64,000 nucleotides of DNA, taken from positions 2,914,001 through 2,978,000 of the forward strand of contig NZ_SZYH01000001.1 of assembly GCF_005298175.1 (NCBI RefSeq). Direction: 5' to 3'. Each line of letters begins with the position of its first letter. The stretch's first letter is position 1. Shown here piece by piece: positions 1-64,000 of the stretch. This DNA is from Marinobacter panjinensis. GTDB lineage: Bacteria; Pseudomonadota; Gammaproteobacteria; Pseudomonadales; Oleiphilaceae. The position numbers and the translations under genes were made by a program. A model generated the notes under the pieces. That model did no database searches. It was not told where the DNA came from and saw nothing but the letters and a program-made list of their open reading frames with translations.

Positions 1-731
1 AGCCGGCTTACCCGAGCCATCAGCCGGCGCCAGTCAATGGGCAGGCGCTTTTCCAGACTCACCAGCGCCGGGTCTTTGGTGTGCAATGCTTCGAAAGGCT
101 GCTTGCTGGCAAACAGGACGGTGTTGTTGGTTTTGCTCTTGAACAGCAACAGCACTGCGAATTCCCCGCGGAGCTGGCGGAACAGTGGACTGTTGAGGTC
201 TGGTGTGCGGTGATAGTTGATGGTGAGCCAGCCGCTGTCGCTGAGAACCCGGCTGCATTGTCTGATAAACTCCCGCTGTGCCTGCGTGGGACTCATGCGG
301 TCCGAGTTGTACATGTCTGCCAGGATCAGGTCGGTGCTGCTGTCCGGCGCCTTGCCGATGGCATCCCGTGCATCTCCGAGGGTGACAGTGAGGTTGGCGG
401 AGTGGGGCAGGCTGAAATACTCCCGGGCCACTTGCAGTACGCTGGGCCGCAACTCCACGGCACGGACCTGGCAGTCGGGCAGCAGATGCAGCAGCGCACT
501 GGCCATCACCCCGCCACCCAGGCCCAGAACGGTCACATGGGCTGGTTGCGAAAATGCCACGGGCAACAGCATTGCACGGCTGTATTCGTGAACGGGAAGG
601 TGGGGCTTGCGGCGATCTATCTTGCTCTGTTCGAATACCGAATCAAAGGTCATCACCCTATGTTTGCGATAGTCGATCACCAGAATGCCACCGAGTGCGT
701 CCCGTGTGTAATGGATAATTTCGCCCTTCAA
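1..731 (-). CDS. Spermidine synthase-like SAM-fold protein (3' end cut by window edge)
   Basis: The minus-strand frame runs from a TTG at 731 off the left edge, giving about 243 residues. Translation gives an N-terminal beta domain (LKGEIIHYTRDALGGILVID), then a Rossmann methyltransferase-like core with VTVLGLGGGVMASALL, the acidic VELRPSVLQVAREYF segment, GDARDAI and LILADMYN. This is the plan of SpeE-like proteins (polyamine synthase superfamily). The TTG start is supported by GAGGA eight bases upstream and by an in-frame stop just before it. It is transcribed divergently from rlmA. Whether it makes spermidine or is one of the many non-polyamine members of the superfamily cannot be decided. 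The C-terminus is missing. Confidence 0.75.
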   Translation of the reverse strand, partial: MKGEIIHYTRDALGGILVIDYRKHRVMTFDSVFEQSKIDRRKPHLPVHEYSRAMLLPVAFSQPAHVTVLGLGGGVMASALLHLLPDCQVRAVELRPSVLQVAREYFSLPHSANLTVTLGDARDAIGKAPDSSTDLILADMYNSDRMSPTQAQREFIRQCSRVLSDSGWLTINYHRTPDLNSPLFRQLRGEFAVLLLFKSKTNNTVLFASKQPFEALHTKDPALVSLEKRLPIDWRRLMARVSR

Positions 732-823
732 GGTGGCTGTCCTCGTCTGATCGCTGCGCCGCTATTCTGGGCATTTGCCCACGGGTTCTCAAGCCGGATG
801 ACAATGCCGGAGCCCGCCTGCCC

Positions 824-1663
824 ATGAGCATAGACGCGTTCAATGCACTTGCCTGCCCACTCGATGGTGATCCCCTGACCCAGGCCGGAGCCTGCTGGCA
901 TTGCCCGGCGGGCCACAGTTTCGACGTTGCCCGCCAGGGCTATATTCACCTGTTGCCGGTACAGAAGAAGCGTTCGCTGGACCCCGGCGACAGCAAGGCC
1001 ATGGTGGCCGCCCGCCAGCGCTTCCTCAATACCGGTTATTACCGGCCCATCGCCGAGGCCGTAACGACCGCGGTGTTGAAAGATACCGTTGGCGATACCA
1101 ACCCGCTGGCCTGCATGGACGCAGGTTGTGGCGAAGGCTATTACCTGCGGGAACTGGCACTGGCAACGACGGACCTTCCTCTCTCGCTGATGGGGCTGGA
1201 TATCTCCAAGTGGGCAACCCTTGCGGCTGCAAAACAGGACAAACGCCCCCGCTGGGTGGTGGGCAGCAACGCCAATCTCCCGGTGTTAGCCGGGACTCTG
1301 GACCGGGTTCTCTGTCTGTTCGGTTTTCCTGTCTATTCCGAGTTCGCTCGCGTGCTGAAACCCGGTGGCGTACTGATCCAGGCAGATGCAGGCCCAAATC
1401 ATCTGCGGGAACTGCGGGAGATTATCTATCCCTCACTGAAGCCCGAGAAGTCACCTGCGGAGCAGGCACCCGAGTGCTTTTCGACACTGGCCATGGAAAC
1501 TGTCTGCTACCCACTGACCCTGGACAGCCAGGATGCTATTGCCGACTTACTGGCAATGACGCCGCATCTTTACCGGGCCTCGGCAGAGGGGCGTGCACGT
1601 GCCGAGACACTTGAAGCCCTGACGGTCACCGTCGAGGTGACGCTGCGACGACTCGTTCGGTAA
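824..1663 (+). CDS. rlmA: 23S rRNA (guanine-N1)-methyltransferase RlmA
   Basis: The product is a 279-residue SAM-dependent methyltransferase expected to methylate G745 of 23S rRNA (helix 35). The N-terminal zinc-ribbon region (C11, C27, H31) precedes the family-specific stretch LLPVQKKRSLDPGDSKAMV. The SAM-binding motif DAGCGEGYY lies at residues 99-107. One position differs from E. coli: the second zinc Cys (CPLC) is Asp here (CPLD, D14), so zinc binding would use a different ligand or be weaker. The gene is monocistronic between a divergent spermidine synthase-like gene and a convergent ankyrin gene 10 bases away. Confidence 0.9.
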   Translation: MSIDAFNALACPLDGDPLTQAGACWHCPAGHSFDVARQGYIHLLPVQKKRSLDPGDSKAMVAARQRFLNTGYYRPIAEAVTTAVLKDTVGDTNPLACMDAGCGEGYYLRELALATTDLPLSLMGLDISKWATLAAAKQDKRPRWVVGSNANLPVLAGTLDRVLCLFGFPVYSEFARVLKPGGVLIQADAGPNHLRELREIIYPSLKPEKSPAEQAPECFSTLAMETVCYPLTLDSQDAIADLLAMTPHLYRASAEGRARAETLEALTVTVEVTLRRLVR

Positions 1664-1673
1664 GCGGGCATGG

Positions 1674-2102
1674 CTACGAAAGCGCTTTGATGGCGTCTTC
1701 TGCCCCGGTGGATCTGGCCAGGTCCAGAGCAGAATGCCCATCCGCATCCGTTAACGATGTATCCGCCCCTGCCTCAAGCAGGCGGTCAACCATAGCTGCA
1801 TGATCGGCGATGGCGGCGGCCATAAGCGGCGTTCTCAGCTGATCATTACGCAGGTCGGGGTTTGCGCCTGCGTCCAGCAGCAAACCGGCGGTATCAGCGT
1901 GACCGTTGGCGCACGCCAGCATCAGCAGGCTGTCACCGCTGCTCGTGCGGATGTCCACCGGTACGCCGGCGTTGAGCATTACGCTGAGTGGGCCGGCGCC
2001 GCCATTCCGGGCCAGTTCAAAAAGCCCTTGGGCAAAGGCGATGGCATCTTCATCCTGCTGATTGGCCGGATCTTGCGGGCTGCCTGGCTGATCGTCGCTC
2101 AT
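1674..2102 (-). CDS. Small ankyrin-repeat protein
   Basis: The product has 142 residues starting at MSDDQPGS. AGAGGAAT just upstream favours this ATG over the longer open frame. After an acidic, Gln/Asp-rich N-terminus, about three ankyrin repeats are visible (DSLLMLACANGHADTAGLLLDAGANPD, then RTPLMAAAIADHAAMVDRLLEAGADTS, then GHSALDLARSTGAEDAI). There is no signal peptide or membrane segment, so it is probably a cytoplasmic protein-protein interaction module. The partner is unknown. It converges with rlmA and diverges from the PEBP gene. Confidence 0.85.
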   Translation of the reverse strand: MSDDQPGSPQDPANQQDEDAIAFAQGLFELARNGGAGPLSVMLNAGVPVDIRTSSGDSLLMLACANGHADTAGLLLDAGANPDLRNDQLRTPLMAAAIADHAAMVDRLLEAGADTSLTDADGHSALDLARSTGAEDAIKALS

Positions 2103-2207
2103 GTTATTCCTCTGGTTTTGGTAAGGATCTGGACAGACCCACGATACCACTGTTAAAACCATTGTATCAGGCAAGAAAAACCATCAAAGGTACAGGAGAA
2201 CAGAACA

Positions 2208-2831
2208 GTGAAAATCAAGGTTCGAGGTATTGAAGAAGGCCAACCGGTGCCGGAGAAGTTTGCATTCGGCGTTTACAGTGAACAGGACCACATGAGTTTC
2301 GGCCCCAACCGTAATCCGGAAGTGACCTGGGAAGATGTCCCGGAAGGCACCAAAAGCTTTGTGGTGATGATGTTTGATCCGGACGTGCCCAGTGTTGCGG
2401 ATGACGTCAATCAGGAAGGCAAGACGGTATCGAAGGACATTCCCCGGGTGGATTTCTTCCACTGGTTGCTGGTGGATGTGCCGGCGTCGGTTTCCTGCAT
2501 CCCCGAGGGCGAGGACAGCGATGGTGTGATTCCCAAGGGTAAGGAGCCCGGCTCAGGCCCGTTGGGGCGTCGCGGGGTGAACAATTTCACCCAGTTTCTG
2601 GCCGGCAATCCGGACATGGCGGGCACCTACGGTGGCTATGACGGCCCATGCCCACCCTGGAACGATGAAATCATTCACCACTACCACTACGAAGTGCATG
2701 CCCTGGATGTGGAAAGCCTGGGCCTTGAGGGAGAGTTCGACGGCGCCGCCGTACGTGAAGCTATGGCGGGCCATGTATTGGCAAGTGCGCGAGTAACCGG
2801 TACCTATACCCTTAACCCGGACCTGCGGTAA
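2208..2831 (+). CDS. YbhB/YbcL-type PEBP (Raf kinase inhibitor-like) protein
   Basis: The product has 207 residues of the phosphatidylethanolamine-binding protein fold. Diagnostic segments are NPEVTWEDVPEGTKSFVVMMFDPDVP, the DFFHWLLVDVP ligand-pocket segment, GRRGVNNF, and YGGYDGPCPP followed by HHYHYEVHALD. No signal peptide is seen, so it is probably cytoplasmic. Bacterial members bind small ligands or act as inhibitors, but no firm physiological role can be assigned. It lies 30 bases before a VTT membrane protein gene and could be cotranscribed with it. Confidence 0.85.
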   Translation: MKIKVRGIEEGQPVPEKFAFGVYSEQDHMSFGPNRNPEVTWEDVPEGTKSFVVMMFDPDVPSVADDVNQEGKTVSKDIPRVDFFHWLLVDVPASVSCIPEGEDSDGVIPKGKEPGSGPLGRRGVNNFTQFLAGNPDMAGTYGGYDGPCPPWNDEIIHHYHYEVHALDVESLGLEGEFDGAAVREAMAGHVLASARVTGTYTLNPDLR

Positions 2832-2861
2832 TGCCGGCAGCTCCTTAATGGCGAAAGCTCG

Positions 2862-3557
2862 ATGAGAGTGTCCTCCAGTTGGCCCTTCAGGCTGGGTATG
2901 GCAGCCGCGGTTGTTCTGGTTATGGCAATGCTGTGGCTGGTTCTGAGACAGCTGGGAATGCCGGCCAGCCTTTCACCCAACGCGCTGTCAGCGTGGCTGA
3001 ACGGGCAGGACGCCTGGGGGCCGGTGTTTCTGTTTTTGATGATGGTGCTGGCGGTGGTGGTCGGGCCGATACCAACCCTGCCAGTCAGCGCCGCTTCGGG
3101 TCTCGCCTATGGCGTGCTTGCGGGCACCTTGCTGGCAGCGACCGGGGCTCTGGCAGGCGCCATGATCGCGTTTGCCATCGCCCGGATACTGGGTCGTGAA
3201 GCGCTGAAGAAAAAACTGTCAACAAGTCCGGTCTTTGCCTCCGACGGCTCCCAGCGGCTGTTGTTCTGGGTGGTCTTCCTGACCCGCCTGATACCATTGT
3301 TCTCTTTTGCGCTGATCAGCTACGCGGCCGGGGTGACGGCAATTCACGGGTGGCGGTTTGCGGTGGCTTCCCTGTTGGGGATGCTTCCCATGACGTTTGT
3401 GTTCGCGGGTCTTGGCACCACTTTCGAGTTGAATCCACTAATGACGGTCGCCGCTGCCACGCTCGTCCTTGTGGTAATGACGCTGTTCCCCTGGTACCTC
3501 TCTCAAAGGCCAGGCTCAAGCCTTGCACGCTGGTTGCATCTGGATTCAAAGCGGTAA
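2862..3557 (+). CDS. TVP38/TMEM64 (VTT/DedA-like) membrane protein
   Basis: The product is a 231-residue integral membrane protein with about six hydrophobic segments. VTT/SNARE-associated domain hallmarks are the reentrant-type segment VVVGPIPTLPVSAASGLAYGVLAGTLLAATGALAGAMIAFAIARILGR, then FLTRLIPLFSFALISYAAGVT and a C-terminal helix pair. VTT proteins are linked to lipid scrambling or envelope homeostasis, and the substrate is not known here. The ribosome binding site is weak. A second VTT domain occurs in this window as the N-terminal half of the flavoprotein at 20661-22862. Confidence 0.85.
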   Translation: MRVSSSWPFRLGMAAAVVLVMAMLWLVLRQLGMPASLSPNALSAWLNGQDAWGPVFLFLMMVLAVVVGPIPTLPVSAASGLAYGVLAGTLLAATGALAGAMIAFAIARILGREALKKKLSTSPVFASDGSQRLLFWVVFLTRLIPLFSFALISYAAGVTAIHGWRFAVASLLGMLPMTFVFAGLGTTFELNPLMTVAAATLVLVVMTLFPWYLSQRPGSSLARWLHLDSKR

Positions 3558-3641
3558 CCGTGTAATAAACGAGGTTCTACCAGCGGATTCGGGAACAGTT
3601 CCTGACAAACAAGCCGGTGTAGCCGGCGGGAGAGACAGCTG

Positions 3642-4340
3642 ATGAACAAGGTATGTGTTGTGATGGGTGTTGGGCCGGGCAATGGCGAGGCCTTTGTGCG
3701 GCGATTCAGCGATGAAGGTTTTCGGGTAGCGATGCTGGCACGCAGCGAAGATTATCTGAAGCAACTGGAGCAATCGATCGAGGGTGCCCGCGCGTTTGTC
3801 TGTGACATGATGGAGCCGGAACAGATCACTGCAGTGCTGGCCGCCATCGAGAGCGAGCTCGGACCGGTGTCGGTAATGATGTATAACGCCGGCGGCGGTG
3901 TATTCAAGAACGTGGAGGAGGCCAGCCTGGAAGAGTTCGAGGCCAACTGGCGCCTTAATGTTCAGGGTCTCGTGGCGGCGACAAAAGCCGCATTACCGCA
4001 GCTGCGCCAGCACGACACCGCCAGCATTATCGTCACCAGTGCGTCGGCAGCGACACGGGGCCGGGCCAACACCGCGCCCTTTGCGTCGGCCAAGGCGGCC
4101 CAGCGCAGCCTGGCCCAGTCACTGGCCCGCCAGCTGGGGCCGGAGAAAATCCATGTGGCGAATGTGGTGATTGATGGCGTGGTGGATCTGCCCCGCACGC
4201 GGGCAATGCTTGCGGACAAACCCGATGACTTTTTTGTACAGCCCTTGGCCGTCGCCGATGCGGTCTGGACACTATGCCAGCAAGACCCTTCTGCCTGGAC
4301 TTTCGAGCTGGATATCCGGCCGTTCGGGGAAAACTGGTAG
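3642..4340 (+). CDS. SDR-family NAD(P)-dependent oxidoreductase
   Basis: The product has 232 residues with a Rossmann start MNKVCVVMGVGPGNGEAFVRRF, a variant of the TGxxxGIG motif (GVGPGNG), the NAG motif as YNAGGG, and a catalytic Ser in IIVTSASAA. The usual YxxxK is altered: the Ser is followed by TRGRANTAPFASAKAAQRSL, so the catalytic Tyr appears replaced by Phe (FASAK). It is therefore either a divergent reductase or a non-canonical SDR. GGGAGAG precedes the ATG. An intrinsic terminator follows the stop codon directly. Confidence 0.75.
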   Translation: MNKVCVVMGVGPGNGEAFVRRFSDEGFRVAMLARSEDYLKQLEQSIEGARAFVCDMMEPEQITAVLAAIESELGPVSVMMYNAGGGVFKNVEEASLEEFEANWRLNVQGLVAATKAALPQLRQHDTASIIVTSASAATRGRANTAPFASAKAAQRSLAQSLARQLGPEKIHVANVVIDGVVDLPRTRAMLADKPDDFFVQPLAVADAVWTLCQQDPSAWTFELDIRPFGENW

Positions 4341-4341
4341 C

Positions 4342-4364
4342 GGCGCTACAGCGCCAATATTTTT
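4342..4364 (+). terminator. Intrinsic terminator after the SDR gene
   Basis: GGCGC-TACA-GCGCC forms a short perfect GC hairpin followed by AATATTTTT, two bases after the stop codon of the upstream SDR. The T-rich tail exists only in the plus direction, so it should not stop the convergent cupredoxin transcript. Confidence 0.6.
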
Positions 4365-4373
4365 CGGTTTCCG

Positions 4374-4751
4374 TTAGTGGGCAACAATCTCGCCGGCCAT
4401 ACCCGCCTGCTTGTGCCCGGGAACCTTGCAGAAAAACGCCAGCTTCCCATTTTCAGGGGCGGTTACAGTCAAGACATCCGTGTGTCCGGTCTGAATTGTT
4501 TCTGTTGTCATTCCCTCGCCGGCGATGTGCAGGTTGTGGCTGAGGCTGCCCTCGTTGACAAGCTTTATTTCCACCCTGGAGCCGGGCGCCACCTCAATTC
4601 TGGCTGGCTCAAAGGCGAACTCTTTCGCCACCACTTCTATTGTCCTGGTATCGCCACTCTGATGCTGATGAGCAGAAACCGTTCCCGGGCTCGCTGCGAG
4701 TGCACCAGCCATCAATGTTGCTAAACACGAAAACACTCCAAAGACTTTCAT
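4374..4751 (-). CDS. Secreted cupredoxin (plastocyanin/azurin-like) protein
   Basis: The product has 125 residues with an N-terminal signal peptide cleaved near VSA-HQH. The mature domain has a complete type-1 copper site: H72 (SHNLH), then C108, H113 and M118 in the closing loop CKVPGHKQAGM. It is expected to be a periplasmic copper electron carrier or copper-binding protein. GAGGAGAG precedes the ATG. It lies 81 bases downstream of the His-rich lipoprotein gene on the same strand, which suggests a shared copper-related or electron-transfer role; that link is inferred from position only. Confidence 0.85.
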   Translation of the reverse strand: MKVFGVFSCLATLMAGALAASPGTVSAHQHQSGDTRTIEVVAKEFAFEPARIEVAPGSRVEIKLVNEGSLSHNLHIAGEGMTTETIQTGHTDVLTVTAPENGKLAFFCKVPGHKQAGMAGEIVAH

Positions 4752-4832
4752 GGGTGCTCTCCTCGATAATGAGGGGGAAGACGGAGCCGGGCAAGTGCCC
4801 GGACCGTCATTTGAGAACCGATGGGTCTGGAA

Positions 4833-5822
4833 TCAGAGTCTCTCTACCTCATCCTGCTCGAACATGATGTGCAGGAACGGCTGATTCTTACCGTTGGGCA
4901 GTTCGAAGGCTGTGGGAACAGGCGAAAATACCGGCCCCTTCCCGGTGGCCTTGATAGGCGGCAGCATCAGGTGAGTGTGGTGCTCTTGCCCGTTGATATG
5001 ACGCTCCTCTGGCGCCAGCGGCAGATCCCGGGTATGAACCAGTTCGTAGTCCTTGTTCCGCACCACTTCGGAGGTCATCAGGTGCATTACGCGATGGTCA
5101 TCCACCAGCTCGCCGTTGATGTGTAGTTCGCCCACGCCCCACAGAGCAGCGACGGTATCGACTTCTGGCATTAGTGGGCTACCTGTACCGGTGGTACCGT
5201 GGTGAACCGAATCCAGCATCACACCTCCCTGGGTTTCATAACCGGGAAATGGTGGCTTGACCACATGATCCAGTACCACTCGGTATTCGTTACCCTGGGG
5301 ATCCGAAAATTCCGCCGTAAACTCTGCCGTGTCCGGCGTTTGGCCGGGCTTGCCTGGGGGGTCGGTTTCCACCATGTCGGTGAAAGTGGCTTCGAAGCTG
5401 CCCTCAATAATCCGCGCATCGTTGGAAAACGGGGTTGGCTGGGCAAATACGTAATCACCGTTGGGCATTACCTTACGGGCCTTCTGCGGGGCAGCCACTA
5501 TAATCGGAACCTGCTTTAAAAGCTCCGGAACGGTTGCCGGCCCCTTGGCCTGCATTGCTGCCTTAATCTTGGGCTCAAGCAGCATCTTCGGATTATCCGG
5601 CGTGCCAAAGGTTTCGCGGTCCAGTTTTCGGGGCCCCGGCAAAACCCAGTAGGTCACTTTGCCCTCTTCCTGCGTAACTCGCATTTCGGCAAGCGGCTTC
5701 GATGTTTTTTCTCCGGAGTTCGCTGAGTAGGCGCAACCTGCAAGAAGTGCCGATGCCACCATTACAGCCAGTGGCTGGGTGACAAAATTGGGTTTGCTGT
5801 TGGATTTACTTGTGAGAAACAT
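4833..5822 (-). CDS. His-rich putative lipoprotein of unknown function
   Basis: The product has 329 residues starting at MFLTSKSN. GGGAGGAAAG upstream decides this start; the open frame extends 22 codons further. An N-terminal hydrophobic helix ends in the lipobox LLAGC, so it is probably lipid-anchored. The rest is soluble and I do not recognise the family. The C-terminal third is His/Met-rich, with HHGTTGTG and two similar segments, HINGELVDDHRVMHLM and HINGQEHHTHLMLPP, that resemble a duplicated metal-binding motif. It lies directly upstream of a cupredoxin gene, so copper handling is a reasonable but unproven guess. Confidence 0.7.
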   Translation of the reverse strand: MFLTSKSNSKPNFVTQPLAVMVASALLAGCAYSANSGEKTSKPLAEMRVTQEEGKVTYWVLPGPRKLDRETFGTPDNPKMLLEPKIKAAMQAKGPATVPELLKQVPIIVAAPQKARKVMPNGDYVFAQPTPFSNDARIIEGSFEATFTDMVETDPPGKPGQTPDTAEFTAEFSDPQGNEYRVVLDHVVKPPFPGYETQGGVMLDSVHHGTTGTGSPLMPEVDTVAALWGVGELHINGELVDDHRVMHLMTSEVVRNKDYELVHTRDLPLAPEERHINGQEHHTHLMLPPIKATGKGPVFSPVPTAFELPNGKNQPFLHIMFEQDEVERL

Positions 5823-6103
5823 GGTCGTCTTTCCTCCCGTTGTTACCTTCGGGTGAGCAGCCGCAACGTGCGTCCTACGGCCCCTCATATTGCCTGCCTG
5901 GAGGCAGCCCTTACCCCAATGACACTCAGCTCTGGCGAATGTTACAAACGATTTTCAGCTCATGAAAAACGGGAGTCGATCTTGGTGCACAGCAGTGTGA
6001 GTTGCCCATCGGGTTTTACCGAGTCCATGCCCCCAGGGCATTTTCAATATGCCGGACAATGGAGTGGTTCATGCGGAGATCGCCCTTGTCGACGAGTGCT
6101 CTT

Positions 6104-6850
6104 TTACACAGGATTGGTGGCGAGGATCTTCTTCAGAAAATCCTGGGTTCGGGGATCTTTCGGGTTATAGAAGATCTCGCTGGGTGGCCCCTGCTCCACA
6201 ATCCGGCCACCGTCGATAAAGATCACCCGGTCAGCCACGTCCCTGGCAAAGGACATTTCATGGGTGACCACCATCATGGTCTGGCGCTCTGAGGCCAGCT
6301 GCTTCATCAGCCCCAATACTTCTTCTACCCACTCAGGGTCCAGCGACGACGTGGGCTCATCAAACAGGATGACCTCGGCACCGGCGGCCATGGCACGGCC
6401 GATACCAACCCGCTGCTGCTGGCCGCCGGACATGGATGCAGGATAGGCATCTGCTTTCTCACCCAGGCCGATCTGATCGAGGATCTCCCGCGCCCGTCGG
6501 TACGCTTTTTCTTTGGGCCATTTATCCACCACCAGCAGGCGTTCGGCAATGTTCTGCAGTGCCGTCTTGTTGGCAAACAGCGCATAGTTCTGGAACACGA
6601 AGGCGGTTCGCCGCCGCATGGAGAGGATCTCCGCACGGCTGGCTTTTTTCACATCCACGGTGAGGTCCCCCACGGTCATGGTGCCGGCGGTGGGTTGTTC
6701 CAGGAAATTGATGCAGCGCAGCAGGGTGGATTTGCCGGTTCCCGAAGGCCCGATGATCACCACGATTTCGCCCTTCTCGATGGTAAGGTCGATGCCGTCG
6801 AGGACCACCGTCTTGCCGAAATGTTTGCTCAACGAGTCCAGTTTGATCAT
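6104..6850 (-). CDS. Polar amino acid ABC transporter ATP-binding protein
   Basis: The product is a 248-residue GlnQ/TcyN-type ATPase. It shows Walker [10 protein letters not shown], a Q-loop, the signature [16 protein letters not shown], Walker [14 protein letters not shown] and the switch His (VVTHEM). It energises import of a polar amino acid. Its ATG overlaps the stop codon of the permease gene by four bases (ATGA), so translation is probably coupled. It is the last gene of a three-gene operon (binding protein, permease, ATPase) on the minus strand. Confidence 0.92.
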
Positions 6851-7521
6851 CGGCTATAGGCCTTGTTCAAGCGGATTTCCAGGTAGTTCTGAAGCTTGGA
6901 AAGCAGTTCAACCACTATCCAGTACATGATGGCAGCCACAATGAACGCCTCGAAGTACAGGAAGCTGCCGGCCGCCTCTTTCTGGGTAGCGCCCATCAGT
7001 TCAGTGACACCCAGGGTGAATGCGAGAGAGGTTGCCTTGATCATGTCGATGAAGTAGTTCATCAAAGTCGGCAATGCTACCCGGGTTGCCTGGGGCAGGA
7101 CGATCCGCCGCATCATCTGGCCGTTGGTCATGCCGATCGACAGCGCCGCCTCTGTCTGGCTGCGGTCAACACCAACGATGGCGGCACGGATTGATTCAGC
7201 CATGTAGGCGGAAAAGTGCATGGTCAGGCCCATGATGGTCGCTGTGACTCCGTCTATGACTGTCAATGCACTGACTAGTTGGGGCAGTCCGTAATAGAAC
7301 AGGAACAGTTGCACCAATAGCGGTGTGCCCCTGAAGAAGGAGATGAACACGATGGTCAGTTGATTGAGCACCGGAATGCGAAGCACCCGGATGACGGCAA
7401 ACAGGCAGGCCAGAATCAGCGCGAGTACCATCCCGATACCGGCCAGTTGCAGGGTTAGGGGCAGGTAACTGAGCAGGACAGGTACCAGCCCGAGCATGTA
7501 CTCGACGTTCAACACGTCCAT
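6847..7521 (-). CDS. Polar amino acid ABC transporter permease
   Basis: The product has 224 residues with about five membrane helices and the His/Glu/Gln/Arg/opine-type permease signature. [20 protein letters not shown] lies in the first half, and the coupling helix [28 protein letters not shown] in the second. The pattern is most like cystine or glutamine permeases (TcyL/GlnP). It sits 25 bases after the binding-protein gene and overlaps the ATPase gene. Confidence 0.9.
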
Positions 7522-7546
7522 AGGGAATCAGGCCTTGGTGTGCCCC

Positions 7547-8302
7547 TCAGGGCTGGGTGATGTCCGTGCCGAACCATTTCTCGGAAATGGACGCCAGGGT
7601 GCCGTCGTCACGCAGGGCCGCCAGGGCCTTGTTGACCTCATCCCGCATGGCCCGTCCTGCTTCGTTGTCGCGGAAGGGATAGGCATTAGTGATTTGCGAG
7701 AAGGTGGGGCCGGCCAGCTCCAGTGGCAGCGGCTTCTCCTTGATGATCTGGCTGGCGCTGACCCGGTCCATCACGAATGCATCGACGCGGCCCAGGGCGG
7801 TGTCCCGTTCCAGATTACTCTCATAGGTCTTGATATCGATCTGGTCCGCGTAGGGCAGCTCACGCAGCAGTGCTTCGAAGTTGGAGCCCAGGTTTACGGC
7901 AACGGTTTTCCCCTTGAGGTCTTCCACACTCTGGACTTCAGTGTTGCCTTTTTTCGTCACCACCTGGGCACCGTCATAGACGTAGGGTTCGCTGAAAATA
8001 TACGCCTTCTGCCGCTCTTCGGTGATGGTGATCTGGTTGGCCACGGTGTCGATGCGTCCGGATTCCAGCATGCCAAACAGGCCCGAGAAGTTGGCGGTTT
8101 CGTACTGGATGTCACGTCCCATCTCCTTACCGATGGCATTCATGACATCGACGTCGAAGCCCTTGAGCTCATCCTGCTCTACAAAGGTAAACGGGAAGTA
8201 CTGGCCGGACATTCCGACCCTTAATGGATCGTCCTGTGCAAGCAAAGGAGCGCTTGCGAGCAGGGAAATAATCAGTAACGTGTTGATAAATAGAGTTTTC
8301 AT
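7547..8302 (-). CDS. Amino acid ABC transporter periplasmic binding protein
   Basis: The product has 251 residues. It starts with a signal peptide (MKTLFINTLLIISLLASAPLLA) and continues as a type-II periplasmic binding protein of family SBP_bac_3: PLRVGMSGQYFPFTF, LKGFDVDVMNAIG, DTVANQITITEERQKAYIFSEPYVYDGAQVV and LKGKTVAVNLGSN. The QIT/ER(Q)KxY pattern resembles cystine/cysteine-binding proteins (TcyA/FliY). The substrate is inferred at family level only. GGAAGGAGG precedes the start. It is the first gene of the operon. Confidence 0.9.
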   Translation of the reverse strand: MKTLFINTLLIISLLASAPLLAQDDPLRVGMSGQYFPFTFVEQDELKGFDVDVMNAIGKEMGRDIQYETANFSGLFGMLESGRIDTVANQITITEERQKAYIFSEPYVYDGAQVVTKKGNTEVQSVEDLKGKTVAVNLGSNFEALLRELPYADQIDIKTYESNLERDTALGRVDAFVMDRVSASQIIKEKPLPLELAGPTFSQITNAYPFRDNEAGRAMRDEVNKALAALRDDGTLASISEKWFGTDITQP

Positions 8303-8370
8303 AGAGCCTCCTTCCGGCGTTCATCGTACCTGAAGCATAGTCGGGCGTGAAAATTGGGCAATGATACACG

Positions 8371-9546
8371 TCATCGGCCGTTAACCAGCGTCTCAATACT
8401 CGTGAGGATATCAGGGGCATTGGTTACGCGCGCCAACCAGCTCAGGGGTATGCCGCGCTCGCCGCCCACGCCATGTATTGCCGCCATGACCGGCCCGATG
8501 ATCCAGGCCCGGCCACAGGAATCGCCGCCGCAATGGATATTGGCGCGAACCGCCTCGGTATAGCTCGTGGCATGACTCAGGATATGAAAGATCACCGGCA
8601 TGGCTTCGTGCAGATAACAGGTGCGGCCAAAGGTGTTGCCAGTCCCCACCGCATCCAGCAGGGAACCGGACCGGGCTTTGTTGAGACTTTCCGGATCTGG
8701 TGCTTCCGGGGTAGCAGCGTCCAGAGCTGCCGGGATCGGCTCACCCCTGAAAATATGGTCCAGAAGTCGTGCTGCGCATCTTGCCCAGGCTACGGCCTCG
8801 TCATTGTGATTGGTCACCCGCACAGCGGCTTCGGTAACCTCCATCAGCTTATCGCTGCCGCAATAGCAGGCAACCAGCGGTGGCAATTTGGACACGGCGG
8901 GCAGCTGCATATCGTCGGCGCCGCTTTCCGGCAACAGGTGTTGATCGATGGTTTCAGCAATATGAACCCCTGCTTCCTGCACCTCGGTCTCATGATAGGT
9001 CAGGTCGATGGCCCTGCGAACCGGTTCCGCCAGCTGGTCGCCACTCAGACGCCGGGTGTAGGGCAACACCTTCTGCACCAGCACCCGTTTCTGTTTATCG
9101 GTCAGTTCGGCAGTGGTGGTTGATTGCGCCTGTTCGATGGCTTTCTGTTCGATGGTGTTCAGGTTGTTCAGGGTCACCCTGGTAGGGTTGTCGATATAAC
9201 CCCGCCAATGACCACCAGGGCCAAAGAAAGCACGAAAGCGGCGCTGGTAATCCCGGATATCCAGGGAGCCTTCTCTGGTCAGAAGGCTGTCGGTCAGCAC
9301 GCCAGTGGCCGCACCATAGTGGCTGATATCACCAGACTGTTTGCCCTCATGCGCAAAGTAGCCGAACCCGCCGTTGAAATAATCGGCGTTGGGGGGCAGG
9401 AACTCCGGTGACTGGCCGCCAATTTCGAGAATGCGCGGGCTGTCATACAGCCAGTGCAGTCCCAGGCTGGCCGCGTCTGCAACCCAGCCGCCGGCGAGGG
9501 CGGCGATTATGGCGGGTTTTCTGTTGTTGGAAAGGTTGCTGGTCAT
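8371..9546 (-). CDS. ADP-ribosylglycohydrolase-fold protein with altered metal motif
   Basis: The product has 391 residues starting at MTSNLSNN (AAGGAT upstream; the open frame is 28 codons longer). The all-helical ADPRG fold is indicated by AALAGGWVADAASLGLHW near the N-terminus, the central TEAAVRVTNHNDEAVAWA and the late NIHCGGDSCGRAWIIGPVMAAIHG. In classical ADP-ribosyl hydrolases the late motif is GGDTD(T/S), supplying two Asp metal ligands. Here the second Asp is Cys (GGDSC), as in J1-crystallin-like relatives, so de-ADP-ribosylation should not be assumed. It stands alone between an amino acid transporter and a dehydrogenase. Confidence 0.8.
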   Translation of the reverse strand: MTSNLSNNRKPAIIAALAGGWVADAASLGLHWLYDSPRILEIGGQSPEFLPPNADYFNGGFGYFAHEGKQSGDISHYGAATGVLTDSLLTREGSLDIRDYQRRFRAFFGPGGHWRGYIDNPTRVTLNNLNTIEQKAIEQAQSTTTAELTDKQKRVLVQKVLPYTRRLSGDQLAEPVRRAIDLTYHETEVQEAGVHIAETIDQHLLPESGADDMQLPAVSKLPPLVACYCGSDKLMEVTEAAVRVTNHNDEAVAWARCAARLLDHIFRGEPIPAALDAATPEAPDPESLNKARSGSLLDAVGTGNTFGRTCYLHEAMPVIFHILSHATSYTEAVRANIHCGGDSCGRAWIIGPVMAAIHGVGGERGIPLSWLARVTNAPDILTSIETLVNGR

Positions 9547-9699
9547 TGGCAATCCTTGAAGGTCCGGTTCGGAAGTAGGGATATAGAAAAGCACGTCTGC
9601 TGCCAACTGTATCCCTGAAAAGGCGAGCACAACAAACCGCCATTCGCTGATTCTTTAAAAGTAGAATAAATGACCGGGAAAGGAGCGGGATCTGGACAT

Positions 9700-11067
9700 T
9701 TAAAGCTCCAGGTCGCGCGCTGCTGTTACTCGCCATACTGAGTTGCCAACGTCATCGGCAACCAGCAGGCCCCCGCGCCCATCCAGGGACACCCCTACAG
9801 GCCGCCCGCGGGCATTGCGGTCCGCGTCGACGAAGCCGGACAGCACAGTCTCCATCGGGCCGACTGGCCGGCCTCCGGTAAAGGGTACAAAGACGACTTC
9901 ATAGCCATTCAGTGGCCGTCTGTTCCAGGATCCATGCAAACCGACGAATGCGCCCTCGCCATAGCCGGCCACGCCGTCGGAACTGAAAGCCAGACCCAAC
10001 GGTGCCACGTGCGCGCCGAGGGCGAAATCAGGCGAAATTGCGCTGGCCACCAGCTCTGGTTGTTGGGGGCTAACGCGCTCATCGACGTGCTGGCCGTAGT
10101 AGCTATAGGGCCAGCCGTAGAAAGCGTCCCGGCGGACCGAGGTCAGGTAATCAGGCACCAGATCGCTGCCGAGTTCGTCGCGTTCGTTGACAACCGCCCA
10201 CAGCTCGCCCGTGTGCGGTTCCCAGTCCAGGCCCACCGGGTTGCGCAGGCCTGAAGCGAATACCCGCGTAGCGCCGGTGGCAGTATCGACCTCGAGTATC
10301 GCCGCACGCTTGTGTTCGACCTGCATGCCGTTCTCGGCGATGTTGCTGTTGGCTCCGACGCCCACATACAGGTGGGCACCATCGGCACTGGCGAGCAGAC
10401 TCTTGGTCCAGTGGTGGTTCAACTCGTCGCCCTTGCCGGGAAGGTCAGTAACTTTGACAGGTGCGGCAGTTATGGTCGTTTCACCGCTTTGATAGGGCAC
10501 TTTCAACAATGCATTAGCGTTGGCCACGTAGAACATGTCCCCGACCAGCGCCATGCCGAACGGTGAGTGCAGGCCCTGGAGAAACACACTGCGGAATTCG
10601 GCCTTGCCGTCACCGTCGGTATCTCGTAACAGGGTAATGCGGTTGGCGCTCGGCACGGCGGCCCCGGCGCGCTTCATCACCTGTTTCATCACCCAGCCCT
10701 TGATCCCGTCGATGCCGCTTTTACCCGGTGGCGCGTTGGTCTCGGCGACCAGCACATCCCCATTTGGCAGGACGTACAGCCAACGCGGGTGGTCGAGGCC
10801 CTCGGCAAAGGCCGTCACCTCCATGTTCGCGGCCGGGGTTGGAGTGGCGCCGTCTGTCCACCCGACCGCCGGTGCGATCTCAACGGTGGGAAACAAGTTG
10901 CGGGGCGGCTGCGGTAGTTCCGGATCAACGCCGGTCCCGGCGTGCGCAGGCAGCCGTGCATGCCCTCCGCAAGCTGACAGAAGGGCAAGCAGTGTCGCCA
11001 CTGCCAATGCGAAGGCCGTCTTTGTTGAGGCCGCGTTCCACTTATTGGATTGGCGAAGATTATCCAT
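9700..11067 (-). CDS. PQQ-dependent sugar (sorbosone-type) dehydrogenase, lipoprotein
   Basis: The product has 455 residues starting at MDNLRQSN (GGGAGGG upstream; the longer frame adds 93 implausible residues). A signal ending [10 protein letters not shown] gives a lipobox, so it is probably membrane-anchored in the periplasm. Six-bladed propeller motifs follow: [105 protein letters not shown] and [15 protein letters not shown]. These place it with L-sorbosone dehydrogenases and soluble glucose dehydrogenases. It is divergent from an aldehyde dehydrogenase gene. Confidence 0.85.
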
Positions 11068-11326
11068 AACACTGCCCTCCCGGATAGATGGTGATGCGCT
11101 GTCCCGAAACGCCGATCCCGCTACCACGCATCGACAGGGAGCGCAAAGCATCAATGTCACATCCATTTTCAGGAATGCCGATAGTCTCGTCGGTGCGTTA
11201 TCGCACCGGCCTGGTCGATGCAGTGAACCTGCGGCTGCGTTCGTTATCGAACAGACAGACATCACCAACGGGCTGAAAATCCTTGCACCGCCCCGTGCTC
11301 CCCTATCAAATCCGGAAGGAACCACT

Positions 11327-12703
11327 ATGTCGACAGTTACCACCATTAATCCCGCGACTGAAAAAGCAATTCAGACCTACGACATCATGACCGAAGAGCA
11401 GGCGAAGGAGCGGCTCGATGCCTGCCATGCGGCGTTTCTGGAATGGCGCGAACTGAGTCATCAGCAACGTGCCCCATATCTCAAGAAGATCGGGCAAACA
11501 TTGCGCGATAATGCTGATGAGTTGGCCGCCTTGATGACCAACGAAACCGGCAAGCTCCTGAAGGACGGTCGGGTTGAAGTCGAACTCTGTGCGGCACTCT
11601 TTGACTACGCCGCTGAAAACGGACCCGATGCGCTGGCCGATGAGGAGCGTGTGCAGGGGCTCAATGGCAAGCGCGGCGTTGTCAGCTACCAGCCCATTGG
11701 CGTCATCTATTCAATCCAGCCCTGGAACTTCCCCATCTACCAGCCAGTTCGCGTGCTGGCCGCCAACTTGATGGCAGGCAACGGCTGTGTTCTGAAACAT
11801 GCCAGCATCTGCACAGGGTCCGGCTTGCGCCTGCGGGAATTATGCATTGAGGCCGGCCTTCCCGAGGACCTGTTTCAGGTCATAGTGATCGACCATGGCA
11901 CCAGCGATAATCTGATCGCTCACCCCAAGGTCCGAGGTGTCACGCTGACCGGCAGCGACGGGGCCGGGCGACACGTCGGAGCTGTGGCCGCCCAAGCACT
12001 GAAAAAGACCGTGCTGGAACTGGGGTCAAACGATGCCTACCTGGTCCTGGAAGATGCGGACATCGAGACAGCAGTGAAATTTTCGGTCATGGGGCGGCTC
12101 TACAACAACGGAGAAACCTGCATTTCCGCCAAGCGGTTCATTGTGACCGACAAGGTCTATGACGCCTTTGTTGATGCCTTCGTGGCTCAAATGAAAGATA
12201 TCGTCATGGGCGATCCCACGGATAAGGATAGCCAACTAGGCCCGCTTTCAAGCCAGGACCAGTTTGACACGGTCAAAGGACAGGTGGATGCCAGCGTCGC
12301 CAAGGGTGCAAAAATCCTCTGCGGTGGCGAAGTGCCTGACCGCACGGGTGCCTATTATCCTGCCACGGTGCTGGCCGATCTCTCGCCCGGAATGCCCGCC
12401 TACGACGATGAAATCTTCGGGCCTGTTGCGTCGATCATCCGTGCCAGGGATGACGAAGACGCCATGAGGCTGGCCAATGAAAGCCGTTATGGACTGGGCG
12501 GTGGGATCTTTTCAAAGGACGAGGAGCGTGCCCTCAAGCTGGCCCGCGATTACTTCGATACGGGCATGATCCGCATCAATTCGTTCGGGGCCGCCGATCC
12601 GAATATGCCCTTTGGCGGGGTCAAGAATTCCGGATACGGACGTGAACACGGCGGCTTCGGCATGAAGGAATTCGTCAACGTAAAGTCGATTTTCCTTCCG
12701 TGA
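11327..12703 (+). CDS. NAD(P)-dependent aldehyde dehydrogenase (succinate-semialdehyde type)
   Basis: The product has 458 residues from ATG 11327, preceded by GGAAGGA. The open frame extends upstream to 10535, but that part is antisense to the divergent dehydrogenase gene and is not coding. ALDH hallmarks are [21 protein letters not shown], the catalytic Glu in [17 protein letters not shown] and the catalytic Cys in [14 protein letters not shown], with a C-terminal [16 protein letters not shown]. The overall pattern is like short SSADH (GabD/Sad) enzymes. It begins a plus-strand run with an atypical SDR and a classical SDR, possibly a stress or aldehyde-detoxification group. Confidence 0.88.
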
Positions 12704-12764
12704 CCAGGCTCGGAATCCCTGATTCCACCCATTTCATTCAACATTCAGCGTTAAGGCTTTTTCT

Positions 12765-13367
12765 ATGAGCATGAACATCCTTGTTGCCGGTGCCACCGGC
12801 AAAACGGGCCAGCAGCTGGTGCAGAACCTGATAGATCAGGGCCATAAGCCGACAGCGCTGGTTCGCGAAAGCTCTGACACCAGCGCGCTCCCCCAGGGCG
12901 TAGACCTGCGCCATGGTGACCTGGCCGACCTGCAAGCCGGGGTTTGCGACGGCATGGACGCGGTGATCTTTGCGGCAGGCTCCGGCGGGGCCACGGGCCC
13001 TGAAATGACCAAAAAAGTGGATCGGGACGGCGCCAAACGCCTGGTCGATCTGGCGAAAGAATCAGGCGTGAAACGTTTCGTGATGCTCAGCTCGATCGGG
13101 GCAGACCAGTCCAACCCCACCGGCGACATAGCCCCTTACCTGAATGCCAAACACGAAGCAGACGAACACTTGAAGGACTCTGGTATGACCTACTCGATCC
13201 TGCGCCCCGTGGCACTGACCAACGACGGACGTAGCAAGGATGTGATCCTGGGCGAGGACGTCGACAAATCCGCGAAGGCCTCTCGTGCAGACGTTGCCTT
13301 TGTGCTGGCGGAGGCCGCCACTACTGGCCGTTACGATGGTATGGCGCAGAACATGCAGTCCGCCTGA
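12765..13367 (+). CDS. NAD(P)H-binding atypical SDR (YwnB/BVR-B-like)
   Basis: The product has 200 residues with a Rossmann motif [14 protein letters not shown] at the N-terminus, [22 protein letters not shown], and [13 protein letters not shown] followed by [30 protein letters not shown]. These identify an extended/atypical SDR of the NAD(P)H-binding type related to flavin or biliverdin reductase-like proteins. AAGG lies upstream; a second in-frame Met two codons later is possible as start. It lies 61 bases after the aldehyde dehydrogenase and 82 before the next SDR. Confidence 0.85.
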
Positions 13368-13449
13368 CCGGTGTGCTGCCGGCGTAACACCCGACTCGCA
13401 ACGTTCAGCTCACAACCCCACTAACATTCGTATTCAAGGAAAAGAATCC

Positions 13450-14187
13450 ATGTCTGAAATAAATGGCAAGGTCGTTATCATCACCGGCGCCAGCAGTGGT
13501 CTCGGTAAAGCCACTGCCCATCGACTGGCCAAGGGTGGCGCAAAGCTGGTGCTTGCTGCCCGCCGCGAGGAACGCCTGGTGGAGCTGCGTGACGCTATAA
13601 AGGAGCAGGGTGGCGAAGCCATCTACCAGGTGACCGACGTCACTGACCGCGCTCAGGTCGAGTCGCTGGCCAGGGCGGCAAAAGAGGCTTATGGCCGCAT
13701 CGATGTACTGGTCAATAACGCCGGCCTGATGCCGCTGTCGCCACTTGATGAGCTCAAGGTCGACGAGTGGGAGAAGATGGTCGACGTCAACATTAAAGGC
13801 GTGCTCTACGGTATCGCGGCGGTGCTACCGACCATGCGCGAACAGCATGTCGGCCATATCATCAATCTCTCGTCCGTCGCCGGGCATAAGGTCTTTCCCG
13901 CGTCCGCCGTCTACTCCGCAACCAAGTATGCAGTGAAGGCACTATCAGAAGGCCTTCGTCAGGAAGGCGACGGGGAAATCCGTTCCACCAATATCTCGCC
14001 GGGAGCTGTGGCGACCGAGCTGACCAGTAAAATCAGCGACCCCGAAACCGCCAAGGGTGTGGATGAGATGTACGAGATGGCCATTGACGCGGATGCGATT
14101 GCGAGGGCGATTACCTACGCCATCGAACAGCCGGCGGATGTCGATGTTAATGAGATTATCATCCGGCCGACCAAACAGCCGCTCTGA
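13450..14187 (+). CDS. Classical short-chain dehydrogenase/reductase
   Basis: The product has 245 residues starting at MSEINGKVV (AAGGAAAAG upstream). The cofactor motif [26 protein letters not shown], a catalytic Ser in [11 protein letters not shown], then [18 protein letters not shown] (YxxxK) and a PGAVATEL loop are all present. It resembles YdfG or clavaldehyde dehydrogenase-like NADP oxidoreductases. It is the last gene of a probable ALDH-SDR-SDR operon and converges with a hydrolase gene about 100 bases downstream. Confidence 0.9.
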
Positions 14188-14289
14188 CCAGACGGGACAC
14201 TTGAGTTAAAGGACACGAGCCCGGCATTTGAGAGGCCAGCGACGAGGGCTATTATCGGAGCCTCAATGACAGCCGGGTGGTCTTCGGCG

Positions 14290-15249
14290 CTATGGCGTCG
14301 GCCATGGCATCAGTCTGGGAATCCAATTGCGGTCATCGAGGGTAATGAAGTGGCTGGGGGTGCTGGTCTGTACAATGCTGATCCTTGCCGGACACTGGCA
14401 TGCGCTGTCCATCAAGGCAGTGGGATCAAGTATATGATCGGTGCCCGGAAGCAGGATACAGCCCTTTGCGATGAGTTTATAAACGCTGGTATCCCGCTGC
14501 TCCATCCACCCGATGATATTTTCGATATTGCGTACGATAGTGAGCGAGTCTTTTGTGGCGGAGAACACCTTTCTCAGTAACAGCTTCTTGCGCGGGTTCA
14601 TCCTGCCAAAAAACGTCTGACTGTAGACGGATGAAGGGGTACGGTTGATCAGCCTGACGAGGTAGGGCCACATGCCGTGACCGATAGGCTTCAGAATGGT
14701 TGTCACCATGGGGTGGAGTCGACCCTGGGGCAGGACCGGCGCCTCCAGAACTACCTCTACCTGGCGATACAGCTCCGGCTGCCGGATGATGGCTTCCAGT
14801 ATTACCGCAGCGCCGCGAGAATGGCCATGAATACGGATGCTTTCGGAGCTGGGCAGATGTGCCAAAGCCTGGTTGAGGATACAGGCATCGTGTTCCACGG
14901 TGCCTTCCAATGGCTCGATATGAGTGGCCCAGGGAGCATCCTCCATGGTCACGCCATTGACCGGAATATGGTAGTTGCTACAGGTAAGAAGAATCAGTTC
15001 GGTTGTGGGCGCTTCGTACGTATCGGTGAAATAGCAGTGATTGGCCAGAAAGCCATGCACGCAGATAACGGTATGAACAGCATCACCACTATGATTACGA
15101 ACAGATACCGCGCCTTTTCCGACCCGGTACACCCGTCCCGAAAACATCTCGGAATAGGTGTGGGCGATGGGCTTGGTCAGATTGCGTATGTGGCCTGCTT
15201 TCATTGCGTCGCCTTTTGCAGGCGCACGGACTTGTCCATGCAATGACAT
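14290..15249 (-). CDS. Alpha/beta-hydrolase fold protein of unknown substrate
   Basis: The product has 319 residues. VICVHGFLANHCYF gives the oxyanion region, RIHGHSRGAAVILEAI the nucleophile elbow (G-H-S-R-G), and a late LLPGTDHILDPTALMDSA with a possible Asp and His. No signal peptide is visible. AGGGAA precedes the chosen ATG; MKAGHIRN, 15 codons in, is an alternative. The surrounding DNA (about 14.3-15.8 kb) is less GC-rich and gene-sparse compared with its neighbours, consistent with an acquired segment. The substrate is unknown. Confidence 0.7.
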   Translation of the reverse strand: MSLHGQVRAPAKGDAMKAGHIRNLTKPIAHTYSEMFSGRVYRVGKGAVSVRNHSGDAVHTVICVHGFLANHCYFTDTYEAPTTELILLTCSNYHIPVNGVTMEDAPWATHIEPLEGTVEHDACILNQALAHLPSSESIRIHGHSRGAAVILEAIIRQPELYRQVEVVLEAPVLPQGRLHPMVTTILKPIGHGMWPYLVRLINRTPSSVYSQTFFGRMNPRKKLLLRKVFSATKDSLTIVRNIENIIGWMEQRDTSVYKLIAKGCILLPGTDHILDPTALMDSACQCPARISIVQTSTPSHFITLDDRNWIPRLMPWPTP

Positions 15250-15592
15250 TGAGCGCTTCCCTGGTGTGGATTAGGTAAACACAGCAGCGATGGCGTCCCA
15301 GCCAAACCCGCACTCAATGATGGTGAACGAAAATCCATTGGTGTATCTGTGCGCTAGGACACGGAGTCAGTACGGAACAGGATTCGGTAGATTGTCGGAA
15401 TATAGACCGGAAGTGCTGCATCCTGTGGTGGAGAGGCCTGGAGCATTCGGACGAATCAAGACCCTATGTTTGCGTGGGTTAACGTACAGACGGTTATTTG
15501 ATTTTTGGACACCATTACCCGTTGACGGTGCCAGAATCTGCGGTCTTGAGTGTCCGTCCTGAAAACCACCAGCAGGCGGGAGGGCCAAAGTG
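15250..15592. other. 343-base gap without a recognised gene
   Basis: It lies between the alpha/beta hydrolase start and the CsbD-like gene. Composition is more AT-rich than neighbouring genes. Only short open frames without family resemblance are present, and I see no repeat or structured RNA. Promoters for both flanking genes presumably lie here, but no convincing -35/-10 pair was identified. Confidence 0.5.
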
Positions 15593-15760
15593 ATGAATCA
15601 GGAAACCATGGGAGGTAACGAGAGAGAGTTCAGGAACAAAGCAAAAGAGCAGTTGAGCAAGCCGACCAAGGACCGACTTGAACTGATCGCTTCCAAGCGG
15701 GACCAATTGGAGGGTGAGATTCAGCAGGTTTACCGAACTCTAAGAAACTTATCCTACTGA
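15593..15760 (+). CDS. CsbD-like stress mini-protein
   Basis: The product has 55 residues (MNQETMGGNEREFRNKAKEQ...). GGGAGGG about nine bases upstream supports the ATG. The pattern KAKEQLSKPTKDRLELIASKRDQLEGEIQQVY follows the CsbD consensus (KxKExWGKLTDDDLxxIxGKRDQLxGKxQxxYG). CsbD-like proteins are small, highly charged, helical and induced by general stress; the molecular function is unknown. It lies next to a truncated SRPBCC frame in a low-GC patch. Confidence 0.7.
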   Translation: MNQETMGGNEREFRNKAKEQLSKPTKDRLELIASKRDQLEGEIQQVYRTLRNLSY

Positions 15761-15791
15761 TGTAAGGTTTGCCGATCACCGATGTCGAGAA

Positions 15792-16094
15792 GTGGGAACC
15801 CGTGAAGTAGGCTGGCAAAAGCTTCGCGACTTCCACGAGACCCTGCTTTCTCTCGACGACGACAAGCGCGAACTCACCTACAGCATCGACAAGGGCCCCT
15901 CGCCTGTTTCTCCCAATGAAGTCAGCAATTACGAAGGGTACGTCCGGGTTCACCCGGTTACGGAAGGCGATGGCGGCACCTTCGTGGAGTGGTATTCACA
16001 ATGGAAAGGCAATAATGATGAGGCTGCCGCCGAATTTTGTCACGATATCTATGCCGGACTGCTGGAACAGCTCAAGAAGACATTGCAGCAGTAA
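15792..16094 (+). pseudogene. 5'-truncated SRPBCC (polyketide cyclase/START-like) gene
   Basis: About 100 residues from a GTG at 15792; the frame is open back to 15744. The sequence (LRDFHETLLSLDDDKRELTYSIDKGP..., then VRVHPVTEGDGGTFVEWYSQW, ending CHDIYAGLLEQLKKTLQQ) matches the C-terminal two thirds of small SRPBCC ligand-binding proteins, normally about 145 residues. The N-terminal strand and helices (VWxxVRDFNGLPxW-like part) are absent, and no ribosome binding site precedes the GTG. It is most likely a remnant, though expression of a short form cannot be excluded. Confidence 0.6.
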
Positions 16095-16216
16095 GCACTG
16101 AACACGAGCTGCCCGATTAGCCTGGCGTCGGTCAGTTTGATGTATATCACCTGCAGCCGAAGCGAATACCTCCACACTACAAGGAATTCTCATCTCTCAG
16201 GAAAGGAGATCCCCGA

Positions 16217-18235
16217 ATGGCTCATCCAGATATCCCCAAAGCAGCACGCTCAAAGCTGAAAGCCCATATCGACGCGCTGGAAGCGCAGGGGGTCGGTGTC
16301 ACACCTGACGCATCCTCGCGCCACTTACACAACGGTATCGATACGCCGCTGCCACCGGCGGACCTGCACGGAGCTTATGTCAACAATCGCCCGCTTCCCA
16401 CCGACGGTATCGCAGACCGGCGCGCCTGGATTGTGGGCAGTGGTATCGCCGGCCTGTCTGCCGCTTTCTTCCTGATCCGCGACGGCCATATGCCGGCTGG
16501 CAATATTACCTTCCTGGAAGAGCAGGCCATTGAGGGCGGTTCCCTTGATGGCGCCGGTAACGCCGAAGAGGGATACATCGTGCGCGGTGGCCGGGAAATG
16601 GAGATGACCTACCAGAATTTCTGGGATGTGTTTTCGGAGATACCGGCTCTGGAGTTGCCGGAACCTTTTACCGTGCTGGATGAATACCGCATCGTAAACG
16701 ATGCCGACAAGAACTGGTCGAAGGCCCGGCTGCTGGAGAAGCAGGGCCAGATCAAGGACTTTTCGACCATGGAACTGAGCAAACGGCAGCAGCTGGAAGT
16801 GGTCAGGCTCCTGCTGGCGCGCAAGGAGGACCTGGACGACATTACGGTAGAGGACTGGTTCAGTGAAGGGTTTCTGAACAGCAACTTCTACACCTTCTGG
16901 CGGACGATGTTTGCCTTCCAGAACTGGCATTCCGTGCTTGAAATGAAACTCTACATGCACCGTTTCCTGCACCTGATGGACGGGCTTAACGACATGACCT
17001 CGCTCGTCTTTCCGAAATACAATCAATACGATGCTTTCGTGCGCCCGCTAATGAACTGGCTCAAGGCTCAGGGGGTTAACATCCAGTACGACACCATTGT
17101 CGAGAACCTGGAGATGGAGACCGTTGGTGACAACAGAACGGTGACTGCGATCCAGTGTCATGGCAGCGAGGGAGACAAGACCTTTAACGTCGGCGAGCGC
17201 GACCTGGTGTTCATCACCACCGGCTCGATGACCGAAGACACCGCCTACGGCGATGACGATACGGCGCCGGAACTGAAAGAAAACGATGAGGCAGGCCCGA
17301 GTTCCGGCTGGCAGTTGTGGAAAAACCTGGCGCAGCAATCGGACGTGTTTGGCCGGCCGGAGAAGTTTTGCGGCAACATCCCCGGCTCAACCTGGGAGTC
17401 CGTCACCCTGACCTGCAGGCCCTCCCCGCTGATGGACAAGCTCAGGGAGTTGTCGGTCAATGACCCCTATTCCGGATTCACGGCAACGGGGGGCATCATC
17501 ACCTTTACCGATTCAGCCTGGCTGATGAGCTTCACCTGCAACCGTCAGCCACACTTCCCGGACCAGCCCGATGACGTAATTGTGCTGTGGACCTACGCCC
17601 TTTTGATGGACAGGCCCGGTGATTACGTCAAAAAGCCGATGCCGGAATGCACCGGCAAAGAAGTGCTGGCGGAGATGTGCTATCACCTGGGCCTGATTGA
17701 TCAGCTCGACGAGGTGATGGCCGCCACTAAAACCCGGATTGCGCTGATGCCATACATTACCGCGCAATTCATGCCGCGCGCCAAAGGTGACCGGCCCTGG
17801 GTCGTGCCGGAAGGCTGCAGCAACCTGGCGTGCATGGGCCAGTTTGTGGAGACCCACAACGATGTGGTGTTCACCCTGGAAAGCTCGGTGCGCACAGCCC
17901 GGGTTGGCGTCTACAGCCTGCTGGGTATCAAAAAACAGGTGCCGGATATCTATCCGGGCCAGTACGATATCCGCCGGTTGCTGCGGGCGACCCGTACCCT
18001 GAACAACGACGAGGCGTTTCTGGGCGAAGGCTTCCTGCGTCGCATTCTCGGCGGCACCTATTTCGAACACATCCTGCCGCTGGGCCCTGATGAGAAGTCC
18101 GAGGAGCTGAGCCGGCCCGGATTGTTCGAACAGCAGGTCCAGGCGCTTCGAGGTCTTGTTGAGGACAATCACACACTGGAAGAAGCCAGGGACTGGGTTC
18201 AGGGTGTATTGAGCAAGTTGCGAGGGCGCCGCTGA
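16217..18235 (+). CDS. ohyA: Oleate hydratase (FAD-dependent)
   Basis: The product has 672 residues of the MCRA/oleate hydratase family, which adds water to cis-9 double bonds of free unsaturated fatty acids to give 10-hydroxy acids. The FAD motif GSGIAG is at residues 74-79, FLEEQ at the end of beta-2, and the active-site loop RGGREM at 123-128 with the water-activating Glu (E127). Later blocks ([34 protein letters not shown]-like [33 protein letters not shown]) are diagnostic. AAGGAGAT precedes the ATG. Likely roles are membrane fatty-acid detoxification or lipid turnover, fitting a lipid-metabolising marine bacterium. Confidence 0.95.
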
Positions 18236-18605
18236 CTTCGCGACCGGATGAGCCTTCAGGGTAACGGATACGCTGGAATGGGATTCCGACGAACTGGCTG
18301 CTCTGAGGGAGTACATGCGCATTGAACAGGAGAAACTCAGGAAGCGTTGAGGGTTGGTCTTAAGCGCTAACGAATTATTGTGCCGGATCTGTGTGACGCT
18401 CTGCATCTCGGGTGTTAGTCGTGCTCGTAATGTCGTCGCGTGTCGTTACCTCGTCCTGCCAGACAGCTCTCATCTCCTCTGTCGCACGGACTTCCCCGCC
18501 GCCAGGCTCCGTCAAGATTTCTGCGGTCCACGCTGTAACACTCGTGGCCCCTGGGTGTCTCTGGTTTCAGAGCAAGACGGTTGCAGGTCGTGGGGAGGAA
18601 AACTG
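18236..18605. other. 370-base gap with a possible gene remnant
   Basis: It lies between ohyA and the DUF3179 gene. At about 18256-18350 a plus-strand frame ends in DSDELAALREYMRIEQEKLRKR and a stop, which looks protein-like. A stop codon lies a few codons upstream and no ATG/GTG/TTG start is available, so it is either the tail of a decayed gene or chance. The remainder, before the DUF3179 ribosome binding site, holds nothing recognisable. Confidence 0.4.
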
Positions 18606-19550
18606 ATGACGATGAAAAATCGGGTCTTTTTGGTGGTGTCTGTGTTACTTCTGGCGACCGCTCGCCTGGGCCTGGCCCAGGAGAAAAACGGGTTTGATCT
18701 GAGCAATGCGCTGATACCGGTGGATGAGATTCTCAGTGGCGGGCCGCCCCGAGACGGCATCCCTTCAATTGATAATCCGAAATTTGAGCCCGCGGACGGG
18801 ACGTTGCCCTGGCGGGGAGATGACCTGGTCATGACCTATGATCATGAGCAAAAACGCTATGCGTTTCCCATCGGTATTCTGAACTGGCACGAAATCGTCA
18901 ATCACGAATCAGATGGGAAGCCAGTGCTCATTACTTTTTGTCCGCTGTGCGGCACCGGTATGGCGTTTGATCCGGTGGTGAACGGCCGTCATCTGACATT
19001 CGGGGTTTCTGGCCTGCTCTATAACAGTGACCTGTTGATGTACGATCACCAGACGGAATCGCTCTGGTCGCAGATCGAAGGGCGTGCCATTTCCGGTCCG
19101 CTGGCGGGTACAGAACTGGAGCCGGTGGCGATTCGCCATGAGCTCTGGCAGAAGTGGCGGGACCGGGTCGGTGACGGTGGGCGAGTGCTTTCCACCGATA
19201 CCGGCCATCGCCGGAATTACCGTCAGTCACCCTATGGCGACTACGACCACTCAGAACGGCTGTACTTCCCGGTGTCCAGTACCAGCCGGAAATATCATCC
19301 GAAAACCTGGGTGCTGGGCTGGACCCATAACGGTGAAAGCAAGGCGTGGCCTTTCCCGGAGCTTGCAGAGCATGGTGGCCGGGTGCTTGAGGACCGGATA
19401 GGCGGCAAGGCAGTCAGCATTCACTATGATCCTGATGTGCCCTCCGCCGAGCTGCACGACGAGTCCGGCAAATTACTTCCAGCCACACGGGCCTTCTGGT
19501 TTGCCTGGTATACCTTCCATCCGGAAACAAAGATATTTGAAGCGGATTAG
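18606..19550 (+). CDS. DUF3179 domain secreted protein
   Basis: The product has 314 residues starting at MTMKNRVF (GGGGAGGAAA upstream; the longer frame adds 84 residues that do not look coding). A signal peptide ends near LGLAQ. The DUF3179 body shows PVDEILSGGPPRDGIPSIDNPKF, GILNWHEIVNH, the Cys pair in PVLITFCPLCGTGMAFD, then FGVSGLLYNSDLLMYDHQTESLWSQ and AWPFPEL. The CPLCG motif could bind metal or be redox-active. Its function is unknown. It converges with the anti-sigma/sigma pair. Confidence 0.88.
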   Translation: MTMKNRVFLVVSVLLLATARLGLAQEKNGFDLSNALIPVDEILSGGPPRDGIPSIDNPKFEPADGTLPWRGDDLVMTYDHEQKRYAFPIGILNWHEIVNHESDGKPVLITFCPLCGTGMAFDPVVNGRHLTFGVSGLLYNSDLLMYDHQTESLWSQIEGRAISGPLAGTELEPVAIRHELWQKWRDRVGDGGRVLSTDTGHRRNYRQSPYGDYDHSERLYFPVSSTSRKYHPKTWVLGWTHNGESKAWPFPELAEHGGRVLEDRIGGKAVSIHYDPDVPSAELHDESGKLLPATRAFWFAWYTFHPETKIFEAD

Positions 19551-19576
19551 CAGCAGGGCTCAGGACTGGAGGGGGA

Positions 19577-19837
19577 TCACTCGGGATTGCGGTTTCCCGT
19601 GTTCCGCGCATTCAGTGAATCGGCAACGCGTTCTTCGATTCGGCGAAGGAACTCTTCGTCCAACTTCTGGCTGGAGTGGGCTTGCATCAGTGCGGTGCTG
19701 GCGCGAAGGTTACCGATAAACGAGCGGCAGTACCTGCACATCATCAGATGCATTTTTACCGACAGCTTTTGAGCTGTGCCCAGCTCATCATCAATGTAGT
19801 CACTGGCAATCCTGGCCAGATCCCGGCACATCAGCAT
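19577..19837 (-). CDS. Zinc-finger (ZAS) anti-sigma factor
   Basis: The product has 86 residues. The N-terminal HxxxCxxC signature of zinc-associated anti-sigma domains is visible (H30-LMM-C34-RY-C37), with C4 as a possible fourth ligand. The remaining helices (SSQKLDEEFLRRIEERVADSL) lack a membrane span, so it is a soluble anti-sigma factor. Its ATG lies inside the end of the ECF sigma gene (seven-base overlap), giving translational coupling and equal synthesis. Such factors usually release sigma upon a redox or metal signal; the signal is not known here. Confidence 0.82.
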   Translation of the reverse strand: MLMCRDLARIASDYIDDELGTAQKLSVKMHLMMCRYCRSFIGNLRASTALMQAHSSQKLDEEFLRRIEERVADSLNARNTGNRNPE

Positions 19838-20451
19838 TCGCCCGTCTCCTGAAAGGTTTCCACCATAAGAAATATTTTCTGCCTGGCACGGTGTAAAAGT
19901 ACACGAAGATTAGAGGCACTGACATCCAGAAGGTTACACACGTCATCGGATTTATGCTGGTGGGCTTCGTAAAGCATCAGGGCGGATCGTTGTGTTTCCG
20001 GGAGCCTGGCAAGATGCTGATCCAGGCAGTCGCTCAGTGCACCATTTTCCATGAGTGACTCGGCATCCTCATGGAATCTCAGGCTCGGCGGCGTTGCCCA
20101 GCGGCCGTTCGGGCGAAAGCGGCTTGCCAATTCGGGATCCAGGGCTTCGGAAAAGTCAGCGCTGACTTCCCGTTTGTGTTTTCTGAGGTGGTTCTTGGCC
20201 CGGTTGGCCACAATTCGGTGCAACCAGGTTTTCAGCCCTGACCGGCCTTCAAAATTCTGAATCGCATCGATGACGGTCACCCAGCAATCCTGCACGGTTT
20301 CCTCGGCAGAAGCCTTGTCAAGGTAATAGCTGGCGACTGCCATCATGCCGGGCGTATAGAGACGGACCGCCTTCTGAAAATCGGCTTCGCTTCCGGATTT
20401 CAGGCCCTGAATCAGGATATCTTCATCAGACTGATGCGTTGCGGTTTCCAT
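19831..20451 (-). CDS. ECF-type RNA polymerase sigma factor
   Basis: The product has 206 residues. Region 2 reads DFQKAVRLYTPGMMAVASYYLDKASAEETVQDCWVTVIDAIQNFEGRSGLKTWLHRIVANRAKNHLRK. Region 4 reads CLDQHLARLPETQRSALMLYEAHQHKSDDVCNLLDVSASNLRVLLHRARQKIFLMVE. This is the two-domain ECF layout, with the cognate anti-sigma gene overlapping downstream. It is divergent from the VTT-flavoprotein gene; the 209-base spacer is a natural place for its target promoter, but no consensus could be verified by eye. Confidence 0.9.
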   Translation of the reverse strand: METATHQSDEDILIQGLKSGSEADFQKAVRLYTPGMMAVASYYLDKASAEETVQDCWVTVIDAIQNFEGRSGLKTWLHRIVANRAKNHLRKHKREVSADFSEALDPELASRFRPNGRWATPPSLRFHEDAESLMENGALSDCLDQHLARLPETQRSALMLYEAHQHKSDDVCNLLDVSASNLRVLLHRARQKIFLMVETFQETGEC

Positions 20452-20660
20452 TCCGTATACCCCCGGGACATCTGCGTTAGAGCGTTGTTATAAAGATGTG
20501 ATTGGACATCCAGAACCGCCTGGTCAATGGTATGTCCATGTTTGACATGAATAGTTCCGGCGTAAGTGAGCAATTGTTCAAAATAATTCTGGACGTAAGC
20601 CGGTGTAACATCCAGCGTTTGGCCGTGTCTTTCTGGGCAACCTGTTTTATTTCTTAACGG

Positions 20661-22862
20661 ATGGATTCTGACATGAACTCGAAAAAGCTCATTCTGCTTG
20701 TCGCTATCGGTGCTGTGGTTGCACTGTTTATCGGCTTCGGCGGCCCGGAGATACTGACGCTGGAAAACTTGCAGAAGCACCAGTCATCCATTGAGCAATG
20801 GATCAGTCAGAATCTGTTGGTCGCAGTGCTCGGTTTTTCCGCCATCTATGTGGTTGTCACTGCGCTGTCACTTCCTGGCGCAGCGATTATGACTCTGGCC
20901 GGCGGCGCCTTTTTTGGCAACATTTACGGACTGATTGCGGTGTCTGTAGCTTCGACTGTCGGTGCCTCTCTCGCGTTCCTGGTGGCCAGATTCCTGATGC
21001 GGGACACCCTGCGGAAAAAATACGCGGAAACAGTCGCCAGAATGGACCGGGGCATCGAAAAAGACGGGGCATTCTACCTGGCGACCCTGAGATTGGTTCC
21101 GGTGTTCCCCTTCTTCCTGATTAACCTGGCCATGGGCCTGACAGCCATGAAGCTGAAGACCTACGCGCTGGTGAGTTGGGTTGCCATGCTGCCCGGTACG
21201 TTCGTTTACGTGAACGCGGGCACGCAGCTGTCCAAAATCGAGTCCACGGGTGACATCCTTTCTGCCGATCTGTTGCTGTCGTTCGCTCTGCTGGGCCTGT
21301 TCCCGTTGATTGCCAAGTTTATTGTCGGTTTTATTCGCAAGCGCCGGGTGTATGCGGGCTGGCAGAAGCCCGAGTCGTTTGATTACAACCTGCTGGTGAT
21401 CGGTGGCGGCTCCGCCGGCCTGGTGTCGGCCTACATTGCCGCGGCGGTGAAGGCCAAAGTGGCGCTGATTGAAAAGGACAAGATGGGCGGTGACTGCCTT
21501 AACACCGGCTGCGTGCCTTCCAAGGCGTTGATTCGCAGTGCCAAGGCGGCGGACACCCTGCGCCACGCCAACCGGTACGGGCTGGAGTCCGTACCGGTAA
21601 AAGGCTCGTTTAAAAACATCATGAACCGTGTCCACGAGGTCATTGCCAAGGTGGAGCCCCATGACTCGCCAGAGCGTTATCGTAAACTGGGCGTGGACTG
21701 CATCTCTGGCACGGCCAGTTTCGTATCGCCCTGGGAACTGGAAGTGGTTCATAACGACGGCCGCACCGAACGCCTGACGGCCCGCAGCATTGTGGTTGCC
21801 ACCGGTGGAAAACCGGCAGTCCCGCCGATTCCCGGGCTGGCCGAAATGGCGCCGCTGACTTCCGATAACCTGTGGTCGCTGGACACCCGGCCGGACCGGT
21901 TGCTGGTGCTTGGCGGTGGCCCCATCGGCTCTGAACTGGCCCACGCCTTTGCGCGTCTTGGCAGCAAGGTAACCCAGGTGGAAATGGGTGAGCGGCTGTT
22001 GGCGAAGGAAGACGGTGATGTCTCCGAGGTGATTCGGAAGCAGTTTGAACTGGACGGCATCGACGTGAGATTGAACCATGCCGCCAGAGAGTTTGCTGTC
22101 GAGGACGGAGAAAAAGTGGCGTACTGCGAGTACGACGGCGAACGCGTCAGAATCCCGTTCGATCAGGTTCTGGTGGCGGTTGGCCGCGCGGCCAACACCA
22201 GGGGACTGGGGCTTGAAAAAATCGGGGTCGAAACCCTTCCCAATGGCACCGTGCCGGTGGAGCAAGACATGAGCATGCGCTTCCCTAACGTATTTGCTTG
22301 CGGCGATGTGGCGGGCCCTTACCAGTTTACCCATGCCGCAGCCCACCAGGCCTGGTACGCAGCGGTGAATGGTCTGTTTGGCCAGTTCAAACGCTTTCGG
22401 GTCGATTACCGGGTGATGCCCTGGGTAACCTTTACCTCGCCGGAAGTGGCCAGGGTTGGGCTGAGTGAGGCGGAAGCCAGGGAAAAGGGCGTTGCTTGTG
22501 AGGTCACCCGTTACGGCCTGGATGACCTGGATCGTGCCATTGCCGAAAGCGAGGACTATGGCTTCATCAAGGTGCTGACGCCTCCGGGTAAGGACAAGAT
22601 TCTGGGCGTTGTGGTGGTTGGCATGCATGCCGGCGAAATCCTGGCGGAATTTACCCTGGCGATGAAGCATGGCCTGGGCCTCAACAAGATCCTGGGCACC
22701 ATCCACCCCTACCCGACCTGGAACGAATCCGCCAAATTCGCTGCCGGTGAGTGGAAGCGTGAACATGCACCACAGGGTATTCTCAGGCTGCTTGAGAAAC
22801 TTCATGGCTGGCGCCGTGGCAAGCAGTCACGCAACAACGCCGGAAGTGAAGTAACAACGTAA
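20661..22862 (+). CDS. Fused VTT membrane domain and FAD disulfide oxidoreductase
   Basis: The product has 733 residues. Residues 1-230 form a TVP38/TMEM64 (VTT) membrane domain with about six hydrophobic segments (ALSLPGAAIMTLAGGAFFGNIYGLIAV; LRLVPVFPFFLINLAMGLT). From D241 a class-I pyridine nucleotide-disulfide oxidoreductase follows: FAD motif GGGSAG (248-253), redox pair C279-LNTG-C284, NAD motif LGGGPIGSELA, FAD motif FACGDVAGP and C-terminal HPYPTWNES in place of the usual HxHPT. It resembles mercuric reductase/dihydrolipoamide dehydrogenase without the mercury-binding tails. MNSKK four codons in is an alternative start. A radical SAM gene lies 33 bases downstream. A membrane-tethered dithiol reductase is inferred; the substrate is unknown. 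Confidence 0.88.
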   Translation: MDSDMNSKKLILLVAIGAVVALFIGFGGPEILTLENLQKHQSSIEQWISQNLLVAVLGFSAIYVVVTALSLPGAAIMTLAGGAFFGNIYGLIAVSVASTVGASLAFLVARFLMRDTLRKKYAETVARMDRGIEKDGAFYLATLRLVPVFPFFLINLAMGLTAMKLKTYALVSWVAMLPGTFVYVNAGTQLSKIESTGDILSADLLLSFALLGLFPLIAKFIVGFIRKRRVYAGWQKPESFDYNLLVIGGGSAGLVSAYIAAAVKAKVALIEKDKMGGDCLNTGCVPSKALIRSAKAADTLRHANRYGLESVPVKGSFKNIMNRVHEVIAKVEPHDSPERYRKLGVDCISGTASFVSPWELEVVHNDGRTERLTARSIVVATGGKPAVPPIPGLAEMAPLTSDNLWSLDTRPDRLLVLGGGPIGSELAHAFARLGSKVTQVEMGERLLAKEDGDVSEVIRKQFELDGIDVRLNHAAREFAVEDGEKVAYCEYDGERVRIPFDQVLVAVGRAANTRGLGLEKIGVETLPNGTVPVEQDMSMRFPNVFACGDVAGPYQFTHAAAHQAWYAAVNGLFGQFKRFRVDYRVMPWVTFTSPEVARVGLSEAEAREKGVACEVTRYGLDDLDRAIAESEDYGFIKVLTPPGKDKILGVVVVGMHAGEILAEFTLAMKHGLGLNKILGTIHPYPTWNESAKFAAGEWKREHAPQGILRLLEKLHGWRRGKQSRNNAGSEVTT

Positions 22863-22895
22863 ATCAAACTGAATCACCGCAAACACGGAGCAGCT

Positions 22896-23858
22896 ATGCC
22901 CCTGACCCAAACTGCCGAGAGACGCATTCCCGCCGCAGAGGTGCTGGAGCCCCGGGCCCGCGACAGCTGGACCCACACCCGCAACGGCGACCCGCGCGGC
23001 TTTATTGACTCGGACAAGCTAAAGGAGCTGTGGATTCATACCGGCACTGCTTGCAACCTGGCCTGCCCGTTCTGCCTTGAGGGTTCACACCCCGGCGACG
23101 GTCGCATTCCGGGCATGAAGCTGAGTGACGTGAAGCCATTTATCCATGAAGCTCTGGATATGGGCGTTGAGCAGTTTTCCTTCACCGGTGGTGAGCCGTT
23201 TGTGATCCGCGATTTCATCAATATCCTGGATTATGCCAGCCACCACCGGCCGTGCTTCGTGCTCACCAACGCCACCGACCCGCTGCTGAAACGCCGCCAT
23301 CAGGTGTTGCCGCTGCTGGATAACCCTTACCCGATCCATTTCCGCGTCAGCCTGGATTTCCCCGACCGCGCCCGTCACGACGTTGACCGGGGCGAGGGCA
23401 GTTTCGACAAGGCCCTGGAAGGCATCCGCTGGCTGGTGCATCAGGGTTTCAAGGTATCCATTGCGCGCCAGACTGACCCGGATGAGCTTGTTTCCAGTGT
23501 GGAGTCCGCGTTTCGCGGCATCTTCCGTGAATGGGGCATCCCGGAAACCCTGGCGTTTACGGCCTTCCCGGACCTGGGTACGCCGGGCTCGGAGGACGGC
23601 AGCCCGGAAATCACGGAAACCTGCATGGAGAAGTACCCCACCAGGGAGGCCCGTTCCCATTTCATGTGCACTTACACGCGCATGCTGGTGAAGCGGGGTG
23701 ACCGGGTGCGGGTGTATGCCTGTACGTTGGTGGATGACGATCCGCAGTATGACCTCGGGGGGACGCTGGCGGAGAGTATGGATGAGCGGATTATGTTGCG
23801 GCATCACCGGTGTTTTTCCTGTTATCGGTTTGGGGCTAGTTGTTCTGCTCCGGGGTGA
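22896..23858 (+). CDS. Radical SAM enzyme, unknown substrate
   Basis: The product has 320 residues. The radical SAM cluster motif is CxxxCxxC (C53, C57, C60: ACNLACPFC), followed by a GGE motif (FSFTGGEPF) and strand patterns of a partial TIM barrel. The C-terminus is Cys-rich (MCTYTR, YACTLVDDD, RCFSCYRFGASC), suggesting an auxiliary iron-sulfur cluster of twitch/SPASM type. GGAG precedes the ATG. It directly follows the VTT-flavoprotein and is probably cotranscribed, which suggests the flavoprotein and the radical enzyme act in one pathway. I cannot name the product. Confidence 0.82.
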   Translation: MPLTQTAERRIPAAEVLEPRARDSWTHTRNGDPRGFIDSDKLKELWIHTGTACNLACPFCLEGSHPGDGRIPGMKLSDVKPFIHEALDMGVEQFSFTGGEPFVIRDFINILDYASHHRPCFVLTNATDPLLKRRHQVLPLLDNPYPIHFRVSLDFPDRARHDVDRGEGSFDKALEGIRWLVHQGFKVSIARQTDPDELVSSVESAFRGIFREWGIPETLAFTAFPDLGTPGSEDGSPEITETCMEKYPTREARSHFMCTYTRMLVKRGDRVRVYACTLVDDDPQYDLGGTLAESMDERIMLRHHRCFSCYRFGASCSAPG

Positions 23859-23898
23859 TTTGGTCTTTTTTTAGGACTGGTTGATGGGTATTGGCGGC

Positions 23899-23985
23899 CT
23901 GGGGGTGGTGGTTTATTTCCTTGGGAAAAAGAACTCGCTTCGCTCAGACACCTTTTTCCTGGCGGAAATAAACCACCACCCCCAG
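23899..23985. repeat. Type 1 palindromic repeat, copy A
   Basis: A perfect 22-bp inverted repeat (23899-23920 and 23964-23985) encloses a 43-base centre. The centre carries GGAAAAAG, the conserved CTCGCTTCGCTCAGACAC, then CTTTTTCC. Arms run G-rich then T-rich on the left and mirror as A-rich then C-rich on the right. It lies between the radical SAM gene and the symporter gene. The same centre recurs in copies B-E with different arms. Confidence 0.9.
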
Positions 23986-24093
23986 ACCGCGGCAAATACA
24001 CTGCCATTCGTTTGGTTAAAAGAAAAAGCGGGTTCTGACTGGGTTGCTATGCCTTAGGTGTCGGGGACGGCATGGCGACGTTGAAGACAGAGG

Positions 24094-24196
24094 CAGTGGT
24101 GGAGGGGGTTCAAAAAATGTGGAGCGCCAGGGATGGCGCGACCAAGCCCCCCATGGATGGGTTCACGGGCGTTTTTTTGAACCCCCTCCACCACTG
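24094..24196. repeat. Type 2 nested palindromic repeat, copy a
   Basis: A perfect 24-bp inverted repeat (24094-24117 and 24173-24196) encloses two smaller hairpins, GCGCCA-GGGA-TGGCGC and CCCAT-GG-ATGGG. Read on the minus strand the small hairpins have ATCCC/ATCCAT-like loops. The right arm ends a T7 run, but that run is inside the stem. It lies about 75 bases before the symporter start and 110 bases after type 1 copy A. Confidence 0.85.
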
Positions 24197-24269
24197 ACTC
24201 AGGCACCCAAGGCACGAAGTAACCGAACCAGCCCCGGATAGTAAACAAAGAACGAGGACAGAACAGACA

Positions 24270-25673
24270 ATGAATTTCACGGAAGCTTCCCTGTTTTGGG
24301 GATTTTTGGTGGTTTATGGGGCGGTGATGTATGTGTTGTCGCCCAAGAGCAAGAACGCCAATTCCTTCTACAAGGGAGCCGATGACGAAGGCAATCCGGT
24401 GGGTCAGTGGTCGCTGACGGCGAGTATTTTTATCAGCTGGATCTTTGCCAAGTCCGTTACCAATGCCGCCAACCTGGGTGCCGCTTACGGTGTGACCGGC
24501 GGGCTGGCGTATGCCAGTTACTGGCTGTCGATTCCGGTGGCCGGTTATATTATTTACCTGATTCGTACCCAGACCGGGGCCCGCAGTCTGCAGGATTTTC
24601 TGACGTCCCGTTTTGGCCGGCTTGCCAGTCTGGCGTTTGCGGCGGCGATTCTGATTCGGTTGTACAACGAGGTCTGGAGCAATACCGCGGTGGTTGGTGG
24701 TTATTTCGGGCTGCCGGGTGAGTGGGAGTACTACGGCGCAGCCATGCTGTTTACGGTGTTTACCCTGGCCTACAGCCTCAAGGGCGGTTTGCGGTCGTCG
24801 ATTTTTACCGATGTGATCCAGGCTTTTGTGTTCGTGTTCTTTGTCGGGGCGGTGCTCTTCCTGATTGTGCCGGCCAACGACACCAGTGCCCTGCTGACCA
24901 ACGGTGAGTTCAAGCTCAATGCCGGTTTTGACCTGTTGCTGGTGGCCCTTTTGCAGATGTTCAGCTATCCCTTTCATGATCCGGTGCTGACTGACCGCGG
25001 TTTCGTGAATAAGGAGAAGACCATGCTCAAGAGCTTTGTGGTGGCCGGGCTGCTGGGCTTTGTGGCGGTGTTTATCTTCAGCCTGGTGGGTGTCCATGCC
25101 CGGCTGAACGGTATTGAAGCCATGGGTAACGCGCCGGCGGCGGTGGGTCAGTCGCTGGGGCTGGCGGCGCTGTTCTTTATGAGTGTGGTGATGATGACGT
25201 CAGCCGGCTCAACGCTGGACTCCACCTTCAGTTCACTGGCCAAGTCACTGGCGGTGGATCTTCCGCGGCTGGCGAAGCGGGCGAAGGACCGGTTGCCAAG
25301 CGTGCGTGTGGGGGCGGTGATCATGATTGTGTTCGCGCTTCTGGGTAACCTGCCGATGTTCGCCGGTACTGATATTCTGAAAGCAACGACCATTTCCGGC
25401 ACCATGGTGATGGGACTGGCGCCGGTATTCCTGTTCTACGGCTTTACCCGCTGGTCACCGTGGAGTTTTCATCTGAGTTTCTGGACTGGCCTGGGATTGG
25501 GTGTGTTGCTTGCCGTGGGGCTGATCCCGGCGAGCTGGGCCATTGGTGACGGCGCCTACGCGATGCTCCTTGGGGTCAACGCCTACGGCTTCCTGATCTG
25601 TACGGCCGGCTTCTTCCTGCCGCTGGTGGCCCGCAAGCTGGCGGGGCGCTCGCTGGCGGCCGGTGAGGCCTAG
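24270..25673 (+). CDS. Sodium:solute symporter family transporter
   Basis: The product has 467 residues with about thirteen hydrophobic helices. The N-terminus MNFTEASLFWGFLVVYGAVMYVLSP, then SLTASIFISWIFAKSVTNAANLGAAYGVTGGLAYASYWLSIPVAGYIIY, SLQDFLTSRFG and the late MTSAGSTLDSTFSSLAKSLAVDL match the SSS (LeuT-fold) superfamily, with the Na2-type Ser/Thr cluster in the last motif. The substrate cannot be read from sequence. GAGGA lies upstream. A metallophosphoesterase-like gene follows after eight bases. Confidence 0.88.
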   Translation: MNFTEASLFWGFLVVYGAVMYVLSPKSKNANSFYKGADDEGNPVGQWSLTASIFISWIFAKSVTNAANLGAAYGVTGGLAYASYWLSIPVAGYIIYLIRTQTGARSLQDFLTSRFGRLASLAFAAAILIRLYNEVWSNTAVVGGYFGLPGEWEYYGAAMLFTVFTLAYSLKGGLRSSIFTDVIQAFVFVFFVGAVLFLIVPANDTSALLTNGEFKLNAGFDLLLVALLQMFSYPFHDPVLTDRGFVNKEKTMLKSFVVAGLLGFVAVFIFSLVGVHARLNGIEAMGNAPAAVGQSLGLAALFFMSVVMMTSAGSTLDSTFSSLAKSLAVDLPRLAKRAKDRLPSVRVGAVIMIVFALLGNLPMFAGTDILKATTISGTMVMGLAPVFLFYGFTRWSPWSFHLSFWTGLGLGVLLAVGLIPASWAIGDGAYAMLLGVNAYGFLICTAGFFLPLVARKLAGRSLAAGEA

Positions 25674-25681
25674 GTATTGTT

Positions 25682-26632
25682 ATGAACGAAGGCAGAAGCT
25701 GCCCCCTGGCTTATCGATATAGACCTTCCGATTTGTGCCGGGAGCCCCGCCAGGTCACCGAAGATGTGCTTTATATTATCGGCGGGCTCTACGGAAACCC
25801 ATACGCCCTCGATGAAATTGAGCGGATGGCGCTTGCAGAGGAGCGCCAGGGGCACCGGGTCAAGCTGGTCTTCAATGGCGATTTCAACTGGTTCAACGCC
25901 AGCGATACGCTGTTCAGGGAAATCAATTGCCGGGTGCTGGATCATATGGTCAGCCTGGGTAACGTGGATTATGAGCTGGCTACCCCGAGTGACGGTGCGG
26001 GCTGTGGCTGTGCCTACCCGGACTTTGTTGGCCAGGGCGTGGTCGAGCGCTCCAATCACATCATGGAGCGGCTGCAGGGAGTGGCTGGTAACCACCCGGA
26101 CATCCAGAAACGACTCCGCCTGCTGCCACGCTATCGCTGCCTGTTATTTGGAGGCCTAAAGATTTTGGTGGTGCACGGCGATCCTGAGTCCCTAGCGGGA
26201 TGGGGGCTGGCCCATGAGTCGTTTGTGGCGGGCAACGAATTGCAGCTGACGGAATGGTTTGCCGAGTCCGGTGCAGATGTGATTGCCTCCACCCACACCT
26301 GCCTGCCTGTGCTCTGGTCAGGAACGGTGGAAGAGCGCAGTCGCGTTGCGGTTAATAACGGCTCCGCGGGTATGGGTAACCTGGCGCGGGACCCGCGGGG
26401 GCTGGTTACCCGCATTGGTCTGACAAGTCCGCAGTTTGAACCTGTTGCCGGTCTTGAGCGGCGAGGGCTGAACGTATCTCTGGTGCCCGTTGCCTACGAT
26501 CTGGGAGCGTGGTTGCCACGCTTCGATCAGCTGTGGCCCGGTGGTTCGGCCGCTGCTGTGTCTTACCGGCGCCGCATCGTCGACGGTACATCCCTGACGT
26601 CAGATCGTATTGTTTTTCCTCCTGCTGTTTAA
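25682..26632 (+). CDS. Metallophosphoesterase-like protein with degenerate first motif
   Basis: The product has 316 residues. Later calcineurin-type motifs are recognisable: LVFNGDFNWF (GD), SLGNVDYEL (GN-D), ILVVHGDPES (H-GD) and ASTHTCLP (GHTH-like STHT). The expected opening DxHGN is LYGNP in the context VLYIIGGLYGNPYALDE, so the first Asp and His metal ligands are missing. Substrate hydrolysis may therefore be altered or lost. The ribosome binding site is weak and the gene starts eight bases after the symporter stop, so coupling is likely. Confidence 0.75.
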   Translation: MNEGRSCPLAYRYRPSDLCREPRQVTEDVLYIIGGLYGNPYALDEIERMALAEERQGHRVKLVFNGDFNWFNASDTLFREINCRVLDHMVSLGNVDYELATPSDGAGCGCAYPDFVGQGVVERSNHIMERLQGVAGNHPDIQKRLRLLPRYRCLLFGGLKILVVHGDPESLAGWGLAHESFVAGNELQLTEWFAESGADVIASTHTCLPVLWSGTVEERSRVAVNNGSAGMGNLARDPRGLVTRIGLTSPQFEPVAGLERRGLNVSLVPVAYDLGAWLPRFDQLWPGGSAAAVSYRRRIVDGTSLTSDRIVFPPAV

Positions 26633-26718
26633 CAGATTTGTCACTGGCGCAGGCCACAATCCGGTCTATTCTTAGAGAGTAGGCCAGCATTCCTGGCAGG
26701 GTAGTCAGTAAGCCTGAC

Positions 26719-26746
26719 TTGAAATATATTTTGTGGTCTATATAAT
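26719..26746 (+). promoter_or_regulatory. Sigma-70-type promoter for ectA
   Basis: TTGAAA (26719-26724), a 16-base AT-rich spacer and TATAAT (26741-26746) stand 35 bases before the ectA start in an otherwise GC-rich genome. This is the clearest housekeeping or stationary-phase-type promoter in the window and fits osmotically inducible expression of the ectoine genes. Confidence 0.7.
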
Positions 26747-26781
26747 TTACCGCTAACTTTTTGAGGCGAATCGATCACGTT

Positions 26782-27297
26782 ATGACATCAGAAGGCTCGA
26801 ATACCACCGCCATCAACCTCCGCACACCGGTCAAGGATGATGGCTACAGGCTCCACCAGCTGGTTGCGGAATGCCCGCCGCTGGATCCCAACTCGATCTA
26901 CTGCAACCTCCTGCAGTGTAGCCACTTTGCCGAAACCGGCGTGGCGGCGGAGATAGACGGCGATCTGGTCGGCTTTATTTCCGGTTATATTCCCCCCCAG
27001 CAGCCCGAAACCGTGTTTGTATGGCAAGTGGCCGTTCACGAGAAAGGTCGTGGGCAAGGTCTGGCCAAACGGATGCTGAAGGCGATTGTGGCCCGGGACG
27101 CGTGCAAAGACGTGACCCATATGGAAACCACCATCACCGAAGACAACGAGGCTTCCTGGGCGTTGTTCCGGTCATTTGCCCGTGACATGGGTGCTGAGCT
27201 CACCTTTCACGAGCACTTTGAGAAAGAAACCCACTTCGGCGGCAAGCACGACTCCGAATTTCTGCTCCGCATCGGGCCTTTCACGAAGCCGGCGTAG
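26782..27297 (+). CDS. ectA: L-2,4-diaminobutyrate N-gamma-acetyltransferase EctA
   Basis: The product is a 171-residue GNAT enzyme starting at MTSEGSN. It transfers acetyl from acetyl-CoA to 2,4-diaminobutyrate, the second step of ectoine synthesis. Family blocks are PVKDDGYRLHQLVAECPPLDPNSIYCNLLQCSHF, the CoA-binding WQVAVHEKGRGQGLAKRML (Q/RxxGxG/A) and METTITEDNEASWALFRSFA. A strong promoter lies just upstream and ectB follows after about 130 bases. The chosen ATG leaves an N-terminus typical of EctA. Confidence 0.95.
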   Translation: MTSEGSNTTAINLRTPVKDDGYRLHQLVAECPPLDPNSIYCNLLQCSHFAETGVAAEIDGDLVGFISGYIPPQQPETVFVWQVAVHEKGRGQGLAKRMLKAIVARDACKDVTHMETTITEDNEASWALFRSFARDMGAELTFHEHFEKETHFGGKHDSEFLLRIGPFTKPA

Positions 27298-27428
27298 CAG
27301 CCTTCCCGAACGATCGATACCCCTGTTTGGACTGGCCGGCAGATTGCTGAGGTGAATCTGTCACAACGGCCTCAACCAACGTGCCACCGCACAACTACCT
27401 CGAACCTGACATGCTAAGAGGCAAAACC

Positions 27429-28697
27429 ATGGAACTTTTCAAGTCGACTGAATCCGAAGTGCGTGTTTACTCCCGTGCCTTTCCGGTGATTTTTAACCGT
27501 GCCAAGAATGCGCACCTCTACACCGAGGATGGCAAGGAATACCTGGACTTTCTGGCCGGCGCCGGATCCCTGAATTATGGCCACAACAACGACATTCTCA
27601 AGAAAGCCCTGCTGGAGTACATTGAAAGCGATGGTGTCAGTCAGGGTCTGGATATGTTCACCACGGCAAAGCACGACTTCATTGAGTCCTACAAGAATCA
27701 CATCCTGGATCCCCGTGGCCTGAACTACAAAATGCAGTTCACTGGCCCAACCGGCACCAACTGTGTGGAAGCGGCCCTGAAACTGGCCCGTAAGGTGAAA
27801 GGTCGCAATGGCATCATTTCCTTCACCAACGGTTTCCATGGCGTGACCATGGGTGCGGTTGCCGCTACCGGTAACAAGCACCACCGTGGCGGTGTCGGTA
27901 CCCCGCTGGGTAATGTGGACTTCATGTTCTACGACGGCTATCTGGGCGAGAACGTCGATACCCTGGAGATCATGGACAAGGTGTTGTCTGACGGGTCTTC
28001 CGGCTTCGAACTGCCGGCTGCGGTAATTGTTGAAGCGGTCCAGGGTGAAGGCGGCCTTAACGCTGCCCGTGCCGAGTGGCTGCAGGGCCTTGAGAAGCTG
28101 TGCAAAAAGCACGATATCCTGCTGATTCTGGACGACATCCAGGCAGGTAACGGTCGTACCGGTGAGTTCTTCAGCTTCGAGTTTGCCGGCATCAAGCCGG
28201 ACATTGTCACCGTTTCCAAGTCGCTGAGCGGTTACGGCCTGCCCATGGCGCTGGTGCTGTTCAAGCCGGAGCTTGATGTCTGGAGTTCGGGTGAGCACAA
28301 CGGCACCTTCCGTGGCAACAACATGGCGTTCGTGACGGCTCGGGCAGCCGTTGAGACGTATTGGAAAGACGACGCCTTTGCCAACGAGGTGAAGGCCAAA
28401 ACCGAGGTGCTGGGTGAAGGTTTGCAGGCTATCTGTGACAAGTACCCGGGCGAGTTCAAAATGAAGGGCCGCGGCCTGATGCGTGGCATCGAAGCGACCC
28501 ACGCCGAGCTGACCGACAAGATTACCAGCCGTGCCTTCGAGAAGGGGCTGATTATTGAAACCAGTGGCCCCAACGACGAAGTGATCAAATGCCTGATGCC
28601 GCTGACCACCAGCGAGGATGATCTGCGCAAAGGTGCTAAACTTCTGGCACAGAGCGTGGACGAAATCATGCAGGAAGGGATGAGCAAGGCGTCCTGA
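27429..28697 (+). CDS. ectB: Diaminobutyrate-2-oxoglutarate transaminase EctB
   Basis: The product has 422 residues starting at [25 protein letters not shown] upstream selects this ATG over a frame 16 codons longer. It is a class-III PLP aminotransferase converting aspartate semialdehyde plus glutamate to 2,4-diaminobutyrate, the first ectoine-specific step. Motifs are [19 protein letters not shown], the PLP Asp region [19 protein letters not shown] and the Schiff-base Lys in [15 protein letters not shown]. Length is standard. It is followed 52 bases later by the aspartokinase gene, leaving no space for ectC. Confidence 0.96.
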
Positions 28698-28749
28698 GAC
28701 GACTGCCATTCCCCAACCATTCATTCTGCAGGATAACAACGGTAACACT

Positions 28750-30192
28750 ATGACTAGCGAACGACATACCGTAGAGAAGATCGGCGGCACCTCGATGAGT
28801 AACTACGAGGCTGTGCGCGACAACATCATTCTCGGCGGGCGCGAAAAGGACGACCTCTACCAGCGCATATTCGTGGTCTCCGCCTATGGCGGTGTCACCG
28901 ATGAACTGCTGGAGCACAAGAAAACCGGCGAGCCGGGCGTTTATGCCCTGTTTGCCGATGCGGAATCCGACTGGGCCTGGGGTGACGACCTCACCAAGCT
29001 GATCAAGTTCCTGACCGACATCAACGGCGAACTGTTCGGGGACCCCATGCTGAAGCAGCAGGCGGACCAGTTCATTACCGACCGGATTGAAGGTGTACGT
29101 GGTTGCCTGATCGATCTGCAACGCCTGTGTTCCTACGGCCAGTTCCAGCTGGAAGAACACCTGCTGACGGTACGTGAAATGCTGGCTGGCATTGGCGAGG
29201 CCCACAGCGCCTTCAACACCGCTCTCAAGCTTCAGCAGGAAGGTATCAACGCACGCTTCGTGGACCTGACAGGCTGGCGCGACAACGAGTTGCTGCCGCT
29301 GGACGAAAAGCTCAAACAGGCCTTCGATGCCGTGGACCTGACCCGTGAGCTGCCCATCGTCACCGGGTATGCACAGTGCAAGGAAGGCCTGATGCGGACC
29401 TTTGACCGGGGCTACAGCGAGATGACCTTCAGCCGGGTAGCGGTGATCACCAACGCCCGTGAGGCGATCATTCACAAGGAATACCATCTCAGCTCTGCCG
29501 ACCCCAACATTGTGGGCGCAGACAAGGTGGTTCCTCTTGGCCGTACCAATTACGATGTGGCCGACCAGCTGGCCAACCTGGGCATGGAAGCCATTCATCC
29601 CCGTGCCGGCAAAGGCATGCGCCAGAATGAAATTCCGCTGCGGGTGATGAATACCTTCGAGCCGGAGCACACCGGTACCCTGATCACCGGCGACTACGTC
29701 AGTGAGAAGCCGCAGGTGGAGATCATCGCCGGCAACAAGGGCGTGTTTGCCATTGAGGTGTTTGACCAGGACATGCAGGGCGAACCGGGCTCGGACCGCC
29801 GCATTCTGGAAGTGCTTGGCCGATTCAAGGTGCGCTTTATCTCCAAGGACACCAACGCCAACACCATTACCCACTACGTCGACAGCACGCTCAAGCACGT
29901 CAAGCGGGTGGTACGGGCGTTGAAGGATGAGTTCCCCAACGCGGAAATCAGTACCCGCAAGGTGGCGATTGTTTCTGCCATTGGCAGTGATATCAAGATA
30001 CCGGGTATCCTCGCAAAGTCCGTCAAGGCGCTGGCAGATGAGGAAATCAGCATTCTGGCCCTGCACCAGTGCATGCGCCAGGTGGACATCCAGTTTGTGG
30101 TGGATGAAGACGCCTACAAGAAGACCATCGTGGCGCTCCACGGCGTGCTGATTGAGCCCTACAATCACGAGTACGCTATCGTCGCAGCATAA
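28750..30192 (+). CDS. ask: Ectoine-associated aspartate kinase (Ask_Ect)
   Basis: The product is a 480-residue aspartokinase that phosphorylates aspartate to feed aspartate semialdehyde to EctB. The N-terminal VEKIGGTSM carries the KxGGTS nucleotide/substrate motif. The catalytic kinase domain runs to about residue 300, and C-terminal ACT-like repeats include RFKVRFISKDTNANTITHYVD and ISTRKVAIVSAIGSDIKIPGILAKSVKALADEEISILALHQ. Its place directly after ectB and its sequence style fit the feedback-insensitive ectoine-dedicated isoenzyme described for ectABC-ask operons. Confidence 0.92.
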   Translation: MTSERHTVEKIGGTSMSNYEAVRDNIILGGREKDDLYQRIFVVSAYGGVTDELLEHKKTGEPGVYALFADAESDWAWGDDLTKLIKFLTDINGELFGDPMLKQQADQFITDRIEGVRGCLIDLQRLCSYGQFQLEEHLLTVREMLAGIGEAHSAFNTALKLQQEGINARFVDLTGWRDNELLPLDEKLKQAFDAVDLTRELPIVTGYAQCKEGLMRTFDRGYSEMTFSRVAVITNAREAIIHKEYHLSSADPNIVGADKVVPLGRTNYDVADQLANLGMEAIHPRAGKGMRQNEIPLRVMNTFEPEHTGTLITGDYVSEKPQVEIIAGNKGVFAIEVFDQDMQGEPGSDRRILEVLGRFKVRFISKDTNANTITHYVDSTLKHVKRVVRALKDEFPNAEISTRKVAIVSAIGSDIKIPGILAKSVKALADEEISILALHQCMRQVDIQFVVDEDAYKKTIVALHGVLIEPYNHEYAIVAA

Positions 30193-30311
30193 CCGGGCGG
30201 GATTCATCCCGTCCGTAATTGCCGCAATTAGCTCCTGAGCCCCCGGTAGCCGGGAATCCATGGCACTGTTCCGCGCGTATCCTTTATAAACTTACGATCG
30301 GAACCTGTGCC

Positions 30312-31310
30312 ATGACTGATGTCCAGAGCCCGGGGCCGTCTCCGACCATAGCCCACTCCGGCGAAACGGACTCCCTGGTAGGGCTGTACTTCAGGGATGC
30401 GTCCCGTTACGAATTGCTGACCAACGAAGGTGAGCGTCGTCTTTCCCGCAGATTGTCTTTCTGTTACCGGGTCATCTCTGTGGAGATGGGCTTGCCGGAG
30501 GACACTCCCCAGACCTTTCGTGAAGTTATCGGAAGCCTGGGGGATGCCTGCGCCTTCTCTACCCGGTGCCGTCGCGCCTACCATCTTGCCACCGACAGCC
30601 GGCAGCGGCTGATCCGCAGCAACCTGCGGCTTGCTGTCCATATTGCGCGGCGCTACGCCAACCGCGGTATTCCGATGTCGGATGTAATCCAGGATGCCAA
30701 TGTTGGCCTTATCAAGGCCGTTGAGCGATTCGATCCCACCAAAGGCTTCCGCTTCTCCACCTACGCCTACTGGTGGATAAGCGAAGAGGTCAAACGTTGT
30801 ATGAAGCGGGGCACCCGTCTGGTGCACACCCCCGAGAACGTGGTGGATGAAATCCGTCTGCTCCAGAAAACCTCCCTGGCGCTTCACCAGACCCTGGGCC
30901 GCACGCCGTCACAGAGCGAGCTGGCACGGGAAATTGAGGTATCGCCATCGCGCATCGGAGAACTGCGGGCGCTGGCCATCATGGAAGTGTCTGTGGATAT
31001 GCCGGTGACCACCGAAGGTGGAATTACCCTTGGTGACAGCCTGAGTGCAGGTGAGCAGTCCGCGCCGGACCATGACATGCTCCATCGCGACCGCAAGCGC
31101 ACTCTGGCGGCGCTGCTGGCTGATCTGAGTGCGCGGGAACAGGACGTACTGGCACGGCGTTTCGGGCTTGGCCTGCCAGAGCCGGAGACCCTGCAGGTGA
31201 TTTCCGACCATCTCGGTATCAGCCGCGAACGGGTGAGGCAGATTGAAAAGGGCGCCCTCAAGAAACTGAGAAATCTGGTTGAAAGCCCGGAGGCGGCACT
31301 CCGGAGCTAG
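30312..31310 (+). CDS. Group-2 (RpoS-like) sigma-70 factor
   Basis: The product has 332 residues starting at MTDVQSPG. Region 1.2 is LVGLYFRDASRYELLTNEGERRLSRRL. Region 2 is RQRLIRSNLRLAVHIARRYANRGIPMSDVIQDANVGLIKAVERFDPTKGFRFSTYAYWWI. Region 3 is TLGRTPSQSELAREIEVSPSRIGEL and region 4 LSAREQDVLARRFGLGLPEPETLQVISDHLGISRERVRQIEKGALKKL. The layout is that of a stationary-phase/stress sigma, with slightly atypical residues (QDANVGL for QEGNLGL), suggesting a paralogue rather than the main RpoS. It sits after the ect genes and could drive them; that is inference. Confidence 0.88.
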   Translation: MTDVQSPGPSPTIAHSGETDSLVGLYFRDASRYELLTNEGERRLSRRLSFCYRVISVEMGLPEDTPQTFREVIGSLGDACAFSTRCRRAYHLATDSRQRLIRSNLRLAVHIARRYANRGIPMSDVIQDANVGLIKAVERFDPTKGFRFSTYAYWWISEEVKRCMKRGTRLVHTPENVVDEIRLLQKTSLALHQTLGRTPSQSELAREIEVSPSRIGELRALAIMEVSVDMPVTTEGGITLGDSLSAGEQSAPDHDMLHRDRKRTLAALLADLSAREQDVLARRFGLGLPEPETLQVISDHLGISRERVRQIEKGALKKLRNLVESPEAALRS

Positions 31311-31333
31311 GCTCCGGAGGTTCAGGCTGGTTC

Positions 31334-31786
31334 TCAGCCATGAGCGATAACAAACCAGGTACCGGCCGCTACCTGACACAACAACACAATGGTGGTCAGT
31401 GCCAGCCTCAGTTTCAGATACCAGTCCGGCCAATAGACCTTCATCCAGCGTGCATCAACCACATACAGTGCCAGGTAGGCGACGGTGTAAAGCACGATCT
31501 GCGCTGCGACGGGCAGTAAAAGCCCGATGCCGGCCGAGACGAAAAACACCTGGCTGAGCAGCATGGTCACCAGTGGTGAAATCGGGTAGCAACGGTTTTC
31601 CAATTGCATGGCCAGTGGCCAGTAGATACCGGCCATAAAGGCCAGGATACCGGCGCTGTATAGATAGAAGTAACCGATAATGGCCACACTTTTGGCGGGC
31701 ATCATGAACAGGCCGAGTATGGCTGCAAGGAAAGGCAGTAACCCGGCAATGCCAACGACAATCGCCAGCCTGGCGACCGCAATCAC
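31334..31786 (-). CDS. DUF3429 membrane protein
   Basis: The product has 150 residues that are almost entirely hydrophobic, with about five transmembrane helices. The DUF3429 pattern is present: GLLPFLAAILG, the GYFYLYSAGILAFMAGIYWPLA segment and a C-terminal WYLKLRLALTTIVLLCQVAAG. It has no assigned function. Its start overlaps the stop of the upstream DUF6482-like gene by four bases, so both are translated as a unit. It converges with the sigma factor gene 24 bases away. Confidence 0.82.
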   Translation of the reverse strand: MIAVARLAIVVGIAGLLPFLAAILGLFMMPAKSVAIIGYFYLYSAGILAFMAGIYWPLAMQLENRCYPISPLVTMLLSQVFFVSAGIGLLLPVAAQIVLYTVAYLALYVVDARWMKVYWPDWYLKLRLALTTIVLLCQVAAGTWFVIAHG

Positions 31787-32130
31787 GAGCCGCGCCCCTG
31801 CACCCGTATTCTCATGGGCTCGATGTCAGCCGGCTCCATACCAACCATTTCGTGGTAGGCAGACGGGTGAACCACGTCAGTGGAGATAATACTGAATGCT
31901 GCCAGGGTGTCCTGAACCTGCCAGCTACTGCGAAACAGTCGGGTCTGTCCCTTGGCGTCGGATAGCAGGTGGTATTTCTCATCGATGACCAGCCTTGCCA
32001 TATACTGCTGACCCTCCAGAGAGATGATTTCCAGCAGGTCTATGGTCAGGTCCGGTATGTGCCTGAGTTCTTCCAGGGATATTCTCACCGTTTTGCTCTC
32101 ATTAGTACTCGAGGGAGATGTGCTACCCAC
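31783..32130 (-). CDS. Small DUF6482-like protein of unknown function
   Basis: The product has 115 residues, soluble, starting with a GTG at 32130 (a second in-frame GTG at 32088 is possible). Recognisable segments are MARLVIDEKYHLLSDAKGQTRLFRSSWQVQDTLAAF and VHPSAYHEMVGMEP, typical of a small gammaproteobacterial family named DUF6482. No enzymatic motif is visible. It overlaps the DUF3429 gene (ATGA). Confidence 0.65.
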   Translation of the reverse strand: MGSTSPSSTNESKTVRISLEELRHIPDLTIDLLEIISLEGQQYMARLVIDEKYHLLSDAKGQTRLFRSSWQVQDTLAAFSIISTDVVHPSAYHEMVGMEPADIEPMRIRVQGRGS

Positions 32131-32196
32131 GGACTTACGAGCGGCGGATGGTTTGGGATCATCTGGCGGCCTGAAACCGGCAGGAAAAACGGAGGT

Positions 32197-32784
32197 TCAC
32201 ACTTTGCCGGCAAGCTCCCGGCACACCGAGTGTTGTGGGCAGCAGGTCAGGTGGTCATTCACCATTCCCACCGCCTGCATGAACGCATAAACAATGGTGG
32301 GCCCCACAAAATTGAAGCCCTGTTGTTTCAGCGCTTTGGACATGGCCTCTGCTTCCGGGGTGTATATCGGGACCTGTTCTATGCTGCGCCAGTGATTCTG
32401 CACCGGTTTGCCGTCCACAAATGACCATAGGAAATCGCTGAACGAGTGGCCCTGCTCCCGCAGCTCCAGATAGCCCCTGGCGTTACGGATAATGGACTTT
32501 ACCTTCAGGCGGTTGCGGACAATGCCCGGGTCCTGCAGCAGGGATTCAATCTTGCTGTCGTCGTAACGGGCGATGCGCCGGGGGTCAAAGTGGTCATAGG
32601 CTGCCCGGTAGTTGTCCTGTTTTTTCAGGATGGTTATCCAGCTGAGCCCCGCCTGCTGGCCGTCGAGACACAGTTTTTCGAAGAGAGCCAGGTCATCGTA
32701 TTCCGGCCGGCCCCAGACGTTATCGTGGTAATCCATGTAGAGAGGGTCATCGCCGCACCAGGGGCAACGTTGCTGACCTTCCAT
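32197..32784 (-). CDS. tag: DNA-3-methyladenine glycosylase I
   Basis: The product has 195 residues starting at MEGQQRCPWCG, with an ideal AGGAG five bases before the ATG, inside the end of the PPTase gene. The zinc-binding set is C7/H19-type (CPWCG, YHDNVWG) plus the C-terminal H-x-C region NDHLTCCPQH. Catalytic Glu and binding residues lie in LFEKLCLDGQQAGLSWITIL and FNFVGPTIVYAFMQAVGMVNDH. It removes 3-methyladenine from alkylated DNA. It is cotranscribed with the PPTase and pdxH genes on the minus strand. Confidence 0.95.
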   Translation of the reverse strand: MEGQQRCPWCGDDPLYMDYHDNVWGRPEYDDLALFEKLCLDGQQAGLSWITILKKQDNYRAAYDHFDPRRIARYDDSKIESLLQDPGIVRNRLKVKSIIRNARGYLELREQGHSFSDFLWSFVDGKPVQNHWRSIEQVPIYTPEAEAMSKALKQQGFNFVGPTIVYAFMQAVGMVNDHLTCCPQHSVCRELAGKV

Positions 32785-32786
32785 AA

Positions 32787-33548
32787 TCACTCCTGCTTGC
32801 GGATGTTGACGGGATTGTGGAACAGCCAGTCTACCGGAGCAATGGGTCGGGCCGGCTGGCTGGCCTCAAAGAGCTCCCCGGGGGTCTGTAAAAGTGACCC
32901 CGACGGTAACGAATGTCCGGATTGATGGTAAACCAGCGCCAGCAGGAAATCGCCGACCTGGCCAGAGGAGGCCATCCAGCTCTCGTCGCTGCGATCACCG
33001 ATCAGCTGAAAATCAGGGGTAATCTCCAGTGTCTGTAAATTGCCGGCAATACCACGCCCGGTTGCTTTCAGCCAGGCTTCCTTGAGAGTCCAGACCTTGA
33101 GAAAGTCTTCGCAGTCGTTGGCGTCAAGCAGCCAGGCTTGTTCACTGGGTGTGAACCAGCGTCGGACCACTTTCTGCCAGTGCGGATGCCGGTTGCGGGG
33201 CTCGATGTCCAGCCCCAGGCCTGGGGTGTCTGACACGGCACAGGCAGAGAAGCCGTGGCTGTGGCTGAGCGACAGGTGCCATCCCGGGGGATGGTCTGAG
33301 CAGACCGGCCTGCCGTCGACCGGACGGCATTCCGCGCCAGCGGTGCCGGAGGCGCCTGCCAGTGCCTGACGAATCAGCCAGCGGCTGCACAGATATTCCT
33401 GGCGTCGAATACCGTTGAATGCGGCCACCGTGGCCTGCTCAAACGCGGTCAGCCATTGCGGGATAGCCGGATCGTCTGACTCCGGTTCGCGGCACAGCCA
33501 CACCGTGGGAGCAATGTCAGGGTTGGAGTCGGTCAATGATCCACCCAT
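32787..33548 (-). CDS. 4'-phosphopantetheinyl transferase superfamily protein
   Basis: The product has 253 residues of the Sfp/AcpT type. Motif P1 is WHLSLSHSHGFSACAVSD, P2 GLGLDIEPRNRHPHWQKVV with the Mg-binding Asp and Glu, and P3 FLKVWTLKEAWLKATGRGI (WxxKEAxxK). It activates carrier proteins by attaching phosphopantetheine from CoA. No polyketide or peptide synthetase is in the window, so the target is elsewhere. Its start overlaps the end of pdxH by 32 bases, and tag overlaps its end, giving a compact three-gene operon. Confidence 0.88.
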   Translation of the reverse strand: MGGSLTDSNPDIAPTVWLCREPESDDPAIPQWLTAFEQATVAAFNGIRRQEYLCSRWLIRQALAGASGTAGAECRPVDGRPVCSDHPPGWHLSLSHSHGFSACAVSDTPGLGLDIEPRNRHPHWQKVVRRWFTPSEQAWLLDANDCEDFLKVWTLKEAWLKATGRGIAGNLQTLEITPDFQLIGDRSDESWMASSGQVGDFLLALVYHQSGHSLPSGSLLQTPGELFEASQPARPIAPVDWLFHNPVNIRKQE

Positions 33549-34152
33549 CGTTCTGTTTCACGTATTCAAACCGGTCATGCAACCTGCTCGGCCTGCCCTG
33601 CCAGAACTCGATCCGTTCAGGCACTACGCGGTAACCACCCCAGAAATCCGGCAGAGGAATCTCGCCAGCGCTGAAGCGACGCTTCATCTCCGCAACCTTC
33701 TGCTCCAACAGGCCCCGGGAGGTAATCGCCTGACTTTGTTCCGATACCCAGGCACCGATCTGGCTGCCCCGTGGGCGGGAGGCAAAGTAACGCAGTGACT
33801 CCGACTTGCTCACCTTCTCCACCTTGCCCTGTATCCGTACCTGGCGATTAAGACCAATCCAGGGAAACAGCAGGGCCGCTTTCGGATTTTCTGCCAGCTC
33901 CCGGGCTTTACGGCTGCCATAATTGGTGTAGAACACAAAGCCGGATTCATCGAAATATTTCAGCAATACCGTTCTTATGTCCGGCATGCCGTCGCTGCCG
34001 GTGGTGGCCAGTGACATCGCATTGGGTTCGAGAATACCTGCTTCACGGGCATCGCCGAACCAGGTCTGGAACTGTTTGACCGGGTTGCTATCGAGAGCGT
34101 CGCGATCCAGGCCTTCGCTCTCGAAGTCGCGGCGCATATCGCTAATGTCCAT
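33517..34152 (-). CDS. pdxH: Pyridoxamine 5'-phosphate oxidase
   Basis: The product has 211 residues. It oxidises pyridoxamine/pyridoxine phosphate to pyridoxal phosphate with FMN and O2. Family blocks are PNAMSLATTGSDGMPDIRTVLLKYFDESGFVFYTNYGSRKARELAENPKAALLFPW, RQVRIQGKVEKVS, FASRPRGSQIGAWVS (FMN/PLP contacts) and the C-terminal signature WGGYRVVPERIEFWQGRPSRLHDRFEY. AGGAAG precedes the ATG. It is the first gene of the pdxH-PPTase-tag operon. The PLP produced serves enzymes such as EctB nearby. Confidence 0.97.
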   Translation of the reverse strand: MDISDMRRDFESEGLDRDALDSNPVKQFQTWFGDAREAGILEPNAMSLATTGSDGMPDIRTVLLKYFDESGFVFYTNYGSRKARELAENPKAALLFPWIGLNRQVRIQGKVEKVSKSESLRYFASRPRGSQIGAWVSEQSQAITSRGLLEQKVAEMKRRFSAGEIPLPDFWGGYRVVPERIEFWQGRPSRLHDRFEYVKQNDGWIIDRLQP

Positions 34153-34331
34153 TCAGGCTTCCTGTATAGGGGATTCGCTGGTTAATACGGTCAGGACAGA
34201 ATATCGGGTTCATCGGGCCTTGTCAGTCCACTAGCGGTTCTGGCTGACAAAACCGTCACTTGCGGACTATCCTTGTTAAACTGGAATGGGTTGCGCTGGG
34301 CCCGTCACCGATAACCAACAAGGAGAACAGG

Positions 34332-37238
34332 GTGGTTGCAAACCGCACACGACGATTGTCCGCCAGAAATATCTCGGTCGTTGTACTGGTTCTGGTCGTG
34401 ATCTATGCCCTTATCGGGTTTGTTGGTCTGCCCTGGTGGTTGGAGCGGGCTTTGCCGAAGAGGCTGGAACAGCACATGGGGTGGCAGGCAGAGGTGGAAG
34501 ACATCCAGGTGAACCCGTTCACCATGAGTGTCGAGATTCTGAACCTGACAGCGGATGACAGTGATGGTGAGCGTGTTGTCGCTTTTGATCGCCTTTTCAC
34601 CAATCTCGGGCTCTGGCGGCTGGTTACCGGTGTCGTTGCCTTACAGAATATTGAGCTGGAAGAACCCTACATCCGCCTGGACCTGCTGGCAGACTACAGT
34701 GTGAATTATGCCAGGGACTGGCAGGCAAACAACCCGCCGGGGGAGGAGACCACCAACGACGAGAGCGCATCCGCAGAGCCGGTTCGTCTGCACTTTGACC
34801 GTGTCAGGGTCGCCGGGGGTGAGCTGTTGTTCCGGGATTTCAGCCAGGAGGGTCAGGAAGAGTTCCAGGTGTCACCGCTGGATCTGGCGATCAACGATCT
34901 GGCCACCTGGCCCCGGGACGAAGCCGACAGCAATTATTACCTGCTGGCCGCGGTCGGCAGCCAGACCATCGAGTGGGAGGGGGACCTGAGCATTGCTCCG
35001 CTGTATTCGAAGGGGTTTATCAAGCTGGGCGGAGTGACTCACACCACGCTTCAGCACTTCCTCAAACCCTATCTTCCCTATCAGCTGCGCAACGGTAGCG
35101 TAACTCTGAGCTCTGAATACCAGCTGCAGTCTGCTGATGAGCTGTTCCTGAGCACCTCCAATGGCCAGCTCACCATTGAAAACCTGGGCCTTGGCCTGGC
35201 GGATAGCGATGACGAACTGCTTACCACGAAGAGCATCCGGATCGGCGATATACGGTTCGGGCTGAATAGCCGTGAAGCCGCCACCGGAACCGTCAATATT
35301 GACGGTGTTAACCTGTCACTGCATCGCGACCCGGATGGTTCGATCAACCTGCTCAAACCATTTCAGCGAAGTGACGACGATGAGCAGAAAGAGGACTCTG
35401 GAGACAGCGACATGCCTTTCCGCTGGTCGGTGGCAGGTGTGGAACTTGGCAACAGTGAGGTGAACTGGCGGGATGAGCAGTTAAAGACCGAGGCGACTCT
35501 GTCGTTAAAGGATCTGAATGTCCAGGTTGACGAGGTTTCCCATCACCTGGAAGACCCGGTTAACTATAAGGCTGAGGCTACTCTGGGTGATGGCGGCAGC
35601 CTGGTGTTCAACGGCCAGACCACACTGATGCCTTTTACTCTGGAAGCCGGAATTGCCGGCTCCGACATTGTCCTGGCCCAGTTCGGTGCCTATATCAGCG
35701 AAATGGCGAATCTGGATATCAGGGACGGGCGCCTGAGTGTGGACGGAAATCTGGATCTGGACCAGCAGCAGGATCCGTTGACTGGCACCTTCAGCGGCAC
35801 CGGTGAGGTGGTGTCGCTGGATGCTCGTCTCGGTGACAGCGATGAGAGGCTGATTGGCTGGCAGAACCTGCGCCTGGCACCCGTCGAGTACAATGTGGCC
35901 CCGGCACGGCTGGAAATCGGAACCGTCACTCTGGCGGGGCCAACGGTCAATGTGGTTCGTGCAGGGGACGGGGTTCACAATCTGCAGCGTATGGTGCGGT
36001 CGACGTCGGCGGAAGACTCCGGCGGGAACTCTTCGGCGGATGACAGCGAGTCAGCGTTTATCTTCCGTATCGGTCAGGTCATGCTGGAAGAAGGCACTGT
36101 GTCCTATACCGACCGCACCATGGACCCGACGTTTGCCACCCGGTTTGACCAGCTGCGTGGCTCCGTAACCGGCTTGAGCAATATTGCACCGCAGCAGGGC
36201 AAGGTATCGATCCAGGGCCGCGTTGGAGACGTTGCCAGCATGACGCTTGACGGTTCCGTGGGGGCTCTGGGAACAGATGATACCAGTGAACTCAAGCTGA
36301 GTATGAAGAATGTTTCTCTGCCCATGTTATCGCCCTACTTCGGCCGTTATCTCGGTTATGGGGTCGACAGCGGCAAACTGAACCTCGACCTGGATTACAC
36401 ATTTACCGGTAGCACTATTGATGCCGGCAACAGTGTGATCCTGGATGGTCTTGAGCTCGGCGAAGCGGTAGCCAGTGACGAAGCGCTCAGCGTCCCGGTC
36501 AAGCTTGGCCTGGCCCTGCTGAGCAACCGCGACGGGGTCATTGATATCAATCTTCCCGTCAGTGGTGATCTCGACAGCCCCGATTTCAGTGTCAGCCAGG
36601 TGGTCATGAACGCCTTCGTCAACCTGGTTGCAAAAGCGGCAACATCACCATTCAGTATGTTGGGTTCCGTTGTGGATCTGGCCGGGTTGTCGGGAGACGA
36701 TCTGGGCGAAATCAGCTTCGAGCCGGGCCGGGTGGCACTGGCCGAAGGCGAAAACGTCAAACTGGAGGCGTTGGGCGCAGCGCTGAACGATCGCCCAGCG
36801 CTGGTGTTGAAGGTTCGTGGAGCGGTTTCACCGCAGGCCGATGCCAGCGGACTGAGGCGGCAGCGGTTGTTCGATCAACTGGGCATCGCAGACACAGCAC
36901 CCGCCGCGGAGCGTATCACCGGGCTGGAACAGGCCTACGGCCGCTCGGACAACCGTGCCTCGCTGAGGGCCTTCCGCGACAACGTTGCCGGTGAGGATGG
37001 CGAGGTCAGTCAGTCGGAATGGGAGCAGGCGCTGGTGGAAAGGCTGGTTACAGATATCGAGCTGCCGCCGGAGGCCCTTGGTAACCTGGCCTCCGCGCGG
37101 GGGGTCTGGCTGCGCCAGCAAATGCTGGAGAATTACGAGGTGCCGGAAAGCCAGGTCTACCTGCTGGATCCCGTGCGTGATGCAAGTGCGGATGAGAATG
37201 GTAATGTCACAATCAGCTTTGAGCTGGATGCCCGCTGA
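34332..37238 (+). CDS. Large AsmA-like (DUF748) envelope protein
   Basis: The product has 968 residues from GTG 34332, preceded by AAGGAG; the open frame reaches 34260 without better support. One N-terminal membrane helix (ISVVVLVLVVIYALIGFVGLPWWL) anchors a long periplasmic beta-rich domain. DUF748 features are VEDIQVNPFTMSVEILNLTADD, repeated VNIDGVNLSLHRDPDGSINLLKP and FATRFDQLRGSVTGLSN blocks, and LDLDYTFTGSTIDAGNSVILDGLELG with INLPVSGDLDSPDFSVSQVV near the C-terminus. AsmA-like proteins form long grooves that move phospholipids between membranes, so a lipid transport or outer-membrane homeostasis role is likely. Confidence 0.85.
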   Translation: MVANRTRRLSARNISVVVLVLVVIYALIGFVGLPWWLERALPKRLEQHMGWQAEVEDIQVNPFTMSVEILNLTADDSDGERVVAFDRLFTNLGLWRLVTGVVALQNIELEEPYIRLDLLADYSVNYARDWQANNPPGEETTNDESASAEPVRLHFDRVRVAGGELLFRDFSQEGQEEFQVSPLDLAINDLATWPRDEADSNYYLLAAVGSQTIEWEGDLSIAPLYSKGFIKLGGVTHTTLQHFLKPYLPYQLRNGSVTLSSEYQLQSADELFLSTSNGQLTIENLGLGLADSDDELLTTKSIRIGDIRFGLNSREAATGTVNIDGVNLSLHRDPDGSINLLKPFQRSDDDEQKEDSGDSDMPFRWSVAGVELGNSEVNWRDEQLKTEATLSLKDLNVQVDEVSHHLEDPVNYKAEATLGDGGSLVFNGQTTLMPFTLEAGIAGSDIVLAQFGAYISEMANLDIRDGRLSVDGNLDLDQQQDPLTGTFSGTGEVVSLDARLGDSDERLIGWQNLRLAPVEYNVAPARLEIGTVTLAGPTVNVVRAGDGVHNLQRMVRSTSAEDSGGNSSADDSESAFIFRIGQVMLEEGTVSYTDRTMDPTFATRFDQLRGSVTGLSNIAPQQGKVSIQGRVGDVASMTLDGSVGALGTDDTSELKLSMKNVSLPMLSPYFGRYLGYGVDSGKLNLDLDYTFTGSTIDAGNSVILDGLELGEAVASDEALSVPVKLGLALLSNRDGVIDINLPVSGDLDSPDFSVSQVVMNAFVNLVAKAATSPFSMLGSVVDLAGLSGDDLGEISFEPGRVALAEGENVKLEALGAALNDRPALVLKVRGAVSPQADASGLRRQRLFDQLGIADTAPAAERITGLEQAYGRSDNRASLRAFRDNVAGEDGEVSQSEWEQALVERLVTDIELPPEALGNLASARGVWLRQQMLENYEVPESQVYLLDPVRDASADENGNVTISFELDAR

Positions 37239-37248
37239 GTTTCCGGGC

Positions 37249-38061
37249 TCAGCGCCCAGCCAGTTCGGACGGTACCTGGAGCCCGTGGCGCTCAACCATC
37301 CGCTGATAACGCCCGTCTTCAATCAACGGTAATAACAGCCGCTCCAAAGTCGCGGCCGTTATCGGCCCGCCTTTGCGGGCCATGATGCGGAGCTGATAGG
37401 TCTGGTCAGCCATTTCGGATACCAGGAATCGAGCCCTGTCCTCCGGGTGTTGCTCCAGATGCATCTGGATATACGAGCGGTTGATGATTGCCACTTCCGC
37501 CAGCGACGGCCGGTCGGCCTTTATCAGATTCAGGTTACGCTCGTGACTGTGGGAAAATTCAATCTGGAAGCGTTCTTGCAGATCGGCGTTGTCTGTGGAC
37601 AGGCCCGCAAAACCATAGTGGTAACCGGAGATGGCCACAATAGCCCGGTCAGCAACATTATCGAAAAAGCTCTGATCCCGACCGGGCTTGTCGAGGGCTA
37701 CGTAGACGTCTTCGTCCGTCAATACCGGGCGGGTGGCAGCGACAGGCCGGGACTCCCAACCCCAGTTCAGGCTCTCAAAGAAGATGACGTCGTATAATCC
37801 TGCCTCAAAATCCAGGTGCCTGCGCTTGGGAGAGGTGTGTACGATGCGAAAGGTGATCTCCCGATCAGCAGTTTCAAGTTCGGTAAGGAGCTCGCCCAGC
37901 AAACCTTCTACCCTGGTGTTTTCACGCACGGCAGCCAGAGGTGGGAAATCATAGACGCCGACAGCGATCTCGGTCTCCGACGAGACGCCGGTTGCAAAAC
38001 CCAGGGCCACAGGCAGGCAGAGATACGGAAGGGCGGTTTTAAGCAGGCGTCTGAAGTTCAA
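37249..38061 (-). CDS. Periplasmic solute-binding (SBP_bac_3-like) protein
   Basis: The product has 270 residues starting with a TTG. The N-terminal signal peptide (LLKTALPYLCLPVALGFATGVSS) is followed by EIAVGVYDFPPLAAVRE and a type-II binding-protein fold. No transporter genes are adjacent, so it may be an orphan binding protein feeding a sensor or a distant permease. The late segment AARKGGPITAATLERLLLPLIEDGRYQRMVERHGL-like is typical of the class. Only weak conservation of the ligand-pocket Arg is visible, so the ligand is unknown. It ends ten bases from the convergent DUF748 gene. Confidence 0.75.
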   Translation of the reverse strand: MNFRRLLKTALPYLCLPVALGFATGVSSETEIAVGVYDFPPLAAVRENTRVEGLLGELLTELETADREITFRIVHTSPKRRHLDFEAGLYDVIFFESLNWGWESRPVAATRPVLTDEDVYVALDKPGRDQSFFDNVADRAIVAISGYHYGFAGLSTDNADLQERFQIEFSHSHERNLNLIKADRPSLAEVAIINRSYIQMHLEQHPEDRARFLVSEMADQTYQLRIMARKGGPITAATLERLLLPLIEDGRYQRMVERHGLQVPSELAGR

Positions 38062-38167
38062 AATTGCGGTTCCGCACTGGTAAAAGCTGAACGAGTATTC
38101 AGATTAGCACCGTCAGTTCATTGTCATAAGGGGTCAATTATAAATTCATGCAAAACGGGAAATCTCT

Positions 38168-38761
38168 ATGAGCCGCCCTCTCAGCCATTTTTTTGCCTAC
38201 GTATCACGGCTTCGCTGGATCAGACGCTGGGGATTGATGCGCAACGCCATCGAAGAGAACGTTGCCACCCATTCCTGGGAGGTAGCAACCCTGGCCCATG
38301 CCCTTGCGATTATCCGCAACCGGCACTTTGGCGGGCAAGTGGATGTTGACCGGATTGCGGCAGCAGCGCTCTATCACGATGCCACCGAAGTCATAACGGG
38401 TGATATGCCAACACCGGTCAAATACCACTCCAGGGTCATGCGGGAAGCTTTTGGGGACATAGAGCACAAAGCGGAGGGCGAATTGCTGGCTCTGTTACCT
38501 GACGATCTCCGTGATGAATTTGATCCCTACATCCGCGAATCCCGTTGGGCACCGGAAGAAAAGGAGCTGATCAAGGCAGCGGACCGGCTGTCGGCACTGT
38601 TGAAATGCCAGGCGGAAATGCAGGCGGGTAACAAGGAATTCGAGCCAGCCGCAGGTCACATCCTGAAAAAGCTGGAAGAAGAGGGCTTGCCGGAAGTGAT
38701 GTACTTTCTGGAGGTGTTTGCACCGGGTTACCAGCAGCCGCTCGACAGCCTTCTGGAATAA
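38168..38761 (+). CDS. yfbR: 5'-deoxynucleotidase YfbR-like HD-domain protein
   Basis: The product has 197 residues. HD-domain metal ligands are in EENVATHSWEVATLAHALA and AAALYHDATEVITGDMPTPVKY, with a later IKAADRLSALLKCQAEMQ. This is the YfbR signature: dephosphorylation of deoxyribonucleoside 5'-monophosphates in nucleotide salvage and sanitation. GGGAAAT precedes the start. It stands alone between a divergent binding-protein gene and a convergent SPFH gene. Confidence 0.93.
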   Translation: MSRPLSHFFAYVSRLRWIRRWGLMRNAIEENVATHSWEVATLAHALAIIRNRHFGGQVDVDRIAAAALYHDATEVITGDMPTPVKYHSRVMREAFGDIEHKAEGELLALLPDDLRDEFDPYIRESRWAPEEKELIKAADRLSALLKCQAEMQAGNKEFEPAAGHILKKLEEEGLPEVMYFLEVFAPGYQQPLDSLLE

Positions 38762-38797
38762 GGCTTTCGGCGGCTGCGTCCGTTACCCGGAGGGACG

Positions 38798-39832
38798 TCA
38801 GCTGTTTCCGGCTGAAGCCACCATGCCACCGCGCAGGCCATCCTGCTTTACGCTCTGGCGTACGATATCCTCGGGGCTGCCGGCCAGTTCCCGGAACATG
38901 CCCATGGAGCCCAGCAGAGCGGAGGATTCGTAAGGCACGAAGACACGCTCGCCGTCCTTGGCCATATTGGGCAGCACCTTGATGTAGCTCTGACCCAGCA
39001 GGTAGCCGATAACGGTCTGCTTGTTGTCCTCGGTATCGCCTATGGCGCTGAGCACCAACCGGATGGACTCCTGCTCACCCTGGGCGCGCAGGATCGCGGA
39101 TTCCTTGTCACCCTCGGCATTGAGAATGGCCGATTCACGCTGGCCCTGTGCCATGGCAATGGCGGCGGACTTCTCACCCTCGGCCTCGGTGACCGTGGCA
39201 CGGCGCTTTCGCTCGGCGGCCATCTGCAGGCGCATGGCCTCTTCCACCTCTTCGGGCATACTGATGTCCTGAACCTCAACGCGGGTCAGTTTTACACCCC
39301 ATTTTGAAGCGGCTTCTTCCATCTCCGCCTGAATGGCGTTGTTTACTTCACTGCGGGATTCGAACAGCTTGTCCAGCTCCATCTTGCCCACTACGGAACG
39401 CAGTGTGGTTTTTGCCAGTACCTCCACGGCCTGGCTCATGTTGGCCACTTCGTACACCGCTCGGCGCGGGTCAATGATCTGGTAATACAGCGCACCATTG
39501 ATGTTCACGGTTACGTTGTCGGTGGTCACTACCGGCTGGCCGGGGAAATCCATGACCGTTTCACGGCGATCAATCCGGGTTTCGAAGCTGCTGCTGGGAT
39601 GGTACTCGTCGCCGATGCGGACGTAGCGGGTCATGATGATGGCGCGGGGGCGCTCAATGAACGGAATGATGATGTTCACGCCGCTTTCCAGGACCCGGTT
39701 GAATGAACCCAGCCGTTCGATAACCATCACCTCGGACTGGCGCACGATAACCAGGCCCTTGGCGATGATGAAAATGCCAATGACCACGAGAATGAGGCTG
39801 ATAACCAGCCCGGGGGAAATAACCGATTCCAT
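38798..39832 (-). CDS. SPFH/Band 7 membrane scaffold protein (QmcA/paraslipin-like)
   Basis: The product has 344 residues. One N-terminal helix (GLVISLILVVIGIFIIAKGLVIV) is followed by a Band 7 domain (VRQSEVMVIERLGSFNRVLESGVNIIIPFIERPRAIIMTRYVRIGD; DNVTVNINGALYYQIIDPRRAVYEVANM). A long Ala/Glu-rich coiled coil comes next (AAERKRRATVTEAEGEKSAAIAMAQGQRESAILNAEGDKESAILRAQGE). Such proteins organise membrane microdomains and modulate proteases. AAGGAGC lies at the end of the upstream NfeD gene, two bases before the ATG; the SPFH-NfeD pairing is a widely conserved operon. Confidence 0.92.
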   Translation of the reverse strand: MESVISPGLVISLILVVIGIFIIAKGLVIVRQSEVMVIERLGSFNRVLESGVNIIIPFIERPRAIIMTRYVRIGDEYHPSSSFETRIDRRETVMDFPGQPVVTTDNVTVNINGALYYQIIDPRRAVYEVANMSQAVEVLAKTTLRSVVGKMELDKLFESRSEVNNAIQAEMEEAASKWGVKLTRVEVQDISMPEEVEEAMRLQMAAERKRRATVTEAEGEKSAAIAMAQGQRESAILNAEGDKESAILRAQGEQESIRLVLSAIGDTEDNKQTVIGYLLGQSYIKVLPNMAKDGERVFVPYESSALLGSMGMFRELAGSPEDIVRQSVKQDGLRGGMVASAGNS

Positions 39833-39834
39833 GT

Positions 39835-40293
39835 TTACTGCTCCTTGTGATTGATCGTATGAACAACGGCGGTGGTGCCGTCAAAACGTTCGAAAATGAC
39901 GTCGGTGCCTTGCGGCAACTCGGTCATGTCGGTATCGCTGGTGCGCAGGCGGTAGAAATCGCCGTTGACTTTAATGCCGCTGGCGCCGTCAAAATCCCGC
40001 TTCACCGTCCTGTACGGCCTGCCCTGCTCGACACCCGTGCCGGTGGTCCCGTATGCCACGCCTTTTGGTGAAAATCGTGGCTTGATCCAGCGAATGGCGA
40101 CGGGCACCAGAATGCCGGAAAACACGCCCATGCCCACCAGTTGCCACTCAAACGGAGCACCCAGAACAGTCAGCAGTGCCGTCAGCGCGGCCGCGATACC
40201 CAGAGCCAGCAGGACCAGTACGCCAGACGTCAGCTCCGCGAGGCTCAGCACGAGGGCGAGAATCAGCCAGAAATGCGTAAGACTCCATTCCAT
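39835..40293 (-). CDS. NfeD-family membrane protein
   Basis: The product has 152 residues starting at MEWSLTHFW (an upstream TTG would add nine residues). Three or four N-terminal hydrophobic helices (HFWLILALVLSLAELTSGVLVLLALGIAAALTALLTVLG and WQLVGMGVFSGILVPVAIRW) precede a small OB-fold domain (VKRDFDGASGIKVNGDFYRLRTS, TDVIFERFDGTTAVVHTI). It is the short NfeD type without a protease domain, partner of the SPFH protein encoded two bases downstream. Confidence 0.9.
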   Translation of the reverse strand: MEWSLTHFWLILALVLSLAELTSGVLVLLALGIAAALTALLTVLGAPFEWQLVGMGVFSGILVPVAIRWIKPRFSPKGVAYGTTGTGVEQGRPYRTVKRDFDGASGIKVNGDFYRLRTSDTDMTELPQGTDVIFERFDGTTAVVHTINHKEQ

Positions 40294-40471
40294 ACAGATA
40301 CATCCGTTGGTGACAGACAAGTGATGAGAGGCGGCAATTGTACCCTGTCACCGATGCGTGGGTCACAGAAAGTGGCTCTATTGCCCCCGGAGGGAGTGCA
40401 TTATTGCCATATCCCCTGGCCCGACACCTGTTAGAGTAAGTCACCCATCGCATAACAAGAGGTCATCGACG

Positions 40472-41287
40472 ATGAAGGATCTGAACAACAGGGTAGCTGT
40501 GGTAACCGGCGCGGGTTCCGGTATTGGGCGGGCACTGGCCGTGGCACTGGCGGCAAAGGGCTGTCGTCTGGCGCTGTCGGACGTCAACGAAGCTGGTCTT
40601 GCCGAAACGGCGGCCGAATGCAGCGCTGCCGAGGTCAGAACCTACCGCCTGGATGTGTCGGACCGTGATGCGATCTATGCCCACGCAGATCAGGTAGTGA
40701 GCGACTTCGGACAGGTCAATCTGGTGATCAACAATGCCGGGGTGGCCCTGTCGGCCAGTGTGCGGGAAATGACGGACGAGGACTTCAAGTGGATCATGGA
40801 TATCGATTTCTGGGGCGTGGCCCATGCCAGCCGGGCATTTCTGCCGCACCTGATTGCCTCCGGGGACGGCCACGTGGTTAATATTTCCAGTGTGTTTGGC
40901 CTGATTGGCGTACCCAAACAGAGCGCTTATAATGCAGCCAAGTTCGCCGTTCGCGGCTTCACCGAGTCCCTGCGCCAGGAAATGAAGCTGGAAGAGCAGC
41001 CGGTCGCAGTGAGTTGCGTACACCCCGGTGGTATCCGCACCAATATTGCCAATTCGGCCCGCATGGGCAAGTCCGAGAATGCCGACGCCCAGCGCAAGGG
41101 GTTCGACAAGATTGCCATGACCACACCGGAAAAAGCGGCCACGACCATAGTGAAAGGCATCCTGAAGGATGAATCCCGCATTCTCGTGGGGCCCGATGCC
41201 TGGGGCATTGATGCCCTGAACCGGGTGCTCGGGTCAGCCTATCAACCTCTGGTGGAGCGGTTTTCCCGCAAAAACCTCTACATCTGA
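40472..41287 (+). CDS. Classical short-chain dehydrogenase/reductase
   Basis: The product has 271 residues starting at MKDLNNRVAVVTGAGSGIGRALA (TGxxxGIG). NLVINNAGVAL, a catalytic Ser in HVVNISSVFGLIGVPKQ, then YNAAKFAVRGFTESLRQE (YxxxK) and the PGGIRTNIA loop are all present, so it is catalytically complete. The sequence style resembles dehydrogenases acting on hydrophobic alcohols in lipid metabolism. AGAGGT precedes the ATG. The longer open frame upstream (from 40358) is not supported. Confidence 0.9.
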   Translation: MKDLNNRVAVVTGAGSGIGRALAVALAAKGCRLALSDVNEAGLAETAAECSAAEVRTYRLDVSDRDAIYAHADQVVSDFGQVNLVINNAGVALSASVREMTDEDFKWIMDIDFWGVAHASRAFLPHLIASGDGHVVNISSVFGLIGVPKQSAYNAAKFAVRGFTESLRQEMKLEEQPVAVSCVHPGGIRTNIANSARMGKSENADAQRKGFDKIAMTTPEKAATTIVKGILKDESRILVGPDAWGIDALNRVLGSAYQPLVERFSRKNLYI

Positions 41288-41422
41288 CCTGCCAGGCAGT
41301 CGTTGCCGAAGACCCTGGCTTGCAGACCGGTTGCCGGAGTGATTGATGCCCGGTAACTGGCCCTGTATATTTTACGTACAGGGGGAAGTTCCCGTCCGCT
41401 GTAGTTCAGGGAAAGAGGCAGC

Positions 41423-42523
41423 ATGAAAACACCACAGCACCCGGACCTTGGTGCGTCGCTTGAGCAAAGCCGCTCAGGGCTGCGGGACACCCATCGCCGC
41501 TCACTGATGCGGGCGCTGTTTCTGGTAACCGGTTCCGCCCTGGTTATTTTCGGCAGCCTGCAGATTTTCAACGGCTACCTCTGGCTCGCAGCCGGGGAGT
41601 TTGTTGCCAGTGGGGTGTTGTTCCTTGGAGTCGCCCGGATCAACCGGACGCCGCATCTGCAGGGCTGGATATACGGTTACCTGGTCACCGGATTTTCCTT
41701 CTTTCTGCTGATCATGCTGGTGCCCGACGCCTCGGTAACCGCCTTCGTCTGGGTGCTGATGATGCCGGTCCTGGCCTATCTCCTTCTCGGCAAGAAGGAA
41801 GGCTTCTTTCTCAGTGTGCCTTTCATGGTAGCGGGCTGTGTCGCCTTTTATTTCCACCTGGAATTCATTGCCAACGCACGGAGCATGATTGACCTGCTGA
41901 ACATGGTGCTCTGCGCCGTGCTGATGCTGGGGTTCATCCATCTCTACGAAACCCGCCGCGAAGAAGCTGAACGGAAACTGTTCACCCTGGCGCAGACTGA
42001 CGGCCTAACCGGCCTTTCCAACCGCGCCAGTTTCCAGAGCATCCTGGGCCGGACCCTCGCCGAGAGCAAACGCAGCGGTTCCGGGTTTGCACTGGTGATC
42101 ATGGATATCGACTACTTCAAAATCGTCAATGACACCATGGGCCATGACGCAGGAGACCAGGTGCTGCGTGACATCAGTCGCCGCCTGACCGAACGTCTTC
42201 GCACTACCGACTCCGTTGGACGATTGGGTGGGGAGGAATTCGGGTTAATTCTGCGGGACGTGAAGCCGGAGGATTCTTTCGAACTGATGGACGAACTGCG
42301 CCAGCGCATTGCTGACAGCGAACTTTGCTATGGCGAAGCCGTTATCCGGGTAACAGCGTCTTTCGGTATTGCCCACTACCCCGACCACGGCACCGAAGCC
42401 GAGACACTCTTCCGGACCGCTGATCGCTGTCTCTTCAGCTGCAAACGCGCCGGACGCAACATGGTTGCCAGAGCCGGTGTGTCTGCCGTTAAAGGGTCGC
42501 GTATTGCGGACGGACCTGTTTGA
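41423..42523 (+). CDS. Membrane GGDEF diguanylate cyclase
   Basis: The product has 366 residues. About six membrane helices fill residues 25-170 (ALFLVTGSALVIFGSLQIFNGYLWLAAGEFVASGVLFLGV; GYLVTGFSFFLLIMLVPDAS; VLMLGFIHLY), forming a compact sensor module. The GGDEF domain follows: TDGLTGLSNRASF, IDYFKIVNDTMGHDAGDQVL and GGEEF as active-site motif. An RxxD inhibitory site (RTTD) sits five residues before it, so product inhibition by c-di-GMP is expected. AAGAGG precedes the ATG. It is monocistronic; the large palindromic element lies right after the stop. Confidence 0.93.
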   Translation: MKTPQHPDLGASLEQSRSGLRDTHRRSLMRALFLVTGSALVIFGSLQIFNGYLWLAAGEFVASGVLFLGVARINRTPHLQGWIYGYLVTGFSFFLLIMLVPDASVTAFVWVLMMPVLAYLLLGKKEGFFLSVPFMVAGCVAFYFHLEFIANARSMIDLLNMVLCAVLMLGFIHLYETRREEAERKLFTLAQTDGLTGLSNRASFQSILGRTLAESKRSGSGFALVIMDIDYFKIVNDTMGHDAGDQVLRDISRRLTERLRTTDSVGRLGGEEFGLILRDVKPEDSFELMDELRQRIADSELCYGEAVIRVTASFGIAHYPDHGTEAETLFRTADRCLFSCKRAGRNMVARAGVSAVKGSRIADGPV

Positions 42524-42547
42524 GCCGATAACCTGGATTTCGGCGCA

Positions 42548-42743
42548 GGTCGTAAGCGGGCACCCTCTGCCAAAACACGCCTCAAGACGTCCCTGTGCGG
42601 CTCGGGCTCCGCCCTTCAGCGCTTATCGCTCCTGCGTCGCGCTGAAGGTCCTGGGCAGGCCATCCATGGCCAGCCCGTGAAGAGCTTTTCGCTCTTCACC
42701 CATGGCTCCGCACGGTTTTGGCAGAGGGTGCCCGCTTACGACC
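42548..42743. repeat. Type 2 nested palindromic repeat, copy b (196 bp, multibranched)
   Basis: A perfect 29-bp inverted repeat (42548-42576 and 42715-42743) encloses about 138 bases that fold into several further perfect hairpins. These are CTTCAGCGC/GCGCTGAAG, GGCCAT-CC-ATGGCC and GTGAAGAGC-TTTTC-GCTCTTCAC, plus GTGCGG pairing with CCGCAC near the base. It fills the space between the convergent cyclase and hydrolase genes. It shares CGTCCCTGT and CATCCATGG loop-like words with copies a and c. Confidence 0.88.
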
Positions 42744-42762
42744 GTACGGAGTTAGTCGTTCC

Positions 42763-43653
42763 TCACTGGATGGTCCGACGATTCCCCTTACGATACTCGG
42801 GCGCAATATACTCGTTGATCTGTTCCTTGAACCGGGCGATCAGCTCACTGTTGTCATGGTCCCAGGGGTGGAAGCCAGGCTTGAAGTACTCCAGCCAGGT
42901 AGGGATCAGGCTGGAAAAGGTTCCGTTCTTGCCCCACATCTGCCACAGACCACGGGCGCTGTCCTTCATTGAAAAGTTCTTACGGTCGTTCAGCATCATC
43001 CGAGTGGTGAAGTAGCTGCTCATTACACCCAGTGCCGCCGTGCTGAAGGCCAGGTAAAAGGTACGTTCGGCGTAGGTGCCACCGGCCTGGTTGAACACAT
43101 CGTAGGCCACCGCCTTGTGCTCGGTTTCCTCAATGGCATGCCATACCCACAGCGGGCGCATGGTCTCGTGCATGTCTTCGCGTACGTCATCCCGCGCCAG
43201 CAGCATGTCCGCCATCATCGCCGTCATGTGCTCCAGGGCACAGGTGATGGCCAGCTGATGGCGTTCAGGCAGCTTTTTGGCAATGCCCAGCACCACTTCC
43301 AGATGCTCTTCCAGCTCTTCCACCGGCATACCCTGATCCCGCACATGCTGGTTCATGGATTTGTGCTCCAGGGAATGCATGGCCTCCTGGCCGATAAAGC
43401 CCCGCACGTCCTTTTTCAGCTTGGGGTCCTTGATCTGGTCCTGGAAGTAGCGGACCGAATCCACGAAAAACTGTTCGCCCTGTGGAAACAGCACAGAAAG
43501 AGCGTTCATGGTGTGGCTCAGGGTGTAGCTGTTGTCCAGCCAGTAGTGCGGCACTTTCTCCCCGAACTCGAAACCCATGCGTTGAGGCTTGATGGCAACG
43601 TTGTCCGGTGTGCGGGCAACCGGCCTGGACTCAGTGGTTTTGGTTCTCAGCAT
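42763..43653 (-). CDS. COG3687-type metal-dependent hydrolase
   Basis: The product has 296 residues starting at MLRTKTTES; AGGAG upstream selects this over a frame 31 codons longer. Helical, metal-ligand-rich motifs are visible: FPQGEQFFVDSVRYF, FIGQEAMHSLEHKSMNQ, CALEHMTAMMADMLL and PLWVWHAIEETEHKAVAYDVF. The repeated ExxH pattern suggests a carboxylate-bridged di-iron ferritin-like centre rather than a classical hydrolase, despite the family name. It is divergent from an AraC regulator, a pairing common for this family, which suggests local control. Confidence 0.85.
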   Translation of the reverse strand: MLRTKTTESRPVARTPDNVAIKPQRMGFEFGEKVPHYWLDNSYTLSHTMNALSVLFPQGEQFFVDSVRYFQDQIKDPKLKKDVRGFIGQEAMHSLEHKSMNQHVRDQGMPVEELEEHLEVVLGIAKKLPERHQLAITCALEHMTAMMADMLLARDDVREDMHETMRPLWVWHAIEETEHKAVAYDVFNQAGGTYAERTFYLAFSTAALGVMSSYFTTRMMLNDRKNFSMKDSARGLWQMWGKNGTFSSLIPTWLEYFKPGFHPWDHDNSELIARFKEQINEYIAPEYRKGNRRTIQ

Positions 43654-43884
43654 GTCTGTACTCCTGCGCCTGGCGCTATGGCTGATGTGATAGTTCCAGT
43701 GTGGGTGAGTCAATGCAGCCTTTGAATGCGAAAAGGGGACGGCCATCGTGGAGTAAGGGCCAGCGCTGGCCTCAATTGACTGTGCTGACGTGCTTGCAGG
43801 TGCCTCCAGTCACAGTGCCGCTGTGTCGGGCTTCTGATAGCATCGGTAGCAATGAGTGCTCCCACAACAAAAAAAGGATCCTGC

Positions 43885-44991
43885 ATGGCGAACCCGGGCC
43901 CGGAAAAACAACGGCAGATGCTGGGAGTGTTCCTGGTTCCCGGTGTGTATCTGCGGGTGCTGGCGGATGTGGTGCGACAACTGGGTTACAACGACCGCAG
44001 CCTTTATGAGGGCATGGACGTTGCTCCCCATGACCTGAAGTCCAACGACAGCCGGGTGTTCGTCACCGACGCCATTGTGATGGTAGAGCGGGCCCTGGAT
44101 CTGGCCGGTAAAGACGGCCTGAGCTTCATGCTGGCCCGCGAACTGCGGGTCACCATTCACGGCACACTCGGTTTTGCCGCTCTGACCAGCCCCACGCTGG
44201 CAGGTGCCCTGGATTCGGTGCGGCGCTACCTGCAACTGCGGGTGCCGTTCCTGACCATGACCCTTACCGACACCGGTGACCATGTGCTGGTGCGGTTACG
44301 GTCCGAGTTCGACGTACCTACCCAGTACCGCTTCCTGGCAGAAACCGTGAGCGCCACCCTGATGATGCTGGCAGAGCAACTGATCGACCGCGAAGATGCG
44401 GAAAAACAGGGATTTGCGCTGGTGGATGGCAAACTTCCCGGTGTGAAAGTGCAACTGACATCACCGGAACCGGCCTACTACCGCAAATTCGCTTCCCAGC
44501 TGCCGGTGCCGTTCGAATACGGCCAGCCGGAAGAAACCATGGTGTTCCCCAAGGGCCTGCTGGACACCCGGATGCGGCTGGCGGATGCAGAGGCATCCCG
44601 GATGGCCCGGGACCAGTGCGAGTTCGAGCTGCAAAAAGCCCTGAAAGACCAGGGCGACATCACCTATGCCATCCGCAACATGCTCCACATGATGCCGGGC
44701 CCACTGCCCTCCCTGGAGGCCATGGCCGAACGTTTCTGCGTATCGTCCCGAACCCTGAAGCGGCGGCTGGCCGAAAAGGACACCACTTACCGGGAGATAG
44801 TGGAAGCCGTACTGAAAGACCGCGCCATTCAGCTGTTGCGCTACACCAACCAGTCAGTCAGCGAGATCGCCTACGAGCTGGGCTACGCCGACCTGTCCAA
44901 TTTCAGCCGCGCCTTCCGCAAGTGGACCGGCAAGTCCGCCAGCGAATTCCGCGAAGGCGGTCTGGACCCGGCTCCTGAAGTTGGGCCTTGA
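43885..44991 (+). CDS. AraC-family transcriptional regulator
   Basis: The product has 368 residues starting at MANPGPEK (AGGAT upstream; MSAPTTKK eleven codons earlier is possible). The N-terminal 200 residues form an arabinose-binding-like effector domain (GVYLRVLADVVRQLGYNDRSLYEGMDV). The C-terminus is the double helix-turn-helix (LPSLEAMAERFCVSSRTLKRRLAEKDTTYREIVEAVLKDRAIQLLRYTNQSVSEIAYELGYADLSNFSRAFRKWTGKSASEFR). It resembles OruR/ArgR-like regulators of fatty-acid-linked genes. The divergent COG3687 gene is the likely target. Confidence 0.92.
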   Translation: MANPGPEKQRQMLGVFLVPGVYLRVLADVVRQLGYNDRSLYEGMDVAPHDLKSNDSRVFVTDAIVMVERALDLAGKDGLSFMLARELRVTIHGTLGFAALTSPTLAGALDSVRRYLQLRVPFLTMTLTDTGDHVLVRLRSEFDVPTQYRFLAETVSATLMMLAEQLIDREDAEKQGFALVDGKLPGVKVQLTSPEPAYYRKFASQLPVPFEYGQPEETMVFPKGLLDTRMRLADAEASRMARDQCEFELQKALKDQGDITYAIRNMLHMMPGPLPSLEAMAERFCVSSRTLKRRLAEKDTTYREIVEAVLKDRAIQLLRYTNQSVSEIAYELGYADLSNFSRAFRKWTGKSASEFREGGLDPAPEVGP

Positions 44992-45036
44992 GTTTGGTGC
45001 CCTGGTCTTTTAGGCCTCTGGCTTGGGAGCGTGGTT

Positions 45037-45125
45037 GCGGGGTGGTGGTATTTATTTTTTCGAAAAATGAACTCGCTTCGCTCAGACACCATTTTTTGCG
45101 AGAAAAATAAATACCACCACCCCAC
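45037..45125. repeat. Type 1 palindromic repeat, copy B
   Basis: A perfect 21-bp inverted repeat (45039-45059 and 45103-45123), weakly extended outward, surrounds the conserved CTCGCTTCGCTCAGACAC centre flanked by GAAAAAT and ATTTTTTG. The arms are G-rich then T-rich and differ in sequence from other copies. It lies 45 bases downstream of the AraC gene and about 90 bases before copy C. Confidence 0.9.
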
Positions 45126-45214
45126 ACCCAGAGACCATGGGAGATGGCTGTCTTTCGTTTCGTTCACTTGCTTTCAGCTTGTAATCGGGGACTATGCCCT
45201 AACTGTCTGACGGA

Positions 45215-45301
45215 TGGGGGGCTGGATTATTTTTCCGCCAGGAAAAAGGTGTCTGAGCGCAGCGAGTTCTTTTTCCCAAGGAAAAATAATCCAGCCCCCC
45301 A
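45215..45301. repeat. Type 1 palindromic repeat, copy C (inverted orientation)
   Basis: A perfect 22-bp inverted repeat (45215-45236 and 45280-45301) holds the conserved centre on the opposite strand relative to copy B, with the variant CTCGCTGCGCTCAGACAC. The two copies thus form a head-to-head pair in the 378-base space between the AraC gene and the TM2 gene. Apart from these repeats and the TM2 ribosome binding site, that space holds nothing recognisable. Confidence 0.9.
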
Positions 45302-45369
45302 ACCAGGCACCAGAACCAGCAGGCTGGGGCCCAAGAATCCAGCCACAACCAACGTCACAAGGAAACCAA

Positions 45370-45777
45370 ATGGAAATCAACCAGGATACCCACAGCAAAC
45401 TCATCGGCTACCTGCTCTGGATCTTCGGATTCCTGGGGGCACACCGGTTCTACTATGGCAAGCCGATTACCGGCACCATCTGGTTCTTTACGCTCGGGCT
45501 GCTGTTTATCGGCTGGTTCATCGACCTGTTCCTGATCCCCGCCATGGACCGGGAAGCCGACATACGGTATGAGTCCGGTGAAGTGAGTTACAACATTGGC
45601 TGGATTCTGCTGACCTTCCTGGGGGTGTTTGGGCTCCACCGGATGTACATGGGCAAGTGGATCACCGGGATCCTCTACCTGCTCACCGGTGGTTTGTTCC
45701 TGGTGGGCGTGCTCTATGATTTCTGGACGCTGAATGACCAGATTTCGCAGCGTAACCGGGAAGTAAGGTTCGGTTAA
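45370..45777 (+). CDS. Tandem TM2-domain membrane protein
   Basis: The product has 135 residues starting at MEINQDTH (AAGGAAA upstream; the longer frame reads through repeat C and is spurious). There are two TM2 units, each a helix pair with a G-x-HRxYxGK hairpin: LIGYLLWIFGFLGAHRFYYGKPITGTIWF and IGWILLTFLGVFGLHRMYMGKWITGILYLLTGG. Most TM2 proteins have one unit, so this is an internal duplication. The function is unknown. It ends three bases from the convergent wax ester synthase gene. Confidence 0.85.
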   Translation: MEINQDTHSKLIGYLLWIFGFLGAHRFYYGKPITGTIWFFTLGLLFIGWFIDLFLIPAMDREADIRYESGEVSYNIGWILLTFLGVFGLHRMYMGKWITGILYLLTGGLFLVGVLYDFWTLNDQISQRNREVRFG

Positions 45778-45780
45778 ACC

Positions 45781-47148
45781 TCAAATCCCGGCTGCGCTTT
45801 CCAGTTCGGCCAGGCCCTCTTCCAGGTAGTCCAGCATTCGCTGCAGGCTGGGGAGGGTGCGGCGGCAGCCGATCAGGCCGAATTCTACCTGGTCGCAATA
45901 GCTGGTCAGGGTCATGTTCAGGGCAATCCGGTCCATGGCGATGGACACCGGATACATCCCCTCAAGTCTCGCTCCGTTCCAGTAACTGGGTTCCTTTGGC
46001 CCGGGTACGTTGGATATGACCACGTTGAAGGTCTGCCACTTCGGCGCCAGGCCGGTCAGCAGGTTGAAGCCTGCCGGTGCCAGCAACAAAGCGGTGTAGT
46101 TCAGGATTTCCTCTGAAGACATGTTGGCGTAGCGCTCTTTGGAAGCTTTCACGTCTTCATGGATATAGCGCAACCGCTCAGCCGCGTCGTTCAGATGAGT
46201 GCCCAGCGACGCCAGGATGATGCCCACCTGGTTCCCGCCCGAGCTGTCATCCTTGCGCAGGGAGACGGGCACCATCGCCACCAGTGGCTTCTCCGGCAGG
46301 GCATCCTGGTTCATCAGGTAGGTTCGCAGTGCCGTGGCGCACATGGCCATGACCACGTCATTGACTGTTGTTTCGTAGGCCTTGCACACCGCCTTGATGC
46401 GCTTGAGGCAATAGGACTGGGCCGCGAAGCGTCGTGAGCCGGTGATCTTGCCGTTGAGCACACATTGGGGGGCGTGGAAGATGGAGTCGTAGGCGGGGTC
46501 CTTTCGCGCGCGGTTGACGGTACTCAACAGTGCCTTGGACACAGCCGGCACCGTGCCCAGCTGTTTACCGGACTCCCCCAGCAGATGGGCGACGTTGCGC
46601 CACATGGACGGGCCGTTGTCGTCATTTTTGTTGCCGCTGCGCAGCGGCAGTGACCATATCGGGGGCATGTTCCGCTGTTCCGGGTCCTGGGACAGCATGC
46701 GCTGGAACAGCCGCATGGCGGAAACGCCATCCACCAGGGAGTGGTGTATCTTGATATAAACGGCGAACTGTCGGTCTTTCAGGCCCTCAATGAGGTGGAA
46801 CTCCCACATCGGCCGTTCCCGGTCCATCAGGTGGCTGTGTTCTGCGGAGACGAACGCCAGCAATTCCCGGATACGGCCCGGGGTAGGCAGAGCTTCAAAC
46901 CGGAAATGGTGCTCCAGGTCCAGATGCTCGTCTTCCACCCAGAATGGTTGGCCGAACCGGTTGTTCAGGCGCCGGTCGAACGGAGGGGTCACCGTACATT
47001 GTTCCCGCAACTGGTCTGCCAGCTGTGCGACATAGTCATCCGGTGCATCTTCAGGGAACGAGAACAGCTGCAGGCCACCAACGTGCATGGGTTGCTGGCG
47101 TTTTTCCAGCCACAGAAACACCTGGTCTATCGGGCTCAGTGGTTTCAC
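45781..47148 (-). CDS. Wax ester synthase/diacylglycerol acyltransferase (WS/DGAT)
   Basis: The product has 455 residues from a GTG (KPLSPIDQVFLWLEKRQQPMHVGGLQLFSFPE), the N-terminus expected for Marinobacter WS1-type enzymes; the open frame runs 44 codons further but is not supported. The catalytic HHxxxDG motif is HHSLVDG at residues 135-141. Later blocks are TTVNDVVMAMCATALRTYL, SSGGNQVGIILASLGTHL and NVVISNVPGPKEPSYWNGARLEGMYPVS. It esterifies acyl-CoA with fatty alcohols or diacylglycerol for storage lipid at the cytoplasmic membrane. No terminator separates it from the TM2 gene. Confidence 0.95.
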   Translation of the reverse strand: MKPLSPIDQVFLWLEKRQQPMHVGGLQLFSFPEDAPDDYVAQLADQLREQCTVTPPFDRRLNNRFGQPFWVEDEHLDLEHHFRFEALPTPGRIRELLAFVSAEHSHLMDRERPMWEFHLIEGLKDRQFAVYIKIHHSLVDGVSAMRLFQRMLSQDPEQRNMPPIWSLPLRSGNKNDDNGPSMWRNVAHLLGESGKQLGTVPAVSKALLSTVNRARKDPAYDSIFHAPQCVLNGKITGSRRFAAQSYCLKRIKAVCKAYETTVNDVVMAMCATALRTYLMNQDALPEKPLVAMVPVSLRKDDSSGGNQVGIILASLGTHLNDAAERLRYIHEDVKASKERYANMSSEEILNYTALLLAPAGFNLLTGLAPKWQTFNVVISNVPGPKEPSYWNGARLEGMYPVSIAMDRIALNMTLTSYCDQVEFGLIGCRRTLPSLQRMLDYLEEGLAELESAAGI

Positions 47149-47352
47149 GGTATGAATCTCGCATTGTTCTGGTTGTTGTCTGACAGACAGTGTTGCAGCA
47201 TTTAAGAGTCGGTGGAAGTACCGGTTGCTGGCCGAACAGGCCTGAAACTCCGACTTTGGCAGGTCTGCCCGGGATTTCACGACGTAGGTTCATGGTGGCT
47301 TCAAGAGACAGAATTCAGCGCGACAGCAGCGCAGGACAAAAGGGGACATTCA

Positions 47353-48435
47353 GTGAAACCACTCGTCAGGCGACTGGGCTTTCTGGCCGGATTGTGGTGT
47401 TTTGCGCTATCGCAGGTCCAGGCGCAGGATCGCCCCGGGGTTGAACTGGAGCAGGTTGAAACCTCCGATATCATCAGCGAAGTCAGCCTGAACGGTACCG
47501 TCAATGCCCTGCGTACCTCCCGGCTGTCCACGGCGGTGGCTGGGCTTGTTGAGGATGTGCGGGTCGAAACCGGGGGCAGGGTTGCCCGGGGCGATCTGTT
47601 GATGAGTCTGGACGATGAACAGGCTGAGTTCGAGCTCGAAAGCGCCCGTGCGGAGGCGTCAGAAGCCCGTGTCCGGTTGGAGGAGGCGCAACGCCGGCTG
47701 ACCGAAGCCCGTTCGGTGGGGGCAGGCCGTAATATTGCGGCGACAGAAGTCAGCGCCCGCGAGAGCGAGGTTGCCGCCACGGAGGCCGCCCTTGCTCGTT
47801 TGCGTGCCGAAGAAAAACGGCGCCAGGTTTTACTGGACCGTCATCGCATTGAAGCGCCGTTCGATGGTGTTATCAGCTACCGTGCCAGTGACCTGGGAGA
47901 GTGGGTGACGCCTGGCGACGAGTTGCTGACTCTGGTGGATATCACCAACCTCAGGCTGGATTTTCGGGTACCCCAAGATTATTACCAGCGCATCACCGAC
48001 GCTTCCGAACTACTGGTTCAGGCCAAAGGTCCGGACCAGAAACCGGTTCCGGTCACCATCGAATCCCTGTTGCCGGTCAGCGATAGCCGTGCCAGAACGT
48101 TCCTGCTGCGGGCCACCGGGCCGGAAGAGCTGAAGGTTCTGCCCGGCATGGCGGTGCAGGCAACACTGCGGGTCTCCACCGGTGAACAGGGCCTTACCGT
48201 TTCCCGGGATGCCATTAACCGCTATCCCGACGGCCGCGTCACAGTGTGGATCGCCGAGCCGGCAGATGAAGACCTCTATGAAGTGCGTGAAAAACGGGTG
48301 GAAGTGGGCTCCAGCTTTGATAACCGCATGGAGATTCTCAGTGGTCTTGATGGCGACGAGCACGTGGTGATCCGCGGCAATGAATCCCTGGAGGATGGCG
48401 CCAGGGTGCGGCTAGCCGAACGGGGATCGCGCTGA
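47353..48435 (+). CDS. RND efflux membrane fusion (adaptor) protein
   Basis: The product has 360 residues from GTG 47353 (AGGGGA upstream). A signal peptide ends near QVQAQ. HlyD/AcrA features follow: VSLNGTVNALRTSRLSTAVAGLVEDVRVETGGRVARGDLLMSLDDEQAE (lipoyl half), an alpha-helical hairpin of about 70 residues rich in Glu/Ala/Arg, RIEAPFDGVISYRASDLGEWVTPGDELLTLVD (second lipoyl half) and a beta-barrel/membrane-proximal domain. It links the pump to an outer membrane channel, for which no gene is present here. Its stop overlaps the pump start by one base. Confidence 0.92.
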   Translation: MKPLVRRLGFLAGLWCFALSQVQAQDRPGVELEQVETSDIISEVSLNGTVNALRTSRLSTAVAGLVEDVRVETGGRVARGDLLMSLDDEQAEFELESARAEASEARVRLEEAQRRLTEARSVGAGRNIAATEVSARESEVAATEAALARLRAEEKRRQVLLDRHRIEAPFDGVISYRASDLGEWVTPGDELLTLVDITNLRLDFRVPQDYYQRITDASELLVQAKGPDQKPVPVTIESLLPVSDSRARTFLLRATGPEELKVLPGMAVQATLRVSTGEQGLTVSRDAINRYPDGRVTVWIAEPADEDLYEVREKRVEVGSSFDNRMEILSGLDGDEHVVIRGNESLEDGARVRLAERGSR

Positions 48436-51400
48436 TGTTTGCCGGAGTCATTCGCCACGGCACCCTGGTGACCGTGGTCACGCTGATTATTGCGGTTATC
48501 GGTGTTGCAGCGGCGTTGCGCATTCCGGTGCAGATGATCCCGGACCTGGAAACCCGCACGATCACCGTGGAAACCCAGTGGCCGGGGGCAACACCACAGG
48601 ACATCGAGAAGGAAATCCTGATTGAGCAGGAACGGTATCTCCGCAACGTACCGAATCTCAGCGAGATGGCTTCCTCTGCTTCCAGTGGCGCCGCTGAGAT
48701 CGAGCTGGAGTTTCCCTTCGGTGTTGATATTACCGAGACCCTGATCCAGGTGAACAACGCCCTCAGCCAGGTTTCCAACTACCCCACCAACGTCGACGAG
48801 CCCCGTATCGTGGCGGCTTCGTTCTCCTCCAACGCCTTCATGTATTTCCGGGTTTCCACCTTGCCGGGCAATCCCCGGGAGCTGGATATCGACCTGATGC
48901 GCGATTTTGTGGAGGACCGTGTCCGCCCCCGCATGGAAAGCGTGCGCGGGGTTTCCGAAGTATCAGTGGGCGGCGGCGCCGACCGGCAGATGCAGATCAC
49001 CGTGGATGAAGCAAAGCTGGCACAGCGCGGCCTTAGCCTGCTGGACCTGCGGGATGCCATCACCAGCCGCAACCAGGACGTGTCAGGGGGCGAAGTGGAT
49101 GCCGGCAAGCGCCGCTACCTGCTGCGCACCGTCGGACGATTCCGCGACATCGAGGAGCTGCGCGCTCTGGTAGTCTCCCGTACCGGAGACAGTGTGGTCC
49201 GGCTGTCTGAGGTGGCGAGCGTGCGGCAGGATCATTCCCGCATCCGCGAGTTGTCGTACATCAACGGTCAGCGGGTGCTGGGCCTGCAGGTGCGACGGGA
49301 GAGCGGCTCCAACGTCATCGATATCAAGTGGTCGATGATGGAGGAGGTGGAGAACATCAACCGGGAAGTGCTGGAGCCGGAAGGCATGCGGCTGGCCCTG
49401 ACTGCCGACGATGCCCGTTATGTGGAAGCGTCAGTTGCCAATGTCTGGACCAACCTGGGCATCGGTGCCGTGTTTGCCACCCTGGTGATGTTCCTGTTTC
49501 TGCGTTCATCCAGGGCAACCTTTGTGGGCGTGGTGGGTATTCCTTTATGTGCGATCGCGGCCTTCCTCGGGCTGATGATCACCGGCCGTACCATCAACGT
49601 GATTTCCCTGGCTGGCGTGGCCTTTGCCATCGGCATGACGGTGGATAACAGCATCGTGGTGCTGGAGAACATCGAGCGCCACCGTCGCCTGGGGCTGGAC
49701 AAGTTCGAGTCGGCGCTGAAAGGCGTGCAGGAGGTGTGGCCGGCGGTACTCGCCTCCACCATGACCACCATCCTGGTGTTCCTGCCGATCCTGTTTATCG
49801 AGGAGGAAGCCGGGCAGCTGTATTCCGACGTGGCCATTGCCATTTCCTCAGCCATTTTCGCGTCGATGCTGGTGGCCGTCACTGTCATTCCGATGCTGAG
49901 TGCACGGCTTGATTTTGGCATCCGTGAAACCGATACCGACCAGTTTGGCAATACGGTGTCTGGCGGATGGGCAGGCGCCATCGTGGGTGCCGTGCGGCGG
50001 ATGGTCAGCGGGCCGTTCAGGCGCGCCGCGGTTATTCTGGGCACCATTGCGTTGAGTACCTGGATCATCCTGTTCCTCACCCCACCGGCGGAATACCTGC
50101 CTGAGGGCGAAGAGCCAAAAACCTTCGCTTCGATGAATGCCCCGCCGGGTTACAACCTCGCCGAGATGGAGAGCATCGCCAAACAGGTGGAAGATCACTT
50201 CCTGCCCCACGTACAGGCAGACCCGGAAGCCTATGAAAGCGGCGAAACCCCGATACCGCCCCTGGCCTACCTGAACATGCGGGTGAGCCCCACCAACGTG
50301 CGGATTATCGCGGAAACGGTGAACGCCCGGCACATTGAAGCACTGATGGACCAGATCACCGGGTTTTATGAGCAGTTTCCCGGCATGCGTGCGTTTGCCG
50401 CCAAGGGCTCCATTATTTCCAGCAACGACGGCGGCACCCGCAGCATTAACCTTGATATCTCCGGGCCGGATCTGGTGTCCATCTACGAAGTCTCCAACAT
50501 CGCCTACGGCCGCGCGCGGGAGATTTTTGATGACCCCCGCATCCAGACTCAACCCGCCACCCTCTCGCTGGCCCAGCCACTGATCCAGGTGCGGCCAGAC
50601 TGGGGTCGGGCTGCGGAACTGGGCCTCGATACCGAGGCGATCGGTTTCACCGTGGCCTCGCTGACAGAAGGCTCCTATGTCGACGACTTCTTCCTGGATG
50701 ACGACAAGATCGACATTTATATCTATGGCAGCGAGGGCAGGAACCCGAGCCTGGACGAGCTTCCGGATGTGATGGTGCATACGCCCCAGGGTGCAACCCT
50801 GCCGTTGTCGAGCCTGGCAACCATCGAGGAAACCGTGGACACCAGCACTGTGCGCCGGCTGGATGGCCGCCGTACCGTGACCCTCAACGTCATCCCGCCG
50901 GATGATGTGCCGCTGGAGGCCGGGGTTGAACGGGTACGGACAGAACTGCTAGGCGCCATGCGTGACAGCGGCGAATTGCCAACCGGCGTGTCCATAGACA
51001 TCTCCGGCGCCAGCGACCAGCTCAACGCCACCCGTGATGCCCTGAGCGGCAATTTCATCATTGCGGTGGTGATCGTGTACCTGTTGCTGGTGGCCATCTT
51101 CGCCCACTGGGGTTTCCCGCTGCTGATCCTGACGGCCATTCCCCTGGGCATTGCTGGCGGCATCGTTGGCCTGGCGTTGATGAACCTGGTGGGCGGTCTA
51201 TTGCCAAAAATCGGCCTGCTGCCCCTGAGCCAGCCCTTCGACATGATCACCATGCTGGGCTTCCTGATTCTGATGGGAACGGTGGTCAACAACCCGATCC
51301 TGGTGGTGGAACAGGCAAGGCAGAATCTGCGACACAAGGACGTTTCGGTGGTGGATGCGGTCATCGGCGCCGTGGAAACCCGCCTGCGACCCATTGCCAT

Positions 51401-51590
51401 GACCACCCTGACCACCATCTGCGGGCTGTCACCGCTGGTCTTCCTGCCGGGCGAAGGCACCGAGCTCTACCGCGGCGTCGGCGCTATCGTTCTGTTTGGT
51501 CTGGCGGGGGCAGCTACTGTGACTGTTACCTTTTTGCCGGCGCTTACGGTATTCGTTCTGGGATGGCGGGATAAGCGGCCTGTTCGGTAA
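48435..51590 (+). CDS. RND family efflux pump permease
   Basis: The product is a 1051-residue inner membrane proton antiporter with the twelve-helix, two-large-loop RND layout. It begins MFAGVIRHGTLVTVVTLIIAVIGVAAALRIPVQMIPDLETRTITVETQWPGATPQDIE. Repeat features are AFAIGMTVDNSIVVLENIERHRRLG (TM4 Asp region) and late ILMGTVVNNPILVVEQARQNLRH, followed by RLRPIAMTTLTTICGLSPLV. It most resembles efflux pumps of the HAE-1/MMPL-like VexF/OqxB-type group. The substrate is unknown. Translation is coupled to the adaptor gene (TGATG). Confidence 0.93.
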   Translation: MFAGVIRHGTLVTVVTLIIAVIGVAAALRIPVQMIPDLETRTITVETQWPGATPQDIEKEILIEQERYLRNVPNLSEMASSASSGAAEIELEFPFGVDITETLIQVNNALSQVSNYPTNVDEPRIVAASFSSNAFMYFRVSTLPGNPRELDIDLMRDFVEDRVRPRMESVRGVSEVSVGGGADRQMQITVDEAKLAQRGLSLLDLRDAITSRNQDVSGGEVDAGKRRYLLRTVGRFRDIEELRALVVSRTGDSVVRLSEVASVRQDHSRIRELSYINGQRVLGLQVRRESGSNVIDIKWSMMEEVENINREVLEPEGMRLALTADDARYVEASVANVWTNLGIGAVFATLVMFLFLRSSRATFVGVVGIPLCAIAAFLGLMITGRTINVISLAGVAFAIGMTVDNSIVVLENIERHRRLGLDKFESALKGVQEVWPAVLASTMTTILVFLPILFIEEEAGQLYSDVAIAISSAIFASMLVAVTVIPMLSARLDFGIRETDTDQFGNTVSGGWAGAIVGAVRRMVSGPFRRAAVILGTIALSTWIILFLTPPAEYLPEGEEPKTFASMNAPPGYNLAEMESIAKQVEDHFLPHVQADPEAYESGETPIPPLAYLNMRVSPTNVRIIAETVNARHIEALMDQITGFYEQFPGMRAFAAKGSIISSNDGGTRSINLDISGPDLVSIYEVSNIAYGRAREIFDDPRIQTQPATLSLAQPLIQVRPDWGRAAELGLDTEAIGFTVASLTEGSYVDDFFLDDDKIDIYIYGSEGRNPSLDELPDVMVHTPQGATLPLSSLATIEETVDTSTVRRLDGRRTVTLNVIPPDDVPLEAGVERVRTELLGAMRDSGELPTGVSIDISGASDQLNATRDALSGNFIIAVVIVYLLLVAIFAHWGFPLLILTAIPLGIAGGIVGLALMNLVGGLLPKIGLLPLSQPFDMITMLGFLILMGTVVNNPILVVEQARQNLRHKDVSVVDAVIGAVETRLRPIAMTTLTTICGLSPLVFLPGEGTELYRGVGAIVLFGLAGAATVTVTFLPALTVFVLGWRDKRPVR

Positions 51591-51609
51591 TGGGGGAGTC
51601 GCCGCTTCG

Positions 51610-51696
51610 GGGGGGGGGTTATTTTTTCTTTGGGAAAAAGAACTCGCTGCGCTCAGACACCTTTTTCCTGGCAGAAAAAATAACCCCCCCCCCCCA
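51610..51696. repeat. Type 1 palindromic repeat, copy D (homopolymeric arms)
   Basis: A perfect 21-bp inverted repeat (51610-51630 and 51674-51694) begins with ten G and ends with twelve C, so the outer arms are homopolymer tracts. The centre carries GGAAAAAG, CTCGCTGCGCTCAGACAC and CTTTTTCC. It lies between the convergent RND pump and nirD genes. The unequal G10/C12 tracts suggest slippage after formation. Confidence 0.9.
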
Positions 51697-51750
51697 AATC
51701 GGCTTTTCAGGCATTGTGCCTGGCCGCTTTCGGGACTCGGTGATGACCGG

Positions 51751-52119
51751 TTATGCGGCGGCTGATTCCTTGTTGACTGCCGGGATTTCTACCCGGACGT
51801 TGTTGCCATCCAACAGGACCGGGTAGGTTTTAACAGCTACATCCTCATCTTCCAGGCACCGACCGGTCTGCAAATTGAAGTGCTGCTTGTACAGCGGTGA
51901 AGCCACCACCGGCTGCCCTTTCAGATCACCGGTAATACCCCTTGCCAACACGTTCTTACCGGTAAACGGATCGGTATGGCTGACAGCAAACAACGCCGGC
52001 AACCGATGCGGCAGATAAAACACCGCCACCGGCCCGTCTTCAGTCCAGACTGCAACACCGGACTCCGGCACAAGGTCCTCAACGGTACAAACAACATCCC
52101 AGGAAGTGCGTGCTTTCAT
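51751..52119 (-). CDS. nirD: Nitrite reductase small subunit NirD
   Basis: The product has 122 residues starting at MKARTSWDVV (GGAGAA upstream; the longer frame adds six residues). It has a Rieske-like fold: DLVPESGVAVWTEDGPVAVFYLPHRLPALFAVSHTDPFTGKNVLARGI and KGQPVVASPLYKQHFNLQTGRCLEDEDVAVKTYPV. The Cys/His cluster ligands are absent, as is normal for NirD. It partners NirB for NADH-dependent reduction of nitrite to ammonium in the cytoplasm. It is separated from nirB by 199 bases containing type 1 repeat E. Confidence 0.93.
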   Translation of the reverse strand: MKARTSWDVVCTVEDLVPESGVAVWTEDGPVAVFYLPHRLPALFAVSHTDPFTGKNVLARGITGDLKGQPVVASPLYKQHFNLQTGRCLEDEDVAVKTYPVLLDGNNVRVEIPAVNKESAAA

Positions 52120-52205
52120 AACGTTCTCCAATTCCAATACGGTTTATTCAAAATGTGGGCTCGAGCCCGCTGGAGTCTATAACCAGCGATAACTGGTGAC
52201 CTGAT

Positions 52206-52299
52206 GAGCGTGGGGGTGCGAAATTTTTTCCGCCAGGAAAAGATGTCTGAGCGAAGCGAGTTCTTTTCCCAAGGAAAAATATTTCGCATCCCCGCGCTC
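52206..52299. repeat. Type 1 palindromic repeat, copy E, inside nirBD
   Basis: Imperfect arms of about 26 bases (52206-52231 and 52273-52299) enclose the conserved centre in inverted orientation (GAGCGAAGCGAG on the plus strand). It lies in the nirB-nirD intergenic space, that is inside a cotranscribed unit, so any transcript of nirD must pass it. It is the most diverged copy in its arms. Confidence 0.88.
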
Positions 52300-52318
52300 C
52301 GCCCCCGAGCCACCAGTC

Positions 52319-54832
52319 CTACGCAGGCTCCCCCTCAACCACAGGCCGCCTCTGATCCCGCTCAGTAGTCCATTGTTGAACCGGATCTTTCTTGGACGGC
52401 GCATTAACAAACTCCCGGAACCGCTTCCGCTTCTCAGGATCCTCAACCGCCGTTTTCCACTCGCACTGATAGGTGCCAACCAGATCCGCCATGTGCTGCT
52501 CCAGTTCGTCACAGATGCCCAGGCTGTCCTCCAGAACCACCTGTTTCAGGTAGTCCAGACCCCCTTCCAGGTTCTCCATCCACACACTGGTGCGCTGCAG
52601 GCGATCCGCCGTGCGCACGTAGAACATCACCACCCGGTCAATGGTACGGATCAGTTCCTCGTCGGACAGGTCGGTGGCAAACAGGTCGCCATGGCGCGGA
52701 CGCATGCCGCCGTTGCCGCAGACGTACAGGTTCCAGCCGTTCTCCGTGGCGATCACGCCGAAGTCCTTGCTCTGGGCTTCCGCGCATTCGCGGGTGCAGC
52801 CGGACACCGCCATTTTCACCTTATGGGGTGCGCGCAGGCCCTTGTAGCGGTTTTCCAGGGTGATCGCCATGCCCACGCTGTCCTGTACGCCGTAGCGGCA
52901 CCAAGTGTTGCCGACGCAGGACTTCACCGTGCGCAGGGACTTGCCGTAGGCGTGGCCGGTTTCGAAGCCGGCGGCGATGAGTTTCTCCCAGATGTCCGGC
53001 AGCTCGCTCAGGGTGGCGCCGAACAGGTCCACCCGCTGGCCGCCGGTGATCTTGGTATAGAGGTTGTATTCCTTGGCCACTTCGCCCAGCACGATCAGCT
53101 TGTCTGGGGTGATTTCGCCGCCGGGTATGCGCGGCACGATGGAATAGGTGCCGTTCTTCTGCATGTTGGCCATGAAGGTGTCGTTGGTGTCCTGCAGCGG
53201 CACGTGGTCGGTGGCCAGGATGTGCTCGTTCCAGCAGGTGGCGAGGATGGAGGCCACCGCCGGCTTGCAGATGTCGCAGCCATGGCCCTTGCCATGCTCG
53301 CGGATCAGCGTGCGGAAGGTGCGGATGCCGTTGACCTTGACGATGTTGAACAGGTCCTGGCGGCTGTACGGGAAGTGTTCGCAGATGTCCTTGCTGACTT
53401 CCACGCCGCGTTTTTCCAGCTCGCTGTCCACCACGTTCTTCAGCAGGGCGGCGCAACCACCACAGCCGGTGCTGGCCTTGGTCTCGGTCTTGACTGAACC
53501 CAGGTCGCTGCAGCCGGCATCAATCACGCCGCAGATATCACCCTTGGACACGTTGTGGCACGAGCAGATCGAGGCCGTTTCCGGCAGCGCATCCGGGCCC
53601 AGGGTCGGGGCGCCGCCCTGGCTTTCCGGCAGGATCAGGGTTTCCGGCTGTTCCGGCAACTCAATGCCGTTGAGGGCGTATTGCAGCAGGGTGTCGTAAT
53701 GGCTGTTATCGCCTACCAGGATGGCGCCCAGCAGCGTCTTGCCGTCTTCACTGATCACCATGCGTCGGTAGTGCCCGGCCTGCTCATCGTTGAAACGGAT
53801 GTTGCGGGAACCCGGGGTCTGGGCGTGGGCATCGCCGATGGAGCCCACATCCACACCCAGCAACTTGAGTTTGGTACTCATGTCGGCGCCGGTGAAGGCC
53901 GCTTCCTCGTCACCGCTGAGCACGGAGGCCAGGGTGCGGGCCATGGTGTAGCCGGGGGCCACCAGGCCAAAAATCTTCTCACTCCACAGGGCGCATTCAC
54001 CAATGGCGTGGATGTGCGGGTCCGAGGTGGTGCACTGGTCGTTGATGACAATGCCTCCGCGTTCGCCCATGGCCAGGTCACTGGCGCGGGCGAGGGCATC
54101 CTGGGGCCGGATACCGGCGGAAAATACAATCAGGTCGGTTTCCAGATGAGAGTCGTCACTGAAGTTCATCCGCAGGCGGGCGTCTTCGCCTTCGATGATC
54201 TCTGTAGTGGCTTTCTCGGTGTGCACCTGCACGCCCAGTTCCTCGATCTTGTGCTTGAGCAGGGCGCCGCCATCACTGTCGAGCTGCACCGGCATCAGGC
54301 GGGGTGCAAATTCCACCACGTGGGCATCCAGCCCCAGACTTTTGAGGGCATTGGCCGCCTCCAGACCCAGCAGGCCGCCACCCACCACAACGCCGGTTTT
54401 CGCGCCGTCAGCGCTGGCGCGGATGCTGTCCAGGTCTTCCAGGGTTCGGTACACCAGGCAGTGGGGGTGCTCGTTGCCCTTGATGGGTGGTACGAACGGA
54501 TAGGAGCCGGTGGCCAGCACCAGTTCGTCGTAGCTGTACTCGCCCACCGGTGTGGTGATGGTCTGATTGTCGCGGTCGATGCCGGTGACCTGTTCGCACA
54601 GGCGCAGGTCGATGTTATTTTCCGCGTACCAGTCGGCGGTACCCATGGCCAGGTCGGCGTGGGTGGAGCCGCCGAAATATTCGGACAGGTGAACCCGGTC
54701 ATACGCCAGCAGCTTCTCTTCGCCAAATACCTTGATGTCGAAGTCCGCTGCAGCGGGCGTCGCCACCAGTTGCTCCAGGAAATGGTGGCCGACCATGCCG
54801 TTGCCAATCACGATCAGGGTTTTCTTGCTCAT
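52319..54832 (-). CDS. nirB: Assimilatory nitrite reductase large subunit NirB
   Basis: The product has 837 residues. N-terminal FAD/NADH domain: KKTLIVIGNGMVGHHFLEQLV, LVLATGSYPFVPPIKG, VVGGGLLGLEAANALKSLG, IHAIGECALW. The Bfd-type [2Fe-2S] segment has CSCHNVSKGDI and later STGCGGCAALL. C-terminal sulfite/nitrite reductase repeats carry the siroheme-[4Fe-4S] Cys in SCVGNTWCRYGVQ and SGCTRECAEAQ. It reduces nitrite to ammonium with six electrons from NADH. It lies 29 bases downstream of a NirB-like flavoprotein gene and upstream of nirD. Confidence 0.95.
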   Translation of the reverse strand: MSKKTLIVIGNGMVGHHFLEQLVATPAAADFDIKVFGEEKLLAYDRVHLSEYFGGSTHADLAMGTADWYAENNIDLRLCEQVTGIDRDNQTITTPVGEYSYDELVLATGSYPFVPPIKGNEHPHCLVYRTLEDLDSIRASADGAKTGVVVGGGLLGLEAANALKSLGLDAHVVEFAPRLMPVQLDSDGGALLKHKIEELGVQVHTEKATTEIIEGEDARLRMNFSDDSHLETDLIVFSAGIRPQDALARASDLAMGERGGIVINDQCTTSDPHIHAIGECALWSEKIFGLVAPGYTMARTLASVLSGDEEAAFTGADMSTKLKLLGVDVGSIGDAHAQTPGSRNIRFNDEQAGHYRRMVISEDGKTLLGAILVGDNSHYDTLLQYALNGIELPEQPETLILPESQGGAPTLGPDALPETASICSCHNVSKGDICGVIDAGCSDLGSVKTETKASTGCGGCAALLKNVVDSELEKRGVEVSKDICEHFPYSRQDLFNIVKVNGIRTFRTLIREHGKGHGCDICKPAVASILATCWNEHILATDHVPLQDTNDTFMANMQKNGTYSIVPRIPGGEITPDKLIVLGEVAKEYNLYTKITGGQRVDLFGATLSELPDIWEKLIAAGFETGHAYGKSLRTVKSCVGNTWCRYGVQDSVGMAITLENRYKGLRAPHKVKMAVSGCTRECAEAQSKDFGVIATENGWNLYVCGNGGMRPRHGDLFATDLSDEELIRTIDRVVMFYVRTADRLQRTSVWMENLEGGLDYLKQVVLEDSLGICDELEQHMADLVGTYQCEWKTAVEDPEKRKRFREFVNAPSKKDPVQQWTTERDQRRPVVEGEPA

Positions 54833-54861
54833 GGTAATTCCTCTCTCTGTTCCCGGCCGCC

Positions 54862-56100
54862 TTACGCGGCTTCGCAGTAGTGCTTGCCAAAGGCCAGTTG
54901 GGCCCGATAGGAGCTGATGTCATCGGCCTGTTGAATGCGTTCGCTGTACCAGGGGCCGTCGCTGGTTTCGCCGAACAGCACGGCGCCAGTCAGGCGCTGG
55001 TTGCGAACCAGCAGCCGGCAGTAACGATTGGTTTCATAGTCCTGCCAGACCACGGATTCGGTATCCGCGTCCGCTTCGGTCTGGCCGCAGGAGAAAATGG
55101 GAATGCCGCTGATCTTCAGGCGTGTGGCAATAATGGATGTCTCAAAGACAGCCTGGCTGTCCGGATCGCACAGCACCTGTGCCAGCACTTCCGCCTGCTG
55201 ATACCCCGGCTCTACCAGCCCGAAAGTCTGGTTTTCGACCTGGCAACATTCGCCCAGCGCATGGATGTGGGGATCACTGGTCTGCAGTTGCGCGTTCACC
55301 CGGATGGCCCTGTCGCAATCCAGGCCGGCCTCGCGGGCCAGCTCCGTATTCGGGGTAATGCCGGCGGCAATCACTACCAGGTCGGTGCTGATCAGGGTTT
55401 CGTCATCCAGTTGCACTGCACGCACGAGGTTGCGGCCAAGCAGTGCTACCGGAGAGGTATTGGTGCGAACCGACAGTCCTCGGTCAGTCAGGGATTCTTC
55501 AAGCAGCTCGCCACTGGCGCGGTCGAGCTGCCGGTTCAGCAGGTGGCTGCTGCGGTGCAGAACGGTGACCGCCATGCCGCGGCTTCGAAGCCCCTCGGCG
55601 GCCTCCAGGCCCAGGAATCCGCCACCGATGACCACAGCCCGGCGCTGGCGCTGGCTGATGTCGATAAGCCGGCGGGTGTCCTGCAGGTCCCGGAAGCCCA
55701 TCACGCCTTCCAGGTGTTCACCGTCCAGGTCCAGACTGGCGGAACGGGAACCGGTGGCCAGCACCAGGCGGGAATACGGCTGAACCAACCCGCTCTCGGT
55801 ACTGATGGTTTTCTCCGCACGGTTGATGGCAACAACCGGATCGCCCTGGTGTACCTCAATATTGTGCTTCTGGTACCAGTCGGGTTGCTGCAGTTGCAGG
55901 CTGTCCTCACTGGCATCGCCGGCCAGTACGGCCGAAAGCTGGATGCGGTTGTAGGCCGGCGTTGCTTCACCGTTAAACACCACGATCTGCTCGAAAGGGT
56001 TCTGCGGCTGCTCAACCAGCTTTTCGAGCAGACGCTGGGCCACCATGCCGTGCCCGCAGATAACGAGAGTCTGTCCTGTTGCTGCTCTCACGATCGTCAT
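54862..56100 (-). CDS. FAD/NAD(P)H oxidoreductase paralogous to the NirB N-terminus
   Basis: The product has 412 residues that align by eye with the first 400 of NirB: TLVICGHGMVAQRLLEKLVEQPQNPFEQIVVFNGEATPAYNRIQLS, LVLATGSRSASLDLDG, VIGGGFLGLEAAEGLRSRGMAVTVLHRS, IHALGECCQVENQTFGLVEPGYQQ. It lacks iron-sulfur and siroheme domains. Comparable proteins serve as the NADH-to-nitrate-reductase electron transfer subunit (NasB/NasC type), which suits the absence of a flavin domain in the visible NasA. It is the first gene of the unit it shares with nirB and nirD, behind an attenuator leader. Confidence 0.85.
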   Translation of the reverse strand: MTIVRAATGQTLVICGHGMVAQRLLEKLVEQPQNPFEQIVVFNGEATPAYNRIQLSAVLAGDASEDSLQLQQPDWYQKHNIEVHQGDPVVAINRAEKTISTESGLVQPYSRLVLATGSRSASLDLDGEHLEGVMGFRDLQDTRRLIDISQRQRRAVVIGGGFLGLEAAEGLRSRGMAVTVLHRSSHLLNRQLDRASGELLEESLTDRGLSVRTNTSPVALLGRNLVRAVQLDDETLISTDLVVIAAGITPNTELAREAGLDCDRAIRVNAQLQTSDPHIHALGECCQVENQTFGLVEPGYQQAEVLAQVLCDPDSQAVFETSIIATRLKISGIPIFSCGQTEADADTESVVWQDYETNRYCRLLVRNQRLTGAVLFGETSDGPWYSERIQQADDISSYRAQLAFGKHYCEAA

Positions 56101-56118
56101 CCCCCTCTCTGCCCAAAC

Positions 56119-56165
56119 AAAAAAAGCCGGAGCATCTGATCCCCGAAGGGACTCGATAGTCCGGC
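56119..56165 (-). terminator. Leader attenuator terminator before the nirB operon
   Basis: On the minus strand GCCGGA pairs with TCCGGC around an inner TCCC-TTCG-GGGA hairpin, followed directly by T7. It ends 19 bases before the first codon of the operon, so it must be bypassed for expression. The 5' side begins in a 12-base word (56163-56174, GGCATTGGCGCC on the minus strand) that is identical in the nrtA leader. NasT antitermination is the expected control. Confidence 0.8.
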
Positions 56166-56192
56166 GCCAATGCCAACAACAATGATCTGATG

Positions 56193-56216
56193 GTCCGGCC
56201 GATCCGTGGCCGGGAC
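56193..56216 (-). promoter_or_regulatory. Leader hairpin upstream of the nirB attenuator
   Basis: On the minus strand GTCC-GGCC pairs with GGCC-GGAC (one bulged base) around a seven-base loop, ACGGATC, containing an A....G-type sequence as in ANTAR-binding hairpins (A at position 1, G at 4). It lies between the promoter and the terminator and is a candidate NasT recognition stem; the assignment to the ANTAR motif is tentative. Confidence 0.5.
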
Positions 56217-56238
56217 GTTCTTCCCTATCTTTGTAATA

Positions 56239-56253
56239 GCGAAGGCCGTGCCA
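56239..56253 (-). promoter_or_regulatory. Sigma-54-type promoter for the nirB operon
   Basis: The minus strand reads TGGCACGGCCTTCGC, giving the -24 GG and -12 GC elements with exactly ten bases between. TGGCACGGC is shared with the nrtA promoter. Spacing leaves about a 130-base leader ahead of the first gene. Sigma-54/NtrC activation under nitrogen limitation is expected. Confidence 0.65.
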
Positions 56254-56384
56254 ACATAATTAATCTTTTATTTACAGTATCTTATCTCTAGATGCTTTAG
56301 AGCAGATCCGAAATCTGTGCGCCCTGACAGGGCGACGTGCACCGGATGAGTGCTCTTGATCGGTACGGGTCTGCCTGATTGATC

Positions 56385-57290
56385 TCAGGCGATGCGGCGA
56401 ACCGGGCTTTCAGAACGGTCGCTATCAACATCCTTCGAGTTGTCATCCTGCTCGGGCGCTTCTGCCTTGGCGGTTGGCTCATTCTGCTCATCCTCTCCCT
56501 TGCCGGGGAAACGCTGCTTCTCGTAAAGAAATGACAATACGGCTTGGCGATAGCGCACATACTGAGGGTGATCGGCGAGAGTTACCCGGTTGCGGGGCCT
56601 TTCCAGTTCAATGTGCAATTCCTCACCAATGGTGGCAGCCGGCCCGTTGGTCATCATCACAATCCGGTCCGACAACAGCACCGCTTCGTCCACATCGTGG
56701 GTAATCATGATCACCGTGCTGTTCAGGTCTTGCTGGATTTCCATCAATGAATCCTGAAGATGGGCCCGGGTCAGCGCATCCAGCGCCCCGAACGGCTCGT
56801 CCATCAACAGCACACTGGGCTTCATGGCCAGCGCGCGGGCGATCCCCACCCGCTGCGCCATGCCTCCCGAAATTTCACCGGGGCGTTTGTCCAGAGCGTG
56901 GTCCATGTTGACCAGTTTGAGGTTGTGCAGGATCCACTCCTTCCGTTCCGCTTTGCTCATGGATTTGCGGAACACCTGCTGTACGGCCAGCTCCACGTTT
57001 TCATACACTGTCAGCCAAGGCATCAATGAATGATTCTGGAAAACTACTGCCCGCTCTGGCCCCGGTGTATTCACTTCATGCCCGTCGAGCACACAGCCAC
57101 CGCGAGTAGCCTGTAGCAAACCGGCCACAATGTTGAGCACCGTTGATTTCCCGCAGCCCGAGTGGCCTATAAGAGATACGAATTCCCCTTTGCGGATCTT
57201 CAGATCGACGTTTTCCAGTGCCACGAATGGCCCATCTTTGGTATCAAAGGCCATCTGTACATTGGTCAATTCGAGGTGTGACTTACTCAT
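56385..57290 (-). CDS. nrtC: Nitrate/nitrite ABC transporter ATP-binding protein
   Basis: The product is a 301-residue ATPase. It shows Walker A GHSGCGKST, the signature EISGGMAQRVGIARALAMKP, Walker B SVLLMDEPFGALDALTR and the switch His (MITHDVDEAV), with the NrtD/SsuB/TauB sequence style. An unusual 40-residue acidic C-terminal tail (EDEQNEPTAKAEAPEQDDNSKD) follows the ATPase. It lacks the fused NrtA-like regulatory domain of cyanobacterial NrtC. It is the last gene of nrtABC, separated from nrtB by a type 2 palindrome. Confidence 0.88.
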   Translation of the reverse strand: MSKSHLELTNVQMAFDTKDGPFVALENVDLKIRKGEFVSLIGHSGCGKSTVLNIVAGLLQATRGGCVLDGHEVNTPGPERAVVFQNHSLMPWLTVYENVELAVQQVFRKSMSKAERKEWILHNLKLVNMDHALDKRPGEISGGMAQRVGIARALAMKPSVLLMDEPFGALDALTRAHLQDSLMEIQQDLNSTVIMITHDVDEAVLLSDRIVMMTNGPAATIGEELHIELERPRNRVTLADHPQYVRYRQAVLSFLYEKQRFPGKGEDEQNEPTAKAEAPEQDDNSKDVDSDRSESPVRRIA

Positions 57291-57317
57291 GTTCTTTCTC
57301 CTCTTGTTTCGGAGTAC

Positions 57318-57423
57318 GAGCTGGCAGGGAGGGTGGTCCGGGGCACGCTGTGAATACGTCCCGGTACGCTCGACAAAAACATCCCTGTTTTTGACGTCCC
57401 CGGATCACTCTCCCTGCCAGCTC
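57318..57423. repeat. Type 2 nested palindromic repeat, copy c, inside nrtB-nrtC
   Basis: Arms of 26 bases (57318-57343 and 57398-57423) pair throughout, with 14 perfect outer pairs and two G-T pairs further in. The interior contains TACGTCCCGGTACG and an ACAAAAACA-TCCC-TGTTTTTG hairpin. It occupies nearly the whole 144-base space between nrtB and nrtC, so it is transcribed within the operon and could lower nrtC expression or protect upstream mRNA. Confidence 0.85.
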
Positions 57424-57434
57424 TATGCCGAGTC

Positions 57435-58430
57435 CTATTCGTTCCAGGCTACTTTTTTCTGAATCAGTAGCATGATTCGGTCCAGTAAAAATCCGATAAA
57501 GCCGATAGCGAGAACGGCGACCATAATGCGGCTCAAGGATTCGCTGCTGCCGTTCTGGAATTCGTCCCAGACGAATTTGCCGAGGCCGGGGCTCTGGGCG
57601 AGCATTTCGGCCGCTATCAGCACCATCCAGGCGATGCCCAGTGACACTCTCAGACCGGTAAAGATCATAGGAACGGATGACGGCAGCACGACTTTGCGAA
57701 CGTGGGTCCAGAACGACAGGCGAAGGACCTTGGAAACATTCAACAAGTCTGGATTTACTGCTGAGACACCCACACTTGTGTTGATCAACGTGGGCCAGAG
57801 GCTGCACAAAGTAACGGTGATCATCGAGGTCAGGAACGACTTCTCGAACATCGGGTCGTCACTGACGTAGGTGGCGGAGACCACCATGGTCACCAGCGGC
57901 AGCCAGGCCAGTGGCGATACCGGCTTGAAGATCTGGATCAGCGGGTTGATCGCCGCCGCGAAGTGGCGGTTCAGGCCGATGATGATGCCCAGAGGCACGG
58001 CGATAATGGTGGCCAGCACGAAACCCGCCAGCACGGTGCCCAGGCTGGTGAAGATCTGGTCAATAAACGTGGGCGCTCCGGGGTAATCACGGATCTTCAC
58101 TTCCGCGTCCGGATTTTCCGCCAGGATTCGCTCATTGCGCTGTTCCTGCATGGTCACGAACTGGGCGGCACGGTCCCGCTGGTTGCTGTGTTCCTGCCAG
58201 AGCTGGCCAGTCTGCTCGAACACCTGGGCCGGGCCCGGGAAGGCGCCCAGGGAAGTCTGTACCTGTGGGGCGGCCAAGTGCCAGAAGCCCAGGAACAGGG
58301 CAATGCCAATGGCGGGCAGCAGCAACTGGCGTCCGGCTTCGGCCAGGCTGAGGCCGGAGAGTTTTTCAGTCAGTGCACGGAGCCATCGTTGGCCTTGTGA
58401 TAACGAGTCGGTCTGGCTGAGCGTTGTCAT
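57435..58430 (-). CDS. nrtB: Nitrate/nitrite ABC transporter permease
   Basis: The product has 331 residues starting at MTTLSQTDS (GGAGA upstream; seven codons shorter than the open frame). One N-terminal helix (LLLPAIGIALFLGFWHLAA) is followed by a periplasmic stretch, then five membrane helices with the EAA-type coupling loop LNVSKVLRLSFWTHVRKVVLPSSVPMIFTGLRVSLGIAWMVLIAAEML. It is of the NrtB/SsuC permease type. It lies 24 bases after nrtA. A palindromic element follows its stop. Confidence 0.9.
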   Translation of the reverse strand: MTTLSQTDSLSQGQRWLRALTEKLSGLSLAEAGRQLLLPAIGIALFLGFWHLAAPQVQTSLGAFPGPAQVFEQTGQLWQEHSNQRDRAAQFVTMQEQRNERILAENPDAEVKIRDYPGAPTFIDQIFTSLGTVLAGFVLATIIAVPLGIIIGLNRHFAAAINPLIQIFKPVSPLAWLPLVTMVVSATYVSDDPMFEKSFLTSMITVTLCSLWPTLINTSVGVSAVNPDLLNVSKVLRLSFWTHVRKVVLPSSVPMIFTGLRVSLGIAWMVLIAAEMLAQSPGLGKFVWDEFQNGSSESLSRIMVAVLAIGFIGFLLDRIMLLIQKKVAWNE

Positions 58431-58454
58431 GTGATGTCTCCTGACACTCAATGC

Positions 58455-59810
58455 TTAAGGGGTTTGCGGGCCTTTGAGGCCAATCTCGAAACTGTCGATG
58501 TAGGCGTTCGGCTCCCTCGGAGTGAAGGCCACGCCGTCGATCAGCTCACCCTGGTGTGGGCGGGTGAAGTTTTCGCCGTCCAGGTCAGGAAAGTCGTCGG
58601 CACTCAGGGTGCCATCTTCAATCAACGAGCGGGCGGCTTCCTTGTAGATGTCGGCGCGGTAGACCCTGGCCGCGGTTTCCATGTACCAGTCGTCGGATTT
58701 CGGCTCCGGAATCTGGCCCCAGCGGCGCATTTGGCTCAGGTACCAGATGGCATCGGAGGGATAGGGGTAGGTGGCGTAATAGCGGAAGAACACGTTGAAG
58801 TCCGGCACCTCTCGTACATCGCCTTTCTCGTACTCGAAGGTGCCGGTCATGGAGTTGGCAATCACTTCCTCGTCAGCGCCGACGTAGCTGGAGCGGGACA
58901 GGATTTTCACTGCTTCCTCGCGATTGGCGTTGTCGTTCTCGTCCAGCCAGTGGGCAGCGCGGATCAATGCCCGCAGCAGTCGAAGGTGGGTGTTCGGGTT
59001 CTCTTCGGCCCAGGCTTCCGTAACCCCGAATACCTTCTCGGGGTTATTGGGCCAGATCTCGTAATCGGTGATGACTGGCACGCCGATGCCCTTGAAGACC
59101 GCTTGCTGGTTCCAGGGCTCGCCCACGCAATAGCCCTGGATGGTGCCGGCTTCCATAGTGGCCGGCATTTGCGGTGGCGGGGTGACTGACAGGTGCACAT
59201 CGGCGTCTATGTTGCCGCTGGTGTCACCCCGTTGGGGGGCATAGAAACCCGGGTTCAGGCCGCCGGCTGCCAACCAGTAACGCAACTCGTAATTGTGGGT
59301 GGAGACCGGGAACACCATCCCCATGCGAAAGCGTTCACCCTCGTCACGGTACTGTTCGATTACCGGTTTCAGGGCGGCGGCACTGATGGGGTGGACGGGC
59401 TTACCTTGTTCATTCTTGTCGATGTGTGGGGTCATCTGTTCCCAGACGTCGTCAGAGACGGTGATTCCGTTGCCGTTCAGGTCCATGCTGAACGCGGTGA
59501 TGATGTCTGCCTGGGTGCCGTAGCCGATGGTGGCCCCCAATGGCTGGCCGGCGAGCATGTGGGCGCCGTCGAGAGTGCCGGTTACCACGCCGTCCAGCAG
59601 CACTTTCCAGTTGGCCTGTGCTTCCAGTTCCACAAACAGGCCCTCATCCATAAAGAAGCCCTGTTCCCAGGCGATGGCCAGTGGCGCCATGTCGGTCAGT
59701 TTGATGAAACCGAGCCTTAGGTCCGGCTTCTCCGCAGGGCCTATTTCAGCCTGTGCTGTGCCGGTTCCTGTCAGGATCAATAATGTGGCTGCCAGTGTTT
59801 TCAGTTGCAT
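58455..59810 (-). CDS. nrtA: Nitrate/nitrite-binding periplasmic protein
   Basis: The product has 451 residues. A signal peptide ([21 protein letters not shown]) is followed by the NrtA/CmpA fold: [76 protein letters not shown], then [12 protein letters not shown] and a late [21 protein letters not shown]. It delivers nitrate/nitrite to NrtBC. It is the first gene after a sigma-54 promoter and attenuator leader. It is homologous to NasS, which lacks the signal peptide. Confidence 0.94.
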
Positions 59811-59836
59811 GGTGCTCTCCCGGTGTTATTTCAGGC

Positions 59837-59872
59837 AAAAAAAAGCCTGCCCTCCGTTTCCGAAGCGCAGGC
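59837..59872 (-). terminator. Leader attenuator terminator before nrtA
   Basis: On the minus strand GCCTGC pairs with GCAGGC around an inner CTTCG-GAAA-CGGAG hairpin and is followed by T8. It ends 26 bases before the nrtA start codon. The 12-base word GGCATTGGCGCC (59870-59881) begins its 5' side, exactly as in the nirB leader. An upstream hairpin (59902-59924, CACTGC/GCAGTG) could be the antiterminator-protein target. Confidence 0.8.
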
Positions 59873-59951
59873 GCCAATGCCTGATGATTTTCAGTTTCTC
59901 TCACTGCCGATTAACCGTGCAGTGGATTCAAGATCGTCTGGAATATGGTAA

Positions 59952-59966
59952 GCAGTCGCCGTGCCA
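59952..59966 (-). promoter_or_regulatory. Sigma-54-type promoter for nrtABC
   Basis: The minus strand reads TGGCACGGCGACTGC, with GG and GC separated by ten bases. This matches the -24/-12 consensus TGGCAC-N5-TTGC except C for the first T. It is placed just after the nasS stop codon and about 140 bases before nrtA, leaving space for the attenuator leader. Confidence 0.7.
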
Positions 59967-60012
59967 GTTCTCTAATTTATTGAAACGTATATAAAATATT
60001 AGAGACCCGCTT

Positions 60013-61269
60013 TTATTTTCCCTGTTCCGGCCCGGTTCTGGCGGCCGTTTTAGTGCGCAACGCTTCATTGTTGTGCGGGCTGATGTTGTCCTGACTGTCT
60101 GCCCTCCAGTCGTGGAGCCGTTCTCCCAGTAGTCTGTCACTGGCCACGGCAACGGGGCCGTAACGCCCGGACAGAGTAAACGGCAGCTGGTGTCGCCCCT
60201 CCAACTTGCTGTCGATAACCGGCGTGTCGATACCCATGGAGGCCGCAGCATCCCGGAACAGGTCAGGCCGGATTACCTGACGCACCATGGCACCGCTGAC
60301 GGGGCCCAGTTGTCCCCGGAGTGTCAGCCGGGAGGCCAGCCAGTGCGCCTGGGAGAGCCAGGGAAAGTTGGCGGAATGGCGGAAGAAGTGTTGTTCCAGC
60401 CGTGGATGGAACAGGCTGTAGGGATGGTCATCCAGTACGTTGATCTGCTCGCCGAGGTATTCCGGTTTCGCCAGAATCTCACGCAGCAGGTGATGATTGT
60501 GGCGGTTGTCCAGCCACCGGCAGGCAGCGAGCAGGGCGCGCACCAGGTGTCGGTACATCACGCCGTGCTGCGACATCCAGTCTGCCCGCATGCCCAGGAC
60601 TTTTTCCGGCGCGTTCTGCCATATCTGGTGGCCGGAATGAAGGATGCGCCCCAGATTTTCGTACTCAAGCAGGCTGTTCCAGGGTTCGCCAACGCAACAG
60701 CCTTCAATCGCATTCGAGCGGAAGGCATCGACCATCTGAATCGGGGACACCGGGATAATCTGGATATGATGTTCCGCATCCGGGCCGGCGGATGCCAGCC
60801 AGTCACGAAGCTGGAGGTCGTGGCTGGACCAGGGCGCGACAGAGGCCAGGCGTATTGGTTCCCTTCGGTGTCTTGCCAGGCTGATCAGTTCGCGAGCAGT
60901 GGCGATGGGATTGTCCAGATTCGTTGCCGAGCGCAGCAGCTCGCCAAACAGTCTGTTACCCAGGGTGATGCCATTGCCATTGCGGCTCAGCACCATGCCC
61001 ACCACGACCGGTACTTTCGGCCGGTCAATAGCCAGGGACATGCTCAGCGGCATGGGTGCCAGCATGTGGCCGCCATCGATAAGCCCGAAGGTGACCTTGT
61101 CCCGCAGAGAAGCCCAGGAGCCCTCCTGCACCAGTTCTACGTCGAGCCCCTCAGCATCAAACAGGCCCAGTTCACGGGCCACAATCAGTGGAGCACTGTC
61201 CAGCAGCGGTACAAAGCCAAGCCGGACATGGAATCCGGGGTGTCTGTGAAGCGGGGTGGGGTGAACCAT
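60013..61269 (-). CDS. nasS: NasS cytoplasmic nitrate sensor (NrtA-like)
   Basis: The product has 418 residues homologous to NrtA: HVRLGFVPLLDSAPLIVARELGLFDAEGLDVELVQEGSWASLRDKVTFGLIDGGHMLAPMPLSM, VLSRNGNGITLG, CCVGEPWNSLLEYENLG and HLVRALLAACRWLDNR. It lacks a signal peptide, so it stays in the cytoplasm. This is the NasS arrangement, in which the ligand-free sensor sequesters NasT and nitrate releases it. It lies 21 bases downstream of nasT, in the same operon. Confidence 0.9.
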   Translation of the reverse strand: MVHPTPLHRHPGFHVRLGFVPLLDSAPLIVARELGLFDAEGLDVELVQEGSWASLRDKVTFGLIDGGHMLAPMPLSMSLAIDRPKVPVVVGMVLSRNGNGITLGNRLFGELLRSATNLDNPIATARELISLARHRREPIRLASVAPWSSHDLQLRDWLASAGPDAEHHIQIIPVSPIQMVDAFRSNAIEGCCVGEPWNSLLEYENLGRILHSGHQIWQNAPEKVLGMRADWMSQHGVMYRHLVRALLAACRWLDNRHNHHLLREILAKPEYLGEQINVLDDHPYSLFHPRLEQHFFRHSANFPWLSQAHWLASRLTLRGQLGPVSGAMVRQVIRPDLFRDAAASMGIDTPVIDSKLEGRHQLPFTLSGRYGPVAVASDRLLGERLHDWRADSQDNISPHNNEALRTKTAARTGPEQGK

Positions 61270-61290
61270 TGCGACTCCGTCCGGGGGCCG

Positions 61291-61917
61291 TTACGAGGCT
61301 TTCTGGATTGGCCTGCCCGATTTCTGGCTTCGGCTATCGATCAGGGTAATAACGCGGCGCGCCATAACGGCCAGGCGTTCGCTGTGCTCCATGGCGGAAC
61401 TGCGCAGCATGCGATAGGCCGTTTCCTCGTCACAGTGCTCATGCCGCATGATCAGACCCTTGGCCTTCTCGATCGTCTTGCGATCTTCCAGCGCCGAGCG
61501 GGTTTCCTCTAACTCGGTCCGCAACGCCTGAAAGGACTCGAACTGAGCCACCGCCGAATCAATAATGGAGCGAACCCGTTCCGGCTGTATGCCGTCCATA
61601 ACGTAGGCGCTGACGCCTGCCTTTACTGCTGCATGAATGGTGGCACGGTCGCCGGGCTGGTCGGCAAAAAAGACAATGGGCCTGGGTGCGTGGGCATTGA
61701 GGGTGCTCATGTTTTCCAGGGTGTCCCGGTCCGGCGAGTCCATATCAATGATCACCATGTCCGGCTGGTCACGGGCCACCGCTGCGGTCAGCCCGGTGGC
61801 ATCCGGGCGTTGGCGGATTACCTCATGGCCCTCGTGCCTGAGTGCGGCACAAACCTGGCTTGCCCGTTCGGGGTCCTTGTCGATCAGAAGGATGCGAAGG
61901 GGTTCTGGCGAATTCAT
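61291..61917 (-). CDS. nasT: NasT ANTAR-domain antiterminator
   Basis: The product has 208 residues. An N-terminal receiver-like domain (RILLIDKDPERASQVCAALRHEGHEV; MVIIDMDSPDRDTLENMS) is followed by a helical linker and a C-terminal ANTAR RNA-binding domain (LEDRKTIEKAKGLIMRHEHCDEETAYRMLRSSAMEHSERLAVMARRVITL). It binds leader RNA hairpins and prevents termination when released by NasS. Likely targets are the three leaders in this locus, before nasA, nrtA and the nirB operon. It is divergent from nasA. Confidence 0.93.
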   Translation of the reverse strand: MNSPEPLRILLIDKDPERASQVCAALRHEGHEVIRQRPDATGLTAAVARDQPDMVIIDMDSPDRDTLENMSTLNAHAPRPIVFFADQPGDRATIHAAVKAGVSAYVMDGIQPERVRSIIDSAVAQFESFQALRTELEETRSALEDRKTIEKAKGLIMRHEHCDEETAYRMLRSSAMEHSERLAVMARRVITLIDSRSQKSGRPIQKAS

Positions 61918-62204
61918 GGTGGTTTCCTTAACTGAACAGTCGTTGACTGCGAATGGCTAATCATTCGGCAAAGCGTTTTCTGCCTTGTACAGAGGTGAAA
62001 GCAATAAATCTGCCAGGGTATTGGAAGGCCTTTGATACCGGGACGTCAGCCGAATTCGTCATTCTTTTTCAGTTTTTCAGGGATAAAAATCTGCGCTGTC
62101 GTTGGGCGTTTCCTGCGGTTCTGCACTGTTTTGAGTCCGGATTGCCCGGTCAATCCACTGTTCACAGGGGCGGAAGTGCTGTTGGCGATAGGTTCTGCCG
62201 ATGA
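61918..62204. other. Divergent nasT/nasA upstream region
   Basis: 287 bases upstream of the sigma-54 site hold no gene. Binding sites for an enhancer-binding protein such as NtrC would be expected here, but no clear TGCACC-N5-GGTGCA dyad was seen. The nasT promoter was not identified either. Confidence 0.4.
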
Positions 62205-62220
62205 TGGCCCTGGAATTGCA
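62205..62220 (+). promoter_or_regulatory. Sigma-54-type promoter for nasA
   Basis: TGGCCCTGGAATTGCA matches TGGCAC-N5-TTGCA with one mismatch; GG (62206-62207) and GC (62218-62219) are separated by ten bases. Transcription should begin near 62231, giving a leader of about 135 bases with the attenuator below. Confidence 0.7.
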
Positions 62221-62245
62221 CATAAGCGGCAACACCTCGTGAAAA

Positions 62246-62270
62246 CACCGGGCAAGATGCAGGCCCGGTG
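62246..62270 (+). promoter_or_regulatory. Leader hairpin upstream of the nasA attenuator
   Basis: CACCGGGC pairs perfectly with GCCCGGTG around a nine-base loop AAGATGCAG. It lies between the expected start site and the terminator hairpin and is the candidate first stem of a NasT-responsive RNA motif. The loop is longer than the ANTAR hexaloop, so the match is uncertain. Confidence 0.5.
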
Positions 62271-62287
62271 CTTAATTGTGGCAAAGA

Positions 62288-62339
62288 AGCCCGCATGCAC
62301 TGTCTGTTCAGCAACAGATCGGGCATCGCGGGCTTTTTT
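62288..62339 (+). terminator. Leader attenuator terminator before nasA
   Basis: AGCCCGC-ATGC pairs with GCAT-C-GCGGGCT, with an inner TCTGT/ACAGA stem closing the six-base loop TCAGCA, then a T6 tract. It ends 27 bases before the nasA start. This long terminator in a 5' leader, next to nasT, marks nasA as antitermination-controlled. Confidence 0.8.
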
Positions 62340-62366
62340 GTGTGTTTGTGATGCTCAGGAGATATC

Positions 62367-64000
62367 GTGGATTCGCAGAAAGCCAGCAACCCATCTGTTC
62401 ACACCACCTGCCCCTATTGCGGGGTCGGGTGTGGCGTTATGGCAAACCCTGACACCCGCAAGCCGGTAGCCGGAGACGCCAACCATCCCGCGAACCATGG
62501 ACGATTGTGCGTCAAGGGTGCCAGTCTGCACGAGACCACCGGGCAGGAAGGGCGATTGCTGTATCCGCTGGTCAGGGGGCGCAAGTCTGACTGGGACCAG
62601 GCGCTTGACGAAGTGGCGGGCGCTATCCGCAACAGCATTGAAACTTATGGGCCGCAGTCTGTGGCCTTCTACCTGTCGGGCCAGTTGTTGACGGAAGACT
62701 ATTACGTGGCCAATAAACTGGCCAAGGGCTTTCTGCGCACGGCCAATGTAGACACCAACTCCCGGCTTTGCATGTCGTCTGCGGTTGCGGCCCACAAGCG
62801 GGCGTTTGGTGCCGATGTGGTGCCCGGCTGTTATGAAGACCTGGAGCTGGCGGATCTGCTGGTGCTGGCGGGCAGTAATGCGGCCTGGGCACACCCGGTG
62901 CTATACCAACGCATGAAAGCCGCGGCCCAGGAAGGGCGCCGGGTAGTGGTCATCGACCCCCGCCGCACCGCAACCAGCGAGCTGGCGGACCTGCACCTGG
63001 CCCTGCGCCCCGGTACTGACACGGTATTGTTTAACGGCTTGTTGAGCTGGCTGTTTGATCAGGGTGGGCTGGACGAGCCCTATATTGATGCCCATTGCCA
63101 GGCATTCGATGAAGCTCTGGTGAGCGCGCGGGCTGCAGCCCCGGATGTCGGGTCAGTGGCCGAGCAGTGTGACCTGTCGAGGGAAGATGTGGAAACCTTC
63201 TATCGCTGGTTTGCATCGACGCCTCGCACGGTCACCGGCTTCTCCCAGGGGGTTAACCAGTCCGTCGCCGGCACCGACAAGGGCAATGCCATCATCAACT
63301 GCCACCTGGCCACCGGCCGTGTTGGCAAACCTGGTGCCGGGCCCTTTTCCCTGACTGGCCAACCCAACGCCATGGGTGGCCGGGAAGTGGGTGGTCTGGC
63401 CAACACACTGGCCGCCCACATGGACTACGACAGCCCCGGGGCAAGATCACGGGTGGCAGGGTTCTGGGGAACCAGCCAGGTGGCTGATGGTCCTGGCCTG
63501 AAGGCGGTGGACATGTTTGAAGCGGTTCACCGGGGCGATATCCGGGTGATCTGGATCATGGGCACCAACCCGGCGGTGAGCCTGCCGGATTCGGCACGGG
63601 TCCGGGTCGCTCTGGCACGTTGTCCGACGGTGATTGTGTCTGATTGCGTGGCCCATACCGATACCAGCGCCCTGGCGGACATCCTGCTTCCTGCCGCAGG
63701 CTGGGGTGAGAAAGACGGCACGGTAACCAACTCGGAACGGCGGATTTCCCGCCAGCGACGCTTCCTGCCCCTGCCAGCCGAGGTGAAACCGGACTGGTGG
63801 ATAATCAGCGCGGTGGCGGGAAAGCTGGGCTTCGGAGGTGCCTTTGATTACGGCAAGCCTGCTGACATATTCCGCGAGCACGCCGCCCTGTCGGCCCATG
63901 AAAACCGTGGCGAGCGCATCTTCAATCTCGCCGGTCTGGTAAACCTGACTGACAATGACTACGACGCTCTGGAGCCGGTGCAATGGCCTGTACTGACGGG
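62367..64000 (+). CDS. nasA: Assimilatory nitrate reductase catalytic subunit (3' end cut by window)
   Basis: It starts at a GTG preceded by CAGGAGA; 544 residues are visible. The N-terminal [4Fe-4S] motif has C15, C18, C22 and C48 (CPYCGVGC...LCVKG). Molybdopterin domain features are NVDTNSRLCMSSAVAAHKRAFG (the Cys in SRLCMSSA is in the region of the cofactor-contact loop), LADLLVLAGSNAAWAHPV, VVVIDPRRTATSELADLHL, GFSQGVNQSVAGTDKGNAIIN, IMGTNPAVSLPDS and EKDGTVTNSERRISRQRRF. It reduces nitrate to nitrite in the cytoplasm. It is divergent from nasT behind a sigma-54 promoter and attenuator. Confidence 0.95.
   Translation, partial: MDSQKASNPSVHTTCPYCGVGCGVMANPDTRKPVAGDANHPANHGRLCVKGASLHETTGQEGRLLYPLVRGRKSDWDQALDEVAGAIRNSIETYGPQSVAFYLSGQLLTEDYYVANKLAKGFLRTANVDTNSRLCMSSAVAAHKRAFGADVVPGCYEDLELADLLVLAGSNAAWAHPVLYQRMKAAAQEGRRVVVIDPRRTATSELADLHLALRPGTDTVLFNGLLSWLFDQGGLDEPYIDAHCQAFDEALVSARAAAPDVGSVAEQCDLSREDVETFYRWFASTPRTVTGFSQGVNQSVAGTDKGNAIINCHLATGRVGKPGAGPFSLTGQPNAMGGREVGGLANTLAAHMDYDSPGARSRVAGFWGTSQVADGPGLKAVDMFEAVHRGDIRVIWIMGTNPAVSLPDSARVRVALARCPTVIVSDCVAHTDTSALADILLPAAGWGEKDGTVTNSERRISRQRRFLPLPAEVKPDWWIISAVAGKLGFGGAFDYGKPADIFREHAALSAHENRGERIFNLAGLVNLTDNDYDALEPVQWPVLT

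Follow-up and report, generated by a model that had tools for sequence, protein, structure and literature searches.

Our comparison of a hairpin repeat of Marinobacter panjinensis with its counterparts in other bacteria suggests, with a probability that we put at about 0.45, that each copy is a non-autonomous, probably mobile hairpin module that functions as a folded single strand and is read by a putative trans-acting partner. A loop common to several phyla, combined with stems that differ and nevertheless pair, points to an element recognised in this form. The DNA comes from NCBI RefSeq assembly GCF_005298175.1 (contig NZ_SZYH01000001.1, forward-strand positions 2,914,001-2,978,000), and by the window we mean this whole stretch of 64,000 nt. 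Its five copies are given below with the strand that folds, together with two neighbouring ORFs that, following the first-pass annotation, we take to be nirD-like and nirB-like.

23895-23989, minus strand (folded strand): hairpin copy 1, placed by covariance model; centre CTCGCTTCGCTCAGACAC at 23934-23951 on the plus strand
45033-45127, minus strand: hairpin copy 2, placed by covariance model, left half of a + ... - dimer; centre at 45072-45089 on the plus strand
45211-45305, plus strand: hairpin copy 3, which completes the dimer with copy 2 on its right side; centre at 45249-45266 on the minus strand
51604-51699, minus strand: hairpin copy 4 (site A), with the ends of a plus-strand ORF (48435-51590) and of the nirD-like ORF on either side; centre at 51643-51660 on the plus strand
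51751-52137, minus strand: nirD-like ORF, between copies 4 and 5
52205-52299, plus strand: hairpin copy 5 (site B), flanked by the nirD-like and the nirB-like ORF; centre at 52243-52260 on the minus strand
52319-54832, minus strand: nirB-like ORF, adjoining copy 5

The first-pass annotation had placed these copies at 23899-23985, 45037-45125, 45215-45301, 51610-51696 and 52206-52299, which is correct to within a few bases. The 18-base centre gave five window matches at up to 3 mismatches where shuffles predict 0.06, and a covariance model built from 25 genome copies recovered all five (each is also matched on the opposite strand, more weakly), the next window match having E = 0.7. As had been claimed the centre is near-constant, the five copies differing in it at just two places, a T/G position and the final base (C/T), but its flanks GGGAAAAAG/CTTTTTCC are not, the copy at 45033-45127 reading AAAAATG/CATTTTT instead. 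We ran the proposed genome-wide search and obtained 27 pattern matches, of which L026 and L027 (3 mismatches, without paired arms) were excluded, leaving 25 copies with paired arms, five of them inside the window; the covariance model finds the same 25 places. No decayed copies were found in the genome at E <= 0.01, 150 of the 1385 first-look candidates having been scored by the model. Neither of the patterns named beforehand as contrary to the claim, homologous arms genome-wide or centres mostly without paired arms, was seen.

Beyond this genome, the same centre sits on hairpins with unrelated arms in records of Pseudomonadota, Bacteroidota, Bacillota, WOR-3/Stahlbacteria and Saccharibacteria (the last three from MAGs alone, and phylum and genus names of surveyed genomes being inferred from named records), and many of the copies counted here are orthologous or related, hence not independent. 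The distribution is patchy: the exact 20-mer of the centre occurs in 12 of 398 genomes of the window's phylum, M. panjinensis counted, and in one of 148 Bacteroidota genomes, this one (G413) being the genome around which the sample was drawn, while a reversed control pattern gave 0 matches in all surveyed genomes. That the loop is near-identical in Marinobacter, Parabacteroides, Phascolarctobacterium and Saccharibacteria, and the stems are not, implies that a single recognition machinery, or else a single element moving horizontally, is shared over much of the bacterial tree; no protein for it was found in this analysis. We also considered and rejected a phage origin; in a viral collection 15 stretches have the element, seven of them similar to one another and to Vibrio phage records. 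Searches by centre letters, box letters or topic found no published description in the accessible parts of open-licence PMC texts, which points to an element undescribed so far among those texts.

As working strand we take the complement of the centre, on which 5'-GGTGTYTGAGCGMAGCGAGTTC-3' would lie atop the long stem with an unpaired tip of ~20 bases. This complement includes GCGNAGC, as GCGAAGC or GCGCAGC, and the T/G variation of the centre corresponds to the N of GNA. The tip could refold as GAGC-GNA-GCGAG, a GNA triloop closed by two G-C pairs, to which sheared G.A pairs might add further length.

The arms had been described as self-complementary and non-homologous. Pairing within each copy stands, whereas in Marinobacter the arms turn out to be diverged versions of one G-rich-then-T-rich design; between phyla they are unrelated. 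Tested against 20 swapped partners, the native arm pair came out best in 135 of 169 elements, and in the remaining 34 the swapped arms are equal or better, often because the partner belonged to the same family (at Silvimonas L044 pairing is no better than swaps). The nirB-nirD locus offers a natural experiment that reveals the strand that is read. Here the hairpin is kept in 28 of the 30 Marinobacter loci fetched and examined out of a search over 61 genomes, mean identity among orthologues is 96% in the loop compared with 63% and 67% in the outer arms, and 12 of 26 consensus pairs have changes on both sides. On the complement strand, G.T mismatches outnumber A.C by 52 cells to 1, or 22 to 1 in distinct contexts (p ~6e-6). 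Since the arms have changed, the loop has been kept and G.T greatly exceeds A.C, we see selection here and not inverted templating, and the selection acts on a single folded strand, the one antisense to nirBD mRNA. Of the two explanations first suggested for arm pairing, selection with compensatory change is thus backed by the retention, two-sided changes and one-strand G.T at this locus.

The other, in which template switching inside the hairpin keeps the arms complementary without selection, we consider highly improbable. Template copying would yield Watson-Crick pairs without strand preference, and therefore the strand-biased G.T intermediates speak against it as the chief reason why the arms pair, as does the conserved loop; a related signal appears farther out. 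There, inverted repeats past the element ends (score at least 8) were found in 18 of 40 dimers against 69 of 780 controls, namely in 4 of 22 from Parabacteroides and 14 of 18 from Stenotrophomonas, 14 of 54 loci being left out where an end was not found. One such repeat, at Stenotrophomonas site L356, extends over 41 bases, and at the Parabacteroides loci L398 and L399 one side matches a flank found in the element-less relatives L401 and L402. However, in 15 of the 22 Parabacteroides dimers the complementarity reaches outward by no more than one base, and the Stenotrophomonas signal is partly an outer sequence common to several sites, which may therefore simply belong to the element. On the same figures for the two genera we rejected the idea that insertion generally produces an inverted target duplication.

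Strand asymmetry extends past this one locus. Read on the centre strand, all Marinobacter copies (nirB-nirD loci counted) have A.C in 39 distinct contexts versus G.T in 8, and other taxa have 10 versus 5, with 28 pyrimidine-pyrimidine versus 1 purine-purine mismatch; calculated RNA energy is lower for the complement strand in 215 of 267 elements. Covariation and one-strand wobble bias, the usual signs of structured RNA, are both present, and G.T tolerance does not discriminate between ssDNA and RNA. The complement strand of each half could then give a small non-coding RNA, alone or within a longer transcript, whose conserved tip would serve for protein binding or for pairing; the dimers would be two copies in divergent orientation. 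We regard this as rather unlikely, even with the energy bias, the long retention at nirB-nirD and, in other phyla, a second hairpin 3' of the first (giving a module of ~200 bases, compared with ~95 without it) in its favour. A search of 16 loci with Rfam gave 5 matches, none at gathering score overlapping a copy, and within 44900-52500 of the window the hairpins match miRNA-precursor models only, all below gathering (best E 0.0003); we accordingly set aside a known structured RNA family. Moreover, no promoter-like site was found in 51560-52360, the lone one in 44900-45450 falls inside copy 3 on the centre strand, the 5' flanks have no promoter-like common 8-mer (the Marinobacter class there being mixed with Stenotrophomonas loci), and at nirBD the folded strand runs antisense to the operon.

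There is also little probability, in our estimate, that the hairpin is an intergenic transcription terminator, insulator or mRNA 3'-end stabiliser. The copies are intergenic, and upstream genes in Marinobacter read toward the element on the centre strand in 62 of 92 usable cases, yet other taxa have no such bias (30 of 60); these contexts rest on ORF calls, with elements inside a called ORF dropped (27 of 121 and 42 of 105). For tandem genes the folded strand is antisense in 28 and sense in 16 Marinobacter cases, and 13 versus 14 in other taxa, again without bias. As noted at the outset, copies lie between genes of varied orientation, in divergent (12 in Marinobacter, 13 elsewhere) and tandem pairs and also between nirB and nirD. 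In none of the five window copies is either end followed by a T-run, whichever strand is read. In the genome, TTTTT lies 25-60 bases from the centre in one of 25 copies (L022); the terminator scans cover loops of up to 8 bases. On the T-run evidence we rejected an intrinsic terminator of stem plus U-tract, and the patchy distribution among genomes likewise counts against a terminator.

Several features point to a dispersed, probably mobile module. All 49 of 49 close pairs are arranged + then -. Of 104 centres outside Marinobacter, 63 have a AAGTAACCAAA box ahead of them and 3 have one behind; Marinobacter copies are without it (the class so named in this count includes viral contigs, which hold 5 of its 6 box matches), and kinship with the other phyla is therefore carried solely by loop and hairpin. 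In Parabacteroides the elements have sharp GTTAC...GTAAC ends within unrelated flanks, and P. goldsteinii copies are 89-95% alike. Comparison of orthologous loci, which had been proposed as a way to find target-site traces, did reveal presence and absence: at one Stenotrophomonas site, 28 resolved loci comprise 10 dimers, 2 single centres and 16 without a centre. It revealed no direct target duplication in 22 Parabacteroides dimers (22 of 26 loci with both ends found), where direct repeats average 0.68 versus 0.69 in mismatched controls with none of at least 5, and we therefore rejected a MITE of a DDE transposon, with terminal inverted repeats and direct target-site duplication. The marks of a mobile repeat, namely orthologous sites with and without the element and scattered copies in unrelated flanks, are thus all seen in the sequence comparison.

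A linked Y1/REP-type transposase, which the first-pass annotation had proposed to look for, was sought in 37 genomes and is not supported as the partner. Y1 matches are present in 20 of these (in 19 of the 36 with a centre; G070 is without one), and only one of 30 loci examined, out of 54 matches listed, lies near a centre. No match was found in 17 of the 36 centre-bearing genomes, including those with 32 and 17 copies; these are drafts and MAGs, and therefore a missing Y1 is no proof of absence. On these counts we rejected Y1/RAYT as a general partner, and we give very little weight to the reading that this is an ordinary GTAG REP, RAYT or TIRYT element moved by a Y1 transposase flanked with the same repeat. 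Hairpin dimers do resemble the REP and TIR dimers in the accessible text of PMC3733652, and one RAYT-like gene lies between two copies in M. panjinensis, although it stands amid its own GTAGGTCGGATTA REPs (89 pattern matches in the genome). The REP-like letters GTAGCCTG or GTAGGACTG occur upstream of 9 of 25 own copies, but ~50-60 bases from the centre and with a ~20-base tip, whereas the GTAG REP rule, as given in the accessible part of PMC6006769, places GTAG/GTGG 0-2 nt from a 7-20-pair stem that ends in a short loop of 2-5 or in another stem. In S. maltophilia D457 the inverted repeats around the two best Y1 matches read GGGGTCAGATCCC... and GGGGACGGAGGGGATTAAG..., with neither centre nor box; we infer that they are the published K279a TIR families, and assignment of our element to the TIRYT TIRs was dropped.

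Other neighbouring genes fare no better as partners. When 968 neighbouring ORFs were compared, no transposase or recombinase was recognised in the 25 largest clusters, and cross-taxon clusters, with at most 8 loci each, are presumably common families. Larger + ... - spans were likewise rejected as autonomous elements, the 3.7 kb span of Flavobacterium caeni holding one 827-aa ORF that we take to be host-like and the span at nirD the nirD-like ORF.

We therefore return to a module of ~95 bases (~200 with the second hairpin of other phyla) that would work as a folded single strand. The putative partner would recognise the letters of the tip but only the shape of the stem, which would hold the tip constant and let the stem vary through compensating base-pair changes; that this partner reads folded ssDNA, or RNA, is the explanation we favour. 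Copies may have spread as a non-autonomous mobile element, with the folded ssDNA processed in trans by an enzyme that would not in general be Y1, and some, for example at nirB-nirD, may later have been retained for a host role. Speaking against this account, retention at one site across the genus, together with no decayed copies among the 150 of 1385 candidates scored, fits a host function better than a parasite. More tentatively still, there may be a pan-bacterial class of element, undescribed so far, that is read as folded ssDNA. It would combine a constant tip bearing the GNA triloop, stems of which only the shape matters, a hairpin end of GTTACTTTT and dimers always arranged + then -; a recombination system other than Y1 or DDE would move it without direct target duplication, and hosts would have kept some copies for their own use. 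The long-standing question of how extragenic palindromes are maintained in bacteria is hereby made testable.

Among known systems, integron attC sites are structure-rich, sequence-poor ssDNA hairpins read on one strand, and it is in this general description that they resemble the hairpin described here. REP, BIME and REPIN sequences with RAYT, as portrayed in the accessible text of PMC3733652 and PMC6006769, are likewise small, dispersed, extragenic, palindromic and non-coding, with inverted dimers, and some Marinobacter copies have GTAG-like letters on their 5' side. The REP loop however has 2-5 bases in these sources, while ours has ~20 fixed bases, is common to several phyla, sits on a stem with unconserved letters and has no general Y1 partner. 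The TIRYT-associated TIRs of Stenotrophomonas maltophilia (accessible text of PMC3733652) are also self-complementary, often form close dimers and occur in a genus that hosts our element, yet differ in the D457 repeat sequences given above. Finally, the d(GCGNAGC) or GNA-loop mini-hairpins, which the accessible part of PMC4686876 describes as extra-stable in DNA, share the GCGAAGC/GCGCAGC of the centre complement; those were isolated oligonucleotides, whereas the hairpin described here belongs to a dispersed repeat family.

The hairpin family is real, and it is both wider and stranger than first described. All five palindromes that the first-pass annotation had claimed in the window are present where it placed them, as copies of a ~95-base repeat in which a near-invariant centre of 18-22 bases forms the tip and self-complementary arms form the stem:

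23895-23989, hairpin copy
45033-45127, hairpin copy
45211-45305, hairpin copy
51604-51699, hairpin copy
52205-52299, hairpin copy between nirB and nirD

The centre matches five times in the window at up to 3 mismatches (0.06 expected), and a covariance model trained on the 25 M. panjinensis copies recovered the five, the following match having E = 0.7. Genome-wide, the model returned 25 places, identical to the pattern-search set, and no decayed copies at E <= 0.01 among the 150 of 1385 first-look candidates scored; loci L026 and L027, weaker pattern matches in sequence without paired arms, were left out of the copy set. Arm pairing proved copy-specific, as had been proposed: own arms outpaired 20 swapped partners in 135/169 elements (mean duplex energy -48.6 versus -27.9), and several of the remaining 34 drew a swapped partner from their own family. 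In a Silvimonas element (L044) own arms paired no better than swaps. One Stenotrophomonas copy (L093, 6468-6694) has a left arm resembling that of its neighbour and a right arm that matches poorly, as after recombination at the centre.

For the nirB-nirD site we searched 61 Marinobacter genomes and examined 30 fetched loci, that of M. panjinensis included. The hairpin is kept in place at 28 of these; two deletion scars were seen, with the centre lost and arms left in L267, and the entire hairpin lost in L270. Mean identity is 96% in the loop versus 63% and 67% in the outer arms, and 12 of the 26 pairs in the consensus fold have changed on both sides. In an alignment scoring G.T and A.C equally, isolated mismatches read on the complement strand (opposite the centre as first written) were G.T or T.G in 52 cells versus A.C in 1, or 22 versus 1 by distinct context, alongside 6 A.G, 2 T.T and 2 A.A. 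Read on the centre strand, all Marinobacter copies (nirB-nirD loci included) gave A.C in 39 versus G.T in 8 distinct contexts; other taxa showed a weaker bias (10 versus 5), with 28 pyrimidine-pyrimidine versus 1 purine-purine mismatches, in the same direction as Marinobacter. RNA folding energy was lower on the complement strand in 117/152 and 98/115 elements of two classes. Taken together, these results lead us to conclude that the complement strand, folded as a single strand, is what selection sees. The doubly changed pairs and the G.T bias at nirB-nirD thus bear out compensatory selection on paired arms, the first of two alternatives offered earlier.

These energies and compensating pairs would also suit the main rival reading, a structured RNA family, and no Rfam family reached its gathering score over any copy tested. 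At nirB-nirD the folded strand is antisense to the operon. For copies lying among tandem genes, Marinobacter has this strand antisense 28 times and sense 16 times, but no such bias is seen elsewhere (13 versus 14). This orientation argues against a role within mRNA, and therefore folded single-stranded DNA or a separate RNA remains. Written as its complement strand, the centre is GGTGTYTGAGCGMAGCGAGTTC. This includes GCGAAGC or GCGCAGC, both of which belong to the GNA-loop class of DNA mini-hairpins, and the T/G variable position is the N; PMC4686876 reports melting of the GCGAAGC DNA mini-hairpin at 78 degrees. We infer that sheared G.A pairs could extend it. A box, AAGTAACCAAA (up to 2 mismatches), lies within 180 bases before 63/104 centres outside Marinobacter, mostly at 69-95 bases, and after 3/104, and is part of an additional hairpin with the form GTTACTTTT...AAAAGTAAC; Marinobacter copies are without it, 9 of the 25 in M. 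panjinensis having GTAGCCTG or GTAGGACTG upstream instead. Close pairs of copies (dimers) run + then - in 49/49 distinct cases at spacings of 149-330 bases, in Marinobacter, Stenotrophomonas, Parabacteroides, Phascolarctobacterium, Acidaminococcaceae, Oceanospirillaceae and others; a viral contig carries one of the pairs. Within open-licence full texts, no bacterial repeat paper held the centre or box letters.

The distribution of the family is patchy. Scanning species genomes with the 22-base centre gave at least 120 matching stretches, in named records (several of them MAGs) that include Marinobacter, Stenotrophomonas, Pseudoxanthomonas, Silvimonas, Oceanospirillaceae and Reinekea, as well as Flavobacterium caeni, Parabacteroides goldsteinii, other Bacteroidales, Phascolarctobacterium, Acidaminococcaceae, Blautia, Mogibacterium, WOR-3, Stahlbacteria and Saccharibacteria. 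Arms outside Marinobacter bear no relation to those within it, and aligning outward from the centre in a simple way pairs 7 to 39 positions in 24/25 such elements, a count without its own control; Silvimonas L044 has 3. In each of the 21 genomes reached through loci outside Marinobacter the 17-mer occurs 1 to 32 times, and a reversed control pattern 0 times. The exact 20-mer occurs in 12/398 genomes of the window's phylum, M. panjinensis counted, and in 1/148 of the phylum of P. goldsteinii, that genome alone; the latter count understates the family, because at least 16 other genomes of 38 in the genus carry parts of the unit by DNA similarity. Many copies lie at contig ends in two drafts (G399 and G413, the latter P. 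goldsteinii), and short-read assemblies may therefore under-count the family. A viral collection gave 15 matching stretches. Seven mutually similar contigs (L293-L298, L302), which match Vibrio phage records and which we take to be inovirus-like, carry the loop motif, and the similarity of L295 and L296 to their fellows stops within bases past it. The F. caeni copy at 3698 of L039 is flanked by two Flavo-1 RNA matches, at 3400-3483 (-) and 4267-4350 (+).

At one Stenotrophomonas site, 28 resolved loci (two more lie outside this count) hold a dimer in 10, a single centre in 2 and no centre in 16, of which L368 and L373 keep element end sequence. In L356-L363 of this site, outer inverted arms that match each other over as much as ~41-45 bases enclose the dimer, whose two end types come in opposite order in different species. 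Parabacteroides dimers have sharp GTTAC...GTAAC ends with mostly unrelated flanks, and in relatives the dimer site of P. goldsteinii is occupied by other sequence or a plain hairpin. In the relatives L395 and L396 it is taken by another palindromic repeat pair, of the GTAGGGGC type, which makes this intergenic site look like a hot spot for repeats. At the Parabacteroides site of L398-L400, L400 has a solo hairpin alone; in L398 and L399 the outer arm on one side repeats the flank on the other side in inverted form, and L401 and L402, element-less relatives, hold the flank so copied. None of 22 dimers tested showed a direct target duplication. Inverted complementarity past the element ends scored >= 8 in 18/40 dimers (4/22 in Parabacteroides, 14/18 in Stenotrophomonas) versus 69/780 controls, being partly outer sequence common to different sites in Stenotrophomonas, and in Parabacteroides 0-1 base in 15/22 and dependent on end placement for P. 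goldsteinii copies. Inverted templating, the other source of arm pairing put forward, does not explain the arms, though a related signal may lie further out, in the inverted repeats that surround the element at some sites.

Most likely, the family is a non-autonomous mobile hairpin module, whose folded strand would be read by a putative partner and some copies of which would later have been retained for host use. The linked Y1/REP-type transposase that the first-pass annotation had in mind does not fit this part in general: Y1 matches occur in 20 of 37 genomes searched (19 of the 36 with a centre), genomes without one include a 32-copy Bacteroidaceae and the 17-copy P. goldsteinii, and among 30 loci examined of 54 Y1 matches listed (~1.5 kb each side) a centre lay near one, the RAYT of M. 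panjinensis. No candidate partner gene emerged from the 25 largest clusters of neighbouring ORFs. That RAYT sits among GTAGGTCGGATTA REPs. The pattern GTAGGTCGGATTA...TAATCCGAC has 89 exact matches in the genome, at C1:1243888-1245043 and elsewhere, some adjoining the RAYT-like Y1 gene at C1:1244013; the fetched locus of a second Y1 gene (C1:1755452) holds neither such a REP nor the hairpin. The repeats that surround two Y1 genes in S. maltophilia D457 likewise differ in sequence from the hairpin; they are probably the TIR families reported by Di Nocera et al. 2013.
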